DNA of 64,000 bases from Rhodocyclaceae bacterium (GTDB lineage Bacteria > Pseudomonadota > Gammaproteobacteria > Burkholderiales > CAIKXV01): positions 1 to 64,000 of the forward strand of contig JADCHX010000021.1 in assembly GCA_020248265.1 (NCBI GenBank). Reading direction: 5' to 3'. Position 1 is the stretch's first letter, and the number at the start of each line of letters is the position of its first letter. Shown one piece after another: positions 1-64,000 of the stretch. The notes beneath the pieces were generated by a model. That model worked only from the letters and a program-made list of their open reading frames with translations, was not told the DNA's origin and searched no databases. The position numbers were made by a program, and so were the translations under genes.

Positions 1-90
1 CGCCCCGAGCGCTCGACCCCGAAGCCTTGCCAAGACGGCCAAATCCAACCAAGATTAACCCGCTACGAGATGCTCGTGACGGCAGCGTAC

Positions 91-131
91 TGGCCTGAAT
101 ATGCCGAAAATCGAGTGGCCTGAATATGCCG
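91..131. repeat. 16-bp direct repeat, possible insertion-sequence end
   Basis: The 16-mer TGGCCTGAATATGCCG occurs at 91-106 and again at 116-131, a 25-bp period. The second copy ends exactly where the reading frame of the neighbouring Bug gene stops resembling its family. Several insertion-sequence groups carry such repeats just inside their tips, so this looks like a remnant IS end. No transposase is visible and the element is not identified. Confidence 0.45.
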
Positions 132-350
132 GTTGGTGACAATCCGCGCATTCGCATCGCTGCTGCCCCCGACCGCGAAGGGAATGACCAGTCGAATCGG
201 TTTGGCGGGGAACGCCTGGGAGAATGCCGGGCCCGTCGTCAGGAGCAGCAGTCCGCAGGCGCAACCGATGGCTGATGAATGCAGCGGTGTTCGGCTGCGC
301 GGATAGACCGACGCCGCCACCGCTCCTCGTCCCGTAACGCGCTCGATCAT
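132..350 (-). pseudogene. Bug (TctC-like) solute-binding protein, 5' fragment
   Basis: The frame starts with ATG at 350 and encodes a signal peptide ending in GPAFSQA, followed by the family hallmark AFPAKPIRLVIPFAVGG and SSDANARIV. That is the first beta-strand and ligand-loop region of Bug periplasmic binding proteins. After about residue 71 the similarity stops abruptly at the 16-bp repeat at 116-131. About 250 residues of a normal 320-residue protein are missing. It is a truncated remnant, probably broken by an insertion-sequence event, and is unlikely to be functional. Confidence 0.7.
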
Positions 351-505
351 GCGAGTCGTCCTTGTTTTTGGTCTGGTCTGGCGCCACGGTTTTTACGTTA
401 CCACGCTGAATCCATACGCGTCGGTATGTGGTTCCGCAGGGCTGATGCTGCGGTGAACCAATGTGGGCTGCCAGTGCGAAGCCAGGGCCCGACGCAATGT
501 GCCGC

Positions 506-546
506 TTGTAGATCGAACCGAAAAAGGTCTATATTCAGTCCGACCT
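506..546 (+). promoter_or_regulatory. Putative promoter and operator of the Phd/ParE pair
   Basis: TTGTAG at 506-511 and TATATT at 530-535 are 18 bp apart, an acceptable sigma-70 pair. AGGTC (525-529) and GACCT (542-546) form an inverted repeat around the -10 hexamer, where a Phd-type antitoxin would be expected to bind for autorepression. This is inference from spacing and symmetry. Confidence 0.35.
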
Positions 547-564
547 ATCCGCCGGAGCACGACC

Positions 565-840
565 ATGCGCTACTCGACCCAGGTGAAGCCCATCAGTTAC
601 CTCAAGGCCAACGCGGCCGAGGTGCTCGCCCACCTCGCCGAGGAACGCAAGCCGCTGGTCATCACGCAGAACGGTGAGGCGCGAGCGGTATTGCAGGATG
701 TCGCGTCGTACGAGGAGACGCAGGAGACCCTTGCGCTGCTCAAGCTTCTGGCGCTCGGGCAACAGGACGTCGACGCGGGGCGGGTCAAGCCCGTGGCGGA
801 TGTGGTCGCGCGCCTGCGGGCCAAGTCAGCCGGGGCCTGA
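565..840 (+). CDS. Phd/YefM-family antitoxin
   Basis: A 91-residue protein beginning MRYSTQVKPISYLKAN, the classic N-terminal DNA-binding fold of Phd/YefM antitoxins (the segment around PISYLKANAAEVLA, then VITQNGEARAVLQD). The C-terminal half is helical and should wrap the toxin. The ATG at 565 is chosen because GGAG at 554-557 sits 7 nt upstream; longer in-frame extensions lack this site and conservation. Its stop overlaps the start of the downstream toxin gene by one base, the usual antitoxin-first arrangement. It probably represses its own promoter at 506-535. Confidence 0.88.
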   Translation: MRYSTQVKPISYLKANAAEVLAHLAEERKPLVITQNGEARAVLQDVASYEETQETLALLKLLALGQQDVDAGRVKPVADVVARLRAKSAGA

Positions 841-1181
841 TGGCCGGCGGGTCGAGGCTATACCAGGTTCTGCTCACGCGAGGCGCGGAGCAGGACCTCG
901 AGTCCATCCACGGCTACCTCTGCGAAGCCGACAACCCGGCCAGTGCGGGTCGTCTGCTCGACCGACTGATGGACGTCATCGACGGGCTCGCGCGCTTCCC
1001 TGAGCGCGGTGCGCATCCGAAGGAACTCGCCGTGCTGGGTATCCGGGATTATCGGCAGGCGGTGTTCAAGCCCTGGCGGGTCGTCTATCGCGTGATCGGC
1101 GACCGGGTGGTGGTGTACCTGATCGTCGATGGCCGGCGGGACATGCAGACGGTGCTGGCGCGGCGGCTGTTGGGGGCTTGA
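840..1181 (+). CDS. parE: ParE/RelE-family toxin
   Basis: A 113-residue protein of the RelE/ParE superfamily: N-terminal LTRGAEQDLESIHGYL, central FPERGAHPKEL and the C-terminal strand pair YRVVYRV...VVVYLIVDGRRDMQTVLARRL. The IHGYL segment and the closing DMQTVLARRLL favour ParE (gyrase-directed) over mRNA-cleaving RelE, but the target cannot be proved from sequence. The ATG overlaps the antitoxin stop (TGATG), so the two are translationally coupled. Together they form a complete type II TA module beside the truncated Bug gene. Confidence 0.87.
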   Translation: MAGGSRLYQVLLTRGAEQDLESIHGYLCEADNPASAGRLLDRLMDVIDGLARFPERGAHPKELAVLGIRDYRQAVFKPWRVVYRVIGDRVVVYLIVDGRRDMQTVLARRLLGA

Positions 1182-1204
1182 CTTACCCACGCCTGGCCGC
1201 CCCT

Positions 1205-1819
1205 TCAACCCCAATCCCCAAGTTCCCTCATCGGCGTCTCGTGCATCGGGCAGATCGGTGGCCCCAGGTGCAGGAAGCGCCTGGGCACGGTGACCTTGTA
1301 GCCGCACGTCGCGCACTCGGCTTTCGGCGGTGGCACGGACGCCGGGCGCCGATGCACGGCCTTCAGCCGTCCGTGCGGATAGGGAGGCAGCTTCGCAAGC
1401 AGTGACTCCAGGCGGGTCTTGAGCGCGGGGCTGGCGCTGGCGCTGCGCATGGGTCCTTGCAATCCGATGGCCAGCGCGATTTTCCTGAATGCCTTGCCGT
1501 GTCGGTGCTCGCAGTCATCCACCGCGTGGACCAGTTCGTGGGTGAGCGTATCGATGACTTCGTACGCGGTGCCCAGGGACGGGGAAATGAAGATGTGGTT
1601 CGTGTCGTCTTCAGCACTCTTCCGGGACCAGCATTGCCCGATGGCGCTGCTGCGCAGGCCGGTGCTTGCGTAGCCCACCGAGACTTTCACGCGCGGCACG
1701 CGATAGCCGTGCGGCGCGAAGAGTTCCTGGGCGAGCAGGTCGCTCGCGAGCAACAACCAGCCCTCGCGCGTCGCGTGAGGGCTGGTTGTCGTCTGCGTGT
1801 TGCCAGCCGTTCCTGTCAC
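1205..1819 (-). CDS. SprT-like zinc metallopeptidase
   Basis: A 204-residue protein with the SprT-like signature: helix HELVHAVDD carrying the HExxH-type zinc site (HELVH), then HGKAF with the third ligand region, and a C-terminal zinc ribbon (ECATCGY followed by CPMH). Start GTG at 1819 overlaps the stop of the upstream vWA gene in a GTGA junction and has AAGG five bases before it. SprT/Spartan relatives act on DNA-protein crosslinks, though many SprT-like proteins are uncharacterised. The first codons are covered by a perfect 13-bp hairpin (1753-1789) that could limit its translation. Coupling to the vWA gene implies they work together. Confidence 0.8.
   Translation of the reverse strand: MTGTAGNTQTTTSPHATREGWLLLASDLLAQELFAPHGYRVPRVKVSVGYASTGLRSSAIGQCWSRKSAEDDTNHIFISPSLGTAYEVIDTLTHELVHAVDDCEHRHGKAFRKIALAIGLQGPMRSASASPALKTRLESLLAKLPPYPHGRLKAVHRRPASVPPPKAECATCGYKVTVPRRFLHLGPPICPMHETPMRELGDWG
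1753..1789 (-). other. Perfect 13-bp inverted repeat inside the sprT-like 5' coding region
   Basis: ACAACCAGCCCTC at 1753-1765 is the exact reverse complement of GAGGGCTGGTTGT at 1777-1789, with an 11-nt loop. It lies 30-66 nt inside the SprT-like gene (codons about 11-22). A stem of this length in the early coding region may slow translation or attenuate transcription after the vWA gene. It could also be chance under strong GC bias. Confidence 0.5.
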
Positions 1820-3192
1820 GGTTGCCTTCTGCTGCCCTTCGTCCCCTGCGATCCATCCCTGCGAAGGAACCTCGGCATCACCGCCTCCTGCACCGAGTTG
1901 TACTGTCCCTCGTCTTTCGATGCCACCCGCGAGCGCATCTTCATCGCGCTGTACATCGACTCCTTGCCGAACCGCGCCTGGTCGCGCTGCTCGGCGATCT
2001 GCTCGAGCGAGGCCAGCACTTCCTTGACCCACGGCTGGTCGCCGAAGCGGCGGCCGGCCGAGTCGATCAGCGCCTGCACCCGGTCCCAGTCGTCGGCCTC
2101 CGCTGCGGTGCGCGCCTGCTCGAGCAGGCGGCTCGCCTCGACCTCGGCATGTCGCGAATGCACGAGGCTGTCGGCAGTGAGCGCGTCCCACACCTGCGGT
2201 GACACCGTGTCCATCGCGAGCACGGCGTCGGGGAAGGCGATCGGTGCGCGCTCCAGGCTCGTGCCGGTGACGCCGGCCTGCAGCAGCGGCATGCCGGGCA
2301 GAGGCTCGAAGCCGGCCGGGATCGACAGTTCGACCAGCACCCAGGCTTCGGCGCCCCAGGGGATGTCCGGCAGGCTGATCGCCGGCACGCCCGCGCGTGC
2401 GTCCATCGGATAGTCGTTGAGCACCTTCATGCCGACGCCGGGGCAGGTCGCGATCGACAGCCGTACCTGGCGCGCATACAGGTTCGAGATCAGATCGAAC
2501 TCTTCGGCGAACGGCTCGAACAGGTCGGCGGCAGTGTCGCCGTAGTAGTGGTTGCCGCCGCCGGCGCGCGCCATCGCGATCATCAGCGTCTCGTTGAAGT
2601 CGCGCCCCAGCCCGTAGGTGGAAGTGGTGATGCCGCGCGTGGCCGCGGACGTGCAGCGTTCGGCGATCGCCTGCGCTTCGGTGAGCTCGCCGCTGTTGGC
2701 GTTGCCGTCGGTGAGCAGGATGATGCGCGCGATCGACGCCGATGCGGCACCCGGCAGCAGTGAATCGGCACCGGTGGCCCAGCCGCCATAGAGGTCGGTG
2801 CTGCCGCCGCACTGGATGCCGGCCAGCGCGTGGTGCAGCGCGCGCCGGTCGCCGACCGGTTGCGCCGGTGCGAGCAGTGTTGCCTTGTGGTCGAACATCA
2901 CCAGCGAGGCGACGTCGGTCGGCAGCAGGCGGTCGACGATGTGGCTCGAACAGCGCACCGCTTCCTGCAGCGGCTTGCCGCTCATCGATCCGGAGCGGTC
3001 GATCACCAGCGACAGGTGGTACGGCTGCCGGACCGGAACGACCGACGGGTCTGCATCGGGCGCCTGCACCCGCACCAGCACCGGAAGGGTGTGTGCGAGA
3101 CCGGCGATCAGGGCCGGCTTGAGGGGGGTGAGGACAACCTGCGGACCGGTAGCAGGAACGGGGGCGGACGCAGCGAGACGTTTGGCGGACAT
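1816..3192 (-). CDS. von Willebrand factor A domain protein
   Basis: A 458-residue protein with a vWA domain. The metal-ion-dependent adhesion site is intact: DRSGSMSG (DxSxS) near residue 65, a Thr/Asp-containing loop CGGSTDLYGG and LLTDGNANSG. Before it is a strand-rich segment of about 55 residues, after it a beta-rich region and a helical tail. No signal peptide or membrane helix is seen, so it is cytoplasmic. ATG 3192 follows GAGGAGG with good spacing. It overlaps the SprT-like peptidase gene (GTGA) and is divergent from a WYL regulator. vWA proteins often act as chaperone or ATPase partners; the partner here is probably the peptidase. Confidence 0.85.
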   Translation of the reverse strand: MSAKRLAASAPVPATGPQVVLTPLKPALIAGLAHTLPVLVRVQAPDADPSVVPVRQPYHLSLVIDRSGSMSGKPLQEAVRCSSHIVDRLLPTDVASLVMFDHKATLLAPAQPVGDRRALHHALAGIQCGGSTDLYGGWATGADSLLPGAASASIARIILLTDGNANSGELTEAQAIAERCTSAATRGITTSTYGLGRDFNETLMIAMARAGGGNHYYGDTAADLFEPFAEEFDLISNLYARQVRLSIATCPGVGMKVLNDYPMDARAGVPAISLPDIPWGAEAWVLVELSIPAGFEPLPGMPLLQAGVTGTSLERAPIAFPDAVLAMDTVSPQVWDALTADSLVHSRHAEVEASRLLEQARTAAEADDWDRVQALIDSAGRRFGDQPWVKEVLASLEQIAEQRDQARFGKESMYSAMKMRSRVASKDEGQYNSVQEAVMPRFLRRDGSQGTKGSRRQP

Positions 3193-3381
3193 CGAACCTC
3201 CTCGGGTGTGGCAGAGAAGGATCGCGTCCGGCAGGCTCATGGGATGAGGCAGTGGGGCGGTGGACGGCGTTTCCCACCCTGTGCGCAAACCGGTTCCGGG
3301 TCTGCAGCGCCGCTGTTAGGATGATGCAAGCATGACATCGCGCCGAACGTCGCGATGTCGAAAACCTCCGGGCTCCCATTC

Positions 3382-4359
3382 ATGGATCGCACCGAACGCT
3401 TCCGCACGATCACCCGCCTGGTAGGCCGGCCGCAGGGCGCGTCGCTGCAGCAGTTGAGGGACACGCTCGAGGTCTCGCGCGCCACCATCAACCGCGACCT
3501 CGAGTACCTGCGCGACCGCTTCAATGCGCCGATCGACTGGGATCGCGACGATGGCGTCTACCGGCTGCGTCCGCAGGGTGCGGACGGCCAGCGCTTCGAA
3601 CTTCCCGGCCTGTGGCTCGACGAGCGCGAGATGCTGGCGCTGCTCACCATGCAGCGGCTCGTCGGCGAGCTGCAGCCGGGCTTCCTCTCGCGCCAGCTCA
3701 AGCCGCTGGCCGACCGGCTGCAGGCGCTGATCGGCGGCGCGGGCCATCCAGCCGGTGAGATCGCCCGGCGGGTGAAGGTGCTGCCGATGGGCGCGCGGCG
3801 TGCGGCGCTGGAGCACTTCGAGCGGGTCGCCGGTACGCTGCTCGAGCGGCGGCGCGTGAAGCTGCGCTACCGCAGCCGGGGGCGCGGCGAGGACACCGAG
3901 CGCGAGGTGTCGCCGCAGCGGCTGGTGCACTACCGCGACAACTGGTACCTCGACGCCTGGTGCCACCTGCGCGGCGACCTGCGCAGCTTCTCGGTCGACG
4001 CCATCCAGGCCGCGACCGTGCTGTCGACGAAGGCCGACGACGTGCCCGAGGCGACGCTGGACGAGGTGCTGGGGTCAGGCTACGGCATCTTCTCCGGGAA
4101 GGCGACGAAGGTGGCGAAGCTGCGCTTCAGCGCCGAGCGCGCACGCTGGGTGGCGTGCGAGGTCTGGCATCCGCAGCAGAAGGGTGCGTATCTGGCGGAC
4201 GGACGCTATGAGCTCGAGCTGCCCTATGCCAGCGAGCTGGAACTGGTGATGGACGTAATGAAGTACGGCGCGGAGTGCGAGGTGGTGGGGCCGGAGGAAT
4301 TGCGGCGGGAGGTCACGGAGCGGGTGGGGGCGGTGGGGCGGGTTTATGGGCGGCGCTGA
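3382..4359 (+). CDS. WYL-domain transcriptional regulator
   Basis: A 325-residue regulator with an N-terminal winged helix (MDRTERFRTI...SLQQLRDTLEVSRATINRDLEYL) and a C-terminal WYL domain (RLVHYRDNWYLDAWCHLRGDLRSFSVDAI) followed by the WCX extension. WYL proteins sense ligands such as nucleotides or nucleic acid and usually control neighbouring genes. ATG 3382 is preferred over 3355 because family members start with the MDRTERF-type sequence. It is transcribed divergently from the vWA/SprT-like pair across about 190 bp, so it probably regulates that pair. Confidence 0.85.
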   Translation: MDRTERFRTITRLVGRPQGASLQQLRDTLEVSRATINRDLEYLRDRFNAPIDWDRDDGVYRLRPQGADGQRFELPGLWLDEREMLALLTMQRLVGELQPGFLSRQLKPLADRLQALIGGAGHPAGEIARRVKVLPMGARRAALEHFERVAGTLLERRRVKLRYRSRGRGEDTEREVSPQRLVHYRDNWYLDAWCHLRGDLRSFSVDAIQAATVLSTKADDVPEATLDEVLGSGYGIFSGKATKVAKLRFSAERARWVACEVWHPQQKGAYLADGRYELELPYASELELVMDVMKYGAECEVVGPEELRREVTERVGAVGRVYGRR

Positions 4360-4493
4360 AATCGCCGACCTGCTGGGAATCGCCGTTCAAGGGGCGCTTT
4401 CCGTCGCCGCGTTGCGATCCATCACCGGTCAGTCTTGCTGTCTCTCGGTCGAACGGGAGGCCATCCGGAGCCGTACGCGATAAGTCGGATGCT

Positions 4494-4554
4494 GGCATAT
4501 GCCTTGATATATACCGCTGGGGTACATAAACTCGAGGAATGAAATCTGTACCCC
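4494..4554 (+). promoter_or_regulatory. Promoter/operator region of first VapBC module
   Basis: TTGATA (4504-4509) and TAAACT (4527-4532) are 17 bp apart and fit a sigma-70 promoter. A 10-bp palindrome GGCATATGCC (4494-4503) abuts the -35. An inverted repeat GGGGTAC (4519-4525) / GTACCCC (4548-4554) brackets the -10. These are likely sites for the AbrB-type antitoxin encoded 12 bp downstream. Confidence 0.5.
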
Positions 4555-4565
4555 GGAGGCAGGCA

Positions 4566-4829
4566 ATGACCCAGACCGCAAAACTCTTCACGAATGGCCG
4601 CAGTCAGGCCGTGCGCCTGCCCGCTGCGTTCCGGTTCGACACCAAGGAAGTCTTCATCCGGCGCGATCCCGTGAGCGGTGACGTGATCCTGTCTCGCAAG
4701 CCGACCACGTGGGATGGCTTCTTCGCCGCAGTGCAGGCGACGGATGTGCCTGAGGATTTTCTCAGCGAAGCGGAGCGCGCCCAAGGCAGCCAGTCGCCTC
4801 GGGATCCGCTGGATGGGCTGCCGGCGTGA
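4566..4829 (+). CDS. vapB: VapB-type (SpoVT/AbrB fold) antitoxin
   Basis: An 87-residue protein with an N-terminal swapped-hairpin DNA-binding domain of the VapB type: [20 protein letters not shown] then [19 protein letters not shown]. The C-terminal tail (about residues 45-87) is the toxin-wrapping segment. ATG 4566 follows GGAGG at 4554-4558. The gene overlaps vapC through a GTGA junction. The inverted repeat just upstream is its probable autoregulatory operator. Confidence 0.88.
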
Positions 4830-5242
4830 CGACGGTTTCCCGCTACATGCTGGACACCAGCACGGTCAGCCATCTGCTGAGGAGACACCCGGCAGTCACG
4901 CAGCGGCTGGTGGCGGCGCCGATCACGGCCTTGTGCATCTCCGCGATCACGCAGGGCGAACTGCTTTTCGGTCTTGCCAGGCGCCCGGACGCCAGGGCAC
5001 TCCACGATGCGGTGTGGCAGTTCCTGCGCCGGGTCGACGTGCTGCCGTGGGACGCAGCGACATCGGAGGGCTATGGACGCGCCCGGGCCGCAAGCGAGGG
5101 TCAGGGCCGGGTGCTTGCATCCATGGACCTCCTCATCGGCACGCATGCATTGAGCATCGGCGCCGTCCTGGTGACGAGTGATCGTGCGTTTGCGCAGTTG
5201 CCCGGGCTGTCGATCGAGGATTGGACGGAACAAGCGCGATAA
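4826..5242 (+). CDS. vapC: VapC toxin, PIN-domain ribonuclease
   Basis: A 138-residue PIN-domain protein. The acidic cluster is visible: [12 protein letters not shown] (first Asp), [13 protein letters not shown] (Glu), and near the end [13 protein letters not shown] (Asp) with [13 protein letters not shown]. These residues coordinate Mg2+ for RNA cleavage in VapC enzymes, which typically cut tRNA or rRNA. The start is GTG at 4826 in a 4-base overlap with vapB. It completes the first of two consecutive VapBC modules. Confidence 0.9.
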
Positions 5243-5341
5243 GCAGCGTGAAGCGCTCTGGCGTGCGGTGTCAGGAGAACCTTCTTGCAGCACGGTGGCT
5301 GGACACATACACTTCCACATATACTTTGTCTGGAGTGTGCC

Positions 5342-5575
5342 GTGGCGCAAGTCACCCTGTACCTCGACGACGAAACCGACGCATTGCTGGCCCGTGCAGC
5401 CTCGGCCTCGGGCCTGTCCAGAAGCCGCTGGGTCGCCCAGGCGATCCGCAGTCACGCAGGCGACGCCTGGCCGGATGCATGCCGGCAGCTGGCCGGTGCG
5501 TTCCCCGACTTCCCGCTTCAGGATCGCGGCCCGGATACGCAACTTCCGCCGGACGTTCCGCGAATCGGTTTCTGA
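5342..5575 (+). CDS. Ribbon-helix-helix antitoxin of the second VapBC pair
   Basis: A 77-residue protein starting at GTG 5342 (GGAG at 5332-5335). The N-terminus VTLYLDDETDALL followed by ASGLSRSRWVAQAI is a CopG/Arc-type ribbon-helix-helix. The tail (AFPDFPLQDRG...) matches antitoxins paired with PIN toxins. This is a different DNA-binding fold from the AbrB-type vapB immediately upstream, so the two modules should not share an operator. The toxin gene starts on the very next base after the stop. Confidence 0.82.
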   Translation: MAQVTLYLDDETDALLARAASASGLSRSRWVAQAIRSHAGDAWPDACRQLAGAFPDFPLQDRGPDTQLPPDVPRIGF

Positions 5576-5989
5576 GTGTTCGCGCTCGATACCAACACCA
5601 TCAGCTACTACTTCCGGGGCGATCCGCAGGTCGTGCCCCGGATGCACGCATTGCCTCCGGCGCGGATCGGTGTTCCCAGTGTGGTCGTCTACGAACTGCG
5701 CTACGGCCTGATGCGGCTTGCGCCGGCAGCGGCACAGTCCCGTCTCGAGGCGCTGGACACCTTCCTGGCGGCCCTTCAGGTGCTCGATTTCGACGAAGCG
5801 TGCGCTCAGGTCGCGGCGACCTTGCGTGCGCGTCTCGAGGCGACGGGACAGCCCATCGGCCCGCACGATCTGCTCATCGCAGCCACCGCGCTGCGCCACG
5901 GTGCTGCACTGGTCACGCGCAACGTGGCAGAGTTCTCGAGGGTGCCGGGGCTGGAGGTGGTGAACTGGCACGACGGTTCGGCCTTGTGA
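5576..5989 (+). CDS. vapC: VapC toxin, PIN-domain ribonuclease (second copy)
   Basis: A 137-residue PIN protein: FALDTNTISYYFRG (first catalytic Asp), VVVYELRYGL (Glu), IGPHDLLIAATAL (Asp) and VTRNVAEFSRVPGL. All four acidic positions are present, so it should be an active Mg2+ ribonuclease. GTG 5576 follows the antitoxin TGA with no gap, giving translational coupling. It is clearly divergent from the VapC at 4826, so this is not a recent local duplication. Confidence 0.9.
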   Translation: MFALDTNTISYYFRGDPQVVPRMHALPPARIGVPSVVVYELRYGLMRLAPAAAQSRLEALDTFLAALQVLDFDEACAQVAATLRARLEATGQPIGPHDLLIAATALRHGAALVTRNVAEFSRVPGLEVVNWHDGSAL

Positions 5990-6015
5990 TCGTTCGTCCT
6001 CGATCGCACGAACGA
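5990..6015 (+). terminator. Hairpin after the second vapC
   Basis: TCGTTCGT (5990-5997) and ACGAACGA (6008-6015) form a perfect 8-bp stem with a 10-nt loop directly after the vapC stop codon. There is no U-run, so an intrinsic terminator is possible but weakly supported. Confidence 0.3.
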
Positions 6016-6124
6016 GCGACGCGGACTCCGTGAGAATCTGGCACATCTCCTGCTGAAGGTTTGAAGGCTGACTCGCGCCTTCAGCGGCTCGGGTCTCTTT
6101 TCCTGCAAATCTTCCGGAGACTCC

Positions 6125-7105
6125 ATGAAGCGTCGTGATCTGCTCGCCGCCGGCGCGGCATCGCTCATCGCCCCCTGGGCGAATGCCCAATCGCAGGCCT
6201 GGCCCACGCGCGGCCCGATCCGGCTGATCTGCCAGTTTCCGCCTGGCGGCCTCGTCGACACCGTCGCGCGGCTGATCGCGCCGCACCTGCAGCAGGCCCT
6301 GTCGCAGACCGTGCTGGTCGAGAACCGGCCCGGCGCGGGCGGCCTGGTCGGCACCGATTTCGCCGCGCGCCAGAACCCGGACGGCTACTCGCTGCTGGTG
6401 AGCCATGCATCGGTGCATGTCTATGCGACCGCCACGCGCAACAAGATGCCGTTCGACGCGATCGCCGACTTCACCCACATGGCGATGCTGGTCGAGGCGC
6501 CGATGGTGCTGCTGGTGCGCCCGCAGTCGCCGTTCAAGACGCTTGCCGACTACGTCGCGGCGGCCCGGGTGAAGCCGGTGCGCTACGGCTCTTCGGGCAT
6601 CGGTTCGGCGAACCACCTGTTCGGCGAGATGCTGAAGATCGAAGGCAATGCACCCATGCACGACCATGTGCCCTACCAGGGCAGTGCGCCGGCGCTGGCT
6701 GAGCTCCTGGGCGGACAGATCGACAGCGTGCTCGATCCGATCACGACCAACGTCGACCAGCTCAAGGGCGGCTCGCTGCGCGCGCTGGCCGTGTCCACGC
6801 CCGCGCGGCTGCCCGGCCTGCCCGACATCCCGACCTTCGCCGAGGCGGGCTTCCCCTCGCTCACCGGTTCGCAGTGGCTGGGCCTGTCCGCGCCGAAGGG
6901 CCTGCCGGCACCGATCGCGCAGCGGCTCACCACGCTGATGCCCGAGATCCTCGCCCGTCCGGACATCATGAAGCGGCTGGACGACCTGCAGACCCTGCCG
7001 CGGAAGGCCCCTGTGACCGGGGCGGAGTTCAACAAGCTGATCGAGTCGCAGATCACCACCTGGACCGCAGTGGCGCGGCGGGCGAAGGTGGAAGTGATCG
7101 GCTGA
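6125..7105 (+). CDS. Bug-family (TctC-like) substrate-binding protein
   Basis: A 326-residue periplasmic binding protein. The N-terminus MKRRDLLAAGAAS resembles a twin-arginine-type or Sec signal, cleaved near WANAQS. Family landmarks follow: PIRLICQFPPGGLVDTVAR, VENRPGAGGLVGT, NPDGYSLLV, the hinge motif HVPYQGSAP, and LPDIPTFAEAG. Bug proteins bind small carboxylates for tripartite tricarboxylate transporters or sensor kinases; the ligand cannot be read from sequence. ATG 6125 follows GGAG at 6116-6119. It stands alone, converging with the next Bug gene on the other strand, with no membrane subunits beside it. Confidence 0.92.
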   Translation: MKRRDLLAAGAASLIAPWANAQSQAWPTRGPIRLICQFPPGGLVDTVARLIAPHLQQALSQTVLVENRPGAGGLVGTDFAARQNPDGYSLLVSHASVHVYATATRNKMPFDAIADFTHMAMLVEAPMVLLVRPQSPFKTLADYVAAARVKPVRYGSSGIGSANHLFGEMLKIEGNAPMHDHVPYQGSAPALAELLGGQIDSVLDPITTNVDQLKGGSLRALAVSTPARLPGLPDIPTFAEAGFPSLTGSQWLGLSAPKGLPAPIAQRLTTLMPEILARPDIMKRLDDLQTLPRKAPVTGAEFNKLIESQITTWTAVARRAKVEVIG

Positions 7106-7132
7106 TCGGGCGGGGGCGCTCGGGGGTCGTGG

Positions 7133-8110
7133 TCAGTTCGCCTTGATGCCGGCGGCCTTCACCACACGACCCCACTTCTCCATGTCGGCGGCCATGTAGG
7201 CGCCGAACTGGGCAGGAGTCATCCGCAGCACCGTCGCCCCGTCGTTGTCGAGCTGCTTCCGGATGTCTGGGAGTTCCTGCACTGCGGAGACTTCCCGGTG
7301 CAGGCGCTCGACGATGGCCGCCGGGGTGCCGGCAGGCGCGAGCAGCCCGAACCAGTTCACCGTTTCGTAGTCCGGGACGCCGGCTTCCGCGATCGGGGGC
7401 ACTTCCGGCAGGATCGGGTTGCGTTGCAGGGATGCCACCCCCAGCGCACGCAGCCGGCCGGCCCGTACGTGCGGCACGGTGGCGAGCAGGCCGCCGAAGG
7501 TGAGGTTCGCATGCCCCGCGACGACATCGACGGTCGCTGCGCCTGCACCTTTATAGGGCACGTGCAGCATGTCCACCTTCGCGGTGTAGTTGAACAGCTC
7601 GGCCGCGAGGTGGCTGACGCTGCCCACGCCCGCCGATGCGTACTGCAGCTTGCCCGGATTCTTCCTGGCGAGGGCGAGCAGCTCCGCTACCGACCGGGCG
7701 GGTACGCCGGGATGCACCACCAGCACGACCGGGCTGCCCGCCACGATGGCCACCGGCGCGAACGACCGGATCGGGTCGAAACGGCCCTTGAGGTCGTACA
7801 GCCACGGGCTCACCACGTGGGCCAGCGAGGCCACCAGTAGCGTATAGCCGTCGCGCGCGGCATTGGCGGCCAGTTCGGTACCGATGATGCCGCCGGCACC
7901 GGCGCGGTTGTCGACGACCATCTGCGTGCCGAGGCGTTCGCTCATCGCCATCGCGACGATGCGCCCGGTGACATCGCTGCCGCCGCCCGGCGGAAACGGG
8001 ATGATCAGCCGGATGGGCTTGGCCGGATAGGCCTGCGCCACGGCCGCGGCCGTGGATGCAAGCGCAACTGCACCGAGCGTCGCGGCAATCAGCAGGGCGC
8101 GGGGCGCCAT
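7133..8110 (-). CDS. Bug-family substrate-binding protein
   Basis: A 325-residue protein with a signal peptide (MAPRALLIAATLG...AAAVAQA) and the Bug core: YPAKPIRLIIPFPPGG, DNRAGAGGIIGTELA, RDGYTLLVA, HVPYKGAGAA and LPEVPPIAEAG. ATG 8110 lies two bases after the stop of the MetE-like methyltransferase gene, so the two form an operon. That suggests the ligand may be related to the methyltransferase substrate, although this is inference. A longer in-frame extension upstream lies inside the neighbouring gene and is not part of the protein. Confidence 0.92.
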   Translation of the reverse strand: MAPRALLIAATLGAVALASTAAAVAQAYPAKPIRLIIPFPPGGGSDVTGRIVAMAMSERLGTQMVVDNRAGAGGIIGTELAANAARDGYTLLVASLAHVVSPWLYDLKGRFDPIRSFAPVAIVAGSPVVLVVHPGVPARSVAELLALARKNPGKLQYASAGVGSVSHLAAELFNYTAKVDMLHVPYKGAGAATVDVVAGHANLTFGGLLATVPHVRAGRLRALGVASLQRNPILPEVPPIAEAGVPDYETVNWFGLLAPAGTPAAIVERLHREVSAVQELPDIRKQLDNDGATVLRMTPAQFGAYMAADMEKWGRVVKAAGIKAN

Positions 8111-8112
8111 GC

Positions 8113-9237
8113 TCAGGCGTCCGGCCACACCGAACGTGCGGTCTCGACCAGCAGGCGCAGCTTGGCGAACTGCTGGTCGGCCGTCATCACGGTGTTGCCG
8201 ACGTTGCCGGAGAAGCCGCACTGCGGGCTCAGGCACAGCCGGTCCAGCGAGACGAAGGCCGAGGCCTCCTGGATGCGCGCGCGCAGCATCTCCGGCTGCT
8301 CGAGGTCAGGCGACTTGGTCGTTACCAGGCCGAGTGCCACGGTCTTGTCCTCGGGCATGTACTTGAGCGCGTCGATCGGGCCCGCGCGCGGGCTGTCGAA
8401 CTCGAGGAAGTAGAAGCGCGCATCGAGCCGCCGGAACAGCTGGTCGGCCATGAACTCGTAGCCGGCATCGGCCTGCCAGAAGCCGAGGCGGTTGCCGCGG
8501 CAGACATGGATGCCGACGGTCATGCCCGCTGGTGCGGTGGCGATCACCGCGTTGATCACCTCGACATAGGTCTCGACCAGCTTGCGCCAGTCTTCGCCGC
8601 GCCGTTCCAGAACGGCCCGTATCTCAGGGTCGCCGAACTTCACCAGCGAGGTCTCGTCGATCTGCAGATAGGTGCAGCCGGCGGCATGCAGCGCGGCGAA
8701 CTCCTGGCGGTAGACCTCGATCACGTCGGCCCAGAAGCCGTCGAGCGAGCTGTAGGCATCGCGCAGGATGGCATCGTTGCCGCCCATGAAGTGCAGCACG
8801 ATCGGCGAGGGCACCGTCATCTTCGGCGTGCACTGCGTGATCGAGCGCACGAACGCGAGGTGTTCGGCGAAGATCGGACCGGTCCAGCGCAGCGGCTTGT
8901 GGATGACGAGCTTCTCGACCGGGATGGTGTCGCCCCTGGCATTGCGATGGACGAAGTCGCCCGGCTCCGCCTTCAGGCCGCCCGATCCGAGCGCCTTGCG
9001 GAAGAAATCCACGATGTAGTTCTGCCGGCGGAACTCGCCGTCGCTCACCACGCGCAGGCCGGCCGCTTCCTGCCGCGCGACCACTTCGCGGATGGCCTCG
9101 TCCTCGATGACGCGCAGTTCGTCGTCCGACAGCAGGCGCTTGCGGCGCTGCTCGCGTGCTTCGATGAGATGGGCGGGCCGCAGCAGGCTGCCGACCTGGT
9201 CGGCGCGGAACGGGGGGGCATGCGGCACGGCAATCAT
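8113..9237 (-). CDS. MetE C-terminal-like (cobalamin-independent) methyltransferase
   Basis: A 374-residue single-domain TIM barrel like the C-terminal half of MetE (COG0620). Visible markers are FRADQVGSLLRP at the N-terminus, VSDGEFRRQNYI, the strand QIDETSLV and HVCRGN with the zinc-ligand His and Cys. The late Cys lies in LCLSPQCGFSGN. It lacks the N-terminal MetE domain, so it is not a standard methionine synthase. Such stand-alone proteins are thought to move methyl groups between small thiols or to demethylate other substrates. It is the first gene of a two-gene operon with a Bug protein and is divergent from the aconitase gene. Confidence 0.82.
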   Translation of the reverse strand: MIAVPHAPPFRADQVGSLLRPAHLIEAREQRRKRLLSDDELRVIEDEAIREVVARQEAAGLRVVSDGEFRRQNYIVDFFRKALGSGGLKAEPGDFVHRNARGDTIPVEKLVIHKPLRWTGPIFAEHLAFVRSITQCTPKMTVPSPIVLHFMGGNDAILRDAYSSLDGFWADVIEVYRQEFAALHAAGCTYLQIDETSLVKFGDPEIRAVLERRGEDWRKLVETYVEVINAVIATAPAGMTVGIHVCRGNRLGFWQADAGYEFMADQLFRRLDARFYFLEFDSPRAGPIDALKYMPEDKTVALGLVTTKSPDLEQPEMLRARIQEASAFVSLDRLCLSPQCGFSGNVGNTVMTADQQFAKLRLLVETARSVWPDA

Positions 9238-9393
9238 CTTCTACCCTTCGTCTTCTCGGTGCGGTTTCACTCGTCGGCAATGTAACCCATGACCGTTCGA
9301 TACGCAGGCCGTGAGGCGCTAGAATCTCCGCGTCGCAGCAGGCGCCGCAGATGTCGAACCGATCGACGCAGCCGCCTGCGCTGAGGAGGATGA

Positions 9394-12110
<2,717 letters not shown>

Positions 12111-12114
<4 letters not shown>

Positions 12115-13106
12115 ATCGTCTTGATCTTCGTTCCGCTGCTGCCTTCCTGCTGCTGGCGCCCTGCGCGGGCACTGCCCTCGCGCAGCCTGCGCAGTCCGCT
12201 CAGTTCGACTACCCGGTGAAGTCGGTCCTGTTCATGGTGCCGCAGGCGGCTGGCGGCTCTACCGACACGCTCGCGCGCCTGATCGGCCAGCGGCTGGGCG
12301 ATGCGCTGGGCGTGACCGTGGTGATCGAGAACCGTCCCGGCGCGAACGGCATCATCGGCACCGAGGCCGCGCTCAAGGCCGCGCCCAATGGTGGCACGCT
12401 GATCGTCAGCGGCACCGGCATCATGGCGATCAACCCGGCGCTGTACCCGAAGCTGTCCTACGACCCGGTGCGCAACTTCGTGGCGGTGGCCAACTTCGGC
12501 TACTCGACCAGCGTGCTGGTCGCCCACCCGTCGCTGCCGGTGAAGACCATCGCCGACGTGATCGCACTGGCGAAGAAGAAGCCCGGGGCGATCAAGTACG
12601 CATCGGCTGGCGTGGGCAGCTCGCCGCACCTGTCGGCGGCGCTGTTCCAGCACCTGTCGGGGGTAGACGTCCTGCACGTGCCGTACAAGGGTAGTACGCC
12701 CGGCGTGAGCGCGACGCTGACCGGCGAGACCGAGATCATGTTCACCGGTGTCGCGTCGGCGCTGTCGTTCATAAAGGCCGGACGCCTGCGCCCGATCTCG
12801 ATCAACGGGCCGCGGCGCAGCCCCGCGCTGCCGATCGTGCCCACCGCCGGGGAGTCGGGCCTGCCCGGTTTCGAGGCGGACTTCTGGATCGGCCTGTTCG
12901 CACCGGCCGGCCTGCCGCGGCCGCTGGTCACGCGGCTCAACACGGAAGTGAACCGCATCCTCACCGCCGATGGCATGCGCGAGCGGCTGGGTGAGCTGGG
13001 CGTCGATGCCGTGCCGGGGACGCCGGAGCAGTTCGCGGAGCTGCTGGTGAAGGACATAGACCGCTGGGCGAAGGCGGTGAAGGCGGCGGGGTTGAAGGGG
13101 GAGTAG
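12111..13106 (+). CDS. Bug-family substrate-binding protein
   Basis: A 331-residue protein with signal peptide (cleavage near GTALAQ) and Bug landmarks KSVLFMVPQAAGGSTDTLAR, ENRPGANGIIGTEA, HVPYKGSTPG and LPIVPTAGESG. The usual PDGYTL is replaced by PNGGTLI. It starts in an ATGA overlap with the aconitase stop, so it is co-translated with it. A tricarboxylate ligand such as citrate would make sense in this context; that is inference only. Confidence 0.9.
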
Positions 13107-13242
13107 ATCGGCCGGGGCGGCTAAGGGCTGGATCACAATTCCGCAGTGTGTGCGCAACCCCCCCCTCCAGGTGTGGCCGGGAGGCCTGTTTCCGGCGATA
13201 AGCCAAGCATTCCCGGATCGCTCCCTCAGCCCCTCGCTGCTA

Positions 13243-13250
13243 GACTAGTC
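13243..13250. promoter_or_regulatory. GACTAGTC palindrome upstream of Phd/VapC module
   Basis: The perfect 8-bp palindrome GACTAGTC lies 33 bp before the antitoxin start in an otherwise GC-rich gap. Placement and symmetry suggest an antitoxin operator site, but no second copy was found. Confidence 0.3.
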
Positions 13251-13282
13251 AGTCGTATGGTCAGATAGTAGCGGGAGGCGTG

Positions 13283-13540
13283 ATGGAATCCTGGCCTGTG
13301 CAGGACGCAAAGGCGCGGTTCAGCGAGATGCTGGATGCCTGTCTCAATGGGGGACCGCAACTCGTCACGCGTCGCGGGGTTGAAGCCGCGGTGCTCGTTC
13401 CTGTGAAGGAATGGCGGCGGCTGCAATCCGCAGCACGCCCTTCGATCAAGCAGTTGCTGCTGAGCGACGAGGCCCGCCACGAGTTCCGGTTACCCGACCG
13501 CGGTAGTGCGCGGCGTCGTACTCCAGTCGACTCGTTGTAG
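13283..13540 (+). CDS. Phd/YefM-type antitoxin
   Basis: An 85-residue protein: MESWPVQDAKARFSEMLDACL is the family N-terminus, followed by LVTRRGVEAAVLVPVKEW. The C-terminus is short and basic. ATG 13283 is preferred to GTG 13280 on spacing from GGGAGG at 13273-13278. It is paired with a PIN toxin rather than Doc or RelE; such mixed pairs are known in proteobacteria. The toxin gene begins 8 bases after its stop. Confidence 0.85.
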   Translation: MESWPVQDAKARFSEMLDACLNGGPQLVTRRGVEAAVLVPVKEWRRLQSAARPSIKQLLLSDEARHEFRLPDRGSARRRTPVDSL

Positions 13541-13548
13541 GAAGCCGG

Positions 13549-13989
13549 ATGTTCCTGATCGACACGAACGTCGTCTCGGAGCTACGTCGCCCGCGGCCGA
13601 GCCTCGCGGTTGTAGCCTGGCTGGAAACCGTGGATGAGTCCGAGCTCTTTCTGAGTGCAATGACGCTTGGAGAGCTTCAGGCTGGCATCGAGCTGACGCG
13701 GGTGCAGGATCTGGTGAAAGCAGCCGAAATAGAGGGCTGGCTCGAACAGTTGGCCGTGGCCTGGAACGTCCTGCCACTGGATGGCGCCGTCTGTCGCGCC
13801 TGGGGCCGCCTCATGCACAGGCGCTCCGACACGCTGCTCGAGGACGCATTGATCGCAGCTACTGCGCTCGTGCATGGATTGACGGTGGTGACCCGAAACG
13901 TTGCGGATTTCCGTGTGTTCGGTGTGTCCGTCTTCGACCCGTTCAAAGACAGCGCCTACCAGTCAGGCACAGCGCGACGAAAACGGTGA
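13549..13989 (+). CDS. PIN-domain toxin (VapC/FitB type)
   Basis: A 146-residue PIN protein with FLIDTNVVSELRRPRP, AMTLGELQAGIEL, LLEDALIAATAL and VVTRNVADFRVFGV. The LIDTNVVSELR and RNVADF segments resemble FitB and the PIN toxins that pair with Phd-type antitoxins. All acidic residues needed for Mg2+-dependent RNase activity are visible. It forms a TA operon with the antitoxin 8 bp upstream. Confidence 0.9.
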   Translation: MFLIDTNVVSELRRPRPSLAVVAWLETVDESELFLSAMTLGELQAGIELTRVQDLVKAAEIEGWLEQLAVAWNVLPLDGAVCRAWGRLMHRRSDTLLEDALIAATALVHGLTVVTRNVADFRVFGVSVFDPFKDSAYQSGTARRKR

Positions 13990-14153
13990 GGCGACGTATC
14001 GGTGTCTGCCTGTGTCCGGCGGCCAACAGGCATTCTGCCAGTCGATGGGAGGCGCTGGACGCGTCGTTGGCCTGCGTCTTGCTCTTCTCAGCAGTATCCC
14101 GGTACGTCCCTGTACCATCCTTCCAACGTGATCCGTCGACAGGTCTTCCGCAC

Positions 14154-15119
14154 ATGTCTGCCTCTTCGTTCGTCACCGCCCTCGCTGCCGCCGTCGCTGC
14201 AGCCTTCGCCGCAGCGCCCGCCCTGGCGCAATCCTGGCCCGAGAAGCCCATGCGCATCATCGTGCCCTGGGCGCCCGGGGGCAGTACCGACATCGTCGGT
14301 CGCCTGCTCGCGTCCGACCTGTCGAAGCGCTTCGGGCAGAACGTGGTGATCGAGAACCGCGCCGGTGCTGGGTCGATCGTCGGCCTGGAGTTCGCCTCGG
14401 CGGCCGCGCCCGACGGCTACACCTGGATGCTCACCTCCACCGGCTACGGCTTCATCATCCAGAAGGCGAAGGTCGACCTCGTCAACAGCTTCGCGCCAGT
14501 GGCGATGATCGGCACCAGCGACAGCGCGCTGGTGGTGCATCCGAGCTTTCCGGCGGCCAACGTGAAGGAACTGATCGCGCTCGCGCGCAAGCGGCCAGGC
14601 GAGATCAACTATGCCTCGTCGGGCATCGGCGGCTTCCCGCACCTGAACACCGAACTGTTCATGCTGCTGTCGAAGACCCGGATGACGCATGTGCCGTTCA
14701 AGGGTGGCGGGCCGGCGCTCGCCGACAACGTGGCTGGCAACTCGCAGTTGCAGATCGGCTCTCTGCCTGGCGCGCTGCCGTTCATCAAGAGCGGCCGGCT
14801 GCGCCTGATCGCCATGGGCGGGCCGAAGCGCAACCCGGCCTTCCCCGACGTGCCCACCATCAACGAGTCGGGCCTGCCGGGCTACGAGTCGCAGATCTGG
14901 TTCGGCCTGTTCGCGCCGCGCGCCACGCCGGCGGGCATCATCGGCCAGATGCATGGTGCGATCAACGCGCTGCTCGAGATGCCCGACATGGTGCGCCGTC
15001 TCGACGAGCAGGGCGTGGTGACGTCGCGCCGAACCACCGCCGAGTTCGCGAAGCTGATGGAAGTCGAGACCGCGAAGTGGGCGAAGGTGATCAAGGCGGG
15101 GAACGTCGTTGGCGAGTGA
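14154..15119 (+). CDS. Bug-family substrate-binding protein
   Basis: A 321-residue protein starting MSASSFVTALAAAVAAAFAAAP with cleavage near ALAQS. Bug landmarks: KPMRIIVPWAPGGSTDIVGR, ENRAGAGSIVGLEFA, PDGYTWML, HVPFKGGGPA and FPDVPTINESG. ATG 14154 is chosen because it gives a clean signal peptide; the frame is open further upstream to 13986 but that part would be a non-conserved extension. It lies 67 bp before another Bug gene on the same strand, so two different binding proteins are probably co-transcribed. Confidence 0.9.
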   Translation: MSASSFVTALAAAVAAAFAAAPALAQSWPEKPMRIIVPWAPGGSTDIVGRLLASDLSKRFGQNVVIENRAGAGSIVGLEFASAAAPDGYTWMLTSTGYGFIIQKAKVDLVNSFAPVAMIGTSDSALVVHPSFPAANVKELIALARKRPGEINYASSGIGGFPHLNTELFMLLSKTRMTHVPFKGGGPALADNVAGNSQLQIGSLPGALPFIKSGRLRLIAMGGPKRNPAFPDVPTINESGLPGYESQIWFGLFAPRATPAGIIGQMHGAINALLEMPDMVRRLDEQGVVTSRRTTAEFAKLMEVETAKWAKVIKAGNVVGE

Positions 15120-15186
15120 CCTTTGCGGACGGAACGCTCCTGAACGGGCGCGGCTGGCTGAGCGTGCCCAATCCTGAGGTCTGAAG

Positions 15187-16176
15187 ATGAACGTGAGAAC
15201 CGGCGCCGCAGCACTGCGCACGTTGTTGATCGCATTTGCCCCCGCAATCGCCGGTCTGGTGCACGCTCAGGAGACCTGGCCGTCGCGGCCGATTACGCTG
15301 ATCGTGCCATTCCCGCCCGGTGGCGCGGGCGACATCGTCGCCCGGCCGCTGGCGAACCAGCTCGACCGTCTGTTCAAGCAGCCGGTCATCGTCACCAACC
15401 GTCCCGGGGCCGCAGGTGCGATCGGCACCGCCGCGGCGGCTGCATCGAAGCCCGACGGCTACACGCTGCTGGTGACCATCTCCTCGTTCAGCACGGTGCC
15501 CGAGGTCGATGCGCTGTTCAAGCGGCCGCAGGCCTTCACCCGCGAGCAGTTCATCCCGATCGCGCGTCTCACCGCCGATCCACCGCTGCTGGTGGCCAAC
15601 CCGGCGGCGCAGTGGCGCTCGGTGAAGGAACTGGTGGCCGCCGCGCGCAAGCGGCCGGGCGAGATGTTCTATGCGCACTCGGGCCTGTATGCGCCCCAGC
15701 ATACGGCGATGGAGATCTTCGCCACTGCGGCGGGCATCCGGCTGCAGGATGTTCCGTATGTGGGCGGTGCGCCTGCGATGGCGGCGGTGCTCGGCGGGCA
15801 TGCCACCATGCTTGCCGCCTCGCCTGCCCTGTCCTCGCCGCATGTGAAGGCCGGCAAGGTGCGTGTCTACGGCACCTGGGGTGCTGAACGCAATGCGCTC
15901 TACCCGGATGTGCCGACGCTGATCGAGCTGGGCTACAAGGCCGAGTTCTACAACTGGACGGGGGTCTTCGCAGTACGCGGCACGCCCGAGCCGGTCGTGC
16001 GCCAGTTGCGCGACGCGGTGCGCCAGGTGGTCACCGGCGAGGAATACCGGTCGGCGATGTCCAGGGTGCTGACGCCGGTGGCCTTCCAGGATTCGCCGGA
16101 GTTCCAGAAGTTCCTCGAGGTGGACGCGCGACGGGTGAGCGAGGCGATCCGGACGATGCGCAAGCCGGCGGAGTAG
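15187..16176 (+). CDS. Bug-family substrate-binding protein
   Basis: A 329-residue protein; signal peptide ends near GLVHAQE. Landmarks are PITLIVPFPPGGAGDIVAR, TNRPGAAGAIGTAA, PDGYTLLV, DVPYVGGAPA and YPDVPTLIELG. The PYVGGAP replaces the usual PYKG, and the lid after PDGYTLLV is longer and carries RPQAFTREQFIPI. These differences from the gene upstream suggest a different ligand. It ends just before a convergent methyltransferase gene. Confidence 0.9.
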   Translation: MNVRTGAAALRTLLIAFAPAIAGLVHAQETWPSRPITLIVPFPPGGAGDIVARPLANQLDRLFKQPVIVTNRPGAAGAIGTAAAAASKPDGYTLLVTISSFSTVPEVDALFKRPQAFTREQFIPIARLTADPPLLVANPAAQWRSVKELVAAARKRPGEMFYAHSGLYAPQHTAMEIFATAAGIRLQDVPYVGGAPAMAAVLGGHATMLAASPALSSPHVKAGKVRVYGTWGAERNALYPDVPTLIELGYKAEFYNWTGVFAVRGTPEPVVRQLRDAVRQVVTGEEYRSAMSRVLTPVAFQDSPEFQKFLEVDARRVSEAIRTMRKPAE

Positions 16177-16206
16177 GCAGGGCGCAGCGGCGGGGCGCAC
16201 CGGACG

Positions 16207-16731
16207 TCATCGCCGGGCGGCGATCCGCTGCACCAACGCAGGCTTCGGACGGTCGACTTCGCCCTCTTCGAACGCGACCACCGTCAGCCCGGAGAACGCC
16301 TCGCGCAGCTCGCCCGGCCGCAGCAGGAACTCAGGATTCGTCGGGCGGCCGAAGCGCTCGTTGCCGACCATGAACGTCTCGTAGATCAGCAGTCCGCCCT
16401 CGGCGAGCGCGCCTGCGATCCGCGGGAACAGCGGACGGTGCAGGTAGTTCGTGACCACGATCGCGGCGAAGCGCCGCTCGCCCAGCGGCCACGGGCTGCC
16501 GTCTTCGAGGTCGGCCTCGATGAACTCGACGCCGGGCAGGTTGCACAGATCGTCCGGTCCTCCCGTGCCGGGCCGCTGGCGATCGACCGCGACCACCAGC
16601 AGGCCGCGCGCGGCGAACCAGCGGGCGTGACGACCGCTGCCGCAGGCGAGGTCCAGCACAGGGCCGGTGGTGACCTCGGCACCCCAGCGGGTCACCCAGG
16701 GCGAGGGGGAAGCAGGTACGTGGGTGGTCAT
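16207..16731 (-). CDS. Class I SAM-dependent methyltransferase
   Basis: A 174-residue Rossmann-type methyltransferase. Motif I is VLDLACGSGRHARWFA, motif II VVAVDRQ, and EADLEDGSPWPLG with AAIVVTNYLHRPL forms motifs III-IV. It is short and close to the TehB/COG2227 group acting on small molecules; the substrate is unknown. It is a monocistronic gene converging with a Bug gene and divergent from an AbrB/MazF module. Confidence 0.82.
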   Translation of the reverse strand: MTTHVPASPSPWVTRWGAEVTTGPVLDLACGSGRHARWFAARGLLVVAVDRQRPGTGGPDDLCNLPGVEFIEADLEDGSPWPLGERRFAAIVVTNYLHRPLFPRIAGALAEGGLLIYETFMVGNERFGRPTNPEFLLRPGELREAFSGLTVVAFEEGEVDRPKPALVQRIAARR

Positions 16732-16823
16732 GCAGGCGGCGTCCCGTCCAGGTCTGGGTGGTACGGCAGGGAGGAGAAGCGTAAAGTAATGACAGTAAGA
16801 ACGACATTACAGGGAAGCCTTCC

Positions 16824-17054
16824 ATGCTGGCTATCGCAAAGATCACTGCCAAAGGGCAGACGACGATCCCGCAGGATGTCCGGGCCGCGCTGAACGTGTC
16901 GCCCGGCGATCTGATCGCGTGGGAAGTGGGCACGGACGGTACTGCCGTCGTCCGGCGTGTTAAGCCGATGGATGTCGAGTATCTGCGTGCGGTGCAGGGC
17001 ACCCTGGTGGAATGGGCAGGCGCTGCCGACGAAAAAGCGTACCGTGACTTTTGA
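16824..17054 (+). CDS. AbrB-family antitoxin
   Basis: A 76-residue protein with the SpoVT/AbrB swapped-hairpin domain: ITAKGQTTIPQDVRAALNVSPGDLIAWE, then AVVRRVKP. This DNA-binding antitoxin is typical of MazE/PrlF-like partners. The C-terminal tail VEWAGAADEKAYRDF neutralises the toxin. Its last 11 bases overlap the toxin gene, which supports a coupled TA operon. Confidence 0.85.
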   Translation: MLAIAKITAKGQTTIPQDVRAALNVSPGDLIAWEVGTDGTAVVRRVKPMDVEYLRAVQGTLVEWAGAADEKAYRDF

Positions 17055-17382
17055 ACGTTATGCGGTGGTTCGGGTGCCGTTTCCGTTCACCGACCGGAAC
17101 GCCAGCAAGAATCGCCCGGCACTTGTCCTGTCGGATGCGGACGCCTTCAACACTGCGGCGGGCCACGCGGTAATGGCCATGATCACTTCCCAGGACAATT
17201 CGCCCTGGCCGCTCGACTGCGTGGTGACCGATCTGGCCGCAGCCGGACTGCCAGCGCCGTCTCGCGTTCGATTCAAGCTGTTCACGCTCGACCATCGCCT
17301 TGTGCGCGGGGTTGTCGGACGTCTTTCGTCGGACGACATCGTGCCGGTGCGCAGGGCATTGGCTCGGTTGATGGGTGACTGA
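17044..17382 (+). CDS. MazF/PemK-family toxin
   Basis: A 112-residue protein of the MazF/PemK SH3-like fold: RYAVVRVPFPFTDRNASKNRPALVLSD, MAMITSQD and the C-terminal LVRGVVGRLSSDDIVPVRRAL. These enzymes cleave mRNA at short recognition sequences. GTG 17044 is chosen because it puts RYAVVRVPFPF at the N-terminus as in the family and overlaps the antitoxin by 11 bp. It runs into the acyl-CoA synthetase gene with almost no gap. Confidence 0.85.
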   Translation: MTFERYAVVRVPFPFTDRNASKNRPALVLSDADAFNTAAGHAVMAMITSQDNSPWPLDCVVTDLAAAGLPAPSRVRFKLFTLDHRLVRGVVGRLSSDDIVPVRRALARLMGD

Positions 17383-17389
17383 TCACTGC

Positions 17390-19615
17390 ATGTCCCTCTC
17401 CCGATACCTCCTCTCCCCCCGCGGCATAGCCATCGTCGGCGCCAGTGGCGACATCACGCGCTTCGGCGGCCAGACCATCCGCGCGCTGAACACTTCGGGC
17501 TATACCGGCGGCGTGTATCCGGTGAACCCGAAGTACGACGAGATCGATGGCCGCCGGTCGTATGCGTCCGTCTCCGCGATCGACGGATTGTGCGATCTGG
17601 CGGTGATCGCGCTGCCGGCCGCGCATGTCGCCAGCGTGGTCGCCGAGTGCGGGCGCAAGGGCATCGGCCATGCGGTGGTGCTGGGTGGCGGCTTCCGCGA
17701 GATCGGACCAGAGGGTGAGCGCCTGGAGCAGGAGATGCTGGCTGCGGCGCGCGACGGCGGCGTGCGGTTGATCGGCCCGAACTGCATCGGCCTGGTGAAC
17801 GTGCATGCGAACGTCGTGGCCGCCTTTGGCAGCCTCACGCGTCCGCCGAAGCTGCAGCCGGGTGGGGTGTCGGTGGCGGTGCAGAGCGGCGGCTTCGGCA
17901 TGAGCGTGGTGATCCAGGCGGCGATGGCCGGCGTCGGCTTCCGCCATGTGGTCGCGACCGGCAGCGAGTCGGACATCACGATGCCGGAACTGCTCGATCA
18001 CTACGTCGACGATCCGCAGACGAAGGTGATCTTTGCCTACATCGAGGGCGTGGCCGATGGCCGTGCGCTGATGGCTGCACTCGACCGCGCGCTGGAGGCC
18101 GGCAAGCCGGTGGTGGTCTGGAAGGCGGGCAAGACCGGGCAGGGTGCGCGTGCCGCAGCTTCGCATACCGCCAACCTCACCAGTACCTATGCGGTGTACC
18201 GGGCGGCGCTGCGCCAGTGCGGCGTGGTCGAGGTGTCGAGCGCGGAGCAGGTGGTGGACTTCCTGGTGGGTCAGTCGGGCGGGTCGCTGCAGTCGGCCGG
18301 CACGGCGCAGGTGGCGCAGCCGTCCTGGCCGGCGCGCGTGGCGCGCGGGCGCAACGTCGCGATCGTCACCAACACCGGTGGCTCCGCCGTGGTGTTCGCC
18401 GATGCCGCGGACGAGGCGCGCCTGGTCCTCGCGCCGCTGGGCGAGGCGACCCAGGCGCGGCTGCGCGAACTGCTGCCGCCGCTGGCGGCGGTGGGCAACC
18501 CGGTGGATACCACTGCGGGCTATCCGCGACCGGAGCACGAGGCATCGTTCCGCGCCGCGTTCGAGACGCTGCTCGCCGACCCCGAGGTGCACCAGCTGTG
18601 CGTGCTGTTCGGCACGATCATGGGTCCGTCGTTCGCGCTGGCCGCACGCGTGCTGGCCGAGGCGGCGGTCAAGTTCGACAAGCCGGTGTTCGCGGTGTCG
18701 GCGGTGCCGGCCTCGATATCCAGTGTCGGACACGAGTTCTTCGCCGGTGCGGGCATCCCGCTGCTTTCCTCGCCCAACCGTGCGGCGCAGGTGATGGGCC
18801 AGCTTGCCGACTTCGCGCAGGCGCGTGCGCGCCATGCAGCGTCGCGTGCGGCACCGGAGATGCCTGCCGGCCTTGCGCAGCATACGCTGCCAGCGGGCGA
18901 TGTCGCGCTCGATGAACACGAGGGCAAGGCGCTGCTGCGCGCGGCGGGCATCCCGGTGACGGCCGATGTCTGCATCCCGCTCGATTCACCGCTGCTGCGC
19001 GAGGGCGAGGGCCTGGCGGGCACCGAAACGGTCGGTGAGCGGATTCCCTTTCCGGTCGCGCTCAAGCTGCTGTCGCGCGACATCGCGCACAAGAGCGATA
19101 TCGGCGGGGTGCGGCTCGGCATCCAGGACGTGGCTGAGCTGGCTGAGGCCGGTCGAGCGATGCTTGCTCGCGCGCGCGAAGCGGTGCCGCGCGCGCGGCT
19201 GGGCGGCCTGCTGGCCTGTCCCATGGTCGAGGGCGGCATCGAGGCCATCGTCGGGGTGGTCGACGACGAGACCTTCGGGCCGGTGGTTGCGCTCGGGCTG
19301 GGCGGCGTGTTCGCCGAGACGCTGAAGGACATGGTGTTCCGCATCGCGCCGTTCGGCCTGGACGCGGCGCAGTCGATGGTCGACGAGCTGCGCGGCAGCG
19401 CGCTGTTCGACGGCCAGCGCGGCCGACCACCGGCCGATCGCGAGGCACTGGCCGAGGTACTGGTGCAGGTGTCTGCACTGGCCTGGTCGCTGCGCGGCCG
19501 GCTGTCGGAACTCGACATCAACCCGCTGATCGTACGGTCGCGCGGCGAAGGGGTGGTGGCGGTCGATGCGTTACTGGTGCTGCGCGGCACCTTACGAAGG
19601 AGGCTGCAGTGCTGA
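17390..19615 (+). CDS. NDP-forming acyl-CoA synthetase (acetyl-CoA synthetase family)
   Basis: A 741-residue fused alpha-beta protein. The N-terminal CoA-binding Rossmann domain starts GIAIVGASGD. Ligase domains contain SVAVQSGGFGMSV and the phospho-histidine segment ARAAASHTANL. A C-terminal ATP-grasp domain has PVALKLLSRDIAHKSD and GGVRLG. It should make acyl-CoA from a carboxylic acid, CoA and ATP (releasing ADP), or run in reverse for energy conservation. ATG 17390 is used; GTG 17375 is an alternative. Its stop lies inside the start region of alanine dehydrogenase, so the two are coupled. Confidence 0.88.
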   Translation: MSLSRYLLSPRGIAIVGASGDITRFGGQTIRALNTSGYTGGVYPVNPKYDEIDGRRSYASVSAIDGLCDLAVIALPAAHVASVVAECGRKGIGHAVVLGGGFREIGPEGERLEQEMLAAARDGGVRLIGPNCIGLVNVHANVVAAFGSLTRPPKLQPGGVSVAVQSGGFGMSVVIQAAMAGVGFRHVVATGSESDITMPELLDHYVDDPQTKVIFAYIEGVADGRALMAALDRALEAGKPVVVWKAGKTGQGARAAASHTANLTSTYAVYRAALRQCGVVEVSSAEQVVDFLVGQSGGSLQSAGTAQVAQPSWPARVARGRNVAIVTNTGGSAVVFADAADEARLVLAPLGEATQARLRELLPPLAAVGNPVDTTAGYPRPEHEASFRAAFETLLADPEVHQLCVLFGTIMGPSFALAARVLAEAAVKFDKPVFAVSAVPASISSVGHEFFAGAGIPLLSSPNRAAQVMGQLADFAQARARHAASRAAPEMPAGLAQHTLPAGDVALDEHEGKALLRAAGIPVTADVCIPLDSPLLREGEGLAGTETVGERIPFPVALKLLSRDIAHKSDIGGVRLGIQDVAELAEAGRAMLARAREAVPRARLGGLLACPMVEGGIEAIVGVVDDETFGPVVALGLGGVFAETLKDMVFRIAPFGLDAAQSMVDELRGSALFDGQRGRPPADREALAEVLVQVSALAWSLRGRLSELDINPLIVRSRGEGVVAVDALLVLRGTLRRRLQC

Positions 19616-20730
19616 TCGGCGTACCGCGGGAGATCAAGAGTGACGAGTATCGGGTCGGGCTGACGCCGGAGAGCGTGAAGTCGCTGGTGTCGCACGGGCA
19701 TCGGGTGCTGGTCGAGACCGGCGCCGGGCTCGGCATCGGCGCGGGTGACGCCGACTACGCAGCCGTCGGTGCCACGGTCGCCGCGACCGCGTCTTCGGTC
19801 TGGGCAACCGCCGACCTGATCGTCAAGGTGAAGGAGCCGCAGCCCGACGAGCGGCGGCAATTGCGCGCGGGGCAGGTCCTGTTCACTTACCTGCACCTGG
19901 CCAGCGATGCCGCGCAGGCGCAGGACCTGGCTGATAGCGGCGCCACCTGCATCGCCTACGAGACGGTGACCGATGTGCAGGGCCGGTTACCGCTGCTGGC
20001 ACCGATGTCCGAGGTGGCTGGACGCATGTCGATCCAGGTCGGTGCGCATTTCCTCGAGGCGACACAGGGCGGGCGCGGTGTGCTGCTTGCCGGCGCAACC
20101 GGGGTCGATCCGGCGAAGGTCGTGGTGCTTGGCGCCGGCGTCTCCGGCAACAACGCCGCCCGGGTGGCCGCTGCGATGGGGGCAGAAGTGACCGTGCTCG
20201 ACCGCAGCGCAGCGGCCCTCGCCCGGCTCGATGCGCTGACCGGCGGCACCGTGCGCGGGGTGCTGGCAGACGCAGACGCGATCGCAAGGCATGTGGTGCA
20301 GGCTGACCTCGTCGTCGGCGCGGTGCTGGTGCCGGGCGATGCCGCGCCCAGGCTGATCGATCGCAACCTGCTCGGCCGGATGCAGCGCGGTGCGGTGATC
20401 GTCGACATCGCGATCGACCAGGGCGGATGCTGCGAGACCTCGCACCCGACGACGCACCGGGCGCCGACCTTCGTCGTCGACGGCATCGTGCACTACTGTG
20501 TGGCCAACATGCCGGGCGCCGTGCCGCGCACCTCCACCTATGCGCTCAACCATGCCACCGCGCCGTTCGTGCTCGCACTTGCCGAGCGGGGCGCCACGGC
20601 TGCGCTGCGCCACGACCCGCACCTGCGCGCGGGCCTCAACGTGCATCGTGGACAGGTCACGCATTCCGGGGTGGCCCATGCACTGGGCATGGCCGCCATC
20701 GACCCGCTCACTGCAATCGGCCAGCCGTGA
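19609..20730 (+). CDS. ald: Alanine dehydrogenase
   Basis: A 373-residue NAD-dependent L-alanine dehydrogenase. PREIKSDEYRVGLTPE carries the pyruvate-binding Arg and YLHLAS the catalytic His. The NAD site is VVVLGAGVSGNNAARVAAAMGAEV and the late segment is VDIAIDQGGCCETS. It reversibly deaminates alanine to pyruvate and ammonium. GTG 19609 has a strong AAGGAGG five bases upstream and overlaps the synthetase stop by 7 bases. The pair may channel amino-acid-derived carboxylates into acyl-CoA. Confidence 0.92.
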   Translation: MLIGVPREIKSDEYRVGLTPESVKSLVSHGHRVLVETGAGLGIGAGDADYAAVGATVAATASSVWATADLIVKVKEPQPDERRQLRAGQVLFTYLHLASDAAQAQDLADSGATCIAYETVTDVQGRLPLLAPMSEVAGRMSIQVGAHFLEATQGGRGVLLAGATGVDPAKVVVLGAGVSGNNAARVAAAMGAEVTVLDRSAAALARLDALTGGTVRGVLADADAIARHVVQADLVVGAVLVPGDAAPRLIDRNLLGRMQRGAVIVDIAIDQGGCCETSHPTTHRAPTFVVDGIVHYCVANMPGAVPRTSTYALNHATAPFVLALAERGATAALRHDPHLRAGLNVHRGQVTHSGVAHALGMAAIDPLTAIGQP

Positions 20731-20733
20731 TTG

Positions 20734-21762
20734 CTATTGCCGGATCCCCGCATCCCGCATCGCCTTGCCCCACTTGGCGATCTCCGCCTTGTGGAAGGCG
20801 CTGAACTCCTCGGCGCTGCTGCCGATGCCCTCGATACCCAGGCCGGCAAAGGTCTCCGCGGTATCCGGCGCCTTCACTGCCTTGATCACCGCAGTGGTCA
20901 GCGCCTGTGCGATCGGACGCGGCAGCGCCGCCGGCCCGCACATCCCCTGCCAGCTCACGCCTTCGAAGCCCGGCACGCCGCTGTCGGCGATCGGCGGCAG
21001 GGAAGGCATCAACGGTGAGCGGGTGCGCTTCGAGACGCCCAGTGCACGCACGCGGCCCGACTTGATGTGCTGCACCGATGCGCTGATCGAATCGAACATC
21101 ATCTGCAGGTTGCCGGCGAGCAGGTCGTTGGTGGCCGGTGCCGTGCCCTTGTAGGGCACGTGCGTGGCCTTGATGCCGGTCATCGAGACGAAGATCTCGG
21201 TGATCAGGTGCGATGCCGAGCCGATGCCGGCCGATCCGAAGCTGATCCAGCCCGGCTTGCTGCGGGCGATCGACACCAGTTCCTGCACGCTCGTGGCGGG
21301 CGAGTTGACCGGCACCAGCAGCACGAACGGGGCACCCGAGACCAGCGACAACGGGGTGAGGTCGCGGATGGGGTCGTACTTCACCTTCGAGAGCAGCGGG
21401 TTGAACACCGCCACGCTCGAGGTGCATAGCAGGATCGTGTGGCCGTCGGGCCGCGCGACGGTGGTGAGTTCGGCCGCGATCGAGCCACCTGCACCCGACC
21501 GGTTGTCGACCACCACCGTCTGTCGCAGGTCTTCGCCCATCTTCTGCGCGACGATGCGAGCGACGATGTCGGCGACGCCACCGGGCGCGAACGGCACGAT
21601 CATCCGCAGCGGTCGGTCGGGGAAGCCTGCGGGCTGGGCTGCTGCCGTACGCGCCGGCACCAGGGGCGCGGCAGCGAGCATGGCGGCGGTCACGAGCGCG
21701 GGGGTGGATTGCAGCAGGGTCGGCGGTCGCCGCGAGTATCGGCGTCTTAGCGGGCGTGGCAT
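20734..21762 (-). CDS. Bug-family substrate-binding protein
   Basis: A 342-residue protein with a long basic N-terminus (MPRPLRRRYSRRPPTLLQS) before a hydrophobic core and cleavage near TAAAQPA. Landmarks: RPLRMIVPFAPGGVADIVAR, DNRSGAGGSIAAEL, RPDGHTILL, HVPYKGTAPA and MPSLPPIADSG. ATG 21762 follows GAGGAGG. It converges with ald (3-bp gap) and is divergent from an enoyl-CoA hydratase gene. Confidence 0.9.
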   Translation of the reverse strand: MPRPLRRRYSRRPPTLLQSTPALVTAAMLAAAPLVPARTAAAQPAGFPDRPLRMIVPFAPGGVADIVARIVAQKMGEDLRQTVVVDNRSGAGGSIAAELTTVARPDGHTILLCTSSVAVFNPLLSKVKYDPIRDLTPLSLVSGAPFVLLVPVNSPATSVQELVSIARSKPGWISFGSAGIGSASHLITEIFVSMTGIKATHVPYKGTAPATNDLLAGNLQMMFDSISASVQHIKSGRVRALGVSKRTRSPLMPSLPPIADSGVPGFEGVSWQGMCGPAALPRPIAQALTTAVIKAVKAPDTAETFAGLGIEGIGSSAEEFSAFHKAEIAKWGKAMRDAGIRQ

Positions 21763-21888
21763 CGGGATCTGGCCTCCTCGGTGGCAGTATGGCATGGGCG
21801 GGTATCCTGATCCGCATCGCCGACCCGCATCGACAGCTGCCGCGTGCGTGGATACGATCGCGCGCAACGCATACGAAAGGATGACGCG

Positions 21889-22689
21889 ATGCCTGCACCG
21901 CATTCACTGACCACCGACGTCAAGCGCGTATCCATCGAGGATGGTGTTGCGCTGGTGACACTGACCCGTCCCCACGTGATGAACGCGGTGAACCTGCAGC
22001 TGCGTGCAGAGATCATCGATTTCGCGCGCGAGCTCGACGCCGACCCGTCCGTCGCCGTCGTGGTGATCACCGGCGAGGGCGACCGGGCCTTCTGCGCGGG
22101 CGCAGACCTGAAGGAGCGTGGGCAGCGCAGCGTGCAGCAGCTCTACGACGAACGCCGCTTCTTCCGTAACCGCTGGGTGAACTCGGTGGCTTCGATGGCC
22201 AAGCCGACCATCGCCGCGATCAACGGCTACTGCCTCGGCGGCGGTTTCGAACTCGCGCTGCAATGCGACCTGCGCATCGCCTCCGACAATGCGACCTTCG
22301 CGCTGCCGGAGGTCGGGCTGGGTTTCCTGCCCGGCGCCGGCGGCACGCAGCGGTTGCCGCGTGCGGTCGGTCTGCAGAAGGCGAAGGAGCTGATCTTCAC
22401 CGGCCGGCGCTTCGATGCGCACGAGGCCGAGCGGCTGGGCATCGTGCTGCGCGTGGTGCCACGGCCGGAACTGATGGCCGTGACGATGGAGCTCGCCCGG
22501 TCGATCGCACGCCAGCCGCGCATGTCGCTGATCCAGGCCAAGATCGCACTGAACGCGTCGCAGGAGACGATGCTCTCCGGCGGGTTGCAGGCCGAGAACG
22601 AGGCCTGGCTGCCGTGCCTGCTGTCGGATGCGTGGAAGGGGCAGGTGGCGAAGTTCGGGGAGAAGGGTGCAGAGAAGGGCGGGGGCTGA
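21889..22689 (+). CDS. Enoyl-CoA hydratase/isomerase family protein
   Basis: A 266-residue crotonase-fold enzyme. The oxyanion-hole segment is FCAGADLKERG; GGGFELALQCD and LPEVGLGFLPGAGGTQRLPR carry the two glutamates used by true hydratases. It should hydrate a 2-enoyl-CoA in fatty- or aromatic-acid degradation. ATG 21889 follows AAGG with 8-bp spacing. It lies near the acyl-CoA synthetase but on its own promoter, divergent from a Bug gene. Confidence 0.9.
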   Translation: MPAPHSLTTDVKRVSIEDGVALVTLTRPHVMNAVNLQLRAEIIDFARELDADPSVAVVVITGEGDRAFCAGADLKERGQRSVQQLYDERRFFRNRWVNSVASMAKPTIAAINGYCLGGGFELALQCDLRIASDNATFALPEVGLGFLPGAGGTQRLPRAVGLQKAKELIFTGRRFDAHEAERLGIVLRVVPRPELMAVTMELARSIARQPRMSLIQAKIALNASQETMLSGGLQAENEAWLPCLLSDAWKGQVAKFGEKGAEKGGG

Positions 22690-22711
22690 TGCCGGCGCGC
22701 CTGCGCCGGCA
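22690..22711. terminator. Bidirectional hairpin between convergent genes
   Basis: TGCCGGCGC (22690-22698) and GCGCCGGCA (22703-22711) form a perfect 9-bp stem with a 4-nt loop between the hydratase stop and the small membrane-protein stop. No U-run follows, but position and stability fit a two-way terminator. Confidence 0.45.
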
Positions 22712-22716
22712 GGCCG

Positions 22717-22962
22717 TTACCCGTGCCGGGCGCTGCGCTGCCGCTGCGCGCGCTTGTAGAGCATCGTGTAGAACCCGGTGAACATCAGGATCGGCCACAG
22801 GAAGACGCTGATCGCGACCCACATGGTCCGGCCGTCCATCGGACCGCGTTCGCCGTTGTCGCTGCGAGAGACAGTACCCTCGCTGAACAGATGGCGGACC
22901 GGGTAGGTGGTCAGGCCGAACAGTGCACCGAAGACGAGAAACGAAATGATGATGCTGTTCAT
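22717..22962 (-). CDS. Small inner-membrane protein, unknown function
   Basis: An 81-residue protein with two predicted transmembrane segments: SIIISFLVFGALFGLTTY near the N-terminus and WVAISVFLWPILMFTGFY near the C-terminus, joined by a polar loop (FSEGTVSRSDNGERGP). The C-terminus is basic (KRAQRQRSARH). ATG 22962 follows GGGAG. I do not recognise the family. It is monocistronic, facing the hydratase gene. Confidence 0.65.
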   Translation of the reverse strand: MNSIIISFLVFGALFGLTTYPVRHLFSEGTVSRSDNGERGPMDGRTMWVAISVFLWPILMFTGFYTMLYKRAQRQRSARHG

Positions 22963-23112
22963 GATGCGGCTCCCGTTGTGAGCACGCGCAGGCTGGCGGC
23001 GTGCGTGGCGGAAGTCTGACACGCTGGATGGACAATTGCACCTGTCAAATTCGTATGACAGTCGGCATGAAGACATCTTCCGGTGCGTCAGAACAGCGAT
23101 GCCGCGCCGCGG

Positions 23113-24087
23113 TCACTCCACCTTGATGTTCGCGCTCGCGACGATCTTGCGGAACTTCTCGACCTCGCTGCGGATGTGCGCATCGAACTGGTCCGGCGAC
23201 AGCGGTGCCGGTTCCGCGCCCAGGGTGGCCAGCCGTGCCTTGATCTCGGGCAGTTCCATCGAGCGCACGATCTCCTGGTTGAGCCGGTTCACGATCGCAC
23301 GCGGCGTGCGTGCCGTGGTCAGGATGCCGAACCACGGGTCGAACGCATAGCCCTTCACGCCCGATTCGCCGATGGTCGGCACGTCGGGCAGTGCGCTGGC
23401 GCGGGCGCCGGTGGTAGTCGCGATCGCGAGCAGCTTGCCGCTGTTGACCAATGGCACCACGTTCAGCACCGGCGACAGGTTGAAGGTGATGGTGCCGGTC
23501 ATCGTCGCGGTCATCGCCTCGGGGATGCCCTTGAACGGCACATGCGTGACGTCGATGCCGGCGAGGTTCTTCAGCAGTTCGCCCGCGAGGTGGTTGGCGC
23601 TGCCGATGCCCGGCGTCGAATAGGTGAGGGTGCCAGGCTTGGCCTTGGCCAGAGAGATGATGTCCTTGACCGACTTGATGCCCGAAGCGGGTGCCACGAC
23701 CAGGATGCTGGGCACGTTCGCGAAGCGGGTGATGCCGGCGAAGTCTTTCAGCGTGTCGTAGGGAAGGCTCTTGTAGAGCGCCGCCGACACCGCATGGCCG
23801 GCCGACACCGACAGCAGCGTGTGCCCGTCCGGCGTCGCCTTGGCCACGATCTCGGCCGCGACGATGCCGCCGGCGCTGGGCCGGTTGTCGACGATCACCG
23901 GCTGGCCCCAGGCTTCGGTCATCCGCTGGCCGGCGATGCGCGGCAGCAGGTCGGCGGTGCTGCCGGCGGAGAAGCCGACGAGGATGCGGATCGGGCGTTT
24001 GGGGTAGTCGGGGGCGGTACCCTGTGCAAGGGCGCCCGAGGCCATTGCGAGCAGCAGCATCAACGTGGTCATCCGGCAGTGGGTCAT
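23113..24087 (-). CDS. Bug-family substrate-binding protein
   Basis: A 324-residue protein with signal peptide (cleavage near SGALAQ). Landmarks are RPIRILVGFSAGSTADLLPR (AGS replaces the common PGG), DNRPSAGGIVAAEI, PDGHTLLS, HVPFKGIPEA and LPDVPTIGESG. The ligand-loop changes suggest a distinct substrate. ATG 24087 is preferred because GGAG lies 9 bases upstream; the frame is open to 24129. It is the last gene of a minus-strand series Bug-Bug-PhyH-SDR-slyX-Bug. Confidence 0.88.
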   Translation of the reverse strand: MTHCRMTTLMLLLAMASGALAQGTAPDYPKRPIRILVGFSAGSTADLLPRIAGQRMTEAWGQPVIVDNRPSAGGIVAAEIVAKATPDGHTLLSVSAGHAVSAALYKSLPYDTLKDFAGITRFANVPSILVVAPASGIKSVKDIISLAKAKPGTLTYSTPGIGSANHLAGELLKNLAGIDVTHVPFKGIPEAMTATMTGTITFNLSPVLNVVPLVNSGKLLAIATTTGARASALPDVPTIGESGVKGYAFDPWFGILTTARTPRAIVNRLNQEIVRSMELPEIKARLATLGAEPAPLSPDQFDAHIRSEVEKFRKIVASANIKVE

Positions 24088-24128
24088 GCGAGGGTTCTCC
24101 GTCATGTTGCGCCCAACCGGCGCCTGCA

Positions 24129-24371
24129 TCAGTAGTGCGGCGGCACTTCCTGCCTCGTGCCGTCGCCTGCACCATCCTGCTCGCCCAGCTCCTCCACCTG
24201 CCCGCGCAGCCGCATCAGTTCGCGGGCCAGCGCCTCGATCTGCTGCTGCTGTCGCGCCACCGTGCGGTTCAGTTCATCGGCCAGGTCTTCGGTGAAACTC
24301 GCCTTGACCTCGAGCGCCATCAGGCGCTCGACGATACCGGCGTTCTCGGTGCTGTCGCCCGCGTCGGCCAT
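24129..24371 (-). CDS. slyX: SlyX family protein
   Basis: An 80-residue coiled-coil protein: VERLMALEVKASFTEDLADELNRTVARQQQQIEALARELMRL, ending in PPHY, the conserved SlyX C-terminus. SlyX is widespread in proteobacteria but its function is unknown. Unusually, its ATG overlaps the stop of an SDR gene by one base, so it is translated as part of a catabolic operon rather than as a lone gene. Confidence 0.9.
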   Translation of the reverse strand: MADAGDSTENAGIVERLMALEVKASFTEDLADELNRTVARQQQQIEALARELMRLRGQVEELGEQDGAGDGTRQEVPPHY

Positions 24372-25144
24372 CAGTGGTTGATGTATCCGCCATCCACGCA
24401 GATATCTTCGCCCTGCAGGAAGGCGGGGGCATCGGTGGCAAGGAAGAAGGCGACATCGGCGATCTCGCCCGGCTCGCCGAGCCGGCCGAGCGGCACGTAC
24501 TGGCTGACGCGGCGGGCCATCTCTTCCGGTTCGGTGCGCAGGCGGTCGATCAGCGGCTGGGTCTTGATCGGCCCGGGGCTGACCGAGTTCACCTGGATGT
24601 TGTCCTTGCCCAGTTCGTAGGCCATCGACTTGGTGAGGTGCAGCAGCGCTGCCTTGGTCAGGCCGTAGAGCGCGCGCTTCGCGTAGGTCACATGGCCGAG
24701 CTGGCTGGCGATATGGATGATGCGGCCGCCGCCCTGCGCACGCATGATCGGCACCACCGCCTGGCTGGCGAAGAACGGCGTGGCGATGTTCACGCCGACC
24801 ACGGCGTCGAACTGCGCGCGGGTGTAGTCGCCGAAGTTGTACGGCGCGCGGATGCCGGCGTTGTTGACCAGCACGTCGATGCGGCCGAACCGCTTGTGCG
24901 CGTCGGCGATCATTGCCTCGGCGTTACCGGAGACGGAAAGATCGTAGATGCCGTACTCGATCGTCCCGGCCTCCGGATAGGCCCGGCACTCGGCCTGTGC
25001 GGTCTCGAGCTGCTCCTTCGTGCCTTCGGCAACGAGGAACACCGATGCACCGGCTTCGGCGAAGCGCCTGGCGATCGTGTTGCCGATGCCATGCTGCGTG
25101 GATGCGCCGGTGACGACGCAGAACCGGCCCTTCATCGATGCCAT
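24371..25144 (-). CDS. Short-chain dehydrogenase/reductase
   Basis: A 257-residue SDR. The nucleotide-binding turn is TGASTQHGIGNT (an extended version of TGxxxGIG). VLVNNAG is intact, and catalytic residues are the Ser in IIHIASQ and Tyr-Lys in YGLTKAA. The end GEDICVDGGYINH is typical. It oxidises or reduces a hydroxyl/carbonyl substrate with NAD(P). ATG 25144 follows AGGAGA. It lies between a dioxygenase gene and slyX in one operon, suggesting it oxidises the dioxygenase product. Confidence 0.88.
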   Translation of the reverse strand: MASMKGRFCVVTGASTQHGIGNTIARRFAEAGASVFLVAEGTKEQLETAQAECRAYPEAGTIEYGIYDLSVSGNAEAMIADAHKRFGRIDVLVNNAGIRAPYNFGDYTRAQFDAVVGVNIATPFFASQAVVPIMRAQGGGRIIHIASQLGHVTYAKRALYGLTKAALLHLTKSMAYELGKDNIQVNSVSPGPIKTQPLIDRLRTEPEEMARRVSQYVPLGRLGEPGEIADVAFFLATDAPAFLQGEDICVDGGYINH

Positions 25145-25157
25145 GGTGTCTCCTGGT

Positions 25158-26003
25158 TCAACGGGCTGCCGCGAATTCGCGCGCGCGGACTTCCACCTGC
25201 TCATCGCGGGCAGCGTAGTAACGCGCGACCGCATCGGTGCGGAAGACGGTTACCTCGGGATCGAAGTCGAAACGGACCCTCGGTTCGTGGTCGAAATGGT
25301 TGTAGCGGTCGACCCCGCGCATCAGCATGGCCGTGTGCCGGACCGAGCCGGTGCAGCGCACCGACGTCGGAATGTAGCTCACGCCGAGGCCGATGCGCCG
25401 GCGCGAGCTGTTATTCGGGTCGGAGTAGTGCACCAGCCGCGTGTGGTGCAGCGACATCTCGCCTGGCTGCAGCGGGATGGTCTTGACCACGCTGGAATCC
25501 ACCGGTTCGACGATGTGCTGTCCCTTGGACAGCAGGCTCCCGTCGCCGGGTGCCTCGGCATGGCGCAACTGCCCGAGCGTGTGGCTGCCCGGCAGGTAGT
25601 TGACGCTGCCGTTCTCCTCGACGCTGTCGGTCAACGCGATCCAGGCAGTCACCTGCACCGCCGGGTCGAGCGGGAAGTAGGTCGAGTCCTGGTGCCAGCC
25701 GACGAACGACGGATCGTTCGCGTTCTTGATCCAGACGGTCAGGTTGTAGAGCAGGATGTCGGGGCCGATCACGTCCTCGACCGCATCGAGCACGTTGCTG
25801 TCGTGGATCACCTCGTCCACCCACTTGAGCGACAGGTGGGCCTTGGTACGCAGCACCTTCTTGAACTCGGCGCCCATGGACCGCTCGCCAGCTTCCAGGC
25901 ATGACAGGTAGTGGGCTGCCTGCTGTGCGCTGAACACGCGGACCGGATGCGTGCAGCCCTCGGCTGCGTATTCCGTCGCCTGTGCTTCGGTCAGTCGCTT
26001 CAT
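25158..26003 (-). CDS. Phytanoyl-CoA dioxygenase (PhyH) family protein
   Basis: A 281-residue non-haem Fe(II)/2-oxoglutarate oxygenase. The iron ligands are His and Asp in GWHQDSTYF and the distal His in LHHTRLVHYSD, with the 2-oxoglutarate-binding Arg probably in SRRRIGLG. These enzymes hydroxylate fatty acyl-CoA or other small molecules. ATG 26003 follows GGAGG. Its start overlaps the stop of the upstream Bug gene by one base, and an SDR follows, so Bug uptake, hydroxylation and dehydrogenation may serve one substrate. Confidence 0.88.
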   Translation of the reverse strand: MKRLTEAQATEYAAEGCTHPVRVFSAQQAAHYLSCLEAGERSMGAEFKKVLRTKAHLSLKWVDEVIHDSNVLDAVEDVIGPDILLYNLTVWIKNANDPSFVGWHQDSTYFPLDPAVQVTAWIALTDSVEENGSVNYLPGSHTLGQLRHAEAPGDGSLLSKGQHIVEPVDSSVVKTIPLQPGEMSLHHTRLVHYSDPNNSSRRRIGLGVSYIPTSVRCTGSVRHTAMLMRGVDRYNHFDHEPRVRFDFDPEVTVFRTDAVARYYAARDEQVEVRAREFAAAR

Positions 26004-26998
26004 CAGGAACCTCCCTCGATCACGACATTCGCCTTCTTCACCACCGCCGACCACTTGCGCGTCTCTTCGCGGGCGAACGCAGCGAGCTGGGCGGGCGTGC
26101 CTCCGATCGGCTCCACGCCCAGTTCGGTGAACCGTGCACGCAGGTCGCGGTCGTTCGCCAGGATCGCACCCGTGGTCGCATTGAGCAGCGTGACGATCGA
26201 CGCGGGCGTGCCCGCAGGTGCCAGCAGCCCGAACCAGGAAAGCGACTCGTAGCCTGGCAGGCCAGCCTCCGCGAACGTGGGTACGTCGGGCAGGAGCGGC
26301 GAGCGCCGGCTGTCGGCCACCGCCAGCGCACGCAGCTTGCCTGCGCGAATCGGGCCGATCGCCGGCGGCAGGTCGTTGATCATCAGCTGCACCTCGCCTG
26401 CCATCAGTGCGACGCCGGCCGGGCCGCCGCCCTTGAACGGGATGTGCACGATGTCGGGCAGCTGCGCCACCATCTTGAACAGCTCGGCCGACAGGTGCAC
26501 CGAGGTGCCATTGCCCGAGGAGGCGATCGAGAGCTTGCCCGGCCGCGCCTTCGCGTACGCGATCAGCTCCTTCAGCGACGCCACTGGCAGGCCGGGCGTG
26601 GACATCAGCACGAACGGGCCCTTCGCCAGCAGTACGATCGGCGCGAGGTCGCGCGCGATGTCGTAGCCGAGCTTCGGGTACAGGCTCTCGTTGATCGCGA
26701 GCGTGCTGGTAGTGCCCAGCACCAGCGTGTAGCCGTCGCTGTTCGATTTGACCGCGATCGCAGTGCCGATGGTGCCACCGGCGCCGGCGCGGTTGTCGAT
26801 CAGGAACGGCTGGCCGAGCTTCTCGCCGAGCTTCTGGCCCAGCACGCGCGCGAGTACGTCGGTCGAGCCGCCCGGGGCGAACGGCACGATCAGCCGCACC
26901 GGCCGGTCGGGATAGGCGGCCGCAGCGGTGGCCTCGCCGCTGCCGGTCGCGAGAGCGAAGGAAAACGTCGCAGCCAGCAGCGTCGCCGGGATATTCAT
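26003..26998 (-). CDS. Bug-family substrate-binding protein
   Basis: A 331-residue protein; signal peptide ends near GSGEATAAAA. Landmarks: RPVRLIVPFAPGGSTDVLAR, DNRAGAGGTIGTAI, SDGYTLVLG, HIPFKGGGPA and LPDVPTFAEAGLPG. ATG 26998 is chosen over 27004 because GAGG is then six bases upstream. It overlaps the dioxygenase gene by one base and lies 26 bp after another Bug gene, so it is in the middle of the operon. Confidence 0.9.
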   Translation of the reverse strand: MNIPATLLAATFSFALATGSGEATAAAAYPDRPVRLIVPFAPGGSTDVLARVLGQKLGEKLGQPFLIDNRAGAGGTIGTAIAVKSNSDGYTLVLGTTSTLAINESLYPKLGYDIARDLAPIVLLAKGPFVLMSTPGLPVASLKELIAYAKARPGKLSIASSGNGTSVHLSAELFKMVAQLPDIVHIPFKGGGPAGVALMAGEVQLMINDLPPAIGPIRAGKLRALAVADSRRSPLLPDVPTFAEAGLPGYESLSWFGLLAPAGTPASIVTLLNATTGAILANDRDLRARFTELGVEPIGGTPAQLAAFAREETRKWSAVVKKANVVIEGGS

Positions 26999-27024
26999 GG
27001 GCATCCTCGAACCTGTGTGGTGCA

Positions 27025-28068
27025 TCACTCGGCCTTGATGCCCGCGCTGCGGATCAGTTTGCCCCAGCGCTGCGAGTCGGCGGCGATGTAGGTGGAAAAC
27101 GCATCGGGACTGCTGGAAACCGGCATCACGCCGAACTCGACCATGCGCCTGCGTACGTCCTCCGCCTGCAGCGCACTGACGGCTTCGGTATTCACCCGGG
27201 CGATGATCTCGGCCGGGGTGCCGGCTGGCGCGAACAGTCCGTACCAGCTGACCGACTCGTAACCGGGCAGCCCGGCCTCGGCGATGGTTGGTATCTGTGG
27301 CAGCAGCTCGAAGCGCTTCGACGAAGTGAGGCCGAGCGCACGCAGCCGGTTGCTGCGGATCGGGCCGATCGCGGTCGCCACGGTCGAGAAGCCTGAATCG
27401 ACATGGCCCGCCAGGAGGTCGGTCATCGCCGGTGCGCCGCCCTTGTAGGGGATGTGCGTCATCCGGATGCCGGCCATGCTCATGAACAGTTCGGTGGCGA
27501 TGTGATCGGAGGCGCCGGTACCGCCGGAGGCGAAGGTCAGCTTGCCCGGGCTGGACTTCGCCAGCGCGATGTACTCCTTCACCGACTTCACCGGCAGTGC
27601 CGGGTGCACGCACAGTATGTTCAGCGCATGGCCGACCGGGGTGATCGGCGCGAGGTCTTTCAGCGGGTCGAACGACATGCGTGCATACATGTGGGGATTG
27701 ATCGCCACCTGCCCGGACGTGGCCATCACCAGCGTGTAGCCGTCGGGCGCCGCCCGGGTCACCAGCTCGACCCCGAGGTTGCCGCCAGCGCCGCCGCGGT
27801 TGTCGATCAGCACCTGCTGGCCGAGCCTGGGCGACATGGCTTGCGCGACGGTGCGCGCGCTCAGGTCGACGGCGCCGCCGGGCGCGAACGGCACCACGAG
27901 ACGGATCGGACGCGCGGGCCAGGACTGTGGCTGTGCGTGCGCCGCACTGAAAGTCATGACGGCTGACAGCACTGCGATCAACGAACCCGGAAAGGCCGAT
28001 CGTCCGCACGCGCTCGGTGCGGACCCGGACGTGACGGCAAGGCGCATCCTGCGCACGGTATGGATCAT
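27025..28068 (-). CDS. Bug-family substrate-binding protein
   Basis: A 347-residue protein with a longer N-region before the hydrophobic segment (LIAVLSAVMTFSAAHAQ). Landmarks: RPIRLVVPFAPGGAVDLSAR, DNRGGAGGNLGVEL, PDGYTLVMA, HIPYKGGAPA and LPQIPTIAEAGLPG. ATG 28068 is used; ATG 28047 is an alternative and neither has a strong ribosome-binding site. It is probably the first gene of the Bug-Bug-PhyH-SDR-slyX-Bug series. Confidence 0.88.
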   Translation of the reverse strand: MIHTVRRMRLAVTSGSAPSACGRSAFPGSLIAVLSAVMTFSAAHAQPQSWPARPIRLVVPFAPGGAVDLSARTVAQAMSPRLGQQVLIDNRGGAGGNLGVELVTRAAPDGYTLVMATSGQVAINPHMYARMSFDPLKDLAPITPVGHALNILCVHPALPVKSVKEYIALAKSSPGKLTFASGGTGASDHIATELFMSMAGIRMTHIPYKGGAPAMTDLLAGHVDSGFSTVATAIGPIRSNRLRALGLTSSKRFELLPQIPTIAEAGLPGYESVSWYGLFAPAGTPAEIIARVNTEAVSALQAEDVRRRMVEFGVMPVSSSPDAFSTYIAADSQRWGKLIRSAGIKAE

Positions 28069-28123
28069 CAGAAAAGTATGCGGCGACACGCGTTGCACGG
28101 CAAGCCATACCTGTGGGACCGTT

Positions 28124-28456
28124 TCATCCCTGAGTGTCCGGCTCCTGCATCCATTCCGGAATGTCCTGTCGACTGTGAAGTACCCGCCACACATCGATGT
28201 ACTCCGCGCGCTCTGCATAAAACACCAGATACGGGAAGCGTGCCAGCGGCCGGCAGCGCAGTCCCGGCAATCCCAGCTCGTGTGCATAGCGGGGTGACCC
28301 GATGGCCGGATGGACGGCCAGCCGTGCATATGCCTGCTCCAGCGCGGCGATGAATCCGAGGGCAGCCTGCGCAGCATCGGCGTCGATGTAGTGCCGAACC
28401 GCCTCTTCCGCGTCCTCGGTGGCGCGCGGACGCGGAATCACCGGCTTGCCCTTCAC
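28124..28456 (-). CDS. parE: ParE-family toxin
   Basis: A 110-residue RelE/ParE-superfamily protein: RATEDAEEAVRHYIDAD at the N-terminus, LGLPGLRCRPLARFPYLVFYA in the centre and VWRVLHSRQDIPEWM at the end. The LHxRQDIP ending is characteristic of ParE toxins that poison DNA gyrase. Its ATG overlaps the parD stop by 4 bases. Confidence 0.9.
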   Translation of the reverse strand: MKGKPVIPRPRATEDAEEAVRHYIDADAAQAALGFIAALEQAYARLAVHPAIGSPRYAHELGLPGLRCRPLARFPYLVFYAERAEYIDVWRVLHSRQDIPEWMQEPDTQG

Positions 28457-28704
28457 TTGCCGTTGCCGCTCTTCTCCGCCCTGCGCACGCGCTGTCGAAG
28501 CGAGTCAAAGTAAGCCTCATCGGCGGGGCGGCTCGATTCTCTGGTCGTTGCCGACAGCAGCATTCCGCGAAGCTTCTGCCGATCCTGATCCTTGCGGATC
28601 AGGTCGCGCACGTACTCGCTGCTGGTGCCATAACCACGTTCCGTGACCTGTTCATCGACGAAGGACTTGAGGGTCTCGGGAAGGGAGATGTTCATCGTGC
28701 TCAT
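28453..28704 (-). CDS. parD: ParD-type antitoxin
   Basis: An 83-residue ribbon-helix-helix protein: MNISLPETLKSFVDEQVTERGYGTSSEYVRDLIRKDQ is the classic ParD dimer domain. The tail DEAYFDSLRQRVRRAE binds the toxin. Directly upstream, TTGCCAA occurs twice with a 10-bp period (28729-28723 and 28739-28733, minus strand), likely the antitoxin operator overlapping the -35 region. It is coupled to parE. Confidence 0.9.
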   Translation of the reverse strand: MSTMNISLPETLKSFVDEQVTERGYGTSSEYVRDLIRKDQDRQKLRGMLLSATTRESSRPADEAYFDSLRQRVRRAEKSGNGK

Positions 28705-28801
28705 GGAACGAGACTAGCCTTGTTGGCAAAATTTGGCAAGAATCGCCTGCCTGCCGTTACTGTCCGGCGCTATCATCCGTTACGGCAAGGCCATCGGCAC
28801 C

Positions 28802-28840
28802 AGTGACCCGCGAGACTGACCCGCGGAACTGACCCGTGAC
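28802..28840. repeat. Three tandem 13-bp repeats upstream of the GHL6-like gene
   Basis: Units at 28802-28814, 28815-28827 and 28828-28840 share the core TGACCCG at the same phase (AGTGACCCGCGAG, ACTGACCCGCGGA, ACTGACCCGTGAC). They end 37 bp before the start codon at 28878. Regularly phased sites like these may bind a regulator; simple repeat slippage is the alternative. Confidence 0.5.
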
Positions 28841-28877
28841 ACGCAGCGGCCAGGCCGGCCACCCCCGGAGAGACGGC

Positions 28878-31019
28878 ATGACCGAACAGGCAAGACCCTG
28901 GTGGCAGGGACCCAACCGGGTGCTGCTGATCAACCTGCGCGAAGGCGACGAGCCGCGCATCGATGCGGAGGCGCTGGTCGCCGACGCGAAGCAGTTCTCC
29001 GCGACGGCGTTCTGCATCAGCGGCGGCGGCATCGTCGCGTTCTACCAGACGCAGATCGACGGCCACCGCATCAGCAGCGGACTCGGCTCGCGCGACCTGC
29101 TCGACGAGATCGTACCGGTCGCGCACCGCGAGGGCATGCATGTGCTGGCTCGCATCGACCCGAGCTGCGCGCCGAAGGCGCTGGCCGAGACTCATCCCGA
29201 GTGGTTCACCCGCGACCGGGACGGCAACCTGTGCGAAGTCAGCGACCATTACGTGACCTGCCCGAGCGGTACCTACTACCGCAGCCGCATGGCCGAGGTC
29301 GTGACCGAGATCCTGACCCGTTATCCGGTCGATGGCATCTGGAACAACGCGGGCAAGTTCGGGGCGTGGGATACGACGGTCTGCCATTGCGACTCCTGCC
29401 AGGCCTCGTTCCGCGCGCATGCCGGCGAGGCGATCCCGCTCGAGGAAGACTGGGAGAACCCCGTCTGGCGTACGTTCAACGAATGGCGCTACCAGCAGAT
29501 CGCCGACTGGGTGAAGCTGATGCATGGCGCGATCCATGCGGCCAATCCGAAGGCGATCTTCATCTCGGCGGTGCAGCTGATGGAGTCGCTCGAGACCATC
29601 CAGATCGGTGGTTGGGACATCGACTACTGGCTCGACGGCCAGGACGTGCTGACCTTCGAATGCCAGCGGCGCAATACCGCGCCCTGGTGGCCGGGCATCC
29701 AGGCGAAGTACCTCGCCTCGCTCGGACCCGACCGGCCACGCTGGATGACGGTGAGCTACTTCTATCCGTGGTGGCGACTGTCGGCGACCCCCGAGGCGGA
29801 GAACCGGGCGTGGATCGCGCAGCAGTTCGCCAACGGTGTGTCGAGCTGGCTGCACATCAACGGCGGCTATTCGCCGCTGTTCGACCGCCGCTCGCTCGCG
29901 CCGATGCGCGAGGTGTTCGCCCGGCTGGCGCGCTGGGAAGGCTACTTCGACGGTGCGCGCTCGGCCGCGCAGGTGGCGGTGGTGTTCTCCCGCTACACGC
30001 AGGACAACTACGGCCGAGACAAGCCCGGTGCGCGCTATTTCGATCCGGTGCGCGGCACCTACTGCGCGCTGCAGGAGGCGCACATCCCGTTCGACATGCT
30101 GTCGGACAAGTTCCTGGATGCCGCGACGCTCGCCCGCTATCGTGCGCTCGTGCTGCCGAACGCGGCCTGCCTGAGCGATGCGGCGATCGACCTGCTCGTC
30201 GAGTGGGTGAAGGGCGGCGGATCGCTGGTCTGCAGCTTCGAGACCGGACGCTACGATGCCCGGGGCGAACCGGCGCACCGGCCCGCGCTCGATGCGCTGC
30301 TCGGTGCGCGGCGCACCGGGGTGCGGCGCGACCTGAAGTCTTCGTACGCGAAGCTGGAGCGCCGGGACGATCCGCTGCTCGATGGCATCGGCGACACCGA
30401 CCTGCTGCCCAACGATGGCGCGCTGGTGGAACTGGAAGTCGACCCGGCCGCCGGGCGCGAAGTGCCGCTGACGCTGATCCCGCCGGTGATCGCGCACTCG
30501 GGGGCGACGATCAGCATCCCCGAGTACAGTGCCATCGGCAGCGGCACCGACATCCCGGTCGCGCTGCGCGGCAGCTTCGGTGCCGGACGGGTGGTGTACT
30601 TCGCCAACCAGGTCGATGCGCTGTTCTATCACTACGGCTTTCCGGACCTCGGCCGGGTGCTGGCCAATGGCGTGTCGTGGGCGATCGGCGAACCGCGCGA
30701 GGTGTTCATCGACGCCCCCGACCATGTCGACGCGACGCACATGCGGCAAGCGACACCGGGCGGGCGCCGCGACCTGGTGCACCTGGTGAACTTCCCGGTG
30801 GGCAAGCACCTGAATACCGGCTGGCGGCATCCGGGCACCGCCATCCATCCGGTGTCGGGTATCGTGGTGTCGCTGCGCTGCGACGGTGGCGAGCCGCCGC
30901 ACGCGGTGCGCCTGGCTTCGAGCGAGACGGCGCTGGTTCCGGTGATGCGCGCCGGGCGCGCCGAAGTGGTGGTGGACCGCCTCGACGACCACGAGATCGT
31001 CGTGTTCGAGTTCGATTAG
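28878..31019 (+). CDS. Glycosyl-hydrolase-like protein (GHL6/beta-galactosidase trimerisation type)
   Basis: A 713-residue protein resembling hypothetical glycosyl hydrolase family 6 (GHL6). The N-terminal TIM-barrel part includes GMHVLARIDPSCAPKA, YPVDGIWNNAGKFGAW and a CHCDSCQ cluster. A middle Rossmann-like part (YRALVLPNAACLSDAAIDLLVEWVKGGG) matches the trimerisation domain of family 42 beta-galactosidases. No signal peptide is seen, so it is cytoplasmic. The substrate is unknown. A Bug gene follows 25 bp downstream and may supply a sugar acid. Confidence 0.72.
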   Translation: MTEQARPWWQGPNRVLLINLREGDEPRIDAEALVADAKQFSATAFCISGGGIVAFYQTQIDGHRISSGLGSRDLLDEIVPVAHREGMHVLARIDPSCAPKALAETHPEWFTRDRDGNLCEVSDHYVTCPSGTYYRSRMAEVVTEILTRYPVDGIWNNAGKFGAWDTTVCHCDSCQASFRAHAGEAIPLEEDWENPVWRTFNEWRYQQIADWVKLMHGAIHAANPKAIFISAVQLMESLETIQIGGWDIDYWLDGQDVLTFECQRRNTAPWWPGIQAKYLASLGPDRPRWMTVSYFYPWWRLSATPEAENRAWIAQQFANGVSSWLHINGGYSPLFDRRSLAPMREVFARLARWEGYFDGARSAAQVAVVFSRYTQDNYGRDKPGARYFDPVRGTYCALQEAHIPFDMLSDKFLDAATLARYRALVLPNAACLSDAAIDLLVEWVKGGGSLVCSFETGRYDARGEPAHRPALDALLGARRTGVRRDLKSSYAKLERRDDPLLDGIGDTDLLPNDGALVELEVDPAAGREVPLTLIPPVIAHSGATISIPEYSAIGSGTDIPVALRGSFGAGRVVYFANQVDALFYHYGFPDLGRVLANGVSWAIGEPREVFIDAPDHVDATHMRQATPGGRRDLVHLVNFPVGKHLNTGWRHPGTAIHPVSGIVVSLRCDGGEPPHAVRLASSETALVPVMRAGRAEVVVDRLDDHEIVVFEFD

Positions 31020-31044
31020 CGATGGAACCTGCAGCGAGGCAAGG

Positions 31045-32091
31045 ATGAACGGAATGAACTCTTCGATGAAGCATCATGTGATGCAGGTGCAGGCTGGCCC
31101 TGACGGCTCTGACGGCCGGCGGTTCCGTGCAACGGTGGCCGCGGGCTGTGTTGCGCTGTCGTTCCCGGCGCTGGAGGCATTGGCGCAGTCCGGCCAGTAT
31201 CCGACGCGCCCGATCCGGATGATCGTGCCGCTGCCTGCCGGCGGGCCGACCGACATCCTCGCCCGCCTCGTCGCCACGCCGCTGCAGGAGCGGCTCGGCC
31301 AGCCGGTCGTGGTCGACAACCGTCCCGGGGCGAGCGGCAACATCGGCGCCGACCTCGCGGCCAAGGCCGCGCCCGACGGGCATACGCTGTTCGCCGGCAC
31401 CTCGGGCCCGCTTGCCAACAACGTGAGTCTGTTTGCCAAGCTGCCCTACGATCCGATACGCGACTTCGCGCCGATCGCACTGGTCGCGACTGCCCCCTTC
31501 GTGCTGGCGGTGAACCCGTCGGTGCCAGTCACGTCGGTGAAGGAGTTCATCGCATACGCCAAGGCGCGTCCGGGCAAGCTCAACTACGGCGCGGTGCCTG
31601 GCGCGGCGGCGCACCTGGCGACCGAGATGTTCCGCACGCTCGCCGGCATCGACGCGGTGCATGTGCCGTACAAGGGCGCGGGCCCGGCCACGACCGACGT
31701 GATCGCCGGGCAGATCCAGTTCACGTTCGCATCCACGCCCGGTGCGATCCCGTTCGTGAAGGCCGGCAAGCTGCGCGCGCTGGGCGTGACCAGCCCGAAG
31801 CGGGTGTCCGGTGCGCCTGACCTGCCGACCATCGCCGAAGGCGGCGGCCCGGCGATGTCGGCGCAGGTCTGGTACGGCGTGGTGGCACCCGCGCGCACGC
31901 CGCGCGAGATCGTGCAGCGGCTGTATGGCGAGATCGAGCAGATCGTGAAGCTGCCGGCCACGCGCGAGCGGATGCTGCAGAACGATTTCGAGCCGGCCAT
32001 CCTCGACCCGCAAGCGTTCGGCGCATTCATCAAGTCCGAGATCGCCACCTGGGCCAAGGTGGTGAAGGCGGCGGGCATCAAGGCGGAATGA
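31045..32091 (+). CDS. Bug-family substrate-binding protein
   Basis: A 348-residue protein with an unusually long N-terminal region before the hydrophobic stretch (VAAGCVALSFPALEALAQS). Landmarks: RPIRMIVPLPAGGPTDILAR, DNRPGASGNIGADL, PDGHTLFA, HVPYKGAGPA and APDLPTIAEGGG. The motif around SAQVWYGVVAPARTP replaces the usual GLFAPAGTP. It is 25 bp from the hydrolase-like gene and probably co-transcribed with it. Confidence 0.9.
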   Translation: MNGMNSSMKHHVMQVQAGPDGSDGRRFRATVAAGCVALSFPALEALAQSGQYPTRPIRMIVPLPAGGPTDILARLVATPLQERLGQPVVVDNRPGASGNIGADLAAKAAPDGHTLFAGTSGPLANNVSLFAKLPYDPIRDFAPIALVATAPFVLAVNPSVPVTSVKEFIAYAKARPGKLNYGAVPGAAAHLATEMFRTLAGIDAVHVPYKGAGPATTDVIAGQIQFTFASTPGAIPFVKAGKLRALGVTSPKRVSGAPDLPTIAEGGGPAMSAQVWYGVVAPARTPREIVQRLYGEIEQIVKLPATRERMLQNDFEPAILDPQAFGAFIKSEIATWAKVVKAAGIKAE

Positions 32092-32110
32092 CCGACAAGG
32101 GACCATCGAC

Positions 32111-32494
32111 ATGCCAATCAGCTGGTTGACCGTACTACAGGCGGTGCCTTGGTCCGACGTGATCCGCAATGCGCCGAAGGTCGCCGAGGGCGCGAAGAAG
32201 CTCTGGAGCAGCGTCGCCGGCCAGCCTGCGCAGGCACCGCTGGATGCCGGGGCGCTGGCCCGGGCGCGCGACGACAGGTCGCCGGAAGCGTTCCAGGCGC
32301 GCATCGACGCACTCGATGCGACGGTGGCCGACCTGCACAGCCAGTTGCTGGCGTCGGCCGAACTGATCCGTGAGCTGGCCGAGCAGAACACGCAGATGGT
32401 CCGGCGCGTCGAACTCAACCGGGTGCGCGCGGTCCGGCTGAGCTGGGCGCTCGCAGTGGTTGCCCTGGTGGCGGTCGCCGGCGTGATCTGGTGA
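32111..32494 (+). CDS. Coiled-coil tail-anchored membrane protein, unknown function
   Basis: A 127-residue protein. Residues 55-100 (SPEAFQARIDALDATVADLHSQ onward) form a clear heptad-type coiled coil, and the last 20 residues (LSWALAVVALVAVAGVIW) form one transmembrane helix ending at the C-terminus. The architecture is like small conserved proteobacterial tail-anchored proteins of unknown role. It follows a Bug gene by 19 bp on the same strand. Confidence 0.7.
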   Translation: MPISWLTVLQAVPWSDVIRNAPKVAEGAKKLWSSVAGQPAQAPLDAGALARARDDRSPEAFQARIDALDATVADLHSQLLASAELIRELAEQNTQMVRRVELNRVRAVRLSWALAVVALVAVAGVIW

Positions 32495-32507
32495 TGCGCC
32501 GGCCAGC

Positions 32508-33320
32508 CTAGCGCAGGTTGTTCCGCAGCACCACCAGCCAGGGCCGGCCGGCGGTCGGCCGCAGCCGCCCGTCTGCATCGAGCGGCACGTCGGTCCAGGT
32601 GACCGCATCGCGAACGTTGCCGCCGATCGCGCCGAGCCGCCCCGGGGACACGCGGACCACCAGGTCGCAGTGGTAGGTGCCGCGGCTGGCGTCGCTGGCA
32701 AGCTGGGCAAAGGTGGTGACCACGCCGGCCGTCCATGAGCGCGTCGCGCAGATCAGGTCGCCGACCCGGGGCGCGGCGCGGGTCGCATCCAGCGCCTCGA
32801 AGCCGGACGGGTCGGGGAAGTCGTGCGCGCGCTTGATGTAGTCCCAGTGCCGGGCGCTGGGCGGAAACACCTCGCGCGGGACGCCGGCCGCGTGCATCAG
32901 GAACGAGATGAATACCGCGGACCACGGGGTCAGCGATCCGTCCGCGAGCAGCGCTCGCTGCGGCGCGAAGTCGCTGCCGCGAAGGACGAACCAGTACATC
33001 AGCACGCGGCTGGTGTAGTCGGGCTCATATTCGTTGCGCGGCACCGTCGATGTGGTCGAGGCTGAAGGATCCGGGCGACCGAGGGTCCTGCCGGACGCGT
33101 CGATGCGTGGCCGTCCCCACAGGGTCCACTCCTGCAGCGCGAGGGTCACCAGCCGCTGGCGCCGGTCCTGGATCTCGATCGGACCGGCCGCCGCCTTCGG
33201 CGCGCCGCGATCGACGGTCGCGCATCCGCACAGCGCGAGCAGGCCGAGGAGGGTGGCCAGGCGTGCGGCGCGTCCGCCGCTGCGGCCGTTCCAGTGGAGA
33301 GGCACGTGACGCGTCTTCAT
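32508..33320 (-). CDS. DUF2272 domain lipoprotein
   Basis: A 270-residue protein with a lipoprotein signal: hydrophobic stretch LATLLGLLALCGCATV containing a lipobox before Cys. The body matches DUF2272: LALQEWTLWGRPRID, then TPWSAVFISFLMHAAGVP, DYIKRAH and PRVGDLICATR. The W-SA-F-S pattern with later Cys and His (GTYHCDLVV) looks like an NlpC/P60 or CHAP-type Cys-His hydrolase fold, so a cell-wall-related activity is possible. It is divergent from an SDR gene. Confidence 0.78.
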   Translation of the reverse strand: MKTRHVPLHWNGRSGGRAARLATLLGLLALCGCATVDRGAPKAAAGPIEIQDRRQRLVTLALQEWTLWGRPRIDASGRTLGRPDPSASTTSTVPRNEYEPDYTSRVLMYWFVLRGSDFAPQRALLADGSLTPWSAVFISFLMHAAGVPREVFPPSARHWDYIKRAHDFPDPSGFEALDATRAAPRVGDLICATRSWTAGVVTTFAQLASDASRGTYHCDLVVRVSPGRLGAIGGNVRDAVTWTDVPLDADGRLRPTAGRPWLVVLRNNLR

Positions 33321-33400
33321 CGCCGAAAGTCTAGCATCGGTCCCGGCGGGGGCTGCGCGTAGAATCCGCGGCTTCCTTTCACGCGTTTGCCGGAGTCGTC

Positions 33401-34207
33401 ATGGCCAGGATGTCGGGCAAGGTTGCCTTCCTCACAGGCGCAGGTGCCGGCATTGCCCGTGCGACCGCGCGTGCGTTCGCGCGCGAAGGAGCAAAGGTCG
33501 CGCTGTTCGAACTGAACGAAGAAGCCGGCCGTTCCGCCGAGGCGCAGATCCGTGCCGAAGGCGGCGAGGCGCTGTTCATCCGCACCGACGTGACCGACGA
33601 CGCGCAGGTGAAGCATGCGGTCGAGCGTACGGTCGAGACGTTCGGCCGGCTCGACGTGATCATGAACTGCGCCGGCGGCTCGCTGCAGGAAGATCGTCCG
33701 GTGCACCTGATGGACATCGACACCTGGCACCGGACGATGGCGCTCAACCTGCTGCATCCGTTCCTGTGCTGCCGTCACGCCATCCCGCACATGATCGCGG
33801 CCGGCGGCGGATCGATCATCAACTTCTCTTCCCACCTCGGGCTGAAGGGCTCCGAGAAGCCGGCTTATGCGGCGGCCAAGGGCGGCATCATGTCGTTCAC
33901 GCAGACGCTGGCGGCGCAGTACGTCGGGTACGACATCCGCGCCAATGCGATCGCCCCGGCCATCGTGCGCACCGAGCGGTCGATCGCGCGCTGGGAGAAC
34001 AAGGACTGGCTGCTCTCCGACAACCCGTCGCCGGCGGCGAAGGCGCGCATCACCATGCAGAAGCTCTATCCGTTCTCGGTCGGCGAGCCGGAGCACATCG
34101 CGGCGATCGCCGTGTTCCTGGGTTCGGACGAGTCGCGCATGGTGAACGGCACGACGATCGCGGCCGATGGTGGGCGCTCGTCGTACCTGAAGGTGGCGGT
34201 GGACTGA
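33401..34207 (+). CDS. Short-chain dehydrogenase/reductase
   Basis: A 268-residue SDR with TGAGAGIARATARAFA (last glycine of TGxxxGIG is Ala), VIMNCAGG in place of NNAG, the Ser in IINFSSHLG and catalytic Tyr-Lys in YAAAKGG. The tail NGTTIAADGGRSSYL is typical. It is likely an NAD(P)-dependent oxidoreductase of unknown substrate. The two motif substitutions are conservative and also seen in active enzymes. It is a lone gene convergent with the ABC importer operon. Confidence 0.87.
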   Translation: MARMSGKVAFLTGAGAGIARATARAFAREGAKVALFELNEEAGRSAEAQIRAEGGEALFIRTDVTDDAQVKHAVERTVETFGRLDVIMNCAGGSLQEDRPVHLMDIDTWHRTMALNLLHPFLCCRHAIPHMIAAGGGSIINFSSHLGLKGSEKPAYAAAKGGIMSFTQTLAAQYVGYDIRANAIAPAIVRTERSIARWENKDWLLSDNPSPAAKARITMQKLYPFSVGEPEHIAAIAVFLGSDESRMVNGTTIAADGGRSSYLKVAVD

Positions 34208-34224
34208 CCCGGGCGCCGGGTCAG
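34204..34224. terminator. Hairpin between convergent SDR and ABC genes
   Basis: CTGACCCGG (34204-34212) and CCGGGTCAG (34216-34224) make a perfect 9-bp stem with a 3-nt loop, overlapping the SDR stop codon. No U-run; a terminator function is plausible by position. Confidence 0.4.
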
Positions 34225-34246
34225 TACAACACGTCAGTACGACACA

Positions 34247-35050
34247 TCAGGGCGCCGGGACTGCGACCCAGCGCGTGCCAGCGGTGCCGTCGGCGCCGGT
34301 GCGGCTGATCGGCTCGATGACGATCGCCTGTTCGAACACGGACTCGATCGCCGCATGCAGCGCGGGGTCTCCGGGGCTCCCGGCGGCGCGGATGCGTCCG
34401 TGGTCCATCACCACCACGCGGTCTGCGGCCAGCGCAAGCGTGAGGTCGTGCAGGACTGCAGCGACCGCCGCCTGCTGCCGCACCAGCCCCGTGATGCAGC
34501 AGAGCACCGCACGCTGGTGGGGCGCGTCGAGGTGGGTGGTCGGTTCGTCGAGCAGTACCACCGGCGCCTGCACCGCCAGCACCCTTGCCAGCAGCGCGCG
34601 CTGCCGCTCGCCACCGGAGAGTTCGTCCAGCCGGCGCCCGGCGAAGGCCGTCGCACCGGCCGCCTCGAGCGCGAGGTCGACCGCGCGCTGGTCATCGGCC
34701 CCGGGGGTGCCGAACAGCCCGTGGTGAGGTAGCCGCCCCAGCGCGACGATCTCGCGTACCGCCAGTTCGCCGTCGGCCTCGCCCTGCTGCGCGAGCCAGG
34801 CAACGCGCCGCGCGCGTTCGCGTGCGGCGAGTGTCTCGATGCGGTCGCCGCCGACCGTTACCTGTCCATGGTCGGGACGGCGCAGGCCGGCCAGCACCGA
34901 CAGCAGCGTGCTCTTGCCGGCGCCGTTCGGACCGACGATCGCAGTCCAGCACCCGGCGGGAAGCGCGAGCGACACCTCGTCGAGCACGCGCAGGCCGCCG
35001 AGGGTGACGCCGATACCCTGGGCCTGCAGGGGCGGCGCCGTGCCGTTCAC
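34247..35050 (-). CDS. btuD: ABC transporter ATP-binding protein (BtuD/FecE type)
   Basis: A 267-residue ATPase: Walker A GPNGAGKST, Q-loop in RVAWLAQQGE, signature LSGGERQRALLARV, Walker B VVLLDEPT, D-loop HLDAPH and switch His in AVLHDLTLAL. It belongs to the iron-siderophore/cobalamin importer group. GTG 35050 overlaps the permease stop (GTGA) and has GGAGG five bases upstream. It powers the importer formed with the two upstream genes. Choice of B12 over siderophore rests on the binding protein and is moderate. Confidence 0.88.
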   Translation of the reverse strand: MNGTAPPLQAQGIGVTLGGLRVLDEVSLALPAGCWTAIVGPNGAGKSTLLSVLAGLRRPDHGQVTVGGDRIETLAARERARRVAWLAQQGEADGELAVREIVALGRLPHHGLFGTPGADDQRAVDLALEAAGATAFAGRRLDELSGGERQRALLARVLAVQAPVVLLDEPTTHLDAPHQRAVLCCITGLVRQQAAVAAVLHDLTLALAADRVVVMDHGRIRAAGSPGDPALHAAIESVFEQAIVIEPISRTGADGTAGTRWVAVPAP

Positions 35051-36051
35051 GCCTGCCTCCGGTGCAGCAGTGCCAGCAGGTAGATGCCGCCGAGCACCGC
35101 GGTCAGCACACCCACCGGCAGTTCCTGCGGCGCGACCAGGGTGCGCGCCGCGATGTCGCTGGCGAGCAGCAGCACGCCGCCGGCCATCGCCGACAGCGCG
35201 AGCTGCGGCCCGTGTGCGACGCTCAGGCAGCGGCGTACGAGGTGCGGTGCGACCAGTCCGACAAAGGCGATGAGCCCCGCCTGTGCGACGGCGGCACCGG
35301 TGGCCATGGCCATCGTGCCTACCAGCAGCAGGCGCACCTGCTGCAGCGGTACGCCGAGGCTCGCGGCACTGGCCTCGCCGAGCACCAGCGCGTCGAGCGC
35401 GCGCGACACCCGCAGCGCGGCCGGCAGTACCGCGGCCAGCACGGCGGCCAGCACGGCCGTGCTGGTCCATCCGAGGAAGCCGGTGCTGCCCAGCAGGAAG
35501 ATCTGCTTGCCGCGCATCGCCTCGGGGGAGGCGAGCGTCACCAGGTCGGACAGCGCGGTCAGCAGCACGCCGACCACCACGCCGCACAGCAGCAGCGACA
35601 TCGGCCGTGCGGCGCCGCGCGCCAGCAGCAACGTGAGCCCCACACCACAGAGGGCGCCTGCGAAGGCCGCGCCGACCAGGCCCGCCTGCAGCAATGCACC
35701 CGCCGCCGCCAGCCCGATCGACGCCCCGGCGGCACCCCCGGCGGCGAGCACCAGCACGACACCCAGGCCGGCACCGGCTGCGGACCCCAGCAGGTAGGGG
35801 TCTGCCAGCGGATTGCGGAACAGGCCCTGCGCCACGGCCCCGGCGAAACCCAGCAGCGCACCGGCGAGCCAGGCGCCGATCGAGCGCGGCGCACGGATCT
35901 CGCTCACCAGCGTCCATTCGTCCGCCCACGCCAGCGACCAGCCGTCGCTGCCGGCCGCGAGGCCGGCGAGCAGCAGCCCGGCACTGGCGGCCGTGAGCAG
36001 CAGCGCGAAGCGCAGCGTTGCGCCACCGTCGCGTGCTGTTGCCACCCTCAT
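35047..36051 (-). CDS. btuC: FecCD-family permease (BtuC type)
   Basis: A 334-residue inner-membrane protein with about ten hydrophobic helices. Family signatures include IRAPRSIGAWLAGALLGFAGAVAQGLFRNPLADPYLLG near the N-terminus, and the ATPase-contact region GEASAASLG followed by GLIAFVGLVAPHLVR. It forms the channel of a BtuCD-like importer. ATG 36051 overlaps the stop of the binding-protein gene (ATGA), so translation is coupled. Confidence 0.9.
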   Translation of the reverse strand: MRVATARDGGATLRFALLLTAASAGLLLAGLAAGSDGWSLAWADEWTLVSEIRAPRSIGAWLAGALLGFAGAVAQGLFRNPLADPYLLGSAAGAGLGVVLVLAAGGAAGASIGLAAAGALLQAGLVGAAFAGALCGVGLTLLLARGAARPMSLLLCGVVVGVLLTALSDLVTLASPEAMRGKQIFLLGSTGFLGWTSTAVLAAVLAAVLPAALRVSRALDALVLGEASAASLGVPLQQVRLLLVGTMAMATGAAVAQAGLIAFVGLVAPHLVRRCLSVAHGPQLALSAMAGGVLLLASDIAARTLVAPQELPVGVLTAVLGGIYLLALLHRRQA

Positions 36052-37007
36052 CGGCGCGCCTCGTCGAGCGCGCGCAGGCACTCGACCAGCAGGTCGGCGG
36101 CCTCGCCCAGTCTCGGACCGGGCCGCACCAGTGTGTCGTAGGCGTTCGGCAGGAACGCACACGTGCGGCGATCGCGCAGTGCGCTCAGCGCCGGCCAGCC
36201 CGGCCGCTTCGGCATCTCGCGCAGGGCTGCGTCGCTCGCGAAGATCACCTGCGGCTGCGCGCGCACGATGTACTCGGGGCTGAGCTTCGGGAACACGCCC
36301 ATCGATGCCGGCACGATATTGCCCATGCCCAGCCGTGCGAGCATGTCGCCGACGAACGAACCTGCGCCAGCCGCATGCGGCGCGGACGACACCTCGAAGT
36401 AGGTACGCTGTCCGCGCATCGATGGCGGCACGCGCCGCGCGGCTGCATCGATGCGCGCCGACAGCCTGTGCCATTCGGCTTGCCCGGCAGCGGGGTCGCC
36501 GAGTGCCATGGCCACCGTGTCGAGTACGCGCCGGATGTCGTCGAGCGTCTTCGGCTCGAGCGCCAGTGCCGGGATGCGCAGCGCGTCGAGCCGGTCGAGC
36601 ACCCGCGCCGACGAGGCGGCCAGCACGAGGTCCGGCTTCAACGCGACGATGCGTTCGACCTGCGCGTCTTCGAGGCCACCCAGCCTCGGCAGGCGCTCGA
36701 CCTGCGGCGGCCAGTTCGAAAACCGGTCGACGCCGACCAGCCGGTCGCAGCCCCCGAGGGCACAGACGGTCTCGGTCGATGACGGCAGCAGGCTGACGAT
36801 GCGCCGGGCCGGCGCGGCCAGGCGCACCGTGCGGCCGCGGTCGTCGACCAGGTCGATCGCCGCGGTGGTGGTGGCAGTGGTGGAGGCAGTCGCAGCGATC
36901 ATCGCTGGCTCGGCAGCCGCACATAGTCCTACTGCGGTGGTGGTGAGGATCGCGCCTGCCATCCGCACGCCTGCTGCCCGCATGCCTTTCGTCCACCCTC
37001 GCTGCAC
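36048..37007 (-). CDS. btuF: Periplasmic binding protein of BtuFCD-type importer
   Basis: A 319-residue class III binding protein. After the signal peptide comes IDLVDDRGRTVRLAAPARRIVSLLPSSTETVCALG, then DRLVGVDRFSNWP and GGLEDAQVERIVALKPDLVLA, close to cobalamin-binding BtuF. First gene of a three-gene operon with overlapping stops and starts. No cobalamin riboswitch could be recognised in the 170 bp upstream, so iron-siderophore or haem uptake remains possible. It is divergent from a Bug gene with a palindrome (37062-37071) between them. Confidence 0.85.
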   Translation of the reverse strand: MQRGWTKGMRAAGVRMAGAILTTTAVGLCAAAEPAMIAATASTTATTTAAIDLVDDRGRTVRLAAPARRIVSLLPSSTETVCALGGCDRLVGVDRFSNWPPQVERLPRLGGLEDAQVERIVALKPDLVLAASSARVLDRLDALRIPALALEPKTLDDIRRVLDTVAMALGDPAAGQAEWHRLSARIDAAARRVPPSMRGQRTYFEVSSAPHAAGAGSFVGDMLARLGMGNIVPASMGVFPKLSPEYIVRAQPQVIFASDAALREMPKRPGWPALSALRDRRTCAFLPNAYDTLVRPGPRLGEAADLLVECLRALDEARR

Positions 37008-37061
37008 AGTCGCCCCTCTGTTCGGCAGGCCGGGCGGTCCCGCAGCACCTGACGCGGGGCT

Positions 37062-37071
37062 AGGTTAACCT
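37062..37071. promoter_or_regulatory. AGGTTAACCT palindrome in divergent promoter region
   Basis: A perfect 10-bp palindrome, relatively AT-rich for its surroundings, 55 bp upstream of btuF and 109 bp upstream of the Bug gene. It is a candidate operator for one or both divergent units. Confidence 0.35.
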
Positions 37072-37179
37072 GCGTCCTCCGGCAGCGCAAACGCGCGCGC
37101 CCACGATCGAAGCATGGCCGGACGACGGTCCGATGCAGACGTACCGCTCGAGGCAAGACGGTGCGCAGGAGGAGCAGGG

Positions 37180-38193
37180 ATGTACGCAGGAAGACTGATC
37201 TCGAGGTGCGCGCAGGCTGCACTGCGGCACGCGCTGCCCGCATTCGCGGCGTTCGTACCGGCCATGCTTGCGCTTGCGCCGCATGCGTCCGCGCAGCCGT
37301 ATCCGTCGAAGCCGATCCGCATGGTGATCCCGATCGCCGCCGGCGGCGGCACCGATGCGATGGGCCGTCTGATCGCGCAGCGGCTGGGTGACCAGATGGG
37401 CGTATCGGTGGTGGTCGAGAACCGCGCCGGCGCCGGTACGGTGATCGGCACCGAGATCGTCGCGCGTGCGCCAGCCGACGGCTACACGCTCATGACCGTC
37501 GCGCCGGAGTTCGTGATCAACCCGGGGCTGGTGCGCAAGCTGCCGTACGACCCGATCCGCGACTTCGCGCCGATCACGCAGCTCACCTCCGGACAGTACT
37601 ACCTGTCGACCCATCCGTCGGTGCCGGTGAAGACCCTGAAGGAGTTCATCGCGCTGGCCCGGTCGCGCCCGGGCGAGGTGACCTTCGGTTCCTCGGGCAA
37701 CGGCAGCGCGAACCACCTGGCAGGCGTGCTGTTCCAGCAGATGACCGGCACGAAGCTCGTGCATGTGCCCTACAAGGGGGCCGGCCCGGCGGGTGCCGCG
37801 CTGATCGGCGGCCAGATCGACTTCATGTTCAGCAACATCGCCTCGGCGATGCCCTACCTCAAGTCGGGCAAGCTGCGCGCGATCGCGGCCACCGGTGAGA
37901 AGCGGCCGGCGGTCACGCCCGGGGTGCCGACGGTGTCCGAGTCTGGTGTGCCGGGCTACGTGGTGACCGGGTTCTTCCTGCTGCTGGCGCCAGGCAACAC
38001 GCCGAAGGAGATCGTCGGCCGCCTGAACGCGGAGGCGGTGAAGGCCCTGCAGACGTCGTCGATGAAGGAGACGCTGGCCACGCTCGGGCTGGACCCGGTC
38101 GGCAGTTCGCCCGAGGCGACCGGCGCGTTCATCAAGGCGGAGATCGGCAAGTGGACGCCGATCATCCACGCCGCTGGCGCGCAGGCGGACTGA
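37180..38193 (+). CDS. Bug-family substrate-binding protein
   Basis: A 337-residue protein; signal peptide cleaved near APHASAQP. Landmarks: KPIRMVIPIAAGGGTDAMGR, ENRAGAGTVIGTEI, ADGYTLMTV, HVPYKGAGPA and VTPGVPTVSESG. ATG 37180 follows AGGAGG with proper spacing. An MmgE/PrpD gene starts 7 bp after its stop, so the pair probably handles one dicarboxylate or tricarboxylate. Confidence 0.92.
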   Translation: MYAGRLISRCAQAALRHALPAFAAFVPAMLALAPHASAQPYPSKPIRMVIPIAAGGGTDAMGRLIAQRLGDQMGVSVVVENRAGAGTVIGTEIVARAPADGYTLMTVAPEFVINPGLVRKLPYDPIRDFAPITQLTSGQYYLSTHPSVPVKTLKEFIALARSRPGEVTFGSSGNGSANHLAGVLFQQMTGTKLVHVPYKGAGPAGAALIGGQIDFMFSNIASAMPYLKSGKLRAIAATGEKRPAVTPGVPTVSESGVPGYVVTGFFLLLAPGNTPKEIVGRLNAEAVKALQTSSMKETLATLGLDPVGSSPEATGAFIKAEIGKWTPIIHAAGAQAD

Positions 38194-38200
38194 GCGCGCG

Positions 38201-39625
38201 ATGGGCGGCGAGACGGGCGGCGACACGGGTGGCGACACGGGTGGCGAAAGGGGCAGCAAGAGGGGCGACGAGAGGGGCGCCGCGGCAGGTGGAGCAGCCG
38301 AGGCCGTCACCGCACGGCTCGCCGCCTTCGTTGCGCAGGCCGACGCCGGGGCGATCCCCGAGGCCGTGCTGCACGAGGGCCGCCGCTGCCTGGTGAACCT
38401 GTTCGGCGTGGCGCTGCACGCGACGCAGGACCCGGCGCTGCCGATGCTGCTCGACGTGCTGCAGGCCGAAGGCGGCCGGCCGCGCGCGACGGTGATCGGC
38501 GTCGGCCAGCGGGTGCCGCTGATGCATGCGGCGCTCGCCAACGGGCTGCTCGCCCACCTGGACGACTTCGATGACACCTTCTTCCCGACGGTGCTGCATC
38601 CCTCCGCGCCGACGATCCCGGCCGCGCTGGCGCTGGCCGAAGACCGCGGCACGGACGGCCGCAGCTTCCTCGCCGCCACGGTGCTCGGACTGGAAGCCTG
38701 CTGCCGCGTCGCGCTGTCGATCCAGCAGATGCGCCATGGCGCGCTCTGGCACATGACCGGCACCGCGGGGGTGTTCGGCAGCGTGGCCGCCGCGGGCCGC
38801 CTGCTGGGGCTGGATGCGTCGACGATGGCCGTCGCGTTCGGGCTCGCCGGTACCCAGGCCGGCGGCTTGCGCGAGACCTTCGGCACGATGACCAAGGCGT
38901 TCCACCCGGCGCGCGCTGCGCAGTCCGGGCTGCTTGCCGCACTGATGGCGCAGCGCGGCTTCAGCAGCACCACGCGCATCCTCGAAGGGCCGCACGGCTT
39001 CGCGCAGGCCTTCGCCGCCGGGGCGTTCGACGCCGAGGCGATCGTCGATGGCCTCGGCGAGCGCTGGCTGCTGATGGACAACGCACCCAAGCCCTATGCA
39101 TCGGCGATCCTCAGCCACCCGATGGTCGATGCGATGTTCGCGCTGCGCACGCAGCCTGGCGTGTCGCCGGCGCAGGTGGTGCGCATCGGCGGACGGGTGA
39201 ACCCGCTCGCGATCCGGCTGGAGAGCCGTCCCGAGCCCGCCGATGGACTGGCCGCGCGCCTGTCGTTCCAGCATGCGATGGCGGCCGCGTTCGTGGATGG
39301 TACCTGCCTGCCCGCGCAGTTCACCGATGCGCGGGTACACGACCCGGTGGTAGCCGGCGTGCGACGGTCGGTCGAGATGACGCCAGACCCCGCGATGCCT
39401 CAGCACGGCTGCGAGGTCGAACTGTCGCTGGCCGACGGGCGGGTGTTGCGCCAGGCGATCGAACATGCCACCGGTAGTCCGGGGCGCCCGGTGAGCGATG
39501 TGCAGCTGGAGGCGAAGTTCCTGGCGCTGGCGGGCACTGTGCTGACAGCGGCGCGGGCGCGGCGGCTGCTCGGCCAGCTATGGCAGGTGGACGGGCTGCC
39601 GGATGTCGGCGCGCTGGCGAGTTGA
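38201..39625 (+). CDS. MmgE/PrpD family protein
   Basis: A 474-residue protein of the MmgE/PrpD fold (2-methylcitrate dehydratase, aconitate decarboxylase and relatives). Recognisable stretches: ALANGLLAHLDDFDDT, LHPSAPTIPAALALAE, FGLAGTQAGGLRETFGTMTKAFHPARAAQSGL and NAPKPYASA. It probably dehydrates or isomerises a small polycarboxylate. The first 25 residues are a low-complexity Gly/Asp/Glu/Arg repeat coded by 12-bp tandem units; the folded domain starts near residue 35. It is co-transcribed with the upstream Bug gene. Confidence 0.87.
   Translation: MGGETGGDTGGDTGGERGSKRGDERGAAAGGAAEAVTARLAAFVAQADAGAIPEAVLHEGRRCLVNLFGVALHATQDPALPMLLDVLQAEGGRPRATVIGVGQRVPLMHAALANGLLAHLDDFDDTFFPTVLHPSAPTIPAALALAEDRGTDGRSFLAATVLGLEACCRVALSIQQMRHGALWHMTGTAGVFGSVAAAGRLLGLDASTMAVAFGLAGTQAGGLRETFGTMTKAFHPARAAQSGLLAALMAQRGFSSTTRILEGPHGFAQAFAAGAFDAEAIVDGLGERWLLMDNAPKPYASAILSHPMVDAMFALRTQPGVSPAQVVRIGGRVNPLAIRLESRPEPADGLAARLSFQHAMAAAFVDGTCLPAQFTDARVHDPVVAGVRRSVEMTPDPAMPQHGCEVELSLADGRVLRQAIEHATGSPGRPVSDVQLEAKFLALAGTVLTAARARRLLGQLWQVDGLPDVGALAS
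38204..38275 (+). repeat. Six 12-bp tandem repeats coding a low-complexity N-terminus
   Basis: Six consecutive 12-bp units (38204-38215, 38216-38227, 38228-38239, 38240-38251, 38252-38263, 38264-38275) read as GGET, GGDT, GGDT, GGER, GSKR, GDER. The multiple of 3 keeps the frame if copies are gained or lost. The real protein start may lie downstream of this stretch. Confidence 0.7.
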
Positions 39626-39717
39626 CGTTCGATGGTGAAATCCTCGATCTGCAGATGACCGCAGCGCGCGAGATCATGAAGCGGCGACGCAACGTGCTGC
39701 GCGAACTGGCCAAGTGA
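39622..39717 (+). pseudogene. Orphan 3' gene end (about 31 codons)
   Basis: Directly after the MmgE/PrpD stop the frame reads LTFDGEILDLQMTAAREIMKRRRNVLRELAK then TGA, with protein-like composition and a helical, basic end. It has no credible start and looks like the C-terminus of a lost gene. The following AspT remnant begins on the same bases. Family not recognised. Confidence 0.35.
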
Positions 39718-40800
39718 CCGCTGCCTGGGTCTGGCTGGACCCGCAGGGGTACGCGGCGGGCATGATGTCGGGCGGGCTGACCGAATCCCCGGTCATCGGT
39801 ACCGCCAGCGAGGCGATCCGCGCGCTGCCCATTTCCGCGGAGGAGAAGTCCCGGCTCATCGCCCAGATTCCGGTGGCCGATGCCCTCACCTACCTCTTCG
39901 GCACCGTCGGGGTCATCCTGTTCTGCGCCTACATCGGTCCCTGGCTGCTGCGGGCCGATCTCAAGGCCGATGGCCGGGGCCTCGAGGCCGCGATGGGCTT
40001 CACCCGCGAGGACGACGGCATCGACTCGGGATGGTGCATGTTCGCGATGCGAGCCTACAGGCTGGAGGCTCGCCATCGGTTCGTCGGCCTCACCGTTGCC
40101 GCGGCCGAGCGCAGCGTCGCGCCGGTACGCCTTTTCGTCGAGCGCAACCGGACACGGTGCTGCGTGCAGGCGACGCGGTCGCGGTCATCGGCTCGCGCGT
40201 GACGCTGGTTCAGCTGCTGGCTGGAAGCGCAGAGGAGGTGCACGACCACGAACTGCTCGAGGTGGCGGTCGCCACGCGCGATGTGGTTCTCAGCAGCCCC
40301 TCGGTGGTCGGCCGCTCGGTCGCCGAAATCCGCGCGGAGACGGTCGCGTCTCGTGGCGTCTTCCTGCAGTCGATCCGGCGCTCGGGGCTTGCGCTGCCTG
40401 TCGAACCCGGGCAGCGTCTAGAGGCCGGCGACATCCTGACGCTTCATGGACTCGCGCCCGCCGTCGATCGCATCGCGTGACTCGCCGGCGAGCCGATCCG
40501 ATCGTCACGTGGCGCCAATTTCGTCGCCATGATCGGGCTGAAGGCGGGCCCGGTCTTCATCGACGCGATCCGCGAGGTCGGCCTCGCGGTGTTCTTCGGC
40601 GGCATCGTGGTCACGCTGGTGCCGCAGTTCGTGGGCCTGCTGGTGGGGCGCTACCTGTTGCGCATCGAGCCGCTGCTGCTGCTGGGCGCGCTGGCCGGAG
40701 CGCAGACGATGACCGCCGCGCTGGCTGCCGTGCAGGATCGCTCCGACAGTCCGGTGGCCGTGATCGGCTATTCGAGCACAGTGGCGTTCAGCCATATCCA
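39714..40800 (+). pseudogene. Decayed AspT-type aspartate:alanine antiporter
   Basis: Three stretches match the AspT/YidE-type transporter in order. Frame one (39714 to about 40147) has GYAAGMMSGGLTESPVIGTASEAIRALP and the end of the first membrane half. A frameshift then leads to PDTVLRAGDAVAVIGSR and a second TrkA-C-like domain ending at a stop at 40478. NFVAMIGLKAGPVFIDAIREVGL onward is the start of the second membrane half, but about 80 residues expected before it are missing. Similarity stops near TVAFSHI (about 40800). The N-terminus is also missing. It cannot make a working carrier. Confidence 0.7.
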
Positions 40801-40999
40801 GATCTCCATCGGCGCCTCGAGCGCCTCCCTCGCCAACGCGTCGCTCGACGAGCGGGGCACGGGTGAGGACGATGGATTCGAGGGCCATCTTGCGCCGTGC
40901 TGCCGGGTTGGCCACCCGATTCGGGGGCCACGGCACTGCGCGTGCAGCGCGTCGGCGCGACGATCGCGTCCTCGAGGCCGCAGCCAGGCGCTCGCAGGG

Positions 41000-41419
41000 G
41001 TGTTTGAAAGTACTATCCGCGTTTTCGTGTTCCCGCGCGAGGTCGTCATCGCCATTGTGGAATTCAAACGCATTCCCGGTGAGTATCGGATGGTCTCGGA
41101 CGATGGTCTGTATCAGCTCGTCCTCCTCTCCACCGGTCCGGAGGGGGGCAGAAAATTTCGCCTGGACGGCGCAGGCCGACGACTGGACGTGGACGCGATC
41201 TTCGTCCTCGATCCGGTCTATATGTGGGAGGTCGACCGCATCATCGAGACCGCGGGGAACGACATCACGGCGCCTGCGGACCATCCATCCCGGCGCTCGG
41301 ATCACGCCCTGTTCGACCTTGTCACCCGGGCCTTGACGGACTTCGGCTACTTCTATGGCCATAATGCCGGGCAGGTCGCGGTCTCCTTCAAGACAGACCG
41401 GATCTTCCGGGACCCCTAG
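41000..41419 (+). CDS. Hypothetical protein, unknown family
   Basis: An open 139-codon stretch (GTG 41000; the frame is continuous with the upstream transporter remnant) with protein-like sequence: VFVFPREVVIAIVEFKRIPGEY, DGLYQLVLLSTGPEGGRKF, VDAIFVLDPVYMWEVDRII, ALTDFGYFYGHNAGQVAVSFKTD. It looks like an alpha-beta domain. Base composition is a little less GC-rich than the neighbours. I do not recognise it. It may be an intact small gene or the end of a larger lost gene. Confidence 0.45.
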   Translation: MFESTIRVFVFPREVVIAIVEFKRIPGEYRMVSDDGLYQLVLLSTGPEGGRKFRLDGAGRRLDVDAIFVLDPVYMWEVDRIIETAGNDITAPADHPSRRSDHALFDLVTRALTDFGYFYGHNAGQVAVSFKTDRIFRDP

Positions 41420-41473
41420 CCAGCTGCGTGCTTCCAGGCCATGAACGATGCACGCCACTGCCCGCCAGGCGAT

Positions 41474-42358
41474 TCAGCGCGAAGCGAGAAGTGCCACACC
41501 GGCCACGGTGATCGCGACACCGAGCAGGTGCCGGCCTGCCAGCCGCTCGTTGCCCAGAAACAGCGCTGACAACAGCAGGGTGAACAGCGGATAACCGGCC
41601 ACGATCGGTGCCACCAGGCTCACCTCGCCGTCCACCAGCGCGGCATACATCAGCAGCATCGCCGAACCATTGCACACCCCCGCCAGGATGAACCATGGAA
41701 TGCCGCCCCGGGTACGCACGATCGGCGCGCGTCCGGCGAGCAACCGCGAGGCAATCAGGATCACCGCAGCCGACACCGTATAGCCGGCCAGGATCGCGGC
41801 ATAAGGGCTGGCCCAGAACACGAAGCCGATCTTGAGCAGGACTTGCGCTGCGGCCCGCAGCATCGCCGCACCGAGCGCGAGCACCATGCCGCGTCCGTCC
41901 ACCGCGTTGCCCGCGCCCGGACTGGCGGCCTTCGATGCGTTTCCGGCGGTCGACAGCACAGCGATGCCGAGGACCACAGCCAGTGTGCCAGCGGCGCGGC
42001 GCAGATCCAGCACTTCGCCCAGCAGCAGCACCGCGGCCGCTACTGCGAACAGCGGTGCAGTACAGGACACAGTTGCGGCAATCGTCGGCCCGAGCCGGGC
42101 GTTCGACTCGAACACCAGCAGCGTCACCGCCGCCGGGAAGAACAGCCCGACGGCGAGGAATATCCCCAGCGCGCTGATCGGCGCCGCCGCCAGCGCCGGA
42201 TCGATGAAAGCCGGCAGCGCCAGCCAGAACAGCACCGCCGCAGACGGCACACTTACCGTCACCCCGGCACGGGCGCTCATGTGGCGCAGGCCGACGTTGC
42301 TCGCGATCATCGCGCAGGCGAAGGCGAACGCCGAGGCGAGAGCAAGCAGAAGCGTCAA
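41474..42358 (-). CDS. DMT-family (EamA) transporter
   Basis: A 294-residue membrane protein with about ten hydrophobic helices in two EamA repeats: GLFFPAAVTLLVFESNARLGPTIAATVSCTAPLFAVAAAVLLLGE and YAALVDGEVSLVAPIVAGYPLFTLLLSALFLGNERL. DMT carriers export metabolites such as amino acids. The only start available is TTG 42358, with no clear ribosome-binding site, and a repeat array lies 20 bp upstream. The original 5' end may have been displaced. Confidence 0.85.
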   Translation of the reverse strand: MTLLLALASAFAFACAMIASNVGLRHMSARAGVTVSVPSAAVLFWLALPAFIDPALAAAPISALGIFLAVGLFFPAAVTLLVFESNARLGPTIAATVSCTAPLFAVAAAVLLLGEVLDLRRAAGTLAVVLGIAVLSTAGNASKAASPGAGNAVDGRGMVLALGAAMLRAAAQVLLKIGFVFWASPYAAILAGYTVSAAVILIASRLLAGRAPIVRTRGGIPWFILAGVCNGSAMLLMYAALVDGEVSLVAPIVAGYPLFTLLLSALFLGNERLAGRHLLGVAITVAGVALLASR

Positions 42359-42377
42359 CGCGGGAGCATCCGATGTG

Positions 42378-42437
42378 GAAAATGGGGTCAGGGAAAGGAA
42401 ATGGGGTCAAGTCTTGGGGAAATGGGGTCAAGTCTTG
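42378..42437. repeat. 20-bp direct repeats (REP/transposon-associated type)
   Basis: ggaaatggggtcaagtcttg occurs at 42397-42416 and 42418-42437, with a shorter partial copy (aaatggggtca) at 42380-42390. The motif TGGGGTCAAGTCTTG is of the kind found beside REP-associated tyrosine transposases in proteobacteria. No transposase gene is present here. The array separates the DMT gene from an orphan gene end. Confidence 0.6.
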
Positions 42438-42481
42438 AGTTTTGCATCGGCGCGATGAAGACCCGACCTCGTCGCCGGTAA

Positions 42482-42616
42482 TCGATCGCACTTGCCTATC
42501 CGGCACCCGACAACCGGACCGGACTGCGTGCCGGCGAGGATTTCTCGATCAAGCTCACGCTCGACACCACCGAGCTCGGACCGGTCGGCTATCGGCTCTG
42601 CCCGTTCTACCCGTAA
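42482..42616 (+). pseudogene. Orphan 3' gene end (about 44 codons)
   Basis: Between the repeats and the Crp gene one frame reads as protein-like sequence with LAYPAPDNRTGLRAGEDFS and LTLDTTELGPVGYRL, ending at TAA 42614-42616. It is preceded in frame by a stop at 42479-42481 and has no start. It appears to be the C-terminus of a lost gene. Family not recognised. Confidence 0.25.
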
Positions 42617-42642
42617 TCGGTTGCGAGGCGTGCTGGCCGACC

Positions 42643-43287
42643 TCACCAATCCTTGGGCAGCGTACGAAGAATATGAATGTGCCTGCCTTCGAACCGGATG
42701 TAGCCGCCGGCGGTCAGGTCAGAGAAGATCCGGCTCACCATTTCGCGTGCACATCCCACGCGGTTGCCGATTTCCTGCTGGGTCAGTGGCTCCGGCACCA
42801 CCATGCTGCCGTCCCGGTCCACGGCCAGATCAATCAGCAGGCGTGCGACTCTGCCATACACATCGAGCAGGGCGAGGTTGCGTACGCCATTGGAGGCGAC
42901 CTTCAGACGATGGATCAGCTTGCGGATCAGGTGATAGGTGGCGTCCGGATTCTGTGCAATGAACTGCCGGAACGCGCTCTGAGTCACGATCGACAGTTCG
43001 CAGGTTTCCAGCGCTATCACCGAAGCAGTGCGTGTGCCCTCCGTCAGCGACATCTCGCCGATGTACTCTCCCGGTCCGTGCACATTGAGCACCACTTCTC
43101 GACCCGTCTCGTCAGCGAGATAGACTTTCACCCGTCCGGTGATGATGACGTACAGGCTGTCCGATGTGTCCCCTTCGGTGATGATCACCGCGTTGCGCGG
43201 AAACCGGCGCACTACGCCGTGGGCGGCCAACGCATCGGTCAGCGCCCGGCCGTCACCGCCAGAAGTCCGATCTTCGCTCGTGTCCAT
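42643..43287 (-). CDS. Crp/Fnr-family transcriptional regulator (copy 1)
   Basis: A 214-residue regulator. The cyclic-nucleotide-binding domain has EGDTSDSLYVIITGRVKVYL and the phosphate-binding cassette GEMSLTEGTRTAS with the conserved Arg. The helix-turn-helix contains QQEIGNRVGCAREMVSRI, in which Arg-Glu-x-x-x-Arg equals the residues of E. coli CRP that contact TGTGA. No Fnr-type N-terminal cysteine cluster. By eye about 60% identical to the second copy at 52502-53134. Two tandem GTTGCAAC palindromes lie 37-55 bp upstream of its start. Probably regulates the exoprotein/CHAT island. Confidence 0.9.
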   Translation of the reverse strand: MDTSEDRTSGGDGRALTDALAAHGVVRRFPRNAVIITEGDTSDSLYVIITGRVKVYLADETGREVVLNVHGPGEYIGEMSLTEGTRTASVIALETCELSIVTQSAFRQFIAQNPDATYHLIRKLIHRLKVASNGVRNLALLDVYGRVARLLIDLAVDRDGSMVVPEPLTQQEIGNRVGCAREMVSRIFSDLTAGGYIRFEGRHIHILRTLPKDW

Positions 43288-43320
43288 TGCGTACCTGTCG
43301 GGTGACTGTTGCTTTTCAAT

Positions 43321-43342
43321 CGCGTTGCAACCGCGTTGCAAC
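43321..43342. promoter_or_regulatory. Two tandem GTTGCAAC palindromes upstream of crp-like gene
   Basis: The 11-bp unit CGCGTTGCAAC is repeated at 43321-43331 and 43332-43342; each contains the perfect palindrome GTTGCAAC. One-helical-turn spacing and position 34 bp before the start codon at 43287 suggest an operator for this regulator gene. Confidence 0.45.
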
Positions 43343-43571
43343 CGCGCGCCCATCGTCGCCATGACGATCCGGGATCGGATCGCGCAATCTAGACTTGCGG
43401 GCGATGCCGCGCAAGTCGAACCGTCCTCAGGCTGGGCAGTGCCGAGCCGGGGTCGTCGAATACGGTACGCATCCCACGCTGCTCGCAGCTGCCGGCGTTT
43501 ATGCCGGCCTGGCACGAGCAGCACGCGCAGCGCACGCAATGATCGGGGGCGGGCACTCGCCGGCAAAGGGG

Positions 43572-43586
43572 TGTGAATCGGTCACA
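43572..43586. promoter_or_regulatory. CRP-like site TGTGA-N5-TCACA (first)
   Basis: TGTGA (43572-43576), ATCGG, TCACA (43582-43586): the E. coli CRP half-sites with a 5-bp instead of 6-bp spacer. It lies in the 423-bp gap between the Crp copy 1 gene and the small gene at 43711. A CATAGA hexamer at 43628-43633 is at a class-I-like distance. The rest of this gap shows no gene. Confidence 0.55.
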
Positions 43587-43710
43587 TCGAAGCGGTAAAC
43601 CGCGCACAGATGCCTGCGCAGTGACTCCATAGAGTGAAGGCCACCGCTGCTGTGCGTCCCTGGCCCAGCCAGAACGCGGTCGGCGGCTCTCTCTCATTGG
43701 GGTACCCGTC

Positions 43711-43941
43711 ATGAACGACCTGCACTGCGATCCGAAGGTCAACGCCAGCCTGAACCGTTCGTATCCCGTGTTCGACGCTCAGGCCCTGCATGAACTGCAC
43801 GCCTGGGCACGAGCAGAACGTGCCCGTCAGCTGCGCCAGGGCCTCCGGCACGCCAGCGCTCTGCTCTGGCGTGCCTGCGCCCAGGTCTGGCGCTGCGTGC
43901 GGGCTGGCCTTGCCTTGCCCTTGCGCGGGAAGCGGGGGTAG
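43711..43941 (+). CDS. Small hypothetical protein
   Basis: A 76-residue protein: polar N-terminus (MNDLHCDPKVNASLNRSYP), then an amphipathic, Arg-rich helix region (ELHAWARAERARQLRQGLRH) and a Trp/Cys-containing basic tail. There is no clear family; it vaguely resembles short Arg-rich DUF1127-like proteins. A CRP-like site lies 125 bp upstream. No good ribosome-binding site, so it is a moderate call. Confidence 0.45.
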   Translation: MNDLHCDPKVNASLNRSYPVFDAQALHELHAWARAERARQLRQGLRHASALLWRACAQVWRCVRAGLALPLRGKRG

Positions 43942-44140
43942 TGGGTACGTCGGTGCGGGCAACAACCAGAACAGTGCGGGCAGGCGAAGCCACGAAGTCG
44001 CAATCCTGAGACCTGCTTGCACAGCACCCGCTCCACCGGCACCGACGCCGAGCAAGGCCGGCTAGCCTGCTCCAGTGCACGGCGAGCGTCGATTCGGAGT
44101 CAGGGCGGTCCAGCCTGACCGGATCGACCGCGTGTCAGAA

Positions 44141-44184
44141 TGTGAAAAAGTCACAGATGTGTCGGCGCGAACCTGCAGTAGGCT
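44141..44184 (+). promoter_or_regulatory. CRP-like site and promoter of the exoprotein gene
   Basis: TGTGA (44141-44145), AAAAG, TCACA (44151-44155) repeats exactly the half-sites and 5-bp spacer seen at 43572-43586. TAGGCT at 44179-44184 could be a -10; its distance places the site near -42, the class II activator position. It lies 114 bp before the exoprotein start. The 327-bp gap 43942-44268 otherwise holds no gene. Confidence 0.55.
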
Positions 44185-44268
44185 TTGTCCATCGTACGTA
44201 ATCTTGGCCTTGTCTGGAGCCAAGACCTCCGTCAAGATAAGGTCTGGAGCAGATTTGGAGATGATGCT

Positions 44269-47200
44269 GTGAAGCGCATCGGGCGCCATTGCCGGCTTGA
44301 TCGGGTGGCTATCGTTGCTGCTGGAATCGGCGTGATGGCCCCAGCCAGCGCCCAGATCGTGACCGATGGGACGCTGGGTGCAGCCTCGACGCTGTCCGGT
44401 GCCAATGTGACCATCCCCGCCTCGCTCGGAAGGCAGGCCGGCGCCAACCTGTTTCACAGCTTCGCCACGTTCAACGTATCCACCGGCGGCAGTGCGATGT
44501 TCAGCGGCCCTGTGTCGGTGGGCAACGTGCTCGCACGGGTCACCGGCGGCACCGCGTCGAGCATCAACGGGAAGTTGGGGACATCGATCGCCGGCGCCAA
44601 TCTCTACCTGATCAATCCGGCCGGCATCCTGTTCGGCAGCGGGGCGACGCTCGATCTGACCGGGTCGTTCCATGCGACCACCGCGAACTACATCCGGATG
44701 GGCGACGGCACGCGCTTCGAGGCAGTTGCGGTCGACCCGGGCGTGCTGTCGATCGCGCCGCCGCAGGCGTTCGGCTTCCTCGGGCCGGCGCCTGCGCCGA
44801 TCACCATCACCGGTTCGGTGTTGAACGGCGCCTTCGGCAAGGATGTGTCGTATGTCGGCGGCAACGTCGCCATCAGCGGTGCGGCTGCGCGCGTGCGCGG
44901 GCGCGGCGGCGATCTGCGCATCGCCAGTGCGGCTGGCGCGGGCGAGTTCGCCCTCGATTCCGGGCTCACGCCCAGCGCTGGCCTGGCGCACGGAACGATC
45001 ACGGTGAGCGGCGGTGCGCAGTTGAACGCCGAGAGCGTGGCCAGTATGGCGCTGGCACCGGGCCGCATCGTGATCCGCAGCGGACAGATTGCGATCGCCG
45101 GGGCATCGATCACCAGCGTGAACAGCCAGGCGGCCGATGCGCGGCCGATCGAGATCACGTCCACGGGGGTGAGCGACGGCACGATCAACGGCGCCGGCTT
45201 CATCGCGCGCGGGGCGACGATCGTCTCGCGCTCCAATGCCGGGGGGCGTGGCGCCGACGTGGTGATCGACGCACCGGCGATGCAGTTCGACCAGTACACC
45301 CGCGTGCAGACAATCGCCGGCTCGACCGGCCGCGGCGGCGACCTGCGCTTCACCGCCGAGGGCCCGCTGACCGTGCTCGCGCAGCCGGCCGATCCGAACT
45401 ACACCGCGATCACCAGCTTCGCGCTGGCCGGGGGGCGCGGCGGCGACATCGTGCTGCGCGGCGACCGGGTGGTGGTGGACGCGGGGATCGTGCAGATCGA
45501 TGGCCGTGGCGCCGGTGCCGGCGGCGCGATCACGATCGATGCTGGCGAGGCATCGATCGTCAATGGCGGTTTCGTCTACAGCTACATGCGCAACACCAGC
45601 AGCGGGCCCGGCAGCAACATCAGCGTCAATGCCAGCCGCCTGATCGAACTGTCCGGCGTCGACTGGGACGGTAACGTGTCGAGCGTGCTGTCCGACACCT
45701 GGGGCAGCGGTCGCGGCGGCAACGTCCTGCTGTCGGCCCCCGTGATCCTCACCAGTGGGCTTGCCGAGTACGGGACGAGGGCGGTCGGCAGCGGACGTGG
45801 CGGTGACATGATCATCTCCGCGCAACGCTTCGCGCCCACCGATTCGCTCGGCTACACCTACAGCTACAGCACCGGTGGTGCCGGCGACATCAGCGTGACC
45901 GCGCCGCAGATCACCGTCGCCGGGGTGGGCATCATCAGCGTCGCCTACGACCGTGGCAACGCCGGCGCGATACGCCTGAACGGCGACACGATCCGGCTGC
46001 AGCCGGGCGTCCTGCAGCGGGACGTGAACATCGAGAGTTCCAACAGTCAGTCGACCGGAGATGGTGGCAACGTCGAGATTCGTGCTGCCACCTCGTTCGC
46101 AATCGATACGACAGCCGATCGCGGCAGTTTCGCGCGCGTGGCAGCGGTCACACAAGGTGGCGGGCGCGGGGGCACGATCCTGATCGATGCTCCCTCGGTG
46201 CTGCTCGATGGTGGCGCCTTGTTCTCGCGCACGCGCTGGGGTACCGGTCAACAGGGTCAGATCCTGGTGCGTGCCGATTCGCTGCGCATGGCCCACGACG
46301 GCCGCATCGTCTCCACCACCGAAGGCCCGCGCGACGGCAGCCTGATCGACATCTCGGCACGCAGTATCGTGATGCAGGATGGGGCCGTTATCGTCGCCTC
46401 GGCCGATCCGGACTTGAGCGGGTTCTCGCCCACGACGACAGGCAGTGCCGGCCGGATCTCCATCACCGGAGAAGCGCTGCGCATGACCGGTGCCTCGCGC
46501 ATCGAAGTCAACGCCAATGATGGCACCGCCGGCAACGCCGGTGCGCTCACGATCAACCTCACCGGTGCCTTCGAGATGGTCGAACGGGCGCCGGCGTACG
46601 GTGTCGGCTTTTCGGGGGCTGATCCCCTCTGGCCAGGCGGCCTGAGCAGCCAGGCGCGCGGCAGCGGTAACGCCGGCAGCATCAGCGTCAACGCGGCCTC
46701 AATCCTGCTCGACGATGGGCGCATCCAGAGCAACGCGCTGCTGAACGGCCGTGGCGGCTCGGTGACGCTGCGCGCAGGCGACATCACTCTGCGCAATGGC
46801 GCGCAGGTCGATGCGCGTTCGGCCACCGGCTCGACCGGTGCCGCCGGTTCGATCGACATCGCCGCCACCGGCAGTCTGCTGATCAGTGGCCGCAGTCCGA
46901 CCGACGCGGCCTTCTCCGGCCTGTACGCCGAGACGCAGGGCAGCGGTGCCGGTGGCGGCATCGTGCTGGCGGCTGACACGATGACGCTCGACCGCGGCAT
47001 CGTGCGCACCTCGACCACCGGTGCCGGTAACGCCGGCCCGCTGACGGTGCGCGCCGGCGACCTTGCGGTGGTCAACGGCGGCTGGATCGACGCTGGCACC
47101 AGCAGCAGCGGTGCCGGCGGGCGCGTCGACATCGCCGCCAGCCGCTCGATCCGGGTGAGCGGTGTAGATGCGACAGCGGTGGTTGCCGACACGATAGCGC

Positions 47201-47997
47201 CTGACCTCGTACGCGGCGCTGCCGGCCGTGCACAGGGCCCGTTCCCGAGCACGATCTCCAGCAACAGCGCCGGCTCCGGCAATGGCGGCAATCTCAGCCT
47301 GGACGCGCCGGCAATCCTGATCAGCGACAGTGGCCGGGTCACTGCCACCGCTACCGGCACCGGCAATGCCGGCTCGATCGCGGTGAGCGCGAGCGATCGC
47401 CTGCAGCTGTTCGGTGGCACGATCAGCACCCGGGCCGCAGCGAGCGACGGCGGCAACATCGATGTGACGGTGGGTACGCTGCTGCACCTGAAGGGCGGTG
47501 AAGTGAGCACGGCCGTCGGGTCGGGCGCCGGCGCCGGGGGCAACATCGCGATCGATCCGATATTCGTGGTGTTCGAGCAGGGCTCGCGTATCGTCGCCAA
47601 TGCCTTCGGCGGACCGGGCGGCAATATCGGTATCGTCGCCAACTATTTCTTCAACGCGCCCGGGACGTTGATCGACGCCTCGTCGGCACTCGGGCTTCCT
47701 GGCACAGTCCAGGTCAGTACCTCTGGCATCGATCTGGTCAGCGCGCTGGCTGCACTGCCCTCGCAGTTCCTGGACGCCACTTCGTTGCTGCGCACCGCCT
47801 GCTCGGTACGCGGCAGCAGCAGTGGCAGCAGTCTGCGTGCCACTGGCCGCAGTGGTCTGCCGTTCTCGCCTGAGCAGAACCTGTTCTCCAGCTACTTCGA
47901 CCCAGCGGATTCTTCCGGCGCCAGTGCGGCGGCCGGCGTGTCTGCGTCGCCCCTGCTTGCCTGGGCGACGCCCGCGTTCCACTTTGCCTGCCGCTGA
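44269..47997 (+). CDS. Filamentous-haemagglutinin-type TPS exoprotein (TpsA)
   Basis: A 1242-residue secreted protein. The signal peptide ends near APASAQ (residue 29), followed by the TPS secretion domain with IVTDGTLG, FHSFATFNV and the NPAG motif in LYLINPAGILFGS (about residue 116). The remainder is repetitive, rich in GRGGD, GNAG and GSGAGG turns alternating with beta strands, as in a right-handed beta-helix. The C-terminus LLRTACSVRG...RSGLPFSPEQNLFSSYFD resembles the conserved end of cyanobacterial-type FHA proteins. GTG 44269 follows GGAG; the frame is open to 44185. A CRP-like site is upstream and the TpsB pore gene overlaps its end. Confidence 0.87.
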   Translation: MKRIGRHCRLDRVAIVAAGIGVMAPASAQIVTDGTLGAASTLSGANVTIPASLGRQAGANLFHSFATFNVSTGGSAMFSGPVSVGNVLARVTGGTASSINGKLGTSIAGANLYLINPAGILFGSGATLDLTGSFHATTANYIRMGDGTRFEAVAVDPGVLSIAPPQAFGFLGPAPAPITITGSVLNGAFGKDVSYVGGNVAISGAAARVRGRGGDLRIASAAGAGEFALDSGLTPSAGLAHGTITVSGGAQLNAESVASMALAPGRIVIRSGQIAIAGASITSVNSQAADARPIEITSTGVSDGTINGAGFIARGATIVSRSNAGGRGADVVIDAPAMQFDQYTRVQTIAGSTGRGGDLRFTAEGPLTVLAQPADPNYTAITSFALAGGRGGDIVLRGDRVVVDAGIVQIDGRGAGAGGAITIDAGEASIVNGGFVYSYMRNTSSGPGSNISVNASRLIELSGVDWDGNVSSVLSDTWGSGRGGNVLLSAPVILTSGLAEYGTRAVGSGRGGDMIISAQRFAPTDSLGYTYSYSTGGAGDISVTAPQITVAGVGIISVAYDRGNAGAIRLNGDTIRLQPGVLQRDVNIESSNSQSTGDGGNVEIRAATSFAIDTTADRGSFARVAAVTQGGGRGGTILIDAPSVLLDGGALFSRTRWGTGQQGQILVRADSLRMAHDGRIVSTTEGPRDGSLIDISARSIVMQDGAVIVASADPDLSGFSPTTTGSAGRISITGEALRMTGASRIEVNANDGTAGNAGALTINLTGAFEMVERAPAYGVGFSGADPLWPGGLSSQARGSGNAGSISVNAASILLDDGRIQSNALLNGRGGSVTLRAGDITLRNGAQVDARSATGSTGAAGSIDIAATGSLLISGRSPTDAAFSGLYAETQGSGAGGGIVLAADTMTLDRGIVRTSTTGAGNAGPLTVRAGDLAVVNGGWIDAGTSSSGAGGRVDIAASRSIRVSGVDATAVVADTIAPDLVRGAAGRAQGPFPSTISSNSAGSGNGGNLSLDAPAILISDSGRVTATATGTGNAGSIAVSASDRLQLFGGTISTRAAASDGGNIDVTVGTLLHLKGGEVSTAVGSGAGAGGNIAIDPIFVVFEQGSRIVANAFGGPGGNIGIVANYFFNAPGTLIDASSALGLPGTVQVSTSGIDLVSALAALPSQFLDATSLLRTACSVRGSSSGSSLRATGRSGLPFSPEQNLFSSYFDPADSSGASAAAGVSASPLLAWATPAFHFACR

Positions 47998-49750
47998 ACG
48001 ACATCGGCGGCCAGGCTGCAGCTTCCAGTCGCTGATCCTGGCGACAGCCACGGCCTGCGCGACAGTGGCCGGGTCGATGGCAAGAGCCCAGATCGCGCTG
48101 CCGCCTGCCGATCAGCCCAGCCGACCGCGTGACCTGCAGTCGCTGCCAGACGAGTTGCCGCGCGCGCCGGTACGGCCGGAGTTGCTGCTGCCGGTGGTGC
48201 CGCCAGGGAGGGCACCCGAGGCAGGCAGTCTGGCCACGCAGCCGGCGCTGTTGTTGCGCGCGCTGCGGTTCGAGGGCAACACCGTGTTCAGCGCGCCTGA
48301 ACTGCAAGAGGTGGTGGCCAGGTATCTGGGCACACGGATCGGTGCTGCCGAACTCGAGGCGATCCGGCTGGCGATCACTCGGCGGTACATCGAGGCAGGC
48401 TACATAAACTCAGGCGCAGTGATTCCGGATCAGGAGGTGAACGACGGCGAGCTGCGGGTGCTGGTGATCGAAGGCCGACTTACCAGCATCGACATCATCG
48501 GCCAGCACCGCTTCCGGCCGGGTTATCTGCGCGACCGCCTCGCTCGCAGTGCGGAGCCGGTGCTCAATGTGAATCGGTTGCAGGAGCAGATGCAGTTGCT
48601 GCTGCAGGATCCGCAGATCGAGCGGCTGTCGGGCGAACTGGCACCCGGCAGCCAGCCGGGCGCAGCACGCCTGCGAGTCGATGTAACTGGCGGGCCGGTG
48701 TACTTCGCCAGCTTCGCCTATGGCAACGATCGCTCGCCAGTGGTGGGTACAAACCAGGCCGAGGCATTCGTGGGCGCACGCAATCTGTTCGGTGCTGGTG
48801 AAGTGATCACGCTGCGTGGTGCGGTAACCGAGGGTCTGGATGATGGGCAGTTCAGCGTCGTGATGCCGATTCATGCGAGCGGCACCCAGGTGCAGTTTCG
48901 GCTGGCGAAGACTCGAAGCCGGATCGTCGAGGCCCCGCTCGACCAGCTCGACATCAGCGCGGCGTCGAGCGGGTTCGATCTTGCGCTGTCGCAGCCGCTG
49001 ATCACTGCGCTTGCCAGATCGCTGATCGCCACCGCGACAGTCTCGAACCGGCGCACGCGCAACTATTTTCTCGGTCAGCCGTCGGTGTTTGTGCCCGGCG
49101 CCCCCGATGGCGTGACCACCGTGAGCGCGCTGCGCCTCGGGCTGGACTGGGTGGGGCGCTCGACCCAGCGCGTGGTGGCCTTGCGCGGTCTTGTGTCCTT
49201 CGGGCTGGACGCGATGGGGGCATCGGTCGCCAGCGCGCCCGGCATCGCCGATTCGAAGTTCACCTCGGCGCTGGTGCAGGGGCAGTGGATCGAGCGGTTG
49301 GGTGCACGCGGCACCCTGGTCGCGAGGGCGGAGAACCAGCAGTCCAACGACAGTCTGCTCGGCCCGGAGCGCTACGCGCTCGGCGGCATTGACAGTGTGC
49401 GTGGGTATCGCAAGGATGTGCAGATACGCGACAGCGGCTGGTTCTCCTCGATCGAGTACCGGCATCTGGTTGGCCATGTGCGGCTTCCTGGGCAACGCGC
49501 CCAGGCCAAGACGGACGGCGCACTGCAGCTGGCCGTGTTCGCCGATGCCGGCAAGGGCCGGCTGCGCAACGATCCCGCGCCAGCGCCCGGTTATCTGTCG
49601 AGCATCGGCGCTGGCGTACGCTGGGAACCCTACGCCGGCGTGCAGTTGCACATCTACTACGGGGACGCGCTGCACCCGGTGCGGACGCCGACCTCGACGC
49701 TGGCCGACAATGGCTGGCACCTGCGTCTGACCTATGTGACTTCGTTCTGA
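47984..49750 (+). CDS. ShlB/FhaC/HecB family TPS outer-membrane pore (TpsB)
   Basis: About 588 residues. The N-terminal signal-like stretch is FQSLILATATACATVAGSMARAQ, followed by a Pro-rich linker. Two POTRA domains follow (LLLRALRFEGNTVFSAPELQEVV with AGYINSGAVIPDQEVNDGELRVLVIEGRL; then IDIIGQHRFRPGYLRDRL). The C-terminal barrel carries the Omp85 loop motif in GIDSVRGYRKD. It exports the upstream exoprotein through the outer membrane. The start is uncertain: TTG 47984 overlapping the exoprotein end is the best fit, since the next ATG (48077) would remove the signal. Confidence 0.87.
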   Translation: MPAAERHRRPGCSFQSLILATATACATVAGSMARAQIALPPADQPSRPRDLQSLPDELPRAPVRPELLLPVVPPGRAPEAGSLATQPALLLRALRFEGNTVFSAPELQEVVARYLGTRIGAAELEAIRLAITRRYIEAGYINSGAVIPDQEVNDGELRVLVIEGRLTSIDIIGQHRFRPGYLRDRLARSAEPVLNVNRLQEQMQLLLQDPQIERLSGELAPGSQPGAARLRVDVTGGPVYFASFAYGNDRSPVVGTNQAEAFVGARNLFGAGEVITLRGAVTEGLDDGQFSVVMPIHASGTQVQFRLAKTRSRIVEAPLDQLDISAASSGFDLALSQPLITALARSLIATATVSNRRTRNYFLGQPSVFVPGAPDGVTTVSALRLGLDWVGRSTQRVVALRGLVSFGLDAMGASVASAPGIADSKFTSALVQGQWIERLGARGTLVARAENQQSNDSLLGPERYALGGIDSVRGYRKDVQIRDSGWFSSIEYRHLVGHVRLPGQRAQAKTDGALQLAVFADAGKGRLRNDPAPAPGYLSSIGAGVRWEPYAGVQLHIYYGDALHPVRTPTSTLADNGWHLRLTYVTSF

Positions 49751-49759
49751 GACGAACTG

Positions 49760-50644
49760 TTACTGTGCTGCGGCGCGCGCGCGTATCCGCTGCTCGTCCG
49801 GCCGGTCGGATGCCAGCCGCCGCCACTCGCCATCGGCCTGTTCACGCAAGCCCCAGGTATCGAGCAGGGCGGCGTAGAGAAGCCGGTCGGAAAAGCCGGC
49901 ATCTGCAGGCGGCTGCGCTCGGCTGGCGCTCGCGCGCATGGAATCGCCGGCCACCCCGAACTCGGTCCAGCCTTCCAGCCTCGCCCCGGTGGGCAGGTGT
50001 GCCGTCACCTGCCAGGCATAGGTGCGGCCGGGCTCGAGACCGAGTGCTGGCGGCAGGGTGAGCCGGGTTTCAGTCAACGACTCGACTACATGAATCAGGG
50101 TGCCGCGCGAATCGGTGAGTTCGAACCGATAGCTCAGAGCGCCTGGCCCGGGTTGCCAGCTGAACTCGCGTGGCATCTCGAGCAGCCAGGTGGCCACGGG
50201 CGAAGTCAGTCGAAGTGGCTCGGGTTGGCCCTCGCCGCGCATCGCTATGCTTGCCTGCGCAAGTCGTCCGGTGCGCAGCGACACCTCGCGCAGTGCGCCA
50301 CCGAGCGGTTCACGGGTGGTGATGCGTCCGCCTGCACGCAGCGACTGCGCGCCCTGGTTGGTCCAGCGAAAATCGCCTGGACCGTACAGCGTGTACTCCA
50401 CGCCGGTGACGGTGTGTACCAGCACAACCCGCGCGGCTGCATCGAGTTGCAGTTCGCTGCCCGGGGCCAGTTCGCTCAGCAGTTCGACGCGCGCCTTCGA
50501 GCGCTGGCTGCTGGTGCCCTGCGTGTCGATCACCAGAGCCATGGTCGCGCTCCAGGCGAAGGAGCTGCCCAGCATCGCCGCCAGCGCCATCGCCATCGAC
50601 CCGGCGACTGCTCGGGAAACTGATCCAGCGAAAATTCTGCTCAT
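49760..50644 (-). CDS. FecR-like periplasmic protein with fibronectin-like domain
   Basis: A 294-residue exported protein (signal ends near SFAWSAT). Residues about 30-130 resemble a FecR-type beta domain: LVIDTQGTSSQR, ELAPGSELQLDAAARVVLVHTVTGVEYTLYGPGDFRW and GGRITTREPLGG. A second part (FSWQPGPGALSYRFELTDSRGTL... TYAWQVTAHL) resembles a fibronectin type III-like fold. Last gene of the CHAT-Crp-cyclase operon; ATG 50644 overlaps the cyclase stop (ATGA). A role as envelope sensor or adaptor for the CHASE2 cyclase or CHAT peptidase is inference. It ends 9 bp from the convergent tpsB gene. Confidence 0.7.
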   Translation of the reverse strand: MSRIFAGSVSRAVAGSMAMALAAMLGSSFAWSATMALVIDTQGTSSQRSKARVELLSELAPGSELQLDAAARVVLVHTVTGVEYTLYGPGDFRWTNQGAQSLRAGGRITTREPLGGALREVSLRTGRLAQASIAMRGEGQPEPLRLTSPVATWLLEMPREFSWQPGPGALSYRFELTDSRGTLIHVVESLTETRLTLPPALGLEPGRTYAWQVTAHLPTGARLEGWTEFGVAGDSMRASASRAQPPADAGFSDRLLYAALLDTWGLREQADGEWRRLASDRPDEQRIRARAAAQ

Positions 50645-52500
50645 CGGGACACCTCTGCATTGGCCACACCGGCTTCGGGGGAAACCCCGGCTGCGCGTGC
50701 GGGCCATCCGAAAACCTGAACTGGAGCATGACCCTTGAGCGCGTGATACCCCAGATCGTCGAACGCTATCCCGGGCTGCAGCGCCGACGCAACGTGATTA
50801 TTCACCAGAACCGGATAGCCGAGCTCGCGGGTCAGTCCCTCCAGCCGGGCTGCCACATTGGCGCAGTCGCCGATCGCGGTGTACTCGTTGCGCTCCGCCG
50901 ACCCGACGCGTCCGACCACGGCCTCGCCCAGCGCGAGCCCCAGCCCCATGGCGATCGCCGGCCGCGATTGCGCAACCAGCTCCGCATTGAGCTGATCGAT
51001 CCCGGTCAGGATGTCGCGCGCAGCGCTGAAGCCTTCCTGCGCGGGGTCGGCCGAAGGCTGGGGTGCGCCGAACATGCACATGATGCCATCGCCGCGGAAG
51101 TTGTCGATCGTGCCCTGGTGCCGGTGCACGGCCGCAGTCACCTGGCTGAAGTAACGGTTGAGCAGATCGACGATCTCTTCGGGTTCGCTGCGTTCGGTCA
51201 ACTGCGTGAAGTCCCGGATGTCGCCGAACATCACGCACAGGGTGCGCCGGCCGCTGCCGGTGCCGGCCTGCAGCTGGCCGCTGACGATCAGATCGAGCAC
51301 GTTAGGGCTCACTGCCCCGGCAAACGCACGCTGCAGCCAGTGTCGTTCGCGATGGCTGAGCCACGCTTGAGTGAACAGGCGCGCGCCTGTGGCCAGTCCC
51401 GCCCCGAGCAGCGCGCCGCCGATCGGCAGCCACCACTGTCGATGCAGCAGCAACAGGGCGGATGCCGCCAGCGCCAGTGCGACCAGGGCAAGCGACGCCA
51501 GTCCGACCGCAGGCCTGCGCCCGCAGAACCAGAGCAGGCCGGCGAGCGCTGCGAGCAGCATCACCCAGGGCAGTGCCACTGGCCGGATCGGTCCCGGCCC
51601 GAGCAGGGTGCGCAGTGCCTGCGCATGCAGCAGCACGCCCGGCACGGTGTCCGCGTGTTCCCACTCCGCCAGCCGCACTGGCGCGCGATGTCGATCCTCG
51701 AAGGGAAGTACGCTGCCGATCAGGACGACCTTGTCGAGCATTGCGGCACGCAAGCGCAGCTTGTCGCCTGCCACTGCCCAGGCATGGACTTCAACCAGCG
51801 GCAGATAGCTGAAACGCGGCCCGACGCTGTAGTCGATCAGACCGGCGGTCGGTGTGCGGCCAAGACGGCGGGCCAGCAGGCTGCTGAAGGTTTCGATGCC
51901 GCCCTCGCTGTCGCCCAGGCGCGGTGTGAGGCGCCGAACGATCGCGTCCGGGTCGACCTCCAGGGCGGCCAGCGCGCTGCCGTCGGCACCAAGCACGGTC
52001 AGATAAGGCACGAACACCGGCTTGAGTCGGCCATCGCGATCCAGGCCACGCGCAATTACCAGCGGCTGCGCGCGAGCGAGCTGAGACAGGGCACGCAGAA
52101 GCGTGCGGTCCAGCTCCGGCTGGATGAAGGCGAGCGAGCGATCGGGCAGCTCGACATCGAGGCCGACGGCGCGCGGCCCCGCTTCGGACAGTGCCGAGAA
52201 CAGGGTGGAGAGCCGCAGGTGCCAGAGCGCGAGCGGCTCGGGAAAGGCGCGCAGTGTCGCATCGTCGATGCCGATCACGACCACTTCGATGTCTGCTGCG
52301 CGTGGTGCGACCGCCTGCAAGACGCGCTGTCCCGCATCGACCAGCTTGTGGTCCAGCCACTGCACTGGCGAGGTGAACGGCAGCACCGCCGCACACAGAC
52401 AGCACAGCGCGGCGATCCCGCGGCTGCGCGCAGCGGTGAGGATCGACCGGGACTCGGCCAGAGACTGCCCCGGGCTGGATACGGTCGACGGGTTCCCCAC
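50641..52500 (-). CDS. CHASE2-domain class III adenylate/guanylate cyclase
   Basis: A 619-residue membrane protein: N-terminal helix, an extracytoplasmic CHASE2 domain (VVVIGIDDATLRAFPEPLALWHLRLSTLF to about residue 300), three transmembrane helices (about 305-380) and a class III cyclase domain (421-600). Metal-binding Asp427 (MFGDIRDF) and Asp471 (RGDGIM) are present, as are Asn548 and Arg552 (NVAAR). The adenine-specifying Lys is replaced by Asn467 (IDNFRGD), while Thr541 (YTAIGD) is of class IIIb type. It may therefore make cAMP with altered selectivity, or be weak. GTG 52500 is one base after the Crp stop. Confidence 0.88.
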   Translation of the reverse strand: MGNPSTVSSPGQSLAESRSILTAARSRGIAALCCLCAAVLPFTSPVQWLDHKLVDAGQRVLQAVAPRAADIEVVVIGIDDATLRAFPEPLALWHLRLSTLFSALSEAGPRAVGLDVELPDRSLAFIQPELDRTLLRALSQLARAQPLVIARGLDRDGRLKPVFVPYLTVLGADGSALAALEVDPDAIVRRLTPRLGDSEGGIETFSSLLARRLGRTPTAGLIDYSVGPRFSYLPLVEVHAWAVAGDKLRLRAAMLDKVVLIGSVLPFEDRHRAPVRLAEWEHADTVPGVLLHAQALRTLLGPGPIRPVALPWVMLLAALAGLLWFCGRRPAVGLASLALVALALAASALLLLHRQWWLPIGGALLGAGLATGARLFTQAWLSHRERHWLQRAFAGAVSPNVLDLIVSGQLQAGTGSGRRTLCVMFGDIRDFTQLTERSEPEEIVDLLNRYFSQVTAAVHRHQGTIDNFRGDGIMCMFGAPQPSADPAQEGFSAARDILTGIDQLNAELVAQSRPAIAMGLGLALGEAVVGRVGSAERNEYTAIGDCANVAARLEGLTRELGYPVLVNNHVASALQPGIAFDDLGYHALKGHAPVQVFGWPARAAGVSPEAGVANAEVSR

Positions 52501-52501
52501 G

Positions 52502-53134
52502 CTACCAGCGCTTGGGCAACATACGCTCGATATGCACCCGGCGCCCCTCGAAACTGATGTAGCCGCCTGAGGACAGGTCGGTAAAGATACGGCTCACCAT
52601 TTCGCGCGAGCAGCCGACACGCTCGGCGATATCCTTCTGGGTGAGCGGCTCCTGTACAACCAGCTTGCCGTCCTGCTCGGTCGCCAGTTCCAGCAGCAGT
52701 CGGGCGATGCGGCCGTAGACATCGAGCAAGGCAAGATTGCGGATGTTCTCCGAGGCTTCGCGCGCACGCCGGATCAGTGTCCGGATCAGGCTGAAAGCCG
52801 CACCCGGCTCGCTGGCGATGAACTCGAGGAACGCCTGCTGGGACACGACCGACAGCTCGCAGGGCTCGAGCGTCATCACCGAGGCTGTGCGCACGCCGGA
52901 GTCGAGGGCCATCTCGCCGACATACTCGCCCGGGCCGCGGGTCGCCAGAACCACCTCGCGGCCTGTGTCGTCTCTCAGGTAGACCTTCAGCCGGCCAGAC
53001 ACGATCACATAGAGCCAGTCCGAGGGATCGCCCTCGGCGATGATCACAGCGTTCTTCGGATAGCAGCGGGCCGTGCCATGGGCCGCAATCAGACGGACCA
53101 ACACGTCTTCCGGGAACTCGCTGTCGGTCGTCAT
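52502..53134 (-). CDS. Crp/Fnr-family transcriptional regulator (copy 2)
   Basis: A 210-residue paralogue of the regulator at 42643-43287. Cyclic-nucleotide domain: EGDPSDWLYVIVSGRLKVYL and cassette GEMALDSGVRTASV with the Arg that binds the cyclic phosphate. Helix-turn-helix: QKDIAERVGCSREMVSRIF, with the CRP-type Arg-Glu-x-x-x-Arg. It lies 10 bp after the CHAT gene and one base before the cyclase gene, so the cyclase and a likely receptor for its product are made from one transcript. Likely target: the TGTGA-N5-TCACA sites. Confidence 0.9.
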   Translation of the reverse strand: MTTDSEFPEDVLVRLIAAHGTARCYPKNAVIIAEGDPSDWLYVIVSGRLKVYLRDDTGREVVLATRGPGEYVGEMALDSGVRTASVMTLEPCELSVVSQQAFLEFIASEPGAAFSLIRTLIRRAREASENIRNLALLDVYGRIARLLLELATEQDGKLVVQEPLTQKDIAERVGCSREMVSRIFTDLSSGGYISFEGRRVHIERMLPKRW

Positions 53135-53144
53135 CGCGAGCGCG

Positions 53145-55427
53145 CTAAAGCCAGTTGCCAATGACCATGAATGGCGACCAGAGCCCGGGATGCCTGTAGC
53201 GCAGGTCGGACAGCAGCAGTTGCTGCGCACGGCGCAACGCTTCGGCCTTGCTCACGCCGGGCTGTGCCAGCTGCCGATAGAACTCTCCCACCAGCACCCG
53301 GGTCGCCGCATCGCTGACTTGCCACAGTGTGGCCACGGCGCTGCGCGCGCCGGCCTTGACCGCCACCCCGGCAAGACCCAGCGCAGCCCGTTCGTCGCCA
53401 GCCGCGCTCTCGCAGGCACTGAGAAGAAGCAGCTCGATCGGGTCGTCGCGCAGTCGAGTCGTGCGCAACTGCTGCTCGAGCCGATCGATCGAAAGCCGTC
53501 CGTCATAGGTGAGCAGGAAGGACTGGCGCGAGTCGGCGGAGAAACGCGCATGCGAAGCGACATGGACTACCGAGACCGGCGTTTCGCGCAGGTTTTTCTC
53601 GAACGCCTGCGCGCTGAATGCCGAGTCGAGCAGCACCGCCTTCGCGCCGAAAGCGGCCACTTCGCTCAACTCGCCCTCGACTGCCGGCAGCGCTGTGAAT
53701 CCCTGCACTGCCTGCGATACGCCCGCAGCCAGAATCGAAGTGCCCCGGCTGGCGAGTGGTCTTGGATCGACCAGCGTCAGGCTGGGCGCGATCGCCACCG
53801 CGTAACGGGCAAGCAGGAAGTCGTTGCCATCATGCAGCGCCGCCAGCGGCACGCCGCGCAGCGGCGCATCCGGAATCATCACCAGCGTATGCACCGATGC
53901 GCCGGTCAGTATCGTGTCCAGAGGCCGGATCACCCAGTCGTAGAGCTGGCGTGCATGGGGCAGGTACCGAAAGGTCGTTCTTCTTTCCAGCGCTGCACGC
54001 AGTGCGTTGGTCTCCCGTCGCAACTGTTCTTCGCCTACCGGGACCGAGACACGATACATGCGCTCGCCCACGCTCACCAGCAGCTCCAGCCGGTCGCGCA
54101 GCGGGATCGGATAGATGATCGCCGTGCCTGCGGCCGCCTGCTCGAGCGGACGGATGCCTGCCAGATACCGCTCGACACAGTCGTCGCGGAAGTAGTCTTC
54201 CAGCTCGACGGTGCGAAAGCGCTCGATGACCGCGCGCGCTTCGCGCAGCGAAGCCGCCGAGCGCTGCGTATCGCTGTCCTGCCCGGCGCGGCGCAGCAGC
54301 AGTTCGACGAAACCGAGATAGGCGGCGCCGACCCGCTCCCGGTAGGCGTCGCCCGCCGCCCAGGTGTCGGCCGCGATGTCCGGCTTGATCTCGTTGAGCG
54401 ATGCGAGCGAGGCGCGATACGCATTGATCGCGCCGGTGGCGTCACCGGCGGTGTCGAGCAACCGGGCAGACTGCCACTGCGCACGGAACACAGCCAGCGG
54501 TTGACCGGACGCCTGCGCCGCGAACTGCGCCCGTGCATTGAGCCGGGCAGCGGCTGGCAGATTGCGCTGGTCGATCTCGAGTTCAGCCAGATGGATCAGG
54601 CTGAATGCGGCCGCGTACGGATCGCGCAGTTCGGCGGCGCTCGTGGCCGTGCCCTCGAGCGACAACCGTGCGGCGCGCACCACCGGGTCTCCTGCAGTGC
54701 GGCCGAGTTCGCGCAGCAGATCGCCCGCAGCGGCGCGCGCAAGCACGGTGTCCCGGCTCACGGGTGCCGTTGCCAGCAGCTTTTCGGCACCGCTGGCGGC
54801 GCCGGTCGCGGCGGCGAGGTTGCCGCTGCGAAACTCGAGGCGGCCCAGATTGATCGCCGCGCTGGCCGCTGTCAGTGTGTTGCCGGCATTTTCCGCAGCG
54901 GCCTGCGCGCGGCGAAACTGCAGTGCTGCATCTGGCAGACGCTGCAGGCGCAGGTACAGCAAGCCCAGATCGTTGGCTGCCACAGCCTCGATACGCGTAT
55001 TGCCAGACGAGCTTGCCAGCACGATCGCTTCCTGCAACGGCGCTTCGGCGGTGTCGATCTCGCCGGCGCGCAGCCGCGCCTGGCCGAGAGTGCCGGCAAT
55101 GGCTGCGCGCAGCGGCGCAGAGGCGCTGGCAGGCAAGAGCTGCGAGGCGGTCTGCGCATCGGCGAGCGCACGCTGGCGATCTCCCGCGCCCTGATGGGCG
55201 GCGGCGCGCAACGCGTAGGCCTGCGCCAGCCGCTCCGGATTGCCCACCCGCTGCGCCTCCAGCAGCAAGCGTTCAGCCCCTTGCATCGCATCTTCCCTTG
55301 CCGGTGCGCTGGCTGCTGCCACAGCGAGCGAAAGCGTGCACATCGGCACGGCAACGAGCGAGCGCCAGAGGCTGCGAGTCCGGGGCTTGCGGCGTGACAA
55401 AGTGCTTTCGGGTTCGGTTGTCACCAT
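53145..55427 (-). CDS. Exported TPR-CHAT caspase-like peptidase
   Basis: A 760-residue protein: signal peptide (SLVAVPMCTLSLAVAAASAPA), a helical TPR array of about 400 residues (e.g. AYALRAAAHQGAGDRQRALADAQTA, LGLLYLRLQRLPDAALQFRRAQ), then a CHAT domain. The catalytic dyad is His626 (VVHVASHARFS) and Cys672 (LLLSACESAAGD). CHAT proteins belong to the caspase/separase clan and cleave specific proteins. The predicted export is notable: most studied CHAT enzymes are cytoplasmic. ATG 55427 is chosen; TTG 55463 is possible. First gene of the operon with Crp, CHASE2 cyclase and FecR-like protein. Confidence 0.88.
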   Translation of the reverse strand: MVTTEPESTLSRRKPRTRSLWRSLVAVPMCTLSLAVAAASAPAREDAMQGAERLLLEAQRVGNPERLAQAYALRAAAHQGAGDRQRALADAQTASQLLPASASAPLRAAIAGTLGQARLRAGEIDTAEAPLQEAIVLASSSGNTRIEAVAANDLGLLYLRLQRLPDAALQFRRAQAAAENAGNTLTAASAAINLGRLEFRSGNLAAATGAASGAEKLLATAPVSRDTVLARAAAGDLLRELGRTAGDPVVRAARLSLEGTATSAAELRDPYAAAFSLIHLAELEIDQRNLPAAARLNARAQFAAQASGQPLAVFRAQWQSARLLDTAGDATGAINAYRASLASLNEIKPDIAADTWAAGDAYRERVGAAYLGFVELLLRRAGQDSDTQRSAASLREARAVIERFRTVELEDYFRDDCVERYLAGIRPLEQAAAGTAIIYPIPLRDRLELLVSVGERMYRVSVPVGEEQLRRETNALRAALERRTTFRYLPHARQLYDWVIRPLDTILTGASVHTLVMIPDAPLRGVPLAALHDGNDFLLARYAVAIAPSLTLVDPRPLASRGTSILAAGVSQAVQGFTALPAVEGELSEVAAFGAKAVLLDSAFSAQAFEKNLRETPVSVVHVASHARFSADSRQSFLLTYDGRLSIDRLEQQLRTTRLRDDPIELLLLSACESAAGDERAALGLAGVAVKAGARSAVATLWQVSDAATRVLVGEFYRQLAQPGVSKAEALRRAQQLLLSDLRYRHPGLWSPFMVIGNWL

Positions 55428-55488
55428 GGTACGGACGGTAGCAGGGCCTCCGGAGCCGGGCAAGCGCTCCAGGCAGGCCGGACCTGTG

Positions 55489-55579
55489 GTCGTTGACTGC
55501 GGCTGTGAACTGTCGCTGTGACCCGCAGCCCCGATCCATCGCTGTCAGGTCGGCTCAGGTCACTGCCGCAGTCAACGAC
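55489..55579. promoter_or_regulatory. 15-bp inverted repeat between sulP and CHAT genes
   Basis: GTCGTTGACTGCGGC (55489-55503) is exactly complementary to GCCGCAGTCAACGAC (55565-55579), with 61 nt between. The right arm covers the SulP stop codon. Inside, CTGTGA occurs at 55503-55508 and 55516-55521 (13-bp period), and a CCGCAG at 55523-55528 could pair alternatively with CTGCGG. It may be a transcription terminator/attenuator or a regulator-binding region ahead of the CHAT operon. Confidence 0.5.
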
Positions 55580-57821
55580 TCAGTTCCACCAGTGTCCGGT
55601 TGGTGCGCCGCAGCCGGTGCGCGAGTTCACGGCACAGGTTGGCGGTGATGGTGATTGCAGTGCCTGGCGACTGTCCGGCGAGCCGGTCGAAGCCGGTGCG
55701 CGGCAGGACCAGACATGCGAGGTCATCGTCGGCGATCACCGTGGCGGTGCGCGGCGACTGATCGATCATCGCTACCTCGCCGATGAAGGTGCCCGCGGAG
55801 AAGGTGACCAGGCGCACGCGCCGCCCGCGCAGCAATGCGCTGGCGCTGCCGGCGATCACCAGGTAAAGCGAATCACCCGGATCCCCCTCCTCGAACACGG
55901 TGGCGCCTCGTGGGTGACGCGTCAGCGTCAGCTCGGCGCGCAGCAGGGCGAGCTCGTCTGCATCAAGCCCATTGAACAATTCGAACTGCGACAACTCGAC
56001 GGCGTCGACGGTGGCCGCGAGGCCGAGCCGCGCCGTCGCGGCGCCGGCTGCGGCGCGCAGCAACCCGTCCTCTGCCCACTCCAGCGCGCGGTCGATGTCG
56101 GGGAAGATGCGCTCGCTGCTGATCGCCGTGCGCGTGCCGGCGGCGTCCAGGTAGCGGTCGAGCGGGCTGCCCTCGCGTAATCCGGCGATCAGCAGATGGT
56201 GCCCGTCGCTCACCAGCAGGTCGCTGACCCGGCTCAGGATGCGCGAGCCGCTCAGATCGATCTCGCTGACCCGGCCGACATCGATGACGACGAAGGTGGG
56301 GGTGCGCACGCAAGCTGCCTCGATCCGTTTGGCGAGGTCCTCGGCGGTGCCGAAGAAGATCGCGCCTTCGAGCTCGAACACGACGATCTGCTCGCCGAGC
56401 TCCGCCAGCTGCTCGGCCTCGCTGCGCGGCCGACTGCGGCGCGAGCGCACGAACGCACAGCGGTAGCTGCGGCGGATCACCGATCGGCTCATGCGCACGA
56501 TGAAGTACACGACCGAGATGCCGATGCCGGCAGCCACGGCCAGTACGATGTTCATCGCCAGCGCCACCCCCGCGACGAGGCCCACGATCGAAAGCTCGCG
56601 CCATACGCCAGCGGCGGCACACGGACCTGCGCGCATGGCGCACGCCAGCTGCTGCAGTGTCCAGCGATCGATCAGCCCGATGCCTACCGCCACCAGGATG
56701 CCGCCGATCACTGCGCGCGGGATCATCGCCAGCACATCGGGCAGCAGCACCACCGCGCCGAGCACGAGCAGCAGATGCACGGCGCAGTAGCCACGCGTGC
56801 GGCCGCTGGCGCGCTGGCCTGCGGCGCTGGAGGCCAGCGCGATCGCGCCGGGAATCGCCCCGAACAGTGCGCTGGCGATGTTGCCGGCACCGATGCGCGT
56901 GAGCTCCTGGTTGCCGCGGAACGCCTGGCGGCTCTCGCCGGCGAGCGCCTTGCCACCGAGCAGCGCGTCGAGCGAACTGATCAGCGCAATCGATATTGCG
57001 CCGATCGCGATCGAGGGCAGCAGCTCGCGCAGTGCCGGCTCGGTCAGTGCCCAGTAAAGGGTGCCCGGGTAGACCGGTGCCGGGAGGCCTGCCGGCAGGC
57101 CTCCGAGGACCGCGCCGCCGGCGAAGTCCGGAATCAGGGCCTGCAGCAGGTAGAAGGCGAGCGTACCTGCCGTGCCGCCAACGGCCAGTGCCGGCAGGTG
57201 CGACCAGTGCCGGGGACGCACCAGACACGCGGTGAGCGTCAGCGCAGCCACCAGCACGGCGCCGACTTCGACCCCGGCGAGCTGCCGCGACAGCTCGGCC
57301 AGCCGCAGCGGCTCGTGCTGCCCGGTCACCGCGTCGAACTGGCCGACGATCAGCAGCAACCCGGCGGCGCACTGGAAGCCTGCGATCACCGGGTGCGGCA
57401 CATACTTGACCGCTCCGCCTGCGCGCAGTGCGCCGAGTGCGATCTGCGCGACCCCCGCTAACAGTCCTATCAGCAGCACGATCGCCACCACCTGCTGCGG
57501 CGCCAGTTGCGCCAGGAGCTCCTCGTGCTGCTCGACCAGCAGATGCAGCACCAGCGCGTTGATCATGAACGCGACCATGTTGCGGGGACCGTACAGCAGC
57601 GGTGCGCGCGCGCCCATCAGCAGCGCCACGGCGTTCATCACGATCGCGCTGTACAGGCCGGCGACCACGCCGTAGCTGTAGAACTGCGGGCCGAGCGGGG
57701 CCAAGGCGAACAGGCCGTAGCCGATGGCGACCGGCAGCGATACCAGCGCTGCGCTGAGCCCGGCCGCGGCCTCACGCTGCAGCGTGCGCAACCCGCCGGC
57801 ATCGATCGACAGGCGGTTCAT
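55572..57821 (-). CDS. SulP-family permease with STAS and cyclic-nucleotide-binding domains (copy 1)
   Basis: A 749-residue fusion. About residues 15-430 form a SulP carrier (LPVAIGYGLFALAPLGPQFYSYGV, YVPHPVIAGFQCAAG). A STAS domain follows (VFELEGAIFFGTAEDLAKRI, VIDVGRVSEIDLSGSRIL). A C-terminal cNMP-binding domain has EEGDPGDSLYLVIAGSASALL and cassette GEVAMIDQSPRTATV. In the carrier core the usual SRTA-type motif after NIASALFGAIPG is degenerate (AIALASSAAGQRASGRT). Gating of anion transport by cyclic nucleotide is inferred. ATG 57821 overlaps the stop of copy 2. Confidence 0.88.
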   Translation of the reverse strand: MNRLSIDAGGLRTLQREAAAGLSAALVSLPVAIGYGLFALAPLGPQFYSYGVVAGLYSAIVMNAVALLMGARAPLLYGPRNMVAFMINALVLHLLVEQHEELLAQLAPQQVVAIVLLIGLLAGVAQIALGALRAGGAVKYVPHPVIAGFQCAAGLLLIVGQFDAVTGQHEPLRLAELSRQLAGVEVGAVLVAALTLTACLVRPRHWSHLPALAVGGTAGTLAFYLLQALIPDFAGGAVLGGLPAGLPAPVYPGTLYWALTEPALRELLPSIAIGAISIALISSLDALLGGKALAGESRQAFRGNQELTRIGAGNIASALFGAIPGAIALASSAAGQRASGRTRGYCAVHLLLVLGAVVLLPDVLAMIPRAVIGGILVAVGIGLIDRWTLQQLACAMRAGPCAAAGVWRELSIVGLVAGVALAMNIVLAVAAGIGISVVYFIVRMSRSVIRRSYRCAFVRSRRSRPRSEAEQLAELGEQIVVFELEGAIFFGTAEDLAKRIEAACVRTPTFVVIDVGRVSEIDLSGSRILSRVSDLLVSDGHHLLIAGLREGSPLDRYLDAAGTRTAISSERIFPDIDRALEWAEDGLLRAAAGAATARLGLAATVDAVELSQFELFNGLDADELALLRAELTLTRHPRGATVFEEGDPGDSLYLVIAGSASALLRGRRVRLVTFSAGTFIGEVAMIDQSPRTATVIADDDLACLVLPRTGFDRLAGQSPGTAITITANLCRELAHRLRRTNRTLVELSR

Positions 57822-60133
57822 ATGGTGAGGTGGGTGATCGCGCGCGTGGTGTCGCGCAGTCGTTCTGCCAGCGCACGGCTCACGTTGCGCAGCACCGCGA
57901 GCGCGATCGCCGGGTGTTGCTCGCGCAGGTGCGCCAGCGCCTCGGCGCTCAGGCTGTGACACACCATCGGCTCGTCGGCGATCACCGTGGCCGAACGCCG
58001 CTCGTGGTCGAGCAGTGCCAGCTCGCCGAAAACGGTGCCCGGGGCGAAGGTGACCATGCGCAGGCTGTCCTCGCCGATCTGGGCGTGTTGGCGCGTGTCG
58101 CGATCGCCTTCGGCTGCGAGCAGATCCCCGTGTTCGACGCGCATGCGCACGCTCGCCGAGCCGCGCACGATGACATGGAGTGCGACGCCGGCATCCCCCT
58201 CATGGAAAAGGATATCGCCCGTCGCGTACTCGCGCCGCTGCATCAGCGCCTGCAACCGCTCGATCGAATGCGCGTCGAGGCCGCGAAACAGATCGCTCCG
58301 CGCGAGGTCCAGTTCTAGCGGTTCGCCGAGCGTGCTCAACTGCTCGTGGATGATCTGCTCTTCCGCCCACTCGATCGCATGGTCGGCATCGACATGCATC
58401 GCGCGTGGCGACGCAGCGTCGAGTACCTGCGCGCGTACCAGCGCCTGGGTGACCAGCGGCCGCAGCGCCAGTCCGGCCAGCACGATGTGTACGCTCGCCG
58501 CGCGCAGCCGCGCCATCTCTGCGGCGAGCAGGCGCGCAGCGGTCGAGTCGATCTCGGTCACTCGCGAAAGGTCCAGCACGATGTACGTCGCGCCGGCGCG
58601 CACCGCGCGCTGCAGCAGGCTGGTCAACTGCTCGGCGGTGCCGAAGAACAGCGCGCCGTGAAGCTCGAACACCTGGATGGTCTGGCTGTGTCCGGCAAGC
58701 AGCCGGGCGATGCGCTCCGGGCGCGCCTTGCGCGAGCCGATCTGTGCGGCGTTGTAGGCGCGCCGCACTACCGTCCCGCTCATCCGGAACACAAAGGAAA
58801 GTACGGCGATGAGCCCGCCCACCGCGATCGCGACCAGCGCATCGGCGAGCAGCGTGGTGAGCGCGACCAACGCGACCACCGCGAGGTCGAGCGCGAGCCG
58901 CGCGCGACCGGCATTGCGCCGTGCGAACAGCCGCGGCAGCGCGTACAACGTCCAGCGATCGATGACTTTCCATGCGACGAAGAGCAGTGCGCCGCCGACG
59001 GCCGCCCGCGGCAGTACGCCCAGCAGCGGAGCGCTCGCCAGCAGCGCGCCGCAGGCGGCTGTCGCGCATACCACCAGCCCGATCAGGCCGAGTCCGCCGG
59101 CGGCCGCTGCAGCGAAGTTGGCGGCAAGATTGACCGAAGCTGGCACCGCCCCGGCGACGCCGCCGATCAGGTTGGCGGTGCCCGCGCGCAGCAGCAGGCC
59201 GTTGCCGTTCATCCGCTGGCGGCTGGCGTTCTCCACCGCCTTCGCGCTGAGCAGCGCGTCGATCGACGCGATGATGGCGATGCTCAGCGTGAGCAGCAGC
59301 AGTGCGGGGAGCAGAGGTTCGATCGAAGGCCCCTCGGCGAGGGCGTGCGCGAGCGCCCATCCGCCCTGCCAGGCAGGGTCCGGCAGCGCCGCTACAGGCA
59401 CCAGTACGGTCGGCCCGACGGCTCCGGTTCCAGCCACCGCAGCGAGCGCGTGGTGCAGCACCAGCCCGGCCAGCATCCCAGCCGGAATCGCTGGTAGCCA
59501 GGGCAGGCGCCGTGCCGCCAGCAGGCAACCGACGAACGCGGCCCCCATCACCAGCAGCGCGAGCGGTGGCGTGGCTGCCGCGGCTGCGGCGGGATCGTGC
59601 AGCCACGCAAGATGATCCCCTGCAGTGACCATCGGCAGCTGTCCGATGGCCAGCAACGCGGCCGCCGCATTCTGGAAGCCGGCCACCACCGGGTGCGGCA
59701 CGTACTTGCCCAGATTGCCGAAGCGCAGCAGGCCGAAGGCGATCTGCAGCAGGCCAGCCCCGGCGGTGATCAGCGCGACGCAGGCGAGTGCGAAAGCCGG
59801 CGGATGGTCGACACCGACCAGCGCCTGCAATGTCGCAGTGCCGATCAGAAAAGCAAGCATGCTGCTGGGTGCGAGCACCAGCGGCGTCGCCCGCGGGCGC
59901 GCCAGCCGGAACGCCAGCGCCACCAGAGTGCCGACCGCGACCGTCATCAGGCCAGCCTGTGCGCCGAGCGCGACGATCCGGTCCGCGCTGTCCTCGCCGC
60001 CCCCGCTGGCCAGCGGCAGCAGCGCGAAGATGCCCAGCCCGAGCGACAGCGGCACGGCAATCAGTGCGGCCGACAGCCCGGCGCCGAACTGCTGCTGCCA
60101 GCGGTGCCTGCTGCCAGGGTCAGCCAACGCCAT
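57818..60133 (-). CDS. SulP-family permease with STAS and cyclic-nucleotide-binding domains (copy 2)
   Basis: A 771-residue protein of the same build as copy 1 but quite diverged: SulP carrier (LIAVPLSLGLGIFALLPLASGG, YVPHPVVAGFQNAAAALLAI), STAS (VFELHGALFFGTAEQLTSLL, VLDLSRVTEIDSTAARLL), and a cNMP domain (HEGDAGVALHVIVRGSASVRM; cassette GELALLDHERRSATV). The latter has an insertion (EGDRDTRQHAQIGED) between strands. The motif after ANLIGGVAGAVPAS lacks the SRT residues. Overlaps copy 1 by four bases; the two may form a heteromeric carrier. SulP members move sulfate, bicarbonate or dicarboxylates; which one is unknown. Confidence 0.87.
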   Translation of the reverse strand: MALADPGSRHRWQQQFGAGLSAALIAVPLSLGLGIFALLPLASGGGEDSADRIVALGAQAGLMTVAVGTLVALAFRLARPRATPLVLAPSSMLAFLIGTATLQALVGVDHPPAFALACVALITAGAGLLQIAFGLLRFGNLGKYVPHPVVAGFQNAAAALLAIGQLPMVTAGDHLAWLHDPAAAAAATPPLALLVMGAAFVGCLLAARRLPWLPAIPAGMLAGLVLHHALAAVAGTGAVGPTVLVPVAALPDPAWQGGWALAHALAEGPSIEPLLPALLLLTLSIAIIASIDALLSAKAVENASRQRMNGNGLLLRAGTANLIGGVAGAVPASVNLAANFAAAAAGGLGLIGLVVCATAACGALLASAPLLGVLPRAAVGGALLFVAWKVIDRWTLYALPRLFARRNAGRARLALDLAVVALVALTTLLADALVAIAVGGLIAVLSFVFRMSGTVVRRAYNAAQIGSRKARPERIARLLAGHSQTIQVFELHGALFFGTAEQLTSLLQRAVRAGATYIVLDLSRVTEIDSTAARLLAAEMARLRAASVHIVLAGLALRPLVTQALVRAQVLDAASPRAMHVDADHAIEWAEEQIIHEQLSTLGEPLELDLARSDLFRGLDAHSIERLQALMQRREYATGDILFHEGDAGVALHVIVRGSASVRMRVEHGDLLAAEGDRDTRQHAQIGEDSLRMVTFAPGTVFGELALLDHERRSATVIADEPMVCHSLSAEALAHLREQHPAIALAVLRNVSRALAERLRDTTRAITHLTI

Positions 60134-61012
60134 CGCCAGGGGCGCAGGTCGAGCGAAACGGCGCGTCTTCGTTCAACTCATCGATACAGTGCGCGATGCA
60201 GTACTCGATCGACTGGTGGCAGCAGGTCTCGAGGTACAGGCCCGAGCGCCATTCGGTACCGCCCCGGTAGACGCCGAGCGCACAGGTGACCGTACGTGCC
60301 ACGCCCGCATCGCTGCGCCCGCCGAGCATCAGCACGAACGGCTCCGGCCACGCCTGCGCCACCTGCAGGAAGAATTCCAGAGACAGGTACGCCTAGTGGC
60401 CATGCCGGCGGCAGGTGTCGGCGCAGCACTGGTAGAAGAACGCCCAGTCGCCCTCGGTGATCTCGCGTCCGCGTTTCCAGTGATGGCCGATGCCGGCATC
60501 GCGATCGCGGCGCCGCTCCTGCTTCACCTTCTTGCGCTTGTCGTGATTCATCGTCGACAGGAAGTCGCCAAAATCCGTGAACGGTTACGACACGCTGTCG
60601 TCGATCGCGCCGACGGTGCCATGCCCCTGCTGGCGGCTGTTGTGCCAGCGAAACTGCACGCCCTCGCGTGCCATCAGCCCCGCACGGACCCGCGGCGGAC
60701 GATCAACGCGTAGAGGATACAGCACACGCAACGAGGATACTTCGAGCCGCTGCGCAAGCGCGAGCGCGCCGGCCACCAGCAACTCCCGCGCGGCATCGCC
60801 CCGGCCAGCTGCCCGACGCGTCGTGCCACCAGGATCCGTGCGCCCCAGCCGGTCTCTGGCGAGGCGGGTCCACGCAGCCGCATCGATCGAGCGAGAGTGG
60901 CGTGGACGTCGAGGCGCAGCGCCGGGTCGTTCAGTATCTGGTTGAGCCTGCTCACCTCGCTGCGCTGCGATGGCACGGCCCTTCGCACGCTTCGCTGGCT
61001 CTCCGGCGACAA
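60120..61012 (-). pseudogene. Decayed COG3146 (DUF482-type) GNAT acyltransferase
   Basis: On the minus strand successive pieces match this family in order: SPETGWGARILV...GQLAGAMP (frame one, to about 60800). After a frameshift and loss of about 55 residues come ARELLVAGALALAQRLEVSSLRVLYP and AGLMAREGVQFRWHN. An in-frame stop at 60585-60587 precedes DFGDFLSTMNHDKRKKVKQERRR and GDWAFFYQC. A TAG at 60393-60395 precedes AYLSLEFFLQVAQAWPEPF and GLYLETCCHQSIEYCIAHC. The end is lost at 60120. At least one frameshift, one deletion and two stops make it non-functional. It overlaps the sulP start by 14 bp. Confidence 0.7.
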
Positions 61013-61326
61013 GGATCTGCCCGGGCTGCAGCAGGAAGGTGCGCTGACGCGCCGCCGGGCCGCACGCTTGCGCTCACGCTGATCCAGCGCTTCGGTTCGG
61101 CGTTGAATCCGAACGCCTGATCCGGGTCACACTCCTGTTTGCCAACGTTTGCCGCTTTTGTGCGAGTCGTCCTCTGGCAGGTCACCATTGGGTGGTTGCG
61201 CGACGCAGCGCACACAACGACCAACGACCGCCAGGATCGCGCGGCCCATGCGTATCTTCGGCACCCGGCAATGCATGGTAAGTCCCCGAAAGGGAAGGCA
61301 CTCTCGGCATCGACTGGAGGTGTGAG

Positions 61327-61836
61327 ATGGGCGGTAAGCTGATCTTCGATTTTGCCGACCCCGGCGTGGCGGAGACCTGGTACGCGATCGACGACCGTGT
61401 GATGGGCGGCGTGTCGCGCAGTCGCCTGCGTTACGTGGAGGCCGGCTACGCCGTATTCGAGGGCGAGGTGTCCCTTGCCCGCAACGGCGGCTTTGCGTCC
61501 GTCAGGTCACCTTCTGGTGGGCCGGGCGTGCATGGCCTGGCAGGTGCGGAAGCCTGCCTGATTGAAGTGCGCGCTGCCGGCAGGCACTTCAAGCTCAGCC
61601 TGCTTACCGACGAGCTGATGGACGGGGTGAACTACCAGTCCGGCTTCACGCCCGAAGGTTTCGATTGGCACACGCTGCGCCTGCCGCTGCACAGCTTCCG
61701 CCCGTCTTTCCGCGGACGCGACGTGGCCGACGCACGGCCGCTCGATCCAGCGCGTATCCGCCAGATGGGACTGTTGATCGCCGCTGGGCAGGCCGGCTCC
61801 TTCCGGCTGGATATCAGACGGATCTCGCTGGCGTGA
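61327..61836 (+). CDS. CIA30 family protein
   Basis: A 169-residue protein of the CIA30 (complex I intermediate-associated protein 30) beta-sandwich family: LIFDFADPGVAETWYAIDDRVMGGVSRSRL at the N-terminus, FEGEVSLARNGGFASVRS, NYQSGFTPEGFDWHTLRLPL and IRQMGLLIAAGQAGSFRLDI. The bacterial role is unclear, probably carbohydrate or cofactor binding. ATG 61327 follows GGAGG. The 314-bp gap upstream (61013-61326) holds no gene I can support. Confidence 0.88.
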   Translation: MGGKLIFDFADPGVAETWYAIDDRVMGGVSRSRLRYVEAGYAVFEGEVSLARNGGFASVRSPSGGPGVHGLAGAEACLIEVRAAGRHFKLSLLTDELMDGVNYQSGFTPEGFDWHTLRLPLHSFRPSFRGRDVADARPLDPARIRQMGLLIAAGQAGSFRLDIRRISLA

Positions 61837-61877
61837 TCCTGCGCCGACATGCCTGCATCCCGCCAGTCGTGCGGTGC

Positions 61878-61960
61878 ATGCCGGCCGGCTGGCGCGACGG
61901 CACCGCGCACGTGGTGCTCGAACCCCTGGGCTTCATCGCGCAGTTCGTGCGCCACCGGGT
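61878..61960 (+). mobile_element. IS91-type transposase remnant
   Basis: About 25 codons read AGWRDGTAHVVLEPLGFIAQF, closely matching the conserved RDGTTHVVFEPLDFIARL-like segment of IS91-family (Y2/Transposase_32) transposases. No other part of the enzyme is visible on either side. It is a tiny fossil fragment in the 350-bp gap between the CIA30 and higB genes. Confidence 0.45.
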
Positions 61961-62142
61961 GGGTCAGTGGTGTGATGCTGCCTCGAGGGCGCGGGCAGAT
62001 CGACAGGACGCCCCGCGCGGGCGCTGCAGCGCCGCGGGGCAGGTCGTGCTGCGCTCGATGAGCGGGGCGCGGGTGGGGCCATTAGCCGACGCTGCCTGTT
62101 CCAGGTCACAGGACTGGCAAGAGTGGGTCTTGTTCCGGGAAG

Positions 62143-62181
62143 AAGATTCTGTTTGACAGAATCTTTCGTGTTTACCAGAAT
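62143..62181 (+). promoter_or_regulatory. HigBA operator and promoter
   Basis: AAGATTCTG (62143-62151) and CAGAATCTT (62157-62165) form a perfect 9-bp inverted repeat with a 5-nt centre. The -35 hexamer TTGACA (62153-62158) lies inside it, and CAGAAT (62176-62181) is a -10 at 17 bp. Repressor binding would block the -35 directly, the standard logic of HigA autoregulation. Confidence 0.7.
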
Positions 62182-62186
62182 GTTGC

Positions 62187-62465
62187 ATGATTCATTCGTT
62201 CGCGTGCGCCGATACCGAAGCCTTGTTTCACAGTCGCTCGGTATCCCGTTTCCGAAACATCGAGCGCGTCGCTCGGCGCAAGTTGCTCCAGATACACGCC
62301 GCCACCGAACTCGCCAGCCTGCGAATCCCGCCGGGCAACCAGCTGGAGGCGCTGAGGGCCGACCGCAAAGCCCAGCACAGCATTCGCGTCAGCGACCAGT
62401 GGCGGATCTGCTTCGTCTGGAAGTCGGATGGAGCGCACAGCGTCGAGATCGTGGACTACCACTAG
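62187..62465 (+). CDS. higB: HigB toxin (RelE superfamily)
   Basis: A 92-residue protein: FACADTEALFHSRSVSRFRNIERVARRKLLQIHAA, then LRIPPGNQLEALRADRKAQHSIRVSDQWRICFVW and VEIVDYH. This is the HigB/plasmid-maintenance killer profile; HigB cleaves mRNA on the ribosome. Toxin-first order is characteristic of higBA. ATG 62187 lies just after the operator-promoter, leaving a very short leader. Confidence 0.92.
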   Translation: MIHSFACADTEALFHSRSVSRFRNIERVARRKLLQIHAATELASLRIPPGNQLEALRADRKAQHSIRVSDQWRICFVWKSDGAHSVEIVDYH

Positions 62466-62476
62466 GAGTTTGCAAC

Positions 62477-62782
62477 ATGCCCAAGTTGCTCGAGGAAATT
62501 CATCCCGGCGAGATCATGCTGGAAGAGTTCATGAAGCCGATGGGCATCAGCGCCCGACAGCTCGCGGCGGATATCGACGTCTCACCGAGCCGGATCAGCG
62601 AACTGGTGAATGGCCAGCGTCCCATCACGGCGGATACCGCGCTGCGGCTCGGGTTGTTCTTCGGCATGGAGCCCAGGTTCTGGCTGAACCTGCAGTCCGA
62701 GTACGACATCCGGGTCGCTGATCGGGAACTGCGAGCCAAGCTTTCCCCGAGGATCCGCGTATTTCACGTGACCGCAGCGTGA
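62477..62782 (+). CDS. higA: HigA antitoxin (XRE family)
   Basis: A 101-residue protein: EEIHPGEIMLEEFMKPMGISARQLAADIDVSPSRISELVNGQRPITADTALRLGLFFG is the HigA-type Cro/C1 helix-turn-helix, followed by FWLNLQSEYDIRVADREL. ATG 62477 follows AGGAG with 8-bp spacing, 11 bp after the higB stop. It neutralises HigB and represses the operon via the inverted repeat upstream. Confidence 0.92.
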   Translation: MPKLLEEIHPGEIMLEEFMKPMGISARQLAADIDVSPSRISELVNGQRPITADTALRLGLFFGMEPRFWLNLQSEYDIRVADRELRAKLSPRIRVFHVTAA

Positions 62783-62971
62783 TCATGCCCAGGTTGACGG
62801 TAACGAATGGTCGGCAAGGTACAGGCCAGCGCGACATCGATCGGCCAGCCCGCCTCGGACGGAGACGCGCAAGCTGCGAGTGCTGCGGCGATCTCGAGCC
62901 TGGAAAGCAGAGCCGGGAGCTTCATTGTCCCTACTCCGAACCACAGGCCACTCAGCTTCGCAGGCCACTCC

Positions 62972-63616
62972 CTACGCTACCCTTGCATTGAACGCCAGAC
63001 TTCGCCGCTCACCGGTCCCGCGAAACGGCTCCGCGCCGTGCAACAGCCAGCCCGGGAAGATGTAGAGATCGCCAATCACGGGCTTGAAACTGATCAATGA
63101 CCTCGCAAATCTCTGTTTGCCGCCAATCAGGAAATTGATGTATCCCGCCTGACGACCCGAGATATAGTTTCTGCGATCCTCATTCGATGGAATCGTCGGG
63201 ACCTTCAGGTAGAGCACTCCGGACAAATCTCCGGAATGGAAATGCACCGGGCTGGGAGTCCCTGCGAACTGGCTGACGACCCAGAAGTTGTCCAGTTGGA
63301 CCATCCCCGACGGTTCATGTTCGACACTCTCGACGTAAGCTCGAATCGCGCGAGTCACACAGCTTTGCAGAGAGTCCTCGCCACCCCACGAACAATCCGC
63401 TTCCGATAACTCGAACTCGGCGCCTTGCCCCGGTGTCGATACTGCGTCGGAAACCGAGTTGAGATGATCAACCAGCCCCGCAGATATCCGCGTCCGTCCG
63501 ATCAGGGGGCCGAATGGCGACAAGAAGTCCATTCCCGGTGAGCCTTCAGAACTGAACGCCACCGCCTCCGAGGCTTCGTACTTTTTCAGTCGGCGAGTTT
63601 TCTCAACGATATCCAT
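62972..63616 (-). CDS. Putative 2OG-Fe(II) oxygenase (PF13759-like)
   Basis: About 214 residues with the profile of the 2OG-FeII_Oxy_5 group: LSPFGPLIGRTRISAGLVDHLN near the start, NFWVVSQFAGTPSPVHFHSGDLSGVLYLKVP with the iron-binding His-x-Asp-like region, then FKPVIGDLYIFPGWLLHGAEPF (distal His) and GERRSLAFNARV (2-oxoglutarate Arg). The substrate is unknown; relatives occur in phages and islands. Start 63616 has GTAAGG six bases upstream; the frame is open to 63799. Base composition is clearly lower in GC than the surroundings, which suggests recent acquisition. Confidence 0.75.
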   Translation of the reverse strand: MDIVEKTRRLKKYEASEAVAFSSEGSPGMDFLSPFGPLIGRTRISAGLVDHLNSVSDAVSTPGQGAEFELSEADCSWGGEDSLQSCVTRAIRAYVESVEHEPSGMVQLDNFWVVSQFAGTPSPVHFHSGDLSGVLYLKVPTIPSNEDRRNYISGRQAGYINFLIGGKQRFARSLISFKPVIGDLYIFPGWLLHGAEPFRGTGERRSLAFNARVA

Positions 63617-63980
63617 AGACATCCTTACTCGATCATCGTCTCCGCCATCTCCTGATGATGGCGCAACAGCACTGCCTCCAGCATTCCTTCTCGGCGAGGC
63701 TTCATGCAAGACGGCCGGTTCAGCGATCAGAGCATCAGCAATGCGCATTCGAGGATAGTCATAATTTCGACATCGAGTCACCGGCAAGATACCTCCCATG
63801 CTCGACCCTGAATGACGCGTAGCCCTCGGAACTCGATCGACGGCTCCGTGACGCCGTCCGGACTGTCATTCGCAATCTTCCCCGATCGCCGCGCGATTGA
63901 CCGTTCGATGCAACGTCGCTAGCGTACCGGCTGGCTGTACGTTCTCTTGAAAAACCCTGCCCTGCAGAGGGAGACGCACG

Positions 63981-64000
63981 ATGTACTTCATCACCAGCCG
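63981..64000 (+). CDS. First codons of a gene running off the window
   Basis: ATG at 63981 preceded by AGAGGGAG with about 7-bp spacing, reading MYFITS to the window edge. The strong ribosome-binding site makes a real gene likely, but the product cannot be identified. The 360 bp before it (63620-63980) show only the uncertain 5' extension of the oxygenase frame. Confidence 0.4.

Follow-up and report, generated by a model that had tools for sequence, protein, structure and literature searches.

The window (the whole stretch of 64,000 nucleotides that was analysed) carries a two-partner-secretion adhesin gene and its transporter gene on the forward strand, preceded by a divergent gene for a Crp-family regulator and followed by a run of reverse-strand genes for an exported protein, a CHASE2 sensor, a second Crp-family regulator and a TPR-CHAT peptidase:

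42643..43290, reverse strand: crpA, Crp-family regulator with cNMP_binding and HTH_Crp_2 domains (Pfam), divergent from tpsA; the ORF spans 42643-43566, with the likely start at 43290
43572..43586, no strand: Crp-type palindrome site 1, TGTGA-N5-TCACA, exact in genome G009 and with one mismatch in G005
44141..44155, no strand: Crp-type palindrome site 2, TGTGA-N5-TCACA, exact in G009
44185..47997, forward strand: tpsA, two-partner-secretion adhesin (PF05860, 8e-37; TIGR01901), likely start GTG at 44269
47665..47883, forward strand: tpsA C-terminal signal region, from alignment A2 of 34 TpsA tails (model match 3.9e-23, the window TpsA being itself a row of the model)
47822..49750, forward strand: tpsB, POTRA/ShlB outer-membrane transporter (PF08479, PF03865); the true start probably lies downstream of the ORF start
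49760..50707, reverse strand: MtxA-like ("FecR-like") exported protein, in its structure model a C-terminal beta sandwich plus helices
50641..52500, reverse strand: CHASE2 sensor with class III nucleotide cyclase (PF05226, PF00211) and its catalytic residues
52502..53230, reverse strand: crpB, Crp-family regulator in the CHAT operon (Pfam), at the same position in G008 and G005
53145..55463, reverse strand: TPR-CHAT peptidase with an N-terminal export signal (PF12770, 1e-57) and the dyad His638 and Cys684 (ORF numbering)

Pfam confirms the genes listed in the initial annotation, with E-values of 5e-25 for CHASE2 and 6e-17 for Guanylate_cyc, together with POTRA_2/ShlB, two proteins that each combine a cNMP domain with HTH_Crp, as Crp activators do, two Sulfate_transp-STAS-cNMP proteins and weak TPR matches in the CHAT protein; however, the first Crp gene falls outside the interval drawn for the island (43572-60133), and no Pfam family covers the "FecR-like" protein. 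Genes overlap within units as described, at 50641-50707 (FecR-like/cyclase), 53145-53230 (crpB/CHAT) and 57818-57962 (the two SulP genes), measured between ORFs whose start codons are uncertain, and the GE...R-[TS]-A cassette can be read from the translations of all four cNMP proteins. TpsA (TPS domain) and TpsB (POTRA, ShlB barrel) are encoded together, as in type Vb secretion, TpsB being the putative exit route of TpsA. An ORF at 43582-44055, in the gap between crpA and tpsA, was not counted as a gene, since the alignment with a relative shows gaps whose lengths are not divisible by three. The tpsA DNA had no match among plasmids.

What had been taken for a single set of some 17 kb is actually two things, namely a conserved module running from TpsA to CHAT and, outside it, the pair of SulP genes. 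The module consists of TpsA, TpsB, an exported TPR-CHAT protein, a DUF928 or MtxA-like protein and a CHASE2 sensor, and is spread over six phyla, as these are titled in the sequence records. Where a related CHAT locus is flanked by 6 kb or more on each side (34 loci), TpsA or TpsB was found in 28 cases, DUF928 in 28 and CHASE2 in 11. The only CHASE2 protein of the genome and its only CHAT match over the cut-off (a second match, at 2e-4, lies under it) both fall in the window, and the set recurs in other phyla, so that the grouping goes beyond chance. The proposed linkage of a TPS pair, CHAT, CHASE2-cyclase and Crp holds in same-genus genomes and less fully in other phyla, but does not extend to SulP, found near 2 of 80 loci (the best 80 of 153 confirmed CHAT relatives, so that these counts describe close relatives). 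Among the first six cyanobacterial plasmid loci, three contain the module (L125, L127, L129), one is the adhesin-peptidase fusion (L128) and two (L124, L126) have CHAT but no TpsA annotated within 12 kb; G384 and G237 likewise have CHAT genes, with TpsA absent from the fetched stretches. Viral contigs yielded no CHAT relative.

The CHAT domain of the window protein scores 196 bits against a curated cut-off of 24, and its H638 and C684 are invariant in the four rows of alignment A1; across 85 CHAT ORFs, the Cys motif is present in all and the His motif, as written, in 80. An export-like start is found in 59 of 81 CHAT ORFs, including that of the window, against 2 of 81 internal controls; the same pattern matches 3 of 15 Crp proteins and 29 of 48 TpsA, and misses the window TpsA and the FecR-like protein. 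An earlier, cruder export scan was discarded for lack of specificity, having flagged 7 of 15 Crp controls. A search of PDB sequences with the CHAT profile hit TPR-repeat proteins and no entry named CHAT. LapG-type peptidases (PF06035) gave no match in the genome (98% complete), while the Caulobacter positive control was detected.

The TpsA proteins of the module share a C-terminal signal, Cys...SSF...GR-G-LP..P, which was overlooked in the initial annotation and points to a substrate for CHAT. In the window TpsA, the Cys codon lies at 47800-47802 and the Gly-Arg codons at 47845-47850, within GRSGLPFSP; a second Cys is the penultimate residue (codon 47989-47991), giving the two tail cysteines of the HMW1 type, one before the motif and one near the end. 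The signal (Cys, then GR) is present in 40 of 44 distinct complete TpsA of related CHAT loci (50 ORFs minus two cut at contig ends and four duplicates), 27 of these 40 having a Cys within the last six residues. A stricter pattern matches 34 of 48 TpsA ORFs (including four duplicates) and none of 57 TpsB, 86 CHAT or 29 CHASE2 ORFs, and a wide Cys-Gly-Arg pattern also matches 7 of the 29 CHASE2 ORFs. The count of 40 of 44 is used in place of a wider pattern found in 46 of 48 complete TpsA, which was widened after one sequence had been seen and includes four duplicate loci. Some tails speak against CHAT as their protease: the basic residue varies (GH in L062, KQK in L097), in L075 and L120 the motif is missing, GTGGIP and GPGNL stand in its place in two kinase-linked pairs from cyanobacteria, and in G259, where the order is TpsA-CHAT-TpsB, the TpsA tail carries no signal.

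Class-wide, in 329 genomes, the signal was found in 20, CHAT in 24 and both in 19, where 1.5 would be expected (P = 3e-25); apart from the window itself, the signal alignment includes just one of the 29 signal loci checked, that of G374. In 150 relatives, 144 TPS domains occur in 69 genomes and nine tail signals in eight, and six of the nine signal-bearing TPS share a contig with a CHAT match, against none of the 135 others (Fisher 8e-9, contigs compared by eye). Among plasmid records, the signal query matches 22, of which 18 are among the 60 listed of 68 CHAT records (compared by eye), an overlap given no weight since many TPS records (60 listed of 71) have CHAT too. In G175, three CHAT genes lie on different contigs from the nine places that bear the signal, so that action in trans is plausible. 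Finally, a natural cyanobacterial (Acaryochloris) fusion has the order TPS-GRGGLP-TPR-CHAT. From gene linkage, signal and fusion, we infer that CHAT would cleave TpsA.

The best-surviving alternative, which we regard as rather unlikely, is that the signal forms a retention plug or disulfide loop that keeps TpsA locked in its TpsB or the envelope, in the manner of HMW1 and HxuA, while CHAT has its substrate elsewhere, for example the CHASE2 receptor or DUF928. The conserved Cys before the motif and the frequent near-terminal Cys fit such a plug, the accessible text of a review describes disulfide loops in the HxuA and HMW1 anchors (PMC5422565), and DUF928 has a conserved Arg-Gly stretch of its own (P39, R42, G45 and R48, each at least 90% in 32 rows). 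However, a plug read by TpsB alone should be common among TpsA, whereas nine signals were found against 144 TPS domains in the relatives, and the signal tracks CHAT instead; moreover, the signal-bearing places of G175 have no TpsB in the fetched stretches, and the Acaryochloris fusion sets the motif between adhesin and peptidase. The signal could also be an anchor recognised by some other protein.

In class III cyclases, the residues with assigned roles are two metal-binding Asp, a transition-state Asn and Arg, and, in adenylate cyclases, an adenine-specifying Lys. In the window cyclase both metal Asp and the Thr, Asn and Arg positions are intact, and Asn stands at the purine-specifying Lys position, as it does in L031, L033, L044 and L170 (some cyclases, mostly from Nitrospira, were unreadable by the patterns and were left out), so that cAMP versus cGMP is not readable from its sequence. 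In cyanobacterial versions of the module, the CHASE2 protein has a histidine kinase, AAA_35 or CHAT domain in place of the cyclase, which makes a cyclic nucleotide one output of several; the constant part of the module is extracytoplasmic, a point missed by the initial annotation.

For the FecR-like protein, Pfam gives nothing at E 0.001 and NCBIfam nothing at 0.01; at E 1, fn3 appears at 0.17 among other weak Pfam matches. The structure model shows a beta sandwich with helices in the C-terminal half, and Foldseek with this model ranks the MtxA C-terminal domain (4z29) second; in a VIA-align rerun, the 50 rows listed are mostly single sandwich domains, with 4z29 not among them. An MtxA-like gene adjoins the cyclase in L031, L044 and L170. 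In magnetotactic bacteria, MtxA occurs with a CHASE2-adenylate cyclase, the accessible text of the source mentioning neither an adhesin nor a CHAT partner (PMC4439547). That the protein is an ordinary DUF928 was rejected, given a weak profile match (probability 46% over 66 columns), a genome with no DUF928 (PF06051) match over the cut-off, and the presence of both in L044; the similarity is one of fold only.

CrpA and CrpB are identical at 129 of 199 aligned residues. The exact palindrome TGTGA-N5-TCACA occurs twice in the genome, both times between crpA and tpsA; the likely tpsA start follows about 114 bp after site 2, and the exact search extended to N(4-8) returns only the same two. The reversed N5 control is found nowhere in the genome and the reversed N4-8 control at one place, so that the number of sites is unremarkable and their location remarkable. 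The canonical Crp spacing is N6, and N5 is unusual. No exact TGTGA-N6-TCACA exists in the genome, two-mismatch N6 copies are fewer in the window than expected (7 against 16.7), and one-mismatch N5 copies, of which the window alone has 2 where 0.96 would be expected (22 of 100 shuffles), do not stand out. One-mismatch sites in G005 (18 of 200 shuffles), G008 (30 of 200) and L044 (13 of 100) are singly within chance. The idea that a messenger controls adhesin transcription is thus partly upheld: the palindromes lie where they would be expected if Crp controls the adhesin, but Crp is not general to the module, a Crp-profile match being found near 11 of the best 80 of 153 loci, two of the 11 in much longer proteins.

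Taken together, we assign a probability of roughly 0.54 to the reading that CHAT is a dedicated, probably Arg-directed protease of adhesin tails, akin to LapG acting on CdrA, with the cyclase and Crp controlling the adhesin promoter in this lineage. On the observed basis of gene linkage, conserved signal, co-occurrence, intact dyad residues and palindromes, the cleavage and its site, the Arg specificity, the sensing step, the nucleotide and the direction of regulation are proposed as follows. TpsA would leave the cell via TpsB and be held by its C-terminal tail, which carries the Cys...GRxGLPxxP signal, often closed by a near-terminal Cys; the exported TPR-CHAT cysteine peptidase would read this tail and cut at or next to Gly-Arg, releasing or maturing the adhesin. 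CHASE2 and a sandwich-helix protein of the periplasm, which is DUF928 in most related loci and MtxA-like in the window, may sense the state of the envelope or of the adhesin, and in this lineage the cyclase would produce a cyclic nucleotide read out by CrpA and CrpB at the two crpA-tpsA palindromes. More tentatively, it is possible that in at least six phyla (by record titles) TPR-CHAT, acting in trans, processes the Cys...GRxGLPxxP tail of a single adhesin or of many, and that its use is tied to an interchangeable CHASE2 signalling unit with a cyclase, kinase, AAA or CHAT output, so that the cell would sense its own adhesin processing, with DUF928 and its Arg-Gly stretch as a competing or pseudo-substrate.

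The full model of the initial annotation, a single cyclic-nucleotide island whose messenger also gates two SulP carriers, is improbable. Both SulP proteins end in cNMP domains and directly adjoin the module here, close SulP1 relatives among 11 genomes of the genus are confined to G000, G005 and G008, all three with the module, and in L082 a SulP-cNMP gene adjoins CHAT. However, the SulP genes of the same-genus G008 and G005 are followed by a Nudix gene and not by CHAT, G007 (89% complete) and G009 (88%) have module genes and no SulP1 match at 1e-30, and the 2 of 80 loci with SulP amount, by rough estimate, to chance neighbours; on these grounds the pair was rejected as part of the module. G010 has a 32% relative of SulP1. 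Least credible is a role in defence or programmed death, with CHAT as death protease beside a Pycsar-like cyclase and cNMP effectors: PADLOC models for cyclases and cNMP effectors hit the cyclase, CrpB and SulP1, the BovA model gives a weak match to CHAT (E 0.001) and CHAT proteases act in Craspase, as far as the accessible source text goes, but the PADLOC cyclase and cNMP matches span generic domains only (PycC paired with PycTM or PycTIR was looked for), and CHAT looks exported and travels with adhesin secretion.

Dedicated proteases that read a C-terminal signal on scattered substrates are known in PorU (type IX secretion, clan CD), exosortase and rhombosortase; secretion route and protease families differ from those considered here, where transpeptidation is not indicated. 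In the CdrA/LapG system, LapG is a cysteine protease and LapD the c-di-GMP receptor. The adhesin-tail protease proposed here resembles CdrA/CdrB with LapG/LapD in its TPS adhesin, periplasmic protease acting on a C-terminal tail and intracellular second-messenger control, as described in the accessible part of a review (PMC5422565), but differs in that CHAT belongs to the caspase clan, the genome lacks a LapG-type match, a CHASE2-cyclase and Crp would take the place of LapD and c-di-GMP, and the tail signal is another. The same text describes a Cys-bearing C-terminal TpsA tail held at the cell surface for HMW1 and HxuA (PMC5422565); here, a conserved GRxGLPxxP lies between the cysteines, a peptidase is linked, and a disulfide holding the tail in TpsB is putative. 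Craspase (Csx29), from what is accessible of its description, shares the TPR and CHAT architecture, with a CRISPR partner there and an exported-looking, TPS-linked CHAT here. Among the matches listed in a literature search, none gave a substrate for an exported CHAT of this type or a link between CHAT and filamentous hemagglutinin; DUF928 is mentioned in one of the papers searched, and the accessible review text calls the maturation proteases of several TpsA adhesins unidentified (PMC5422565). The tail signal yields a concrete enzyme-substrate prediction for CHAT, testable in environmental bacteria and cyanobacteria, and CHASE2, DUF928 and MtxA-like proteins would be placed within one envelope system.

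The initial annotation had proposed a cyclic-nucleotide signalling island at 43572-60133 joining an adhesin, a CHAT peptidase and SulP carriers. Pfam matches show the claimed genes to be real, although the FecR-like protein has no family match at E 0.001, and those listed are present in this span, with the exception of crpA, which falls outside it:

44185-47997 (likely start 44269), + strand: tpsA, Pfam match
after tpsA, + strand: tpsB, Pfam match
55463 down to 49760, - strand: CHAT, crpB, CHASE2-cyclase and MtxA-like ("FecR-like") genes
42643-43290, divergent from tpsA: crpA, the second Crp gene
upstream of CHAT, on CHAT's strand: two SulP-STAS-cNMP genes (SulP1, SulP2)

A profile search of the genome (4.55 Mb, 33 contigs) found a single CHASE2 protein, at the locus, which also holds the only CHAT domain above the cut-off (a second match was weak, 2e-4, and under it) and one of the two TPS domains. 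Between SulP2 and a CIA30-like gene lies a FemAB-like gene remnant of 90 residues (60120-60392), which may be a scar marking the border of the island. Elsewhere in the window, a permease gene looks broken, PF06826 (Asp-Al_Ex permease) being matched at 39639-41419 by two ORFs in different frames, and G+C (0.737) and AT skew (0.157) reach their window maximum, in 2-kb steps, at 34001-36000, where two ORFs checked against Pfam gave no match at 0.001.

The gene set is a real module across phyla. Within the genus, genome G008 encodes TpsA, TpsB, FecR-like, cyclase, Crp and CHAT in the window's order, and G009 encodes cyclase, FecR-like, TpsB, TpsA and Crp on a contig that ends within the cyclase. 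A pattern scan from four CHAT proteins across 84,980 species genomes gave 153 relatives; near CHAT at the best 80 of these 153 loci, many of them truncated by contig ends, lie TpsB (49), DUF928 (49), TpsA (44), cyclase (26), CHASE2 (24), a Crp-profile match (11; two in much longer proteins, one the SulP of locus L082) and SulP (2). Cyclase shares the ORF of CHASE2 in 23 of the 24 CHASE2 loci, and in 17 CHASE2 comes straight after CHAT on its strand. In the 34 of the 80 loci that have 6 kb or more on both sides of CHAT, the counts are 28 for TpsA or TpsB, 28 for DUF928, 11 for CHASE2, 6 for a Crp match and 1 for SulP, and three loci are without any of TpsA, TpsB, DUF928 and CHASE2. By record title, i.e., titles of assembled genomes, which can be wrong, the 80 loci include Burkholderiales, Methylococcaceae, Thiotrichaceae, Alphaproteobacteria, Nitrospira, Geobacter, Desulfonema, Myxococcota and Verrucomicrobia. 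The module may be mobile, since an integrase-like ORF, read by eye, lies near the copy of genome G113 (locus L036, 18799-19836) and the cyanobacterial copies sit on plasmids.

The SulP carriers, in contrast to what had been proposed, are not members of this unit: SulP is near only two of the 80 related CHAT loci. We left the pair out of the module because a Nudix protein, not CHAT, is encoded after SulP1 in the genus genomes with close SulP1 relatives (G008 and G005), and because G007 (89% complete) and G009 (88% complete), which both have module genes, gave no SulP1 match at 1e-30. In favour of membership, G008 and G005 also have the module, and a SulP-cNMP gene adjoins CHAT in L082.

Adhesin, ShlB, CHAT, DUF928 and a CHASE2 protein occur together on plasmids from Planktothrix, Pseudanabaena ABRG5-3 and Anabaena cylindrica, but in place of the cyclase these CHASE2 proteins carry, one each, AAA_35, a histidine kinase and a CHAT domain. 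The constant part is therefore extracytoplasmic and the output exchangeable, so that cyclic-nucleotide signalling survives as one variant and not as the general rule. A second cyanobacterial flavour (L287, L288, L290) combines adhesin and CHAT with a Ser/Thr kinase gene, and the one open-access paper found to mention DUF928 (PMC5587647, in excerpt) presents a Nostoc gene cluster with WD40, CHASE2 and DUF928.

The TpsA proteins share a C-terminal signal: a Cys and, after a short stretch, SSF; Gly-Arg about three residues further on; then two residues that are mostly small, Leu/Ile/Val, Pro, two more residues and Pro, with Cys46, Gly61, Arg62, Pro66 and Pro69 each conserved in at least 90% of 34 aligned rows. 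Of the 44 TpsA ORFs of CHAT loci that are complete and distinct, 40 have Cys followed by GR (exceptions: L062 with GH, L097 with KQK, L075 and L120), and 27 of these 40 have a Cys among their last six residues. A stricter pattern matched 34/48 TpsA ORFs and no TpsB (0/57), CHAT (0/86), CHASE2 (0/29) or DUF928 (0/54) ORF. Arg occupies the site in seven of ten cyanobacterial CHAT-linked adhesins (Lys in L127); against a strict Arg rule, the kinase-linked adhesins of L287 and L290 have GTGGIP and GPGNL there, and that of L288 is short and without such a tail. In L119, L079 and L092 the DUF928 N-terminal stretch is expanded by numerous short repeats of Arg-Gly type (RGVS, TRGY, LRG), which echo the Gly-Arg of the adhesins.

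This signal is not a property of all TpsA: across 150 relatives, there are 144 TPS domains, spread over 69 genomes, but nine signal places, in eight genomes. A CHAT match shares the contig of six of the nine signal places and of none of the other 135 TPS genes (Fisher 8e-9; contigs were compared by eye, and distant CHATs may have escaped); signal and CHAT lie on separate contigs in the fragmented assembly of G005, and CHAT lies on contigs ending inside the module in G007 and G009. In an even sample of 329 genomes from the class, 20 have the signal, 24 CHAT and 19 both, against 1.5 expected (P = 2.6e-25, which ignores relatedness; the 19 genomes represent 14 families, counted from tables). Of 29 signal loci checked, G374 is the only one besides the window to reproduce a row of the signal alignment exactly. 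The sole signal-only genome, G365, has its signal at a contig end, while the five CHAT-only genomes comprise two short contigs (G271, G316), one TpsA whose tail is without the signal (G259) and two cases with no TpsA beside the CHAT genes in the fetched stretches (G237, G384). G175 has nine signal-bearing places, with no TpsB in the fetched stretches, and three CHAT genes on contigs other than these, as expected of an enzyme acting in trans, though these contigs are short.

An Acaryochloris marina pREC3 protein of 1756 residues, annotated "CHAT domain-containing" (L128, 8224-13494; upstream neighbour DUF928), fuses a TPS domain (24-229), the tail signal with GRGGLP (835-901), TPR repeats (~950-1300) and, at 1486-1754, a CHAT domain with HLATH and LSACET, the motif standing between adhesin and peptidase. 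Neither His638 nor Cys684 varies in an alignment of four CHATs, and an export-signal pattern starts 59/81 CHAT ORFs versus 2/81 internal controls (TpsA 29/48, Crp 3/15).

The genome has two exact copies of TGTGA-N5-TCACA (43572 and 44141), each in the region that separates crpA from tpsA; neither the reversed N5 control nor any other spacing from 4 to 8 gave an exact copy genome-wide. As the reversed N4-8 control also gives one place, finding two sites in a genome is close to chance expectation; the unusual feature is their location within a single intergenic region (chance of a second random site within 569 bp ~2.5e-4, by arithmetic). Both are exact in the near relative G009, and site 1 keeps 14/15 bases, spacer included, in G005, where the flanking DNA has diverged. 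G008 has a one-mismatch copy upstream of tpsA, and L044 has one immediately ahead of the CHAT frame; single hits are each within chance by shuffles (G005 18/200, G008 30/200, L044 13/100). The recognition helices of CrpA and CrpB keep Arg-Glu and Arg.

We infer, with a probability of about 0.54, that the exported CHAT is a dedicated protease cleaving the adhesin tail, and that cyclase and Crp here control the adhesin promoter. The reversed N4-8 control and further TpsA-less CHAT genes (G237) lowered this slightly, from 0.55, and raised by as much the alternative that the signal anchors TpsA while CHAT acts on another substrate, which we consider rather unlikely. An adhesin protease has a precedent in LapG, which cuts the TPS adhesin CdrA (PMC5422565, in excerpt); LapG has no match in the window's genome. 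The open-access literature yielded no paper on CHAT with filamentous hemagglutinin (a link that may be known elsewhere), on GRGGLP, or on CHASE2 together with adhesin, cyclase and protease, and broader open-access searching no recognised account of the adhesin-CHAT link among the matches listed, mostly titles and abstract beginnings. A CHASE2-metacaspase fusion is described in PMC3501461, whose searched portion mentions neither CHAT nor DUF928, and polymorphic toxins contain caspase-like domains (PMC3482391, CHAT not being mentioned in the part searched). A specific, testable enzyme-substrate prediction takes the place of a general signalling story.
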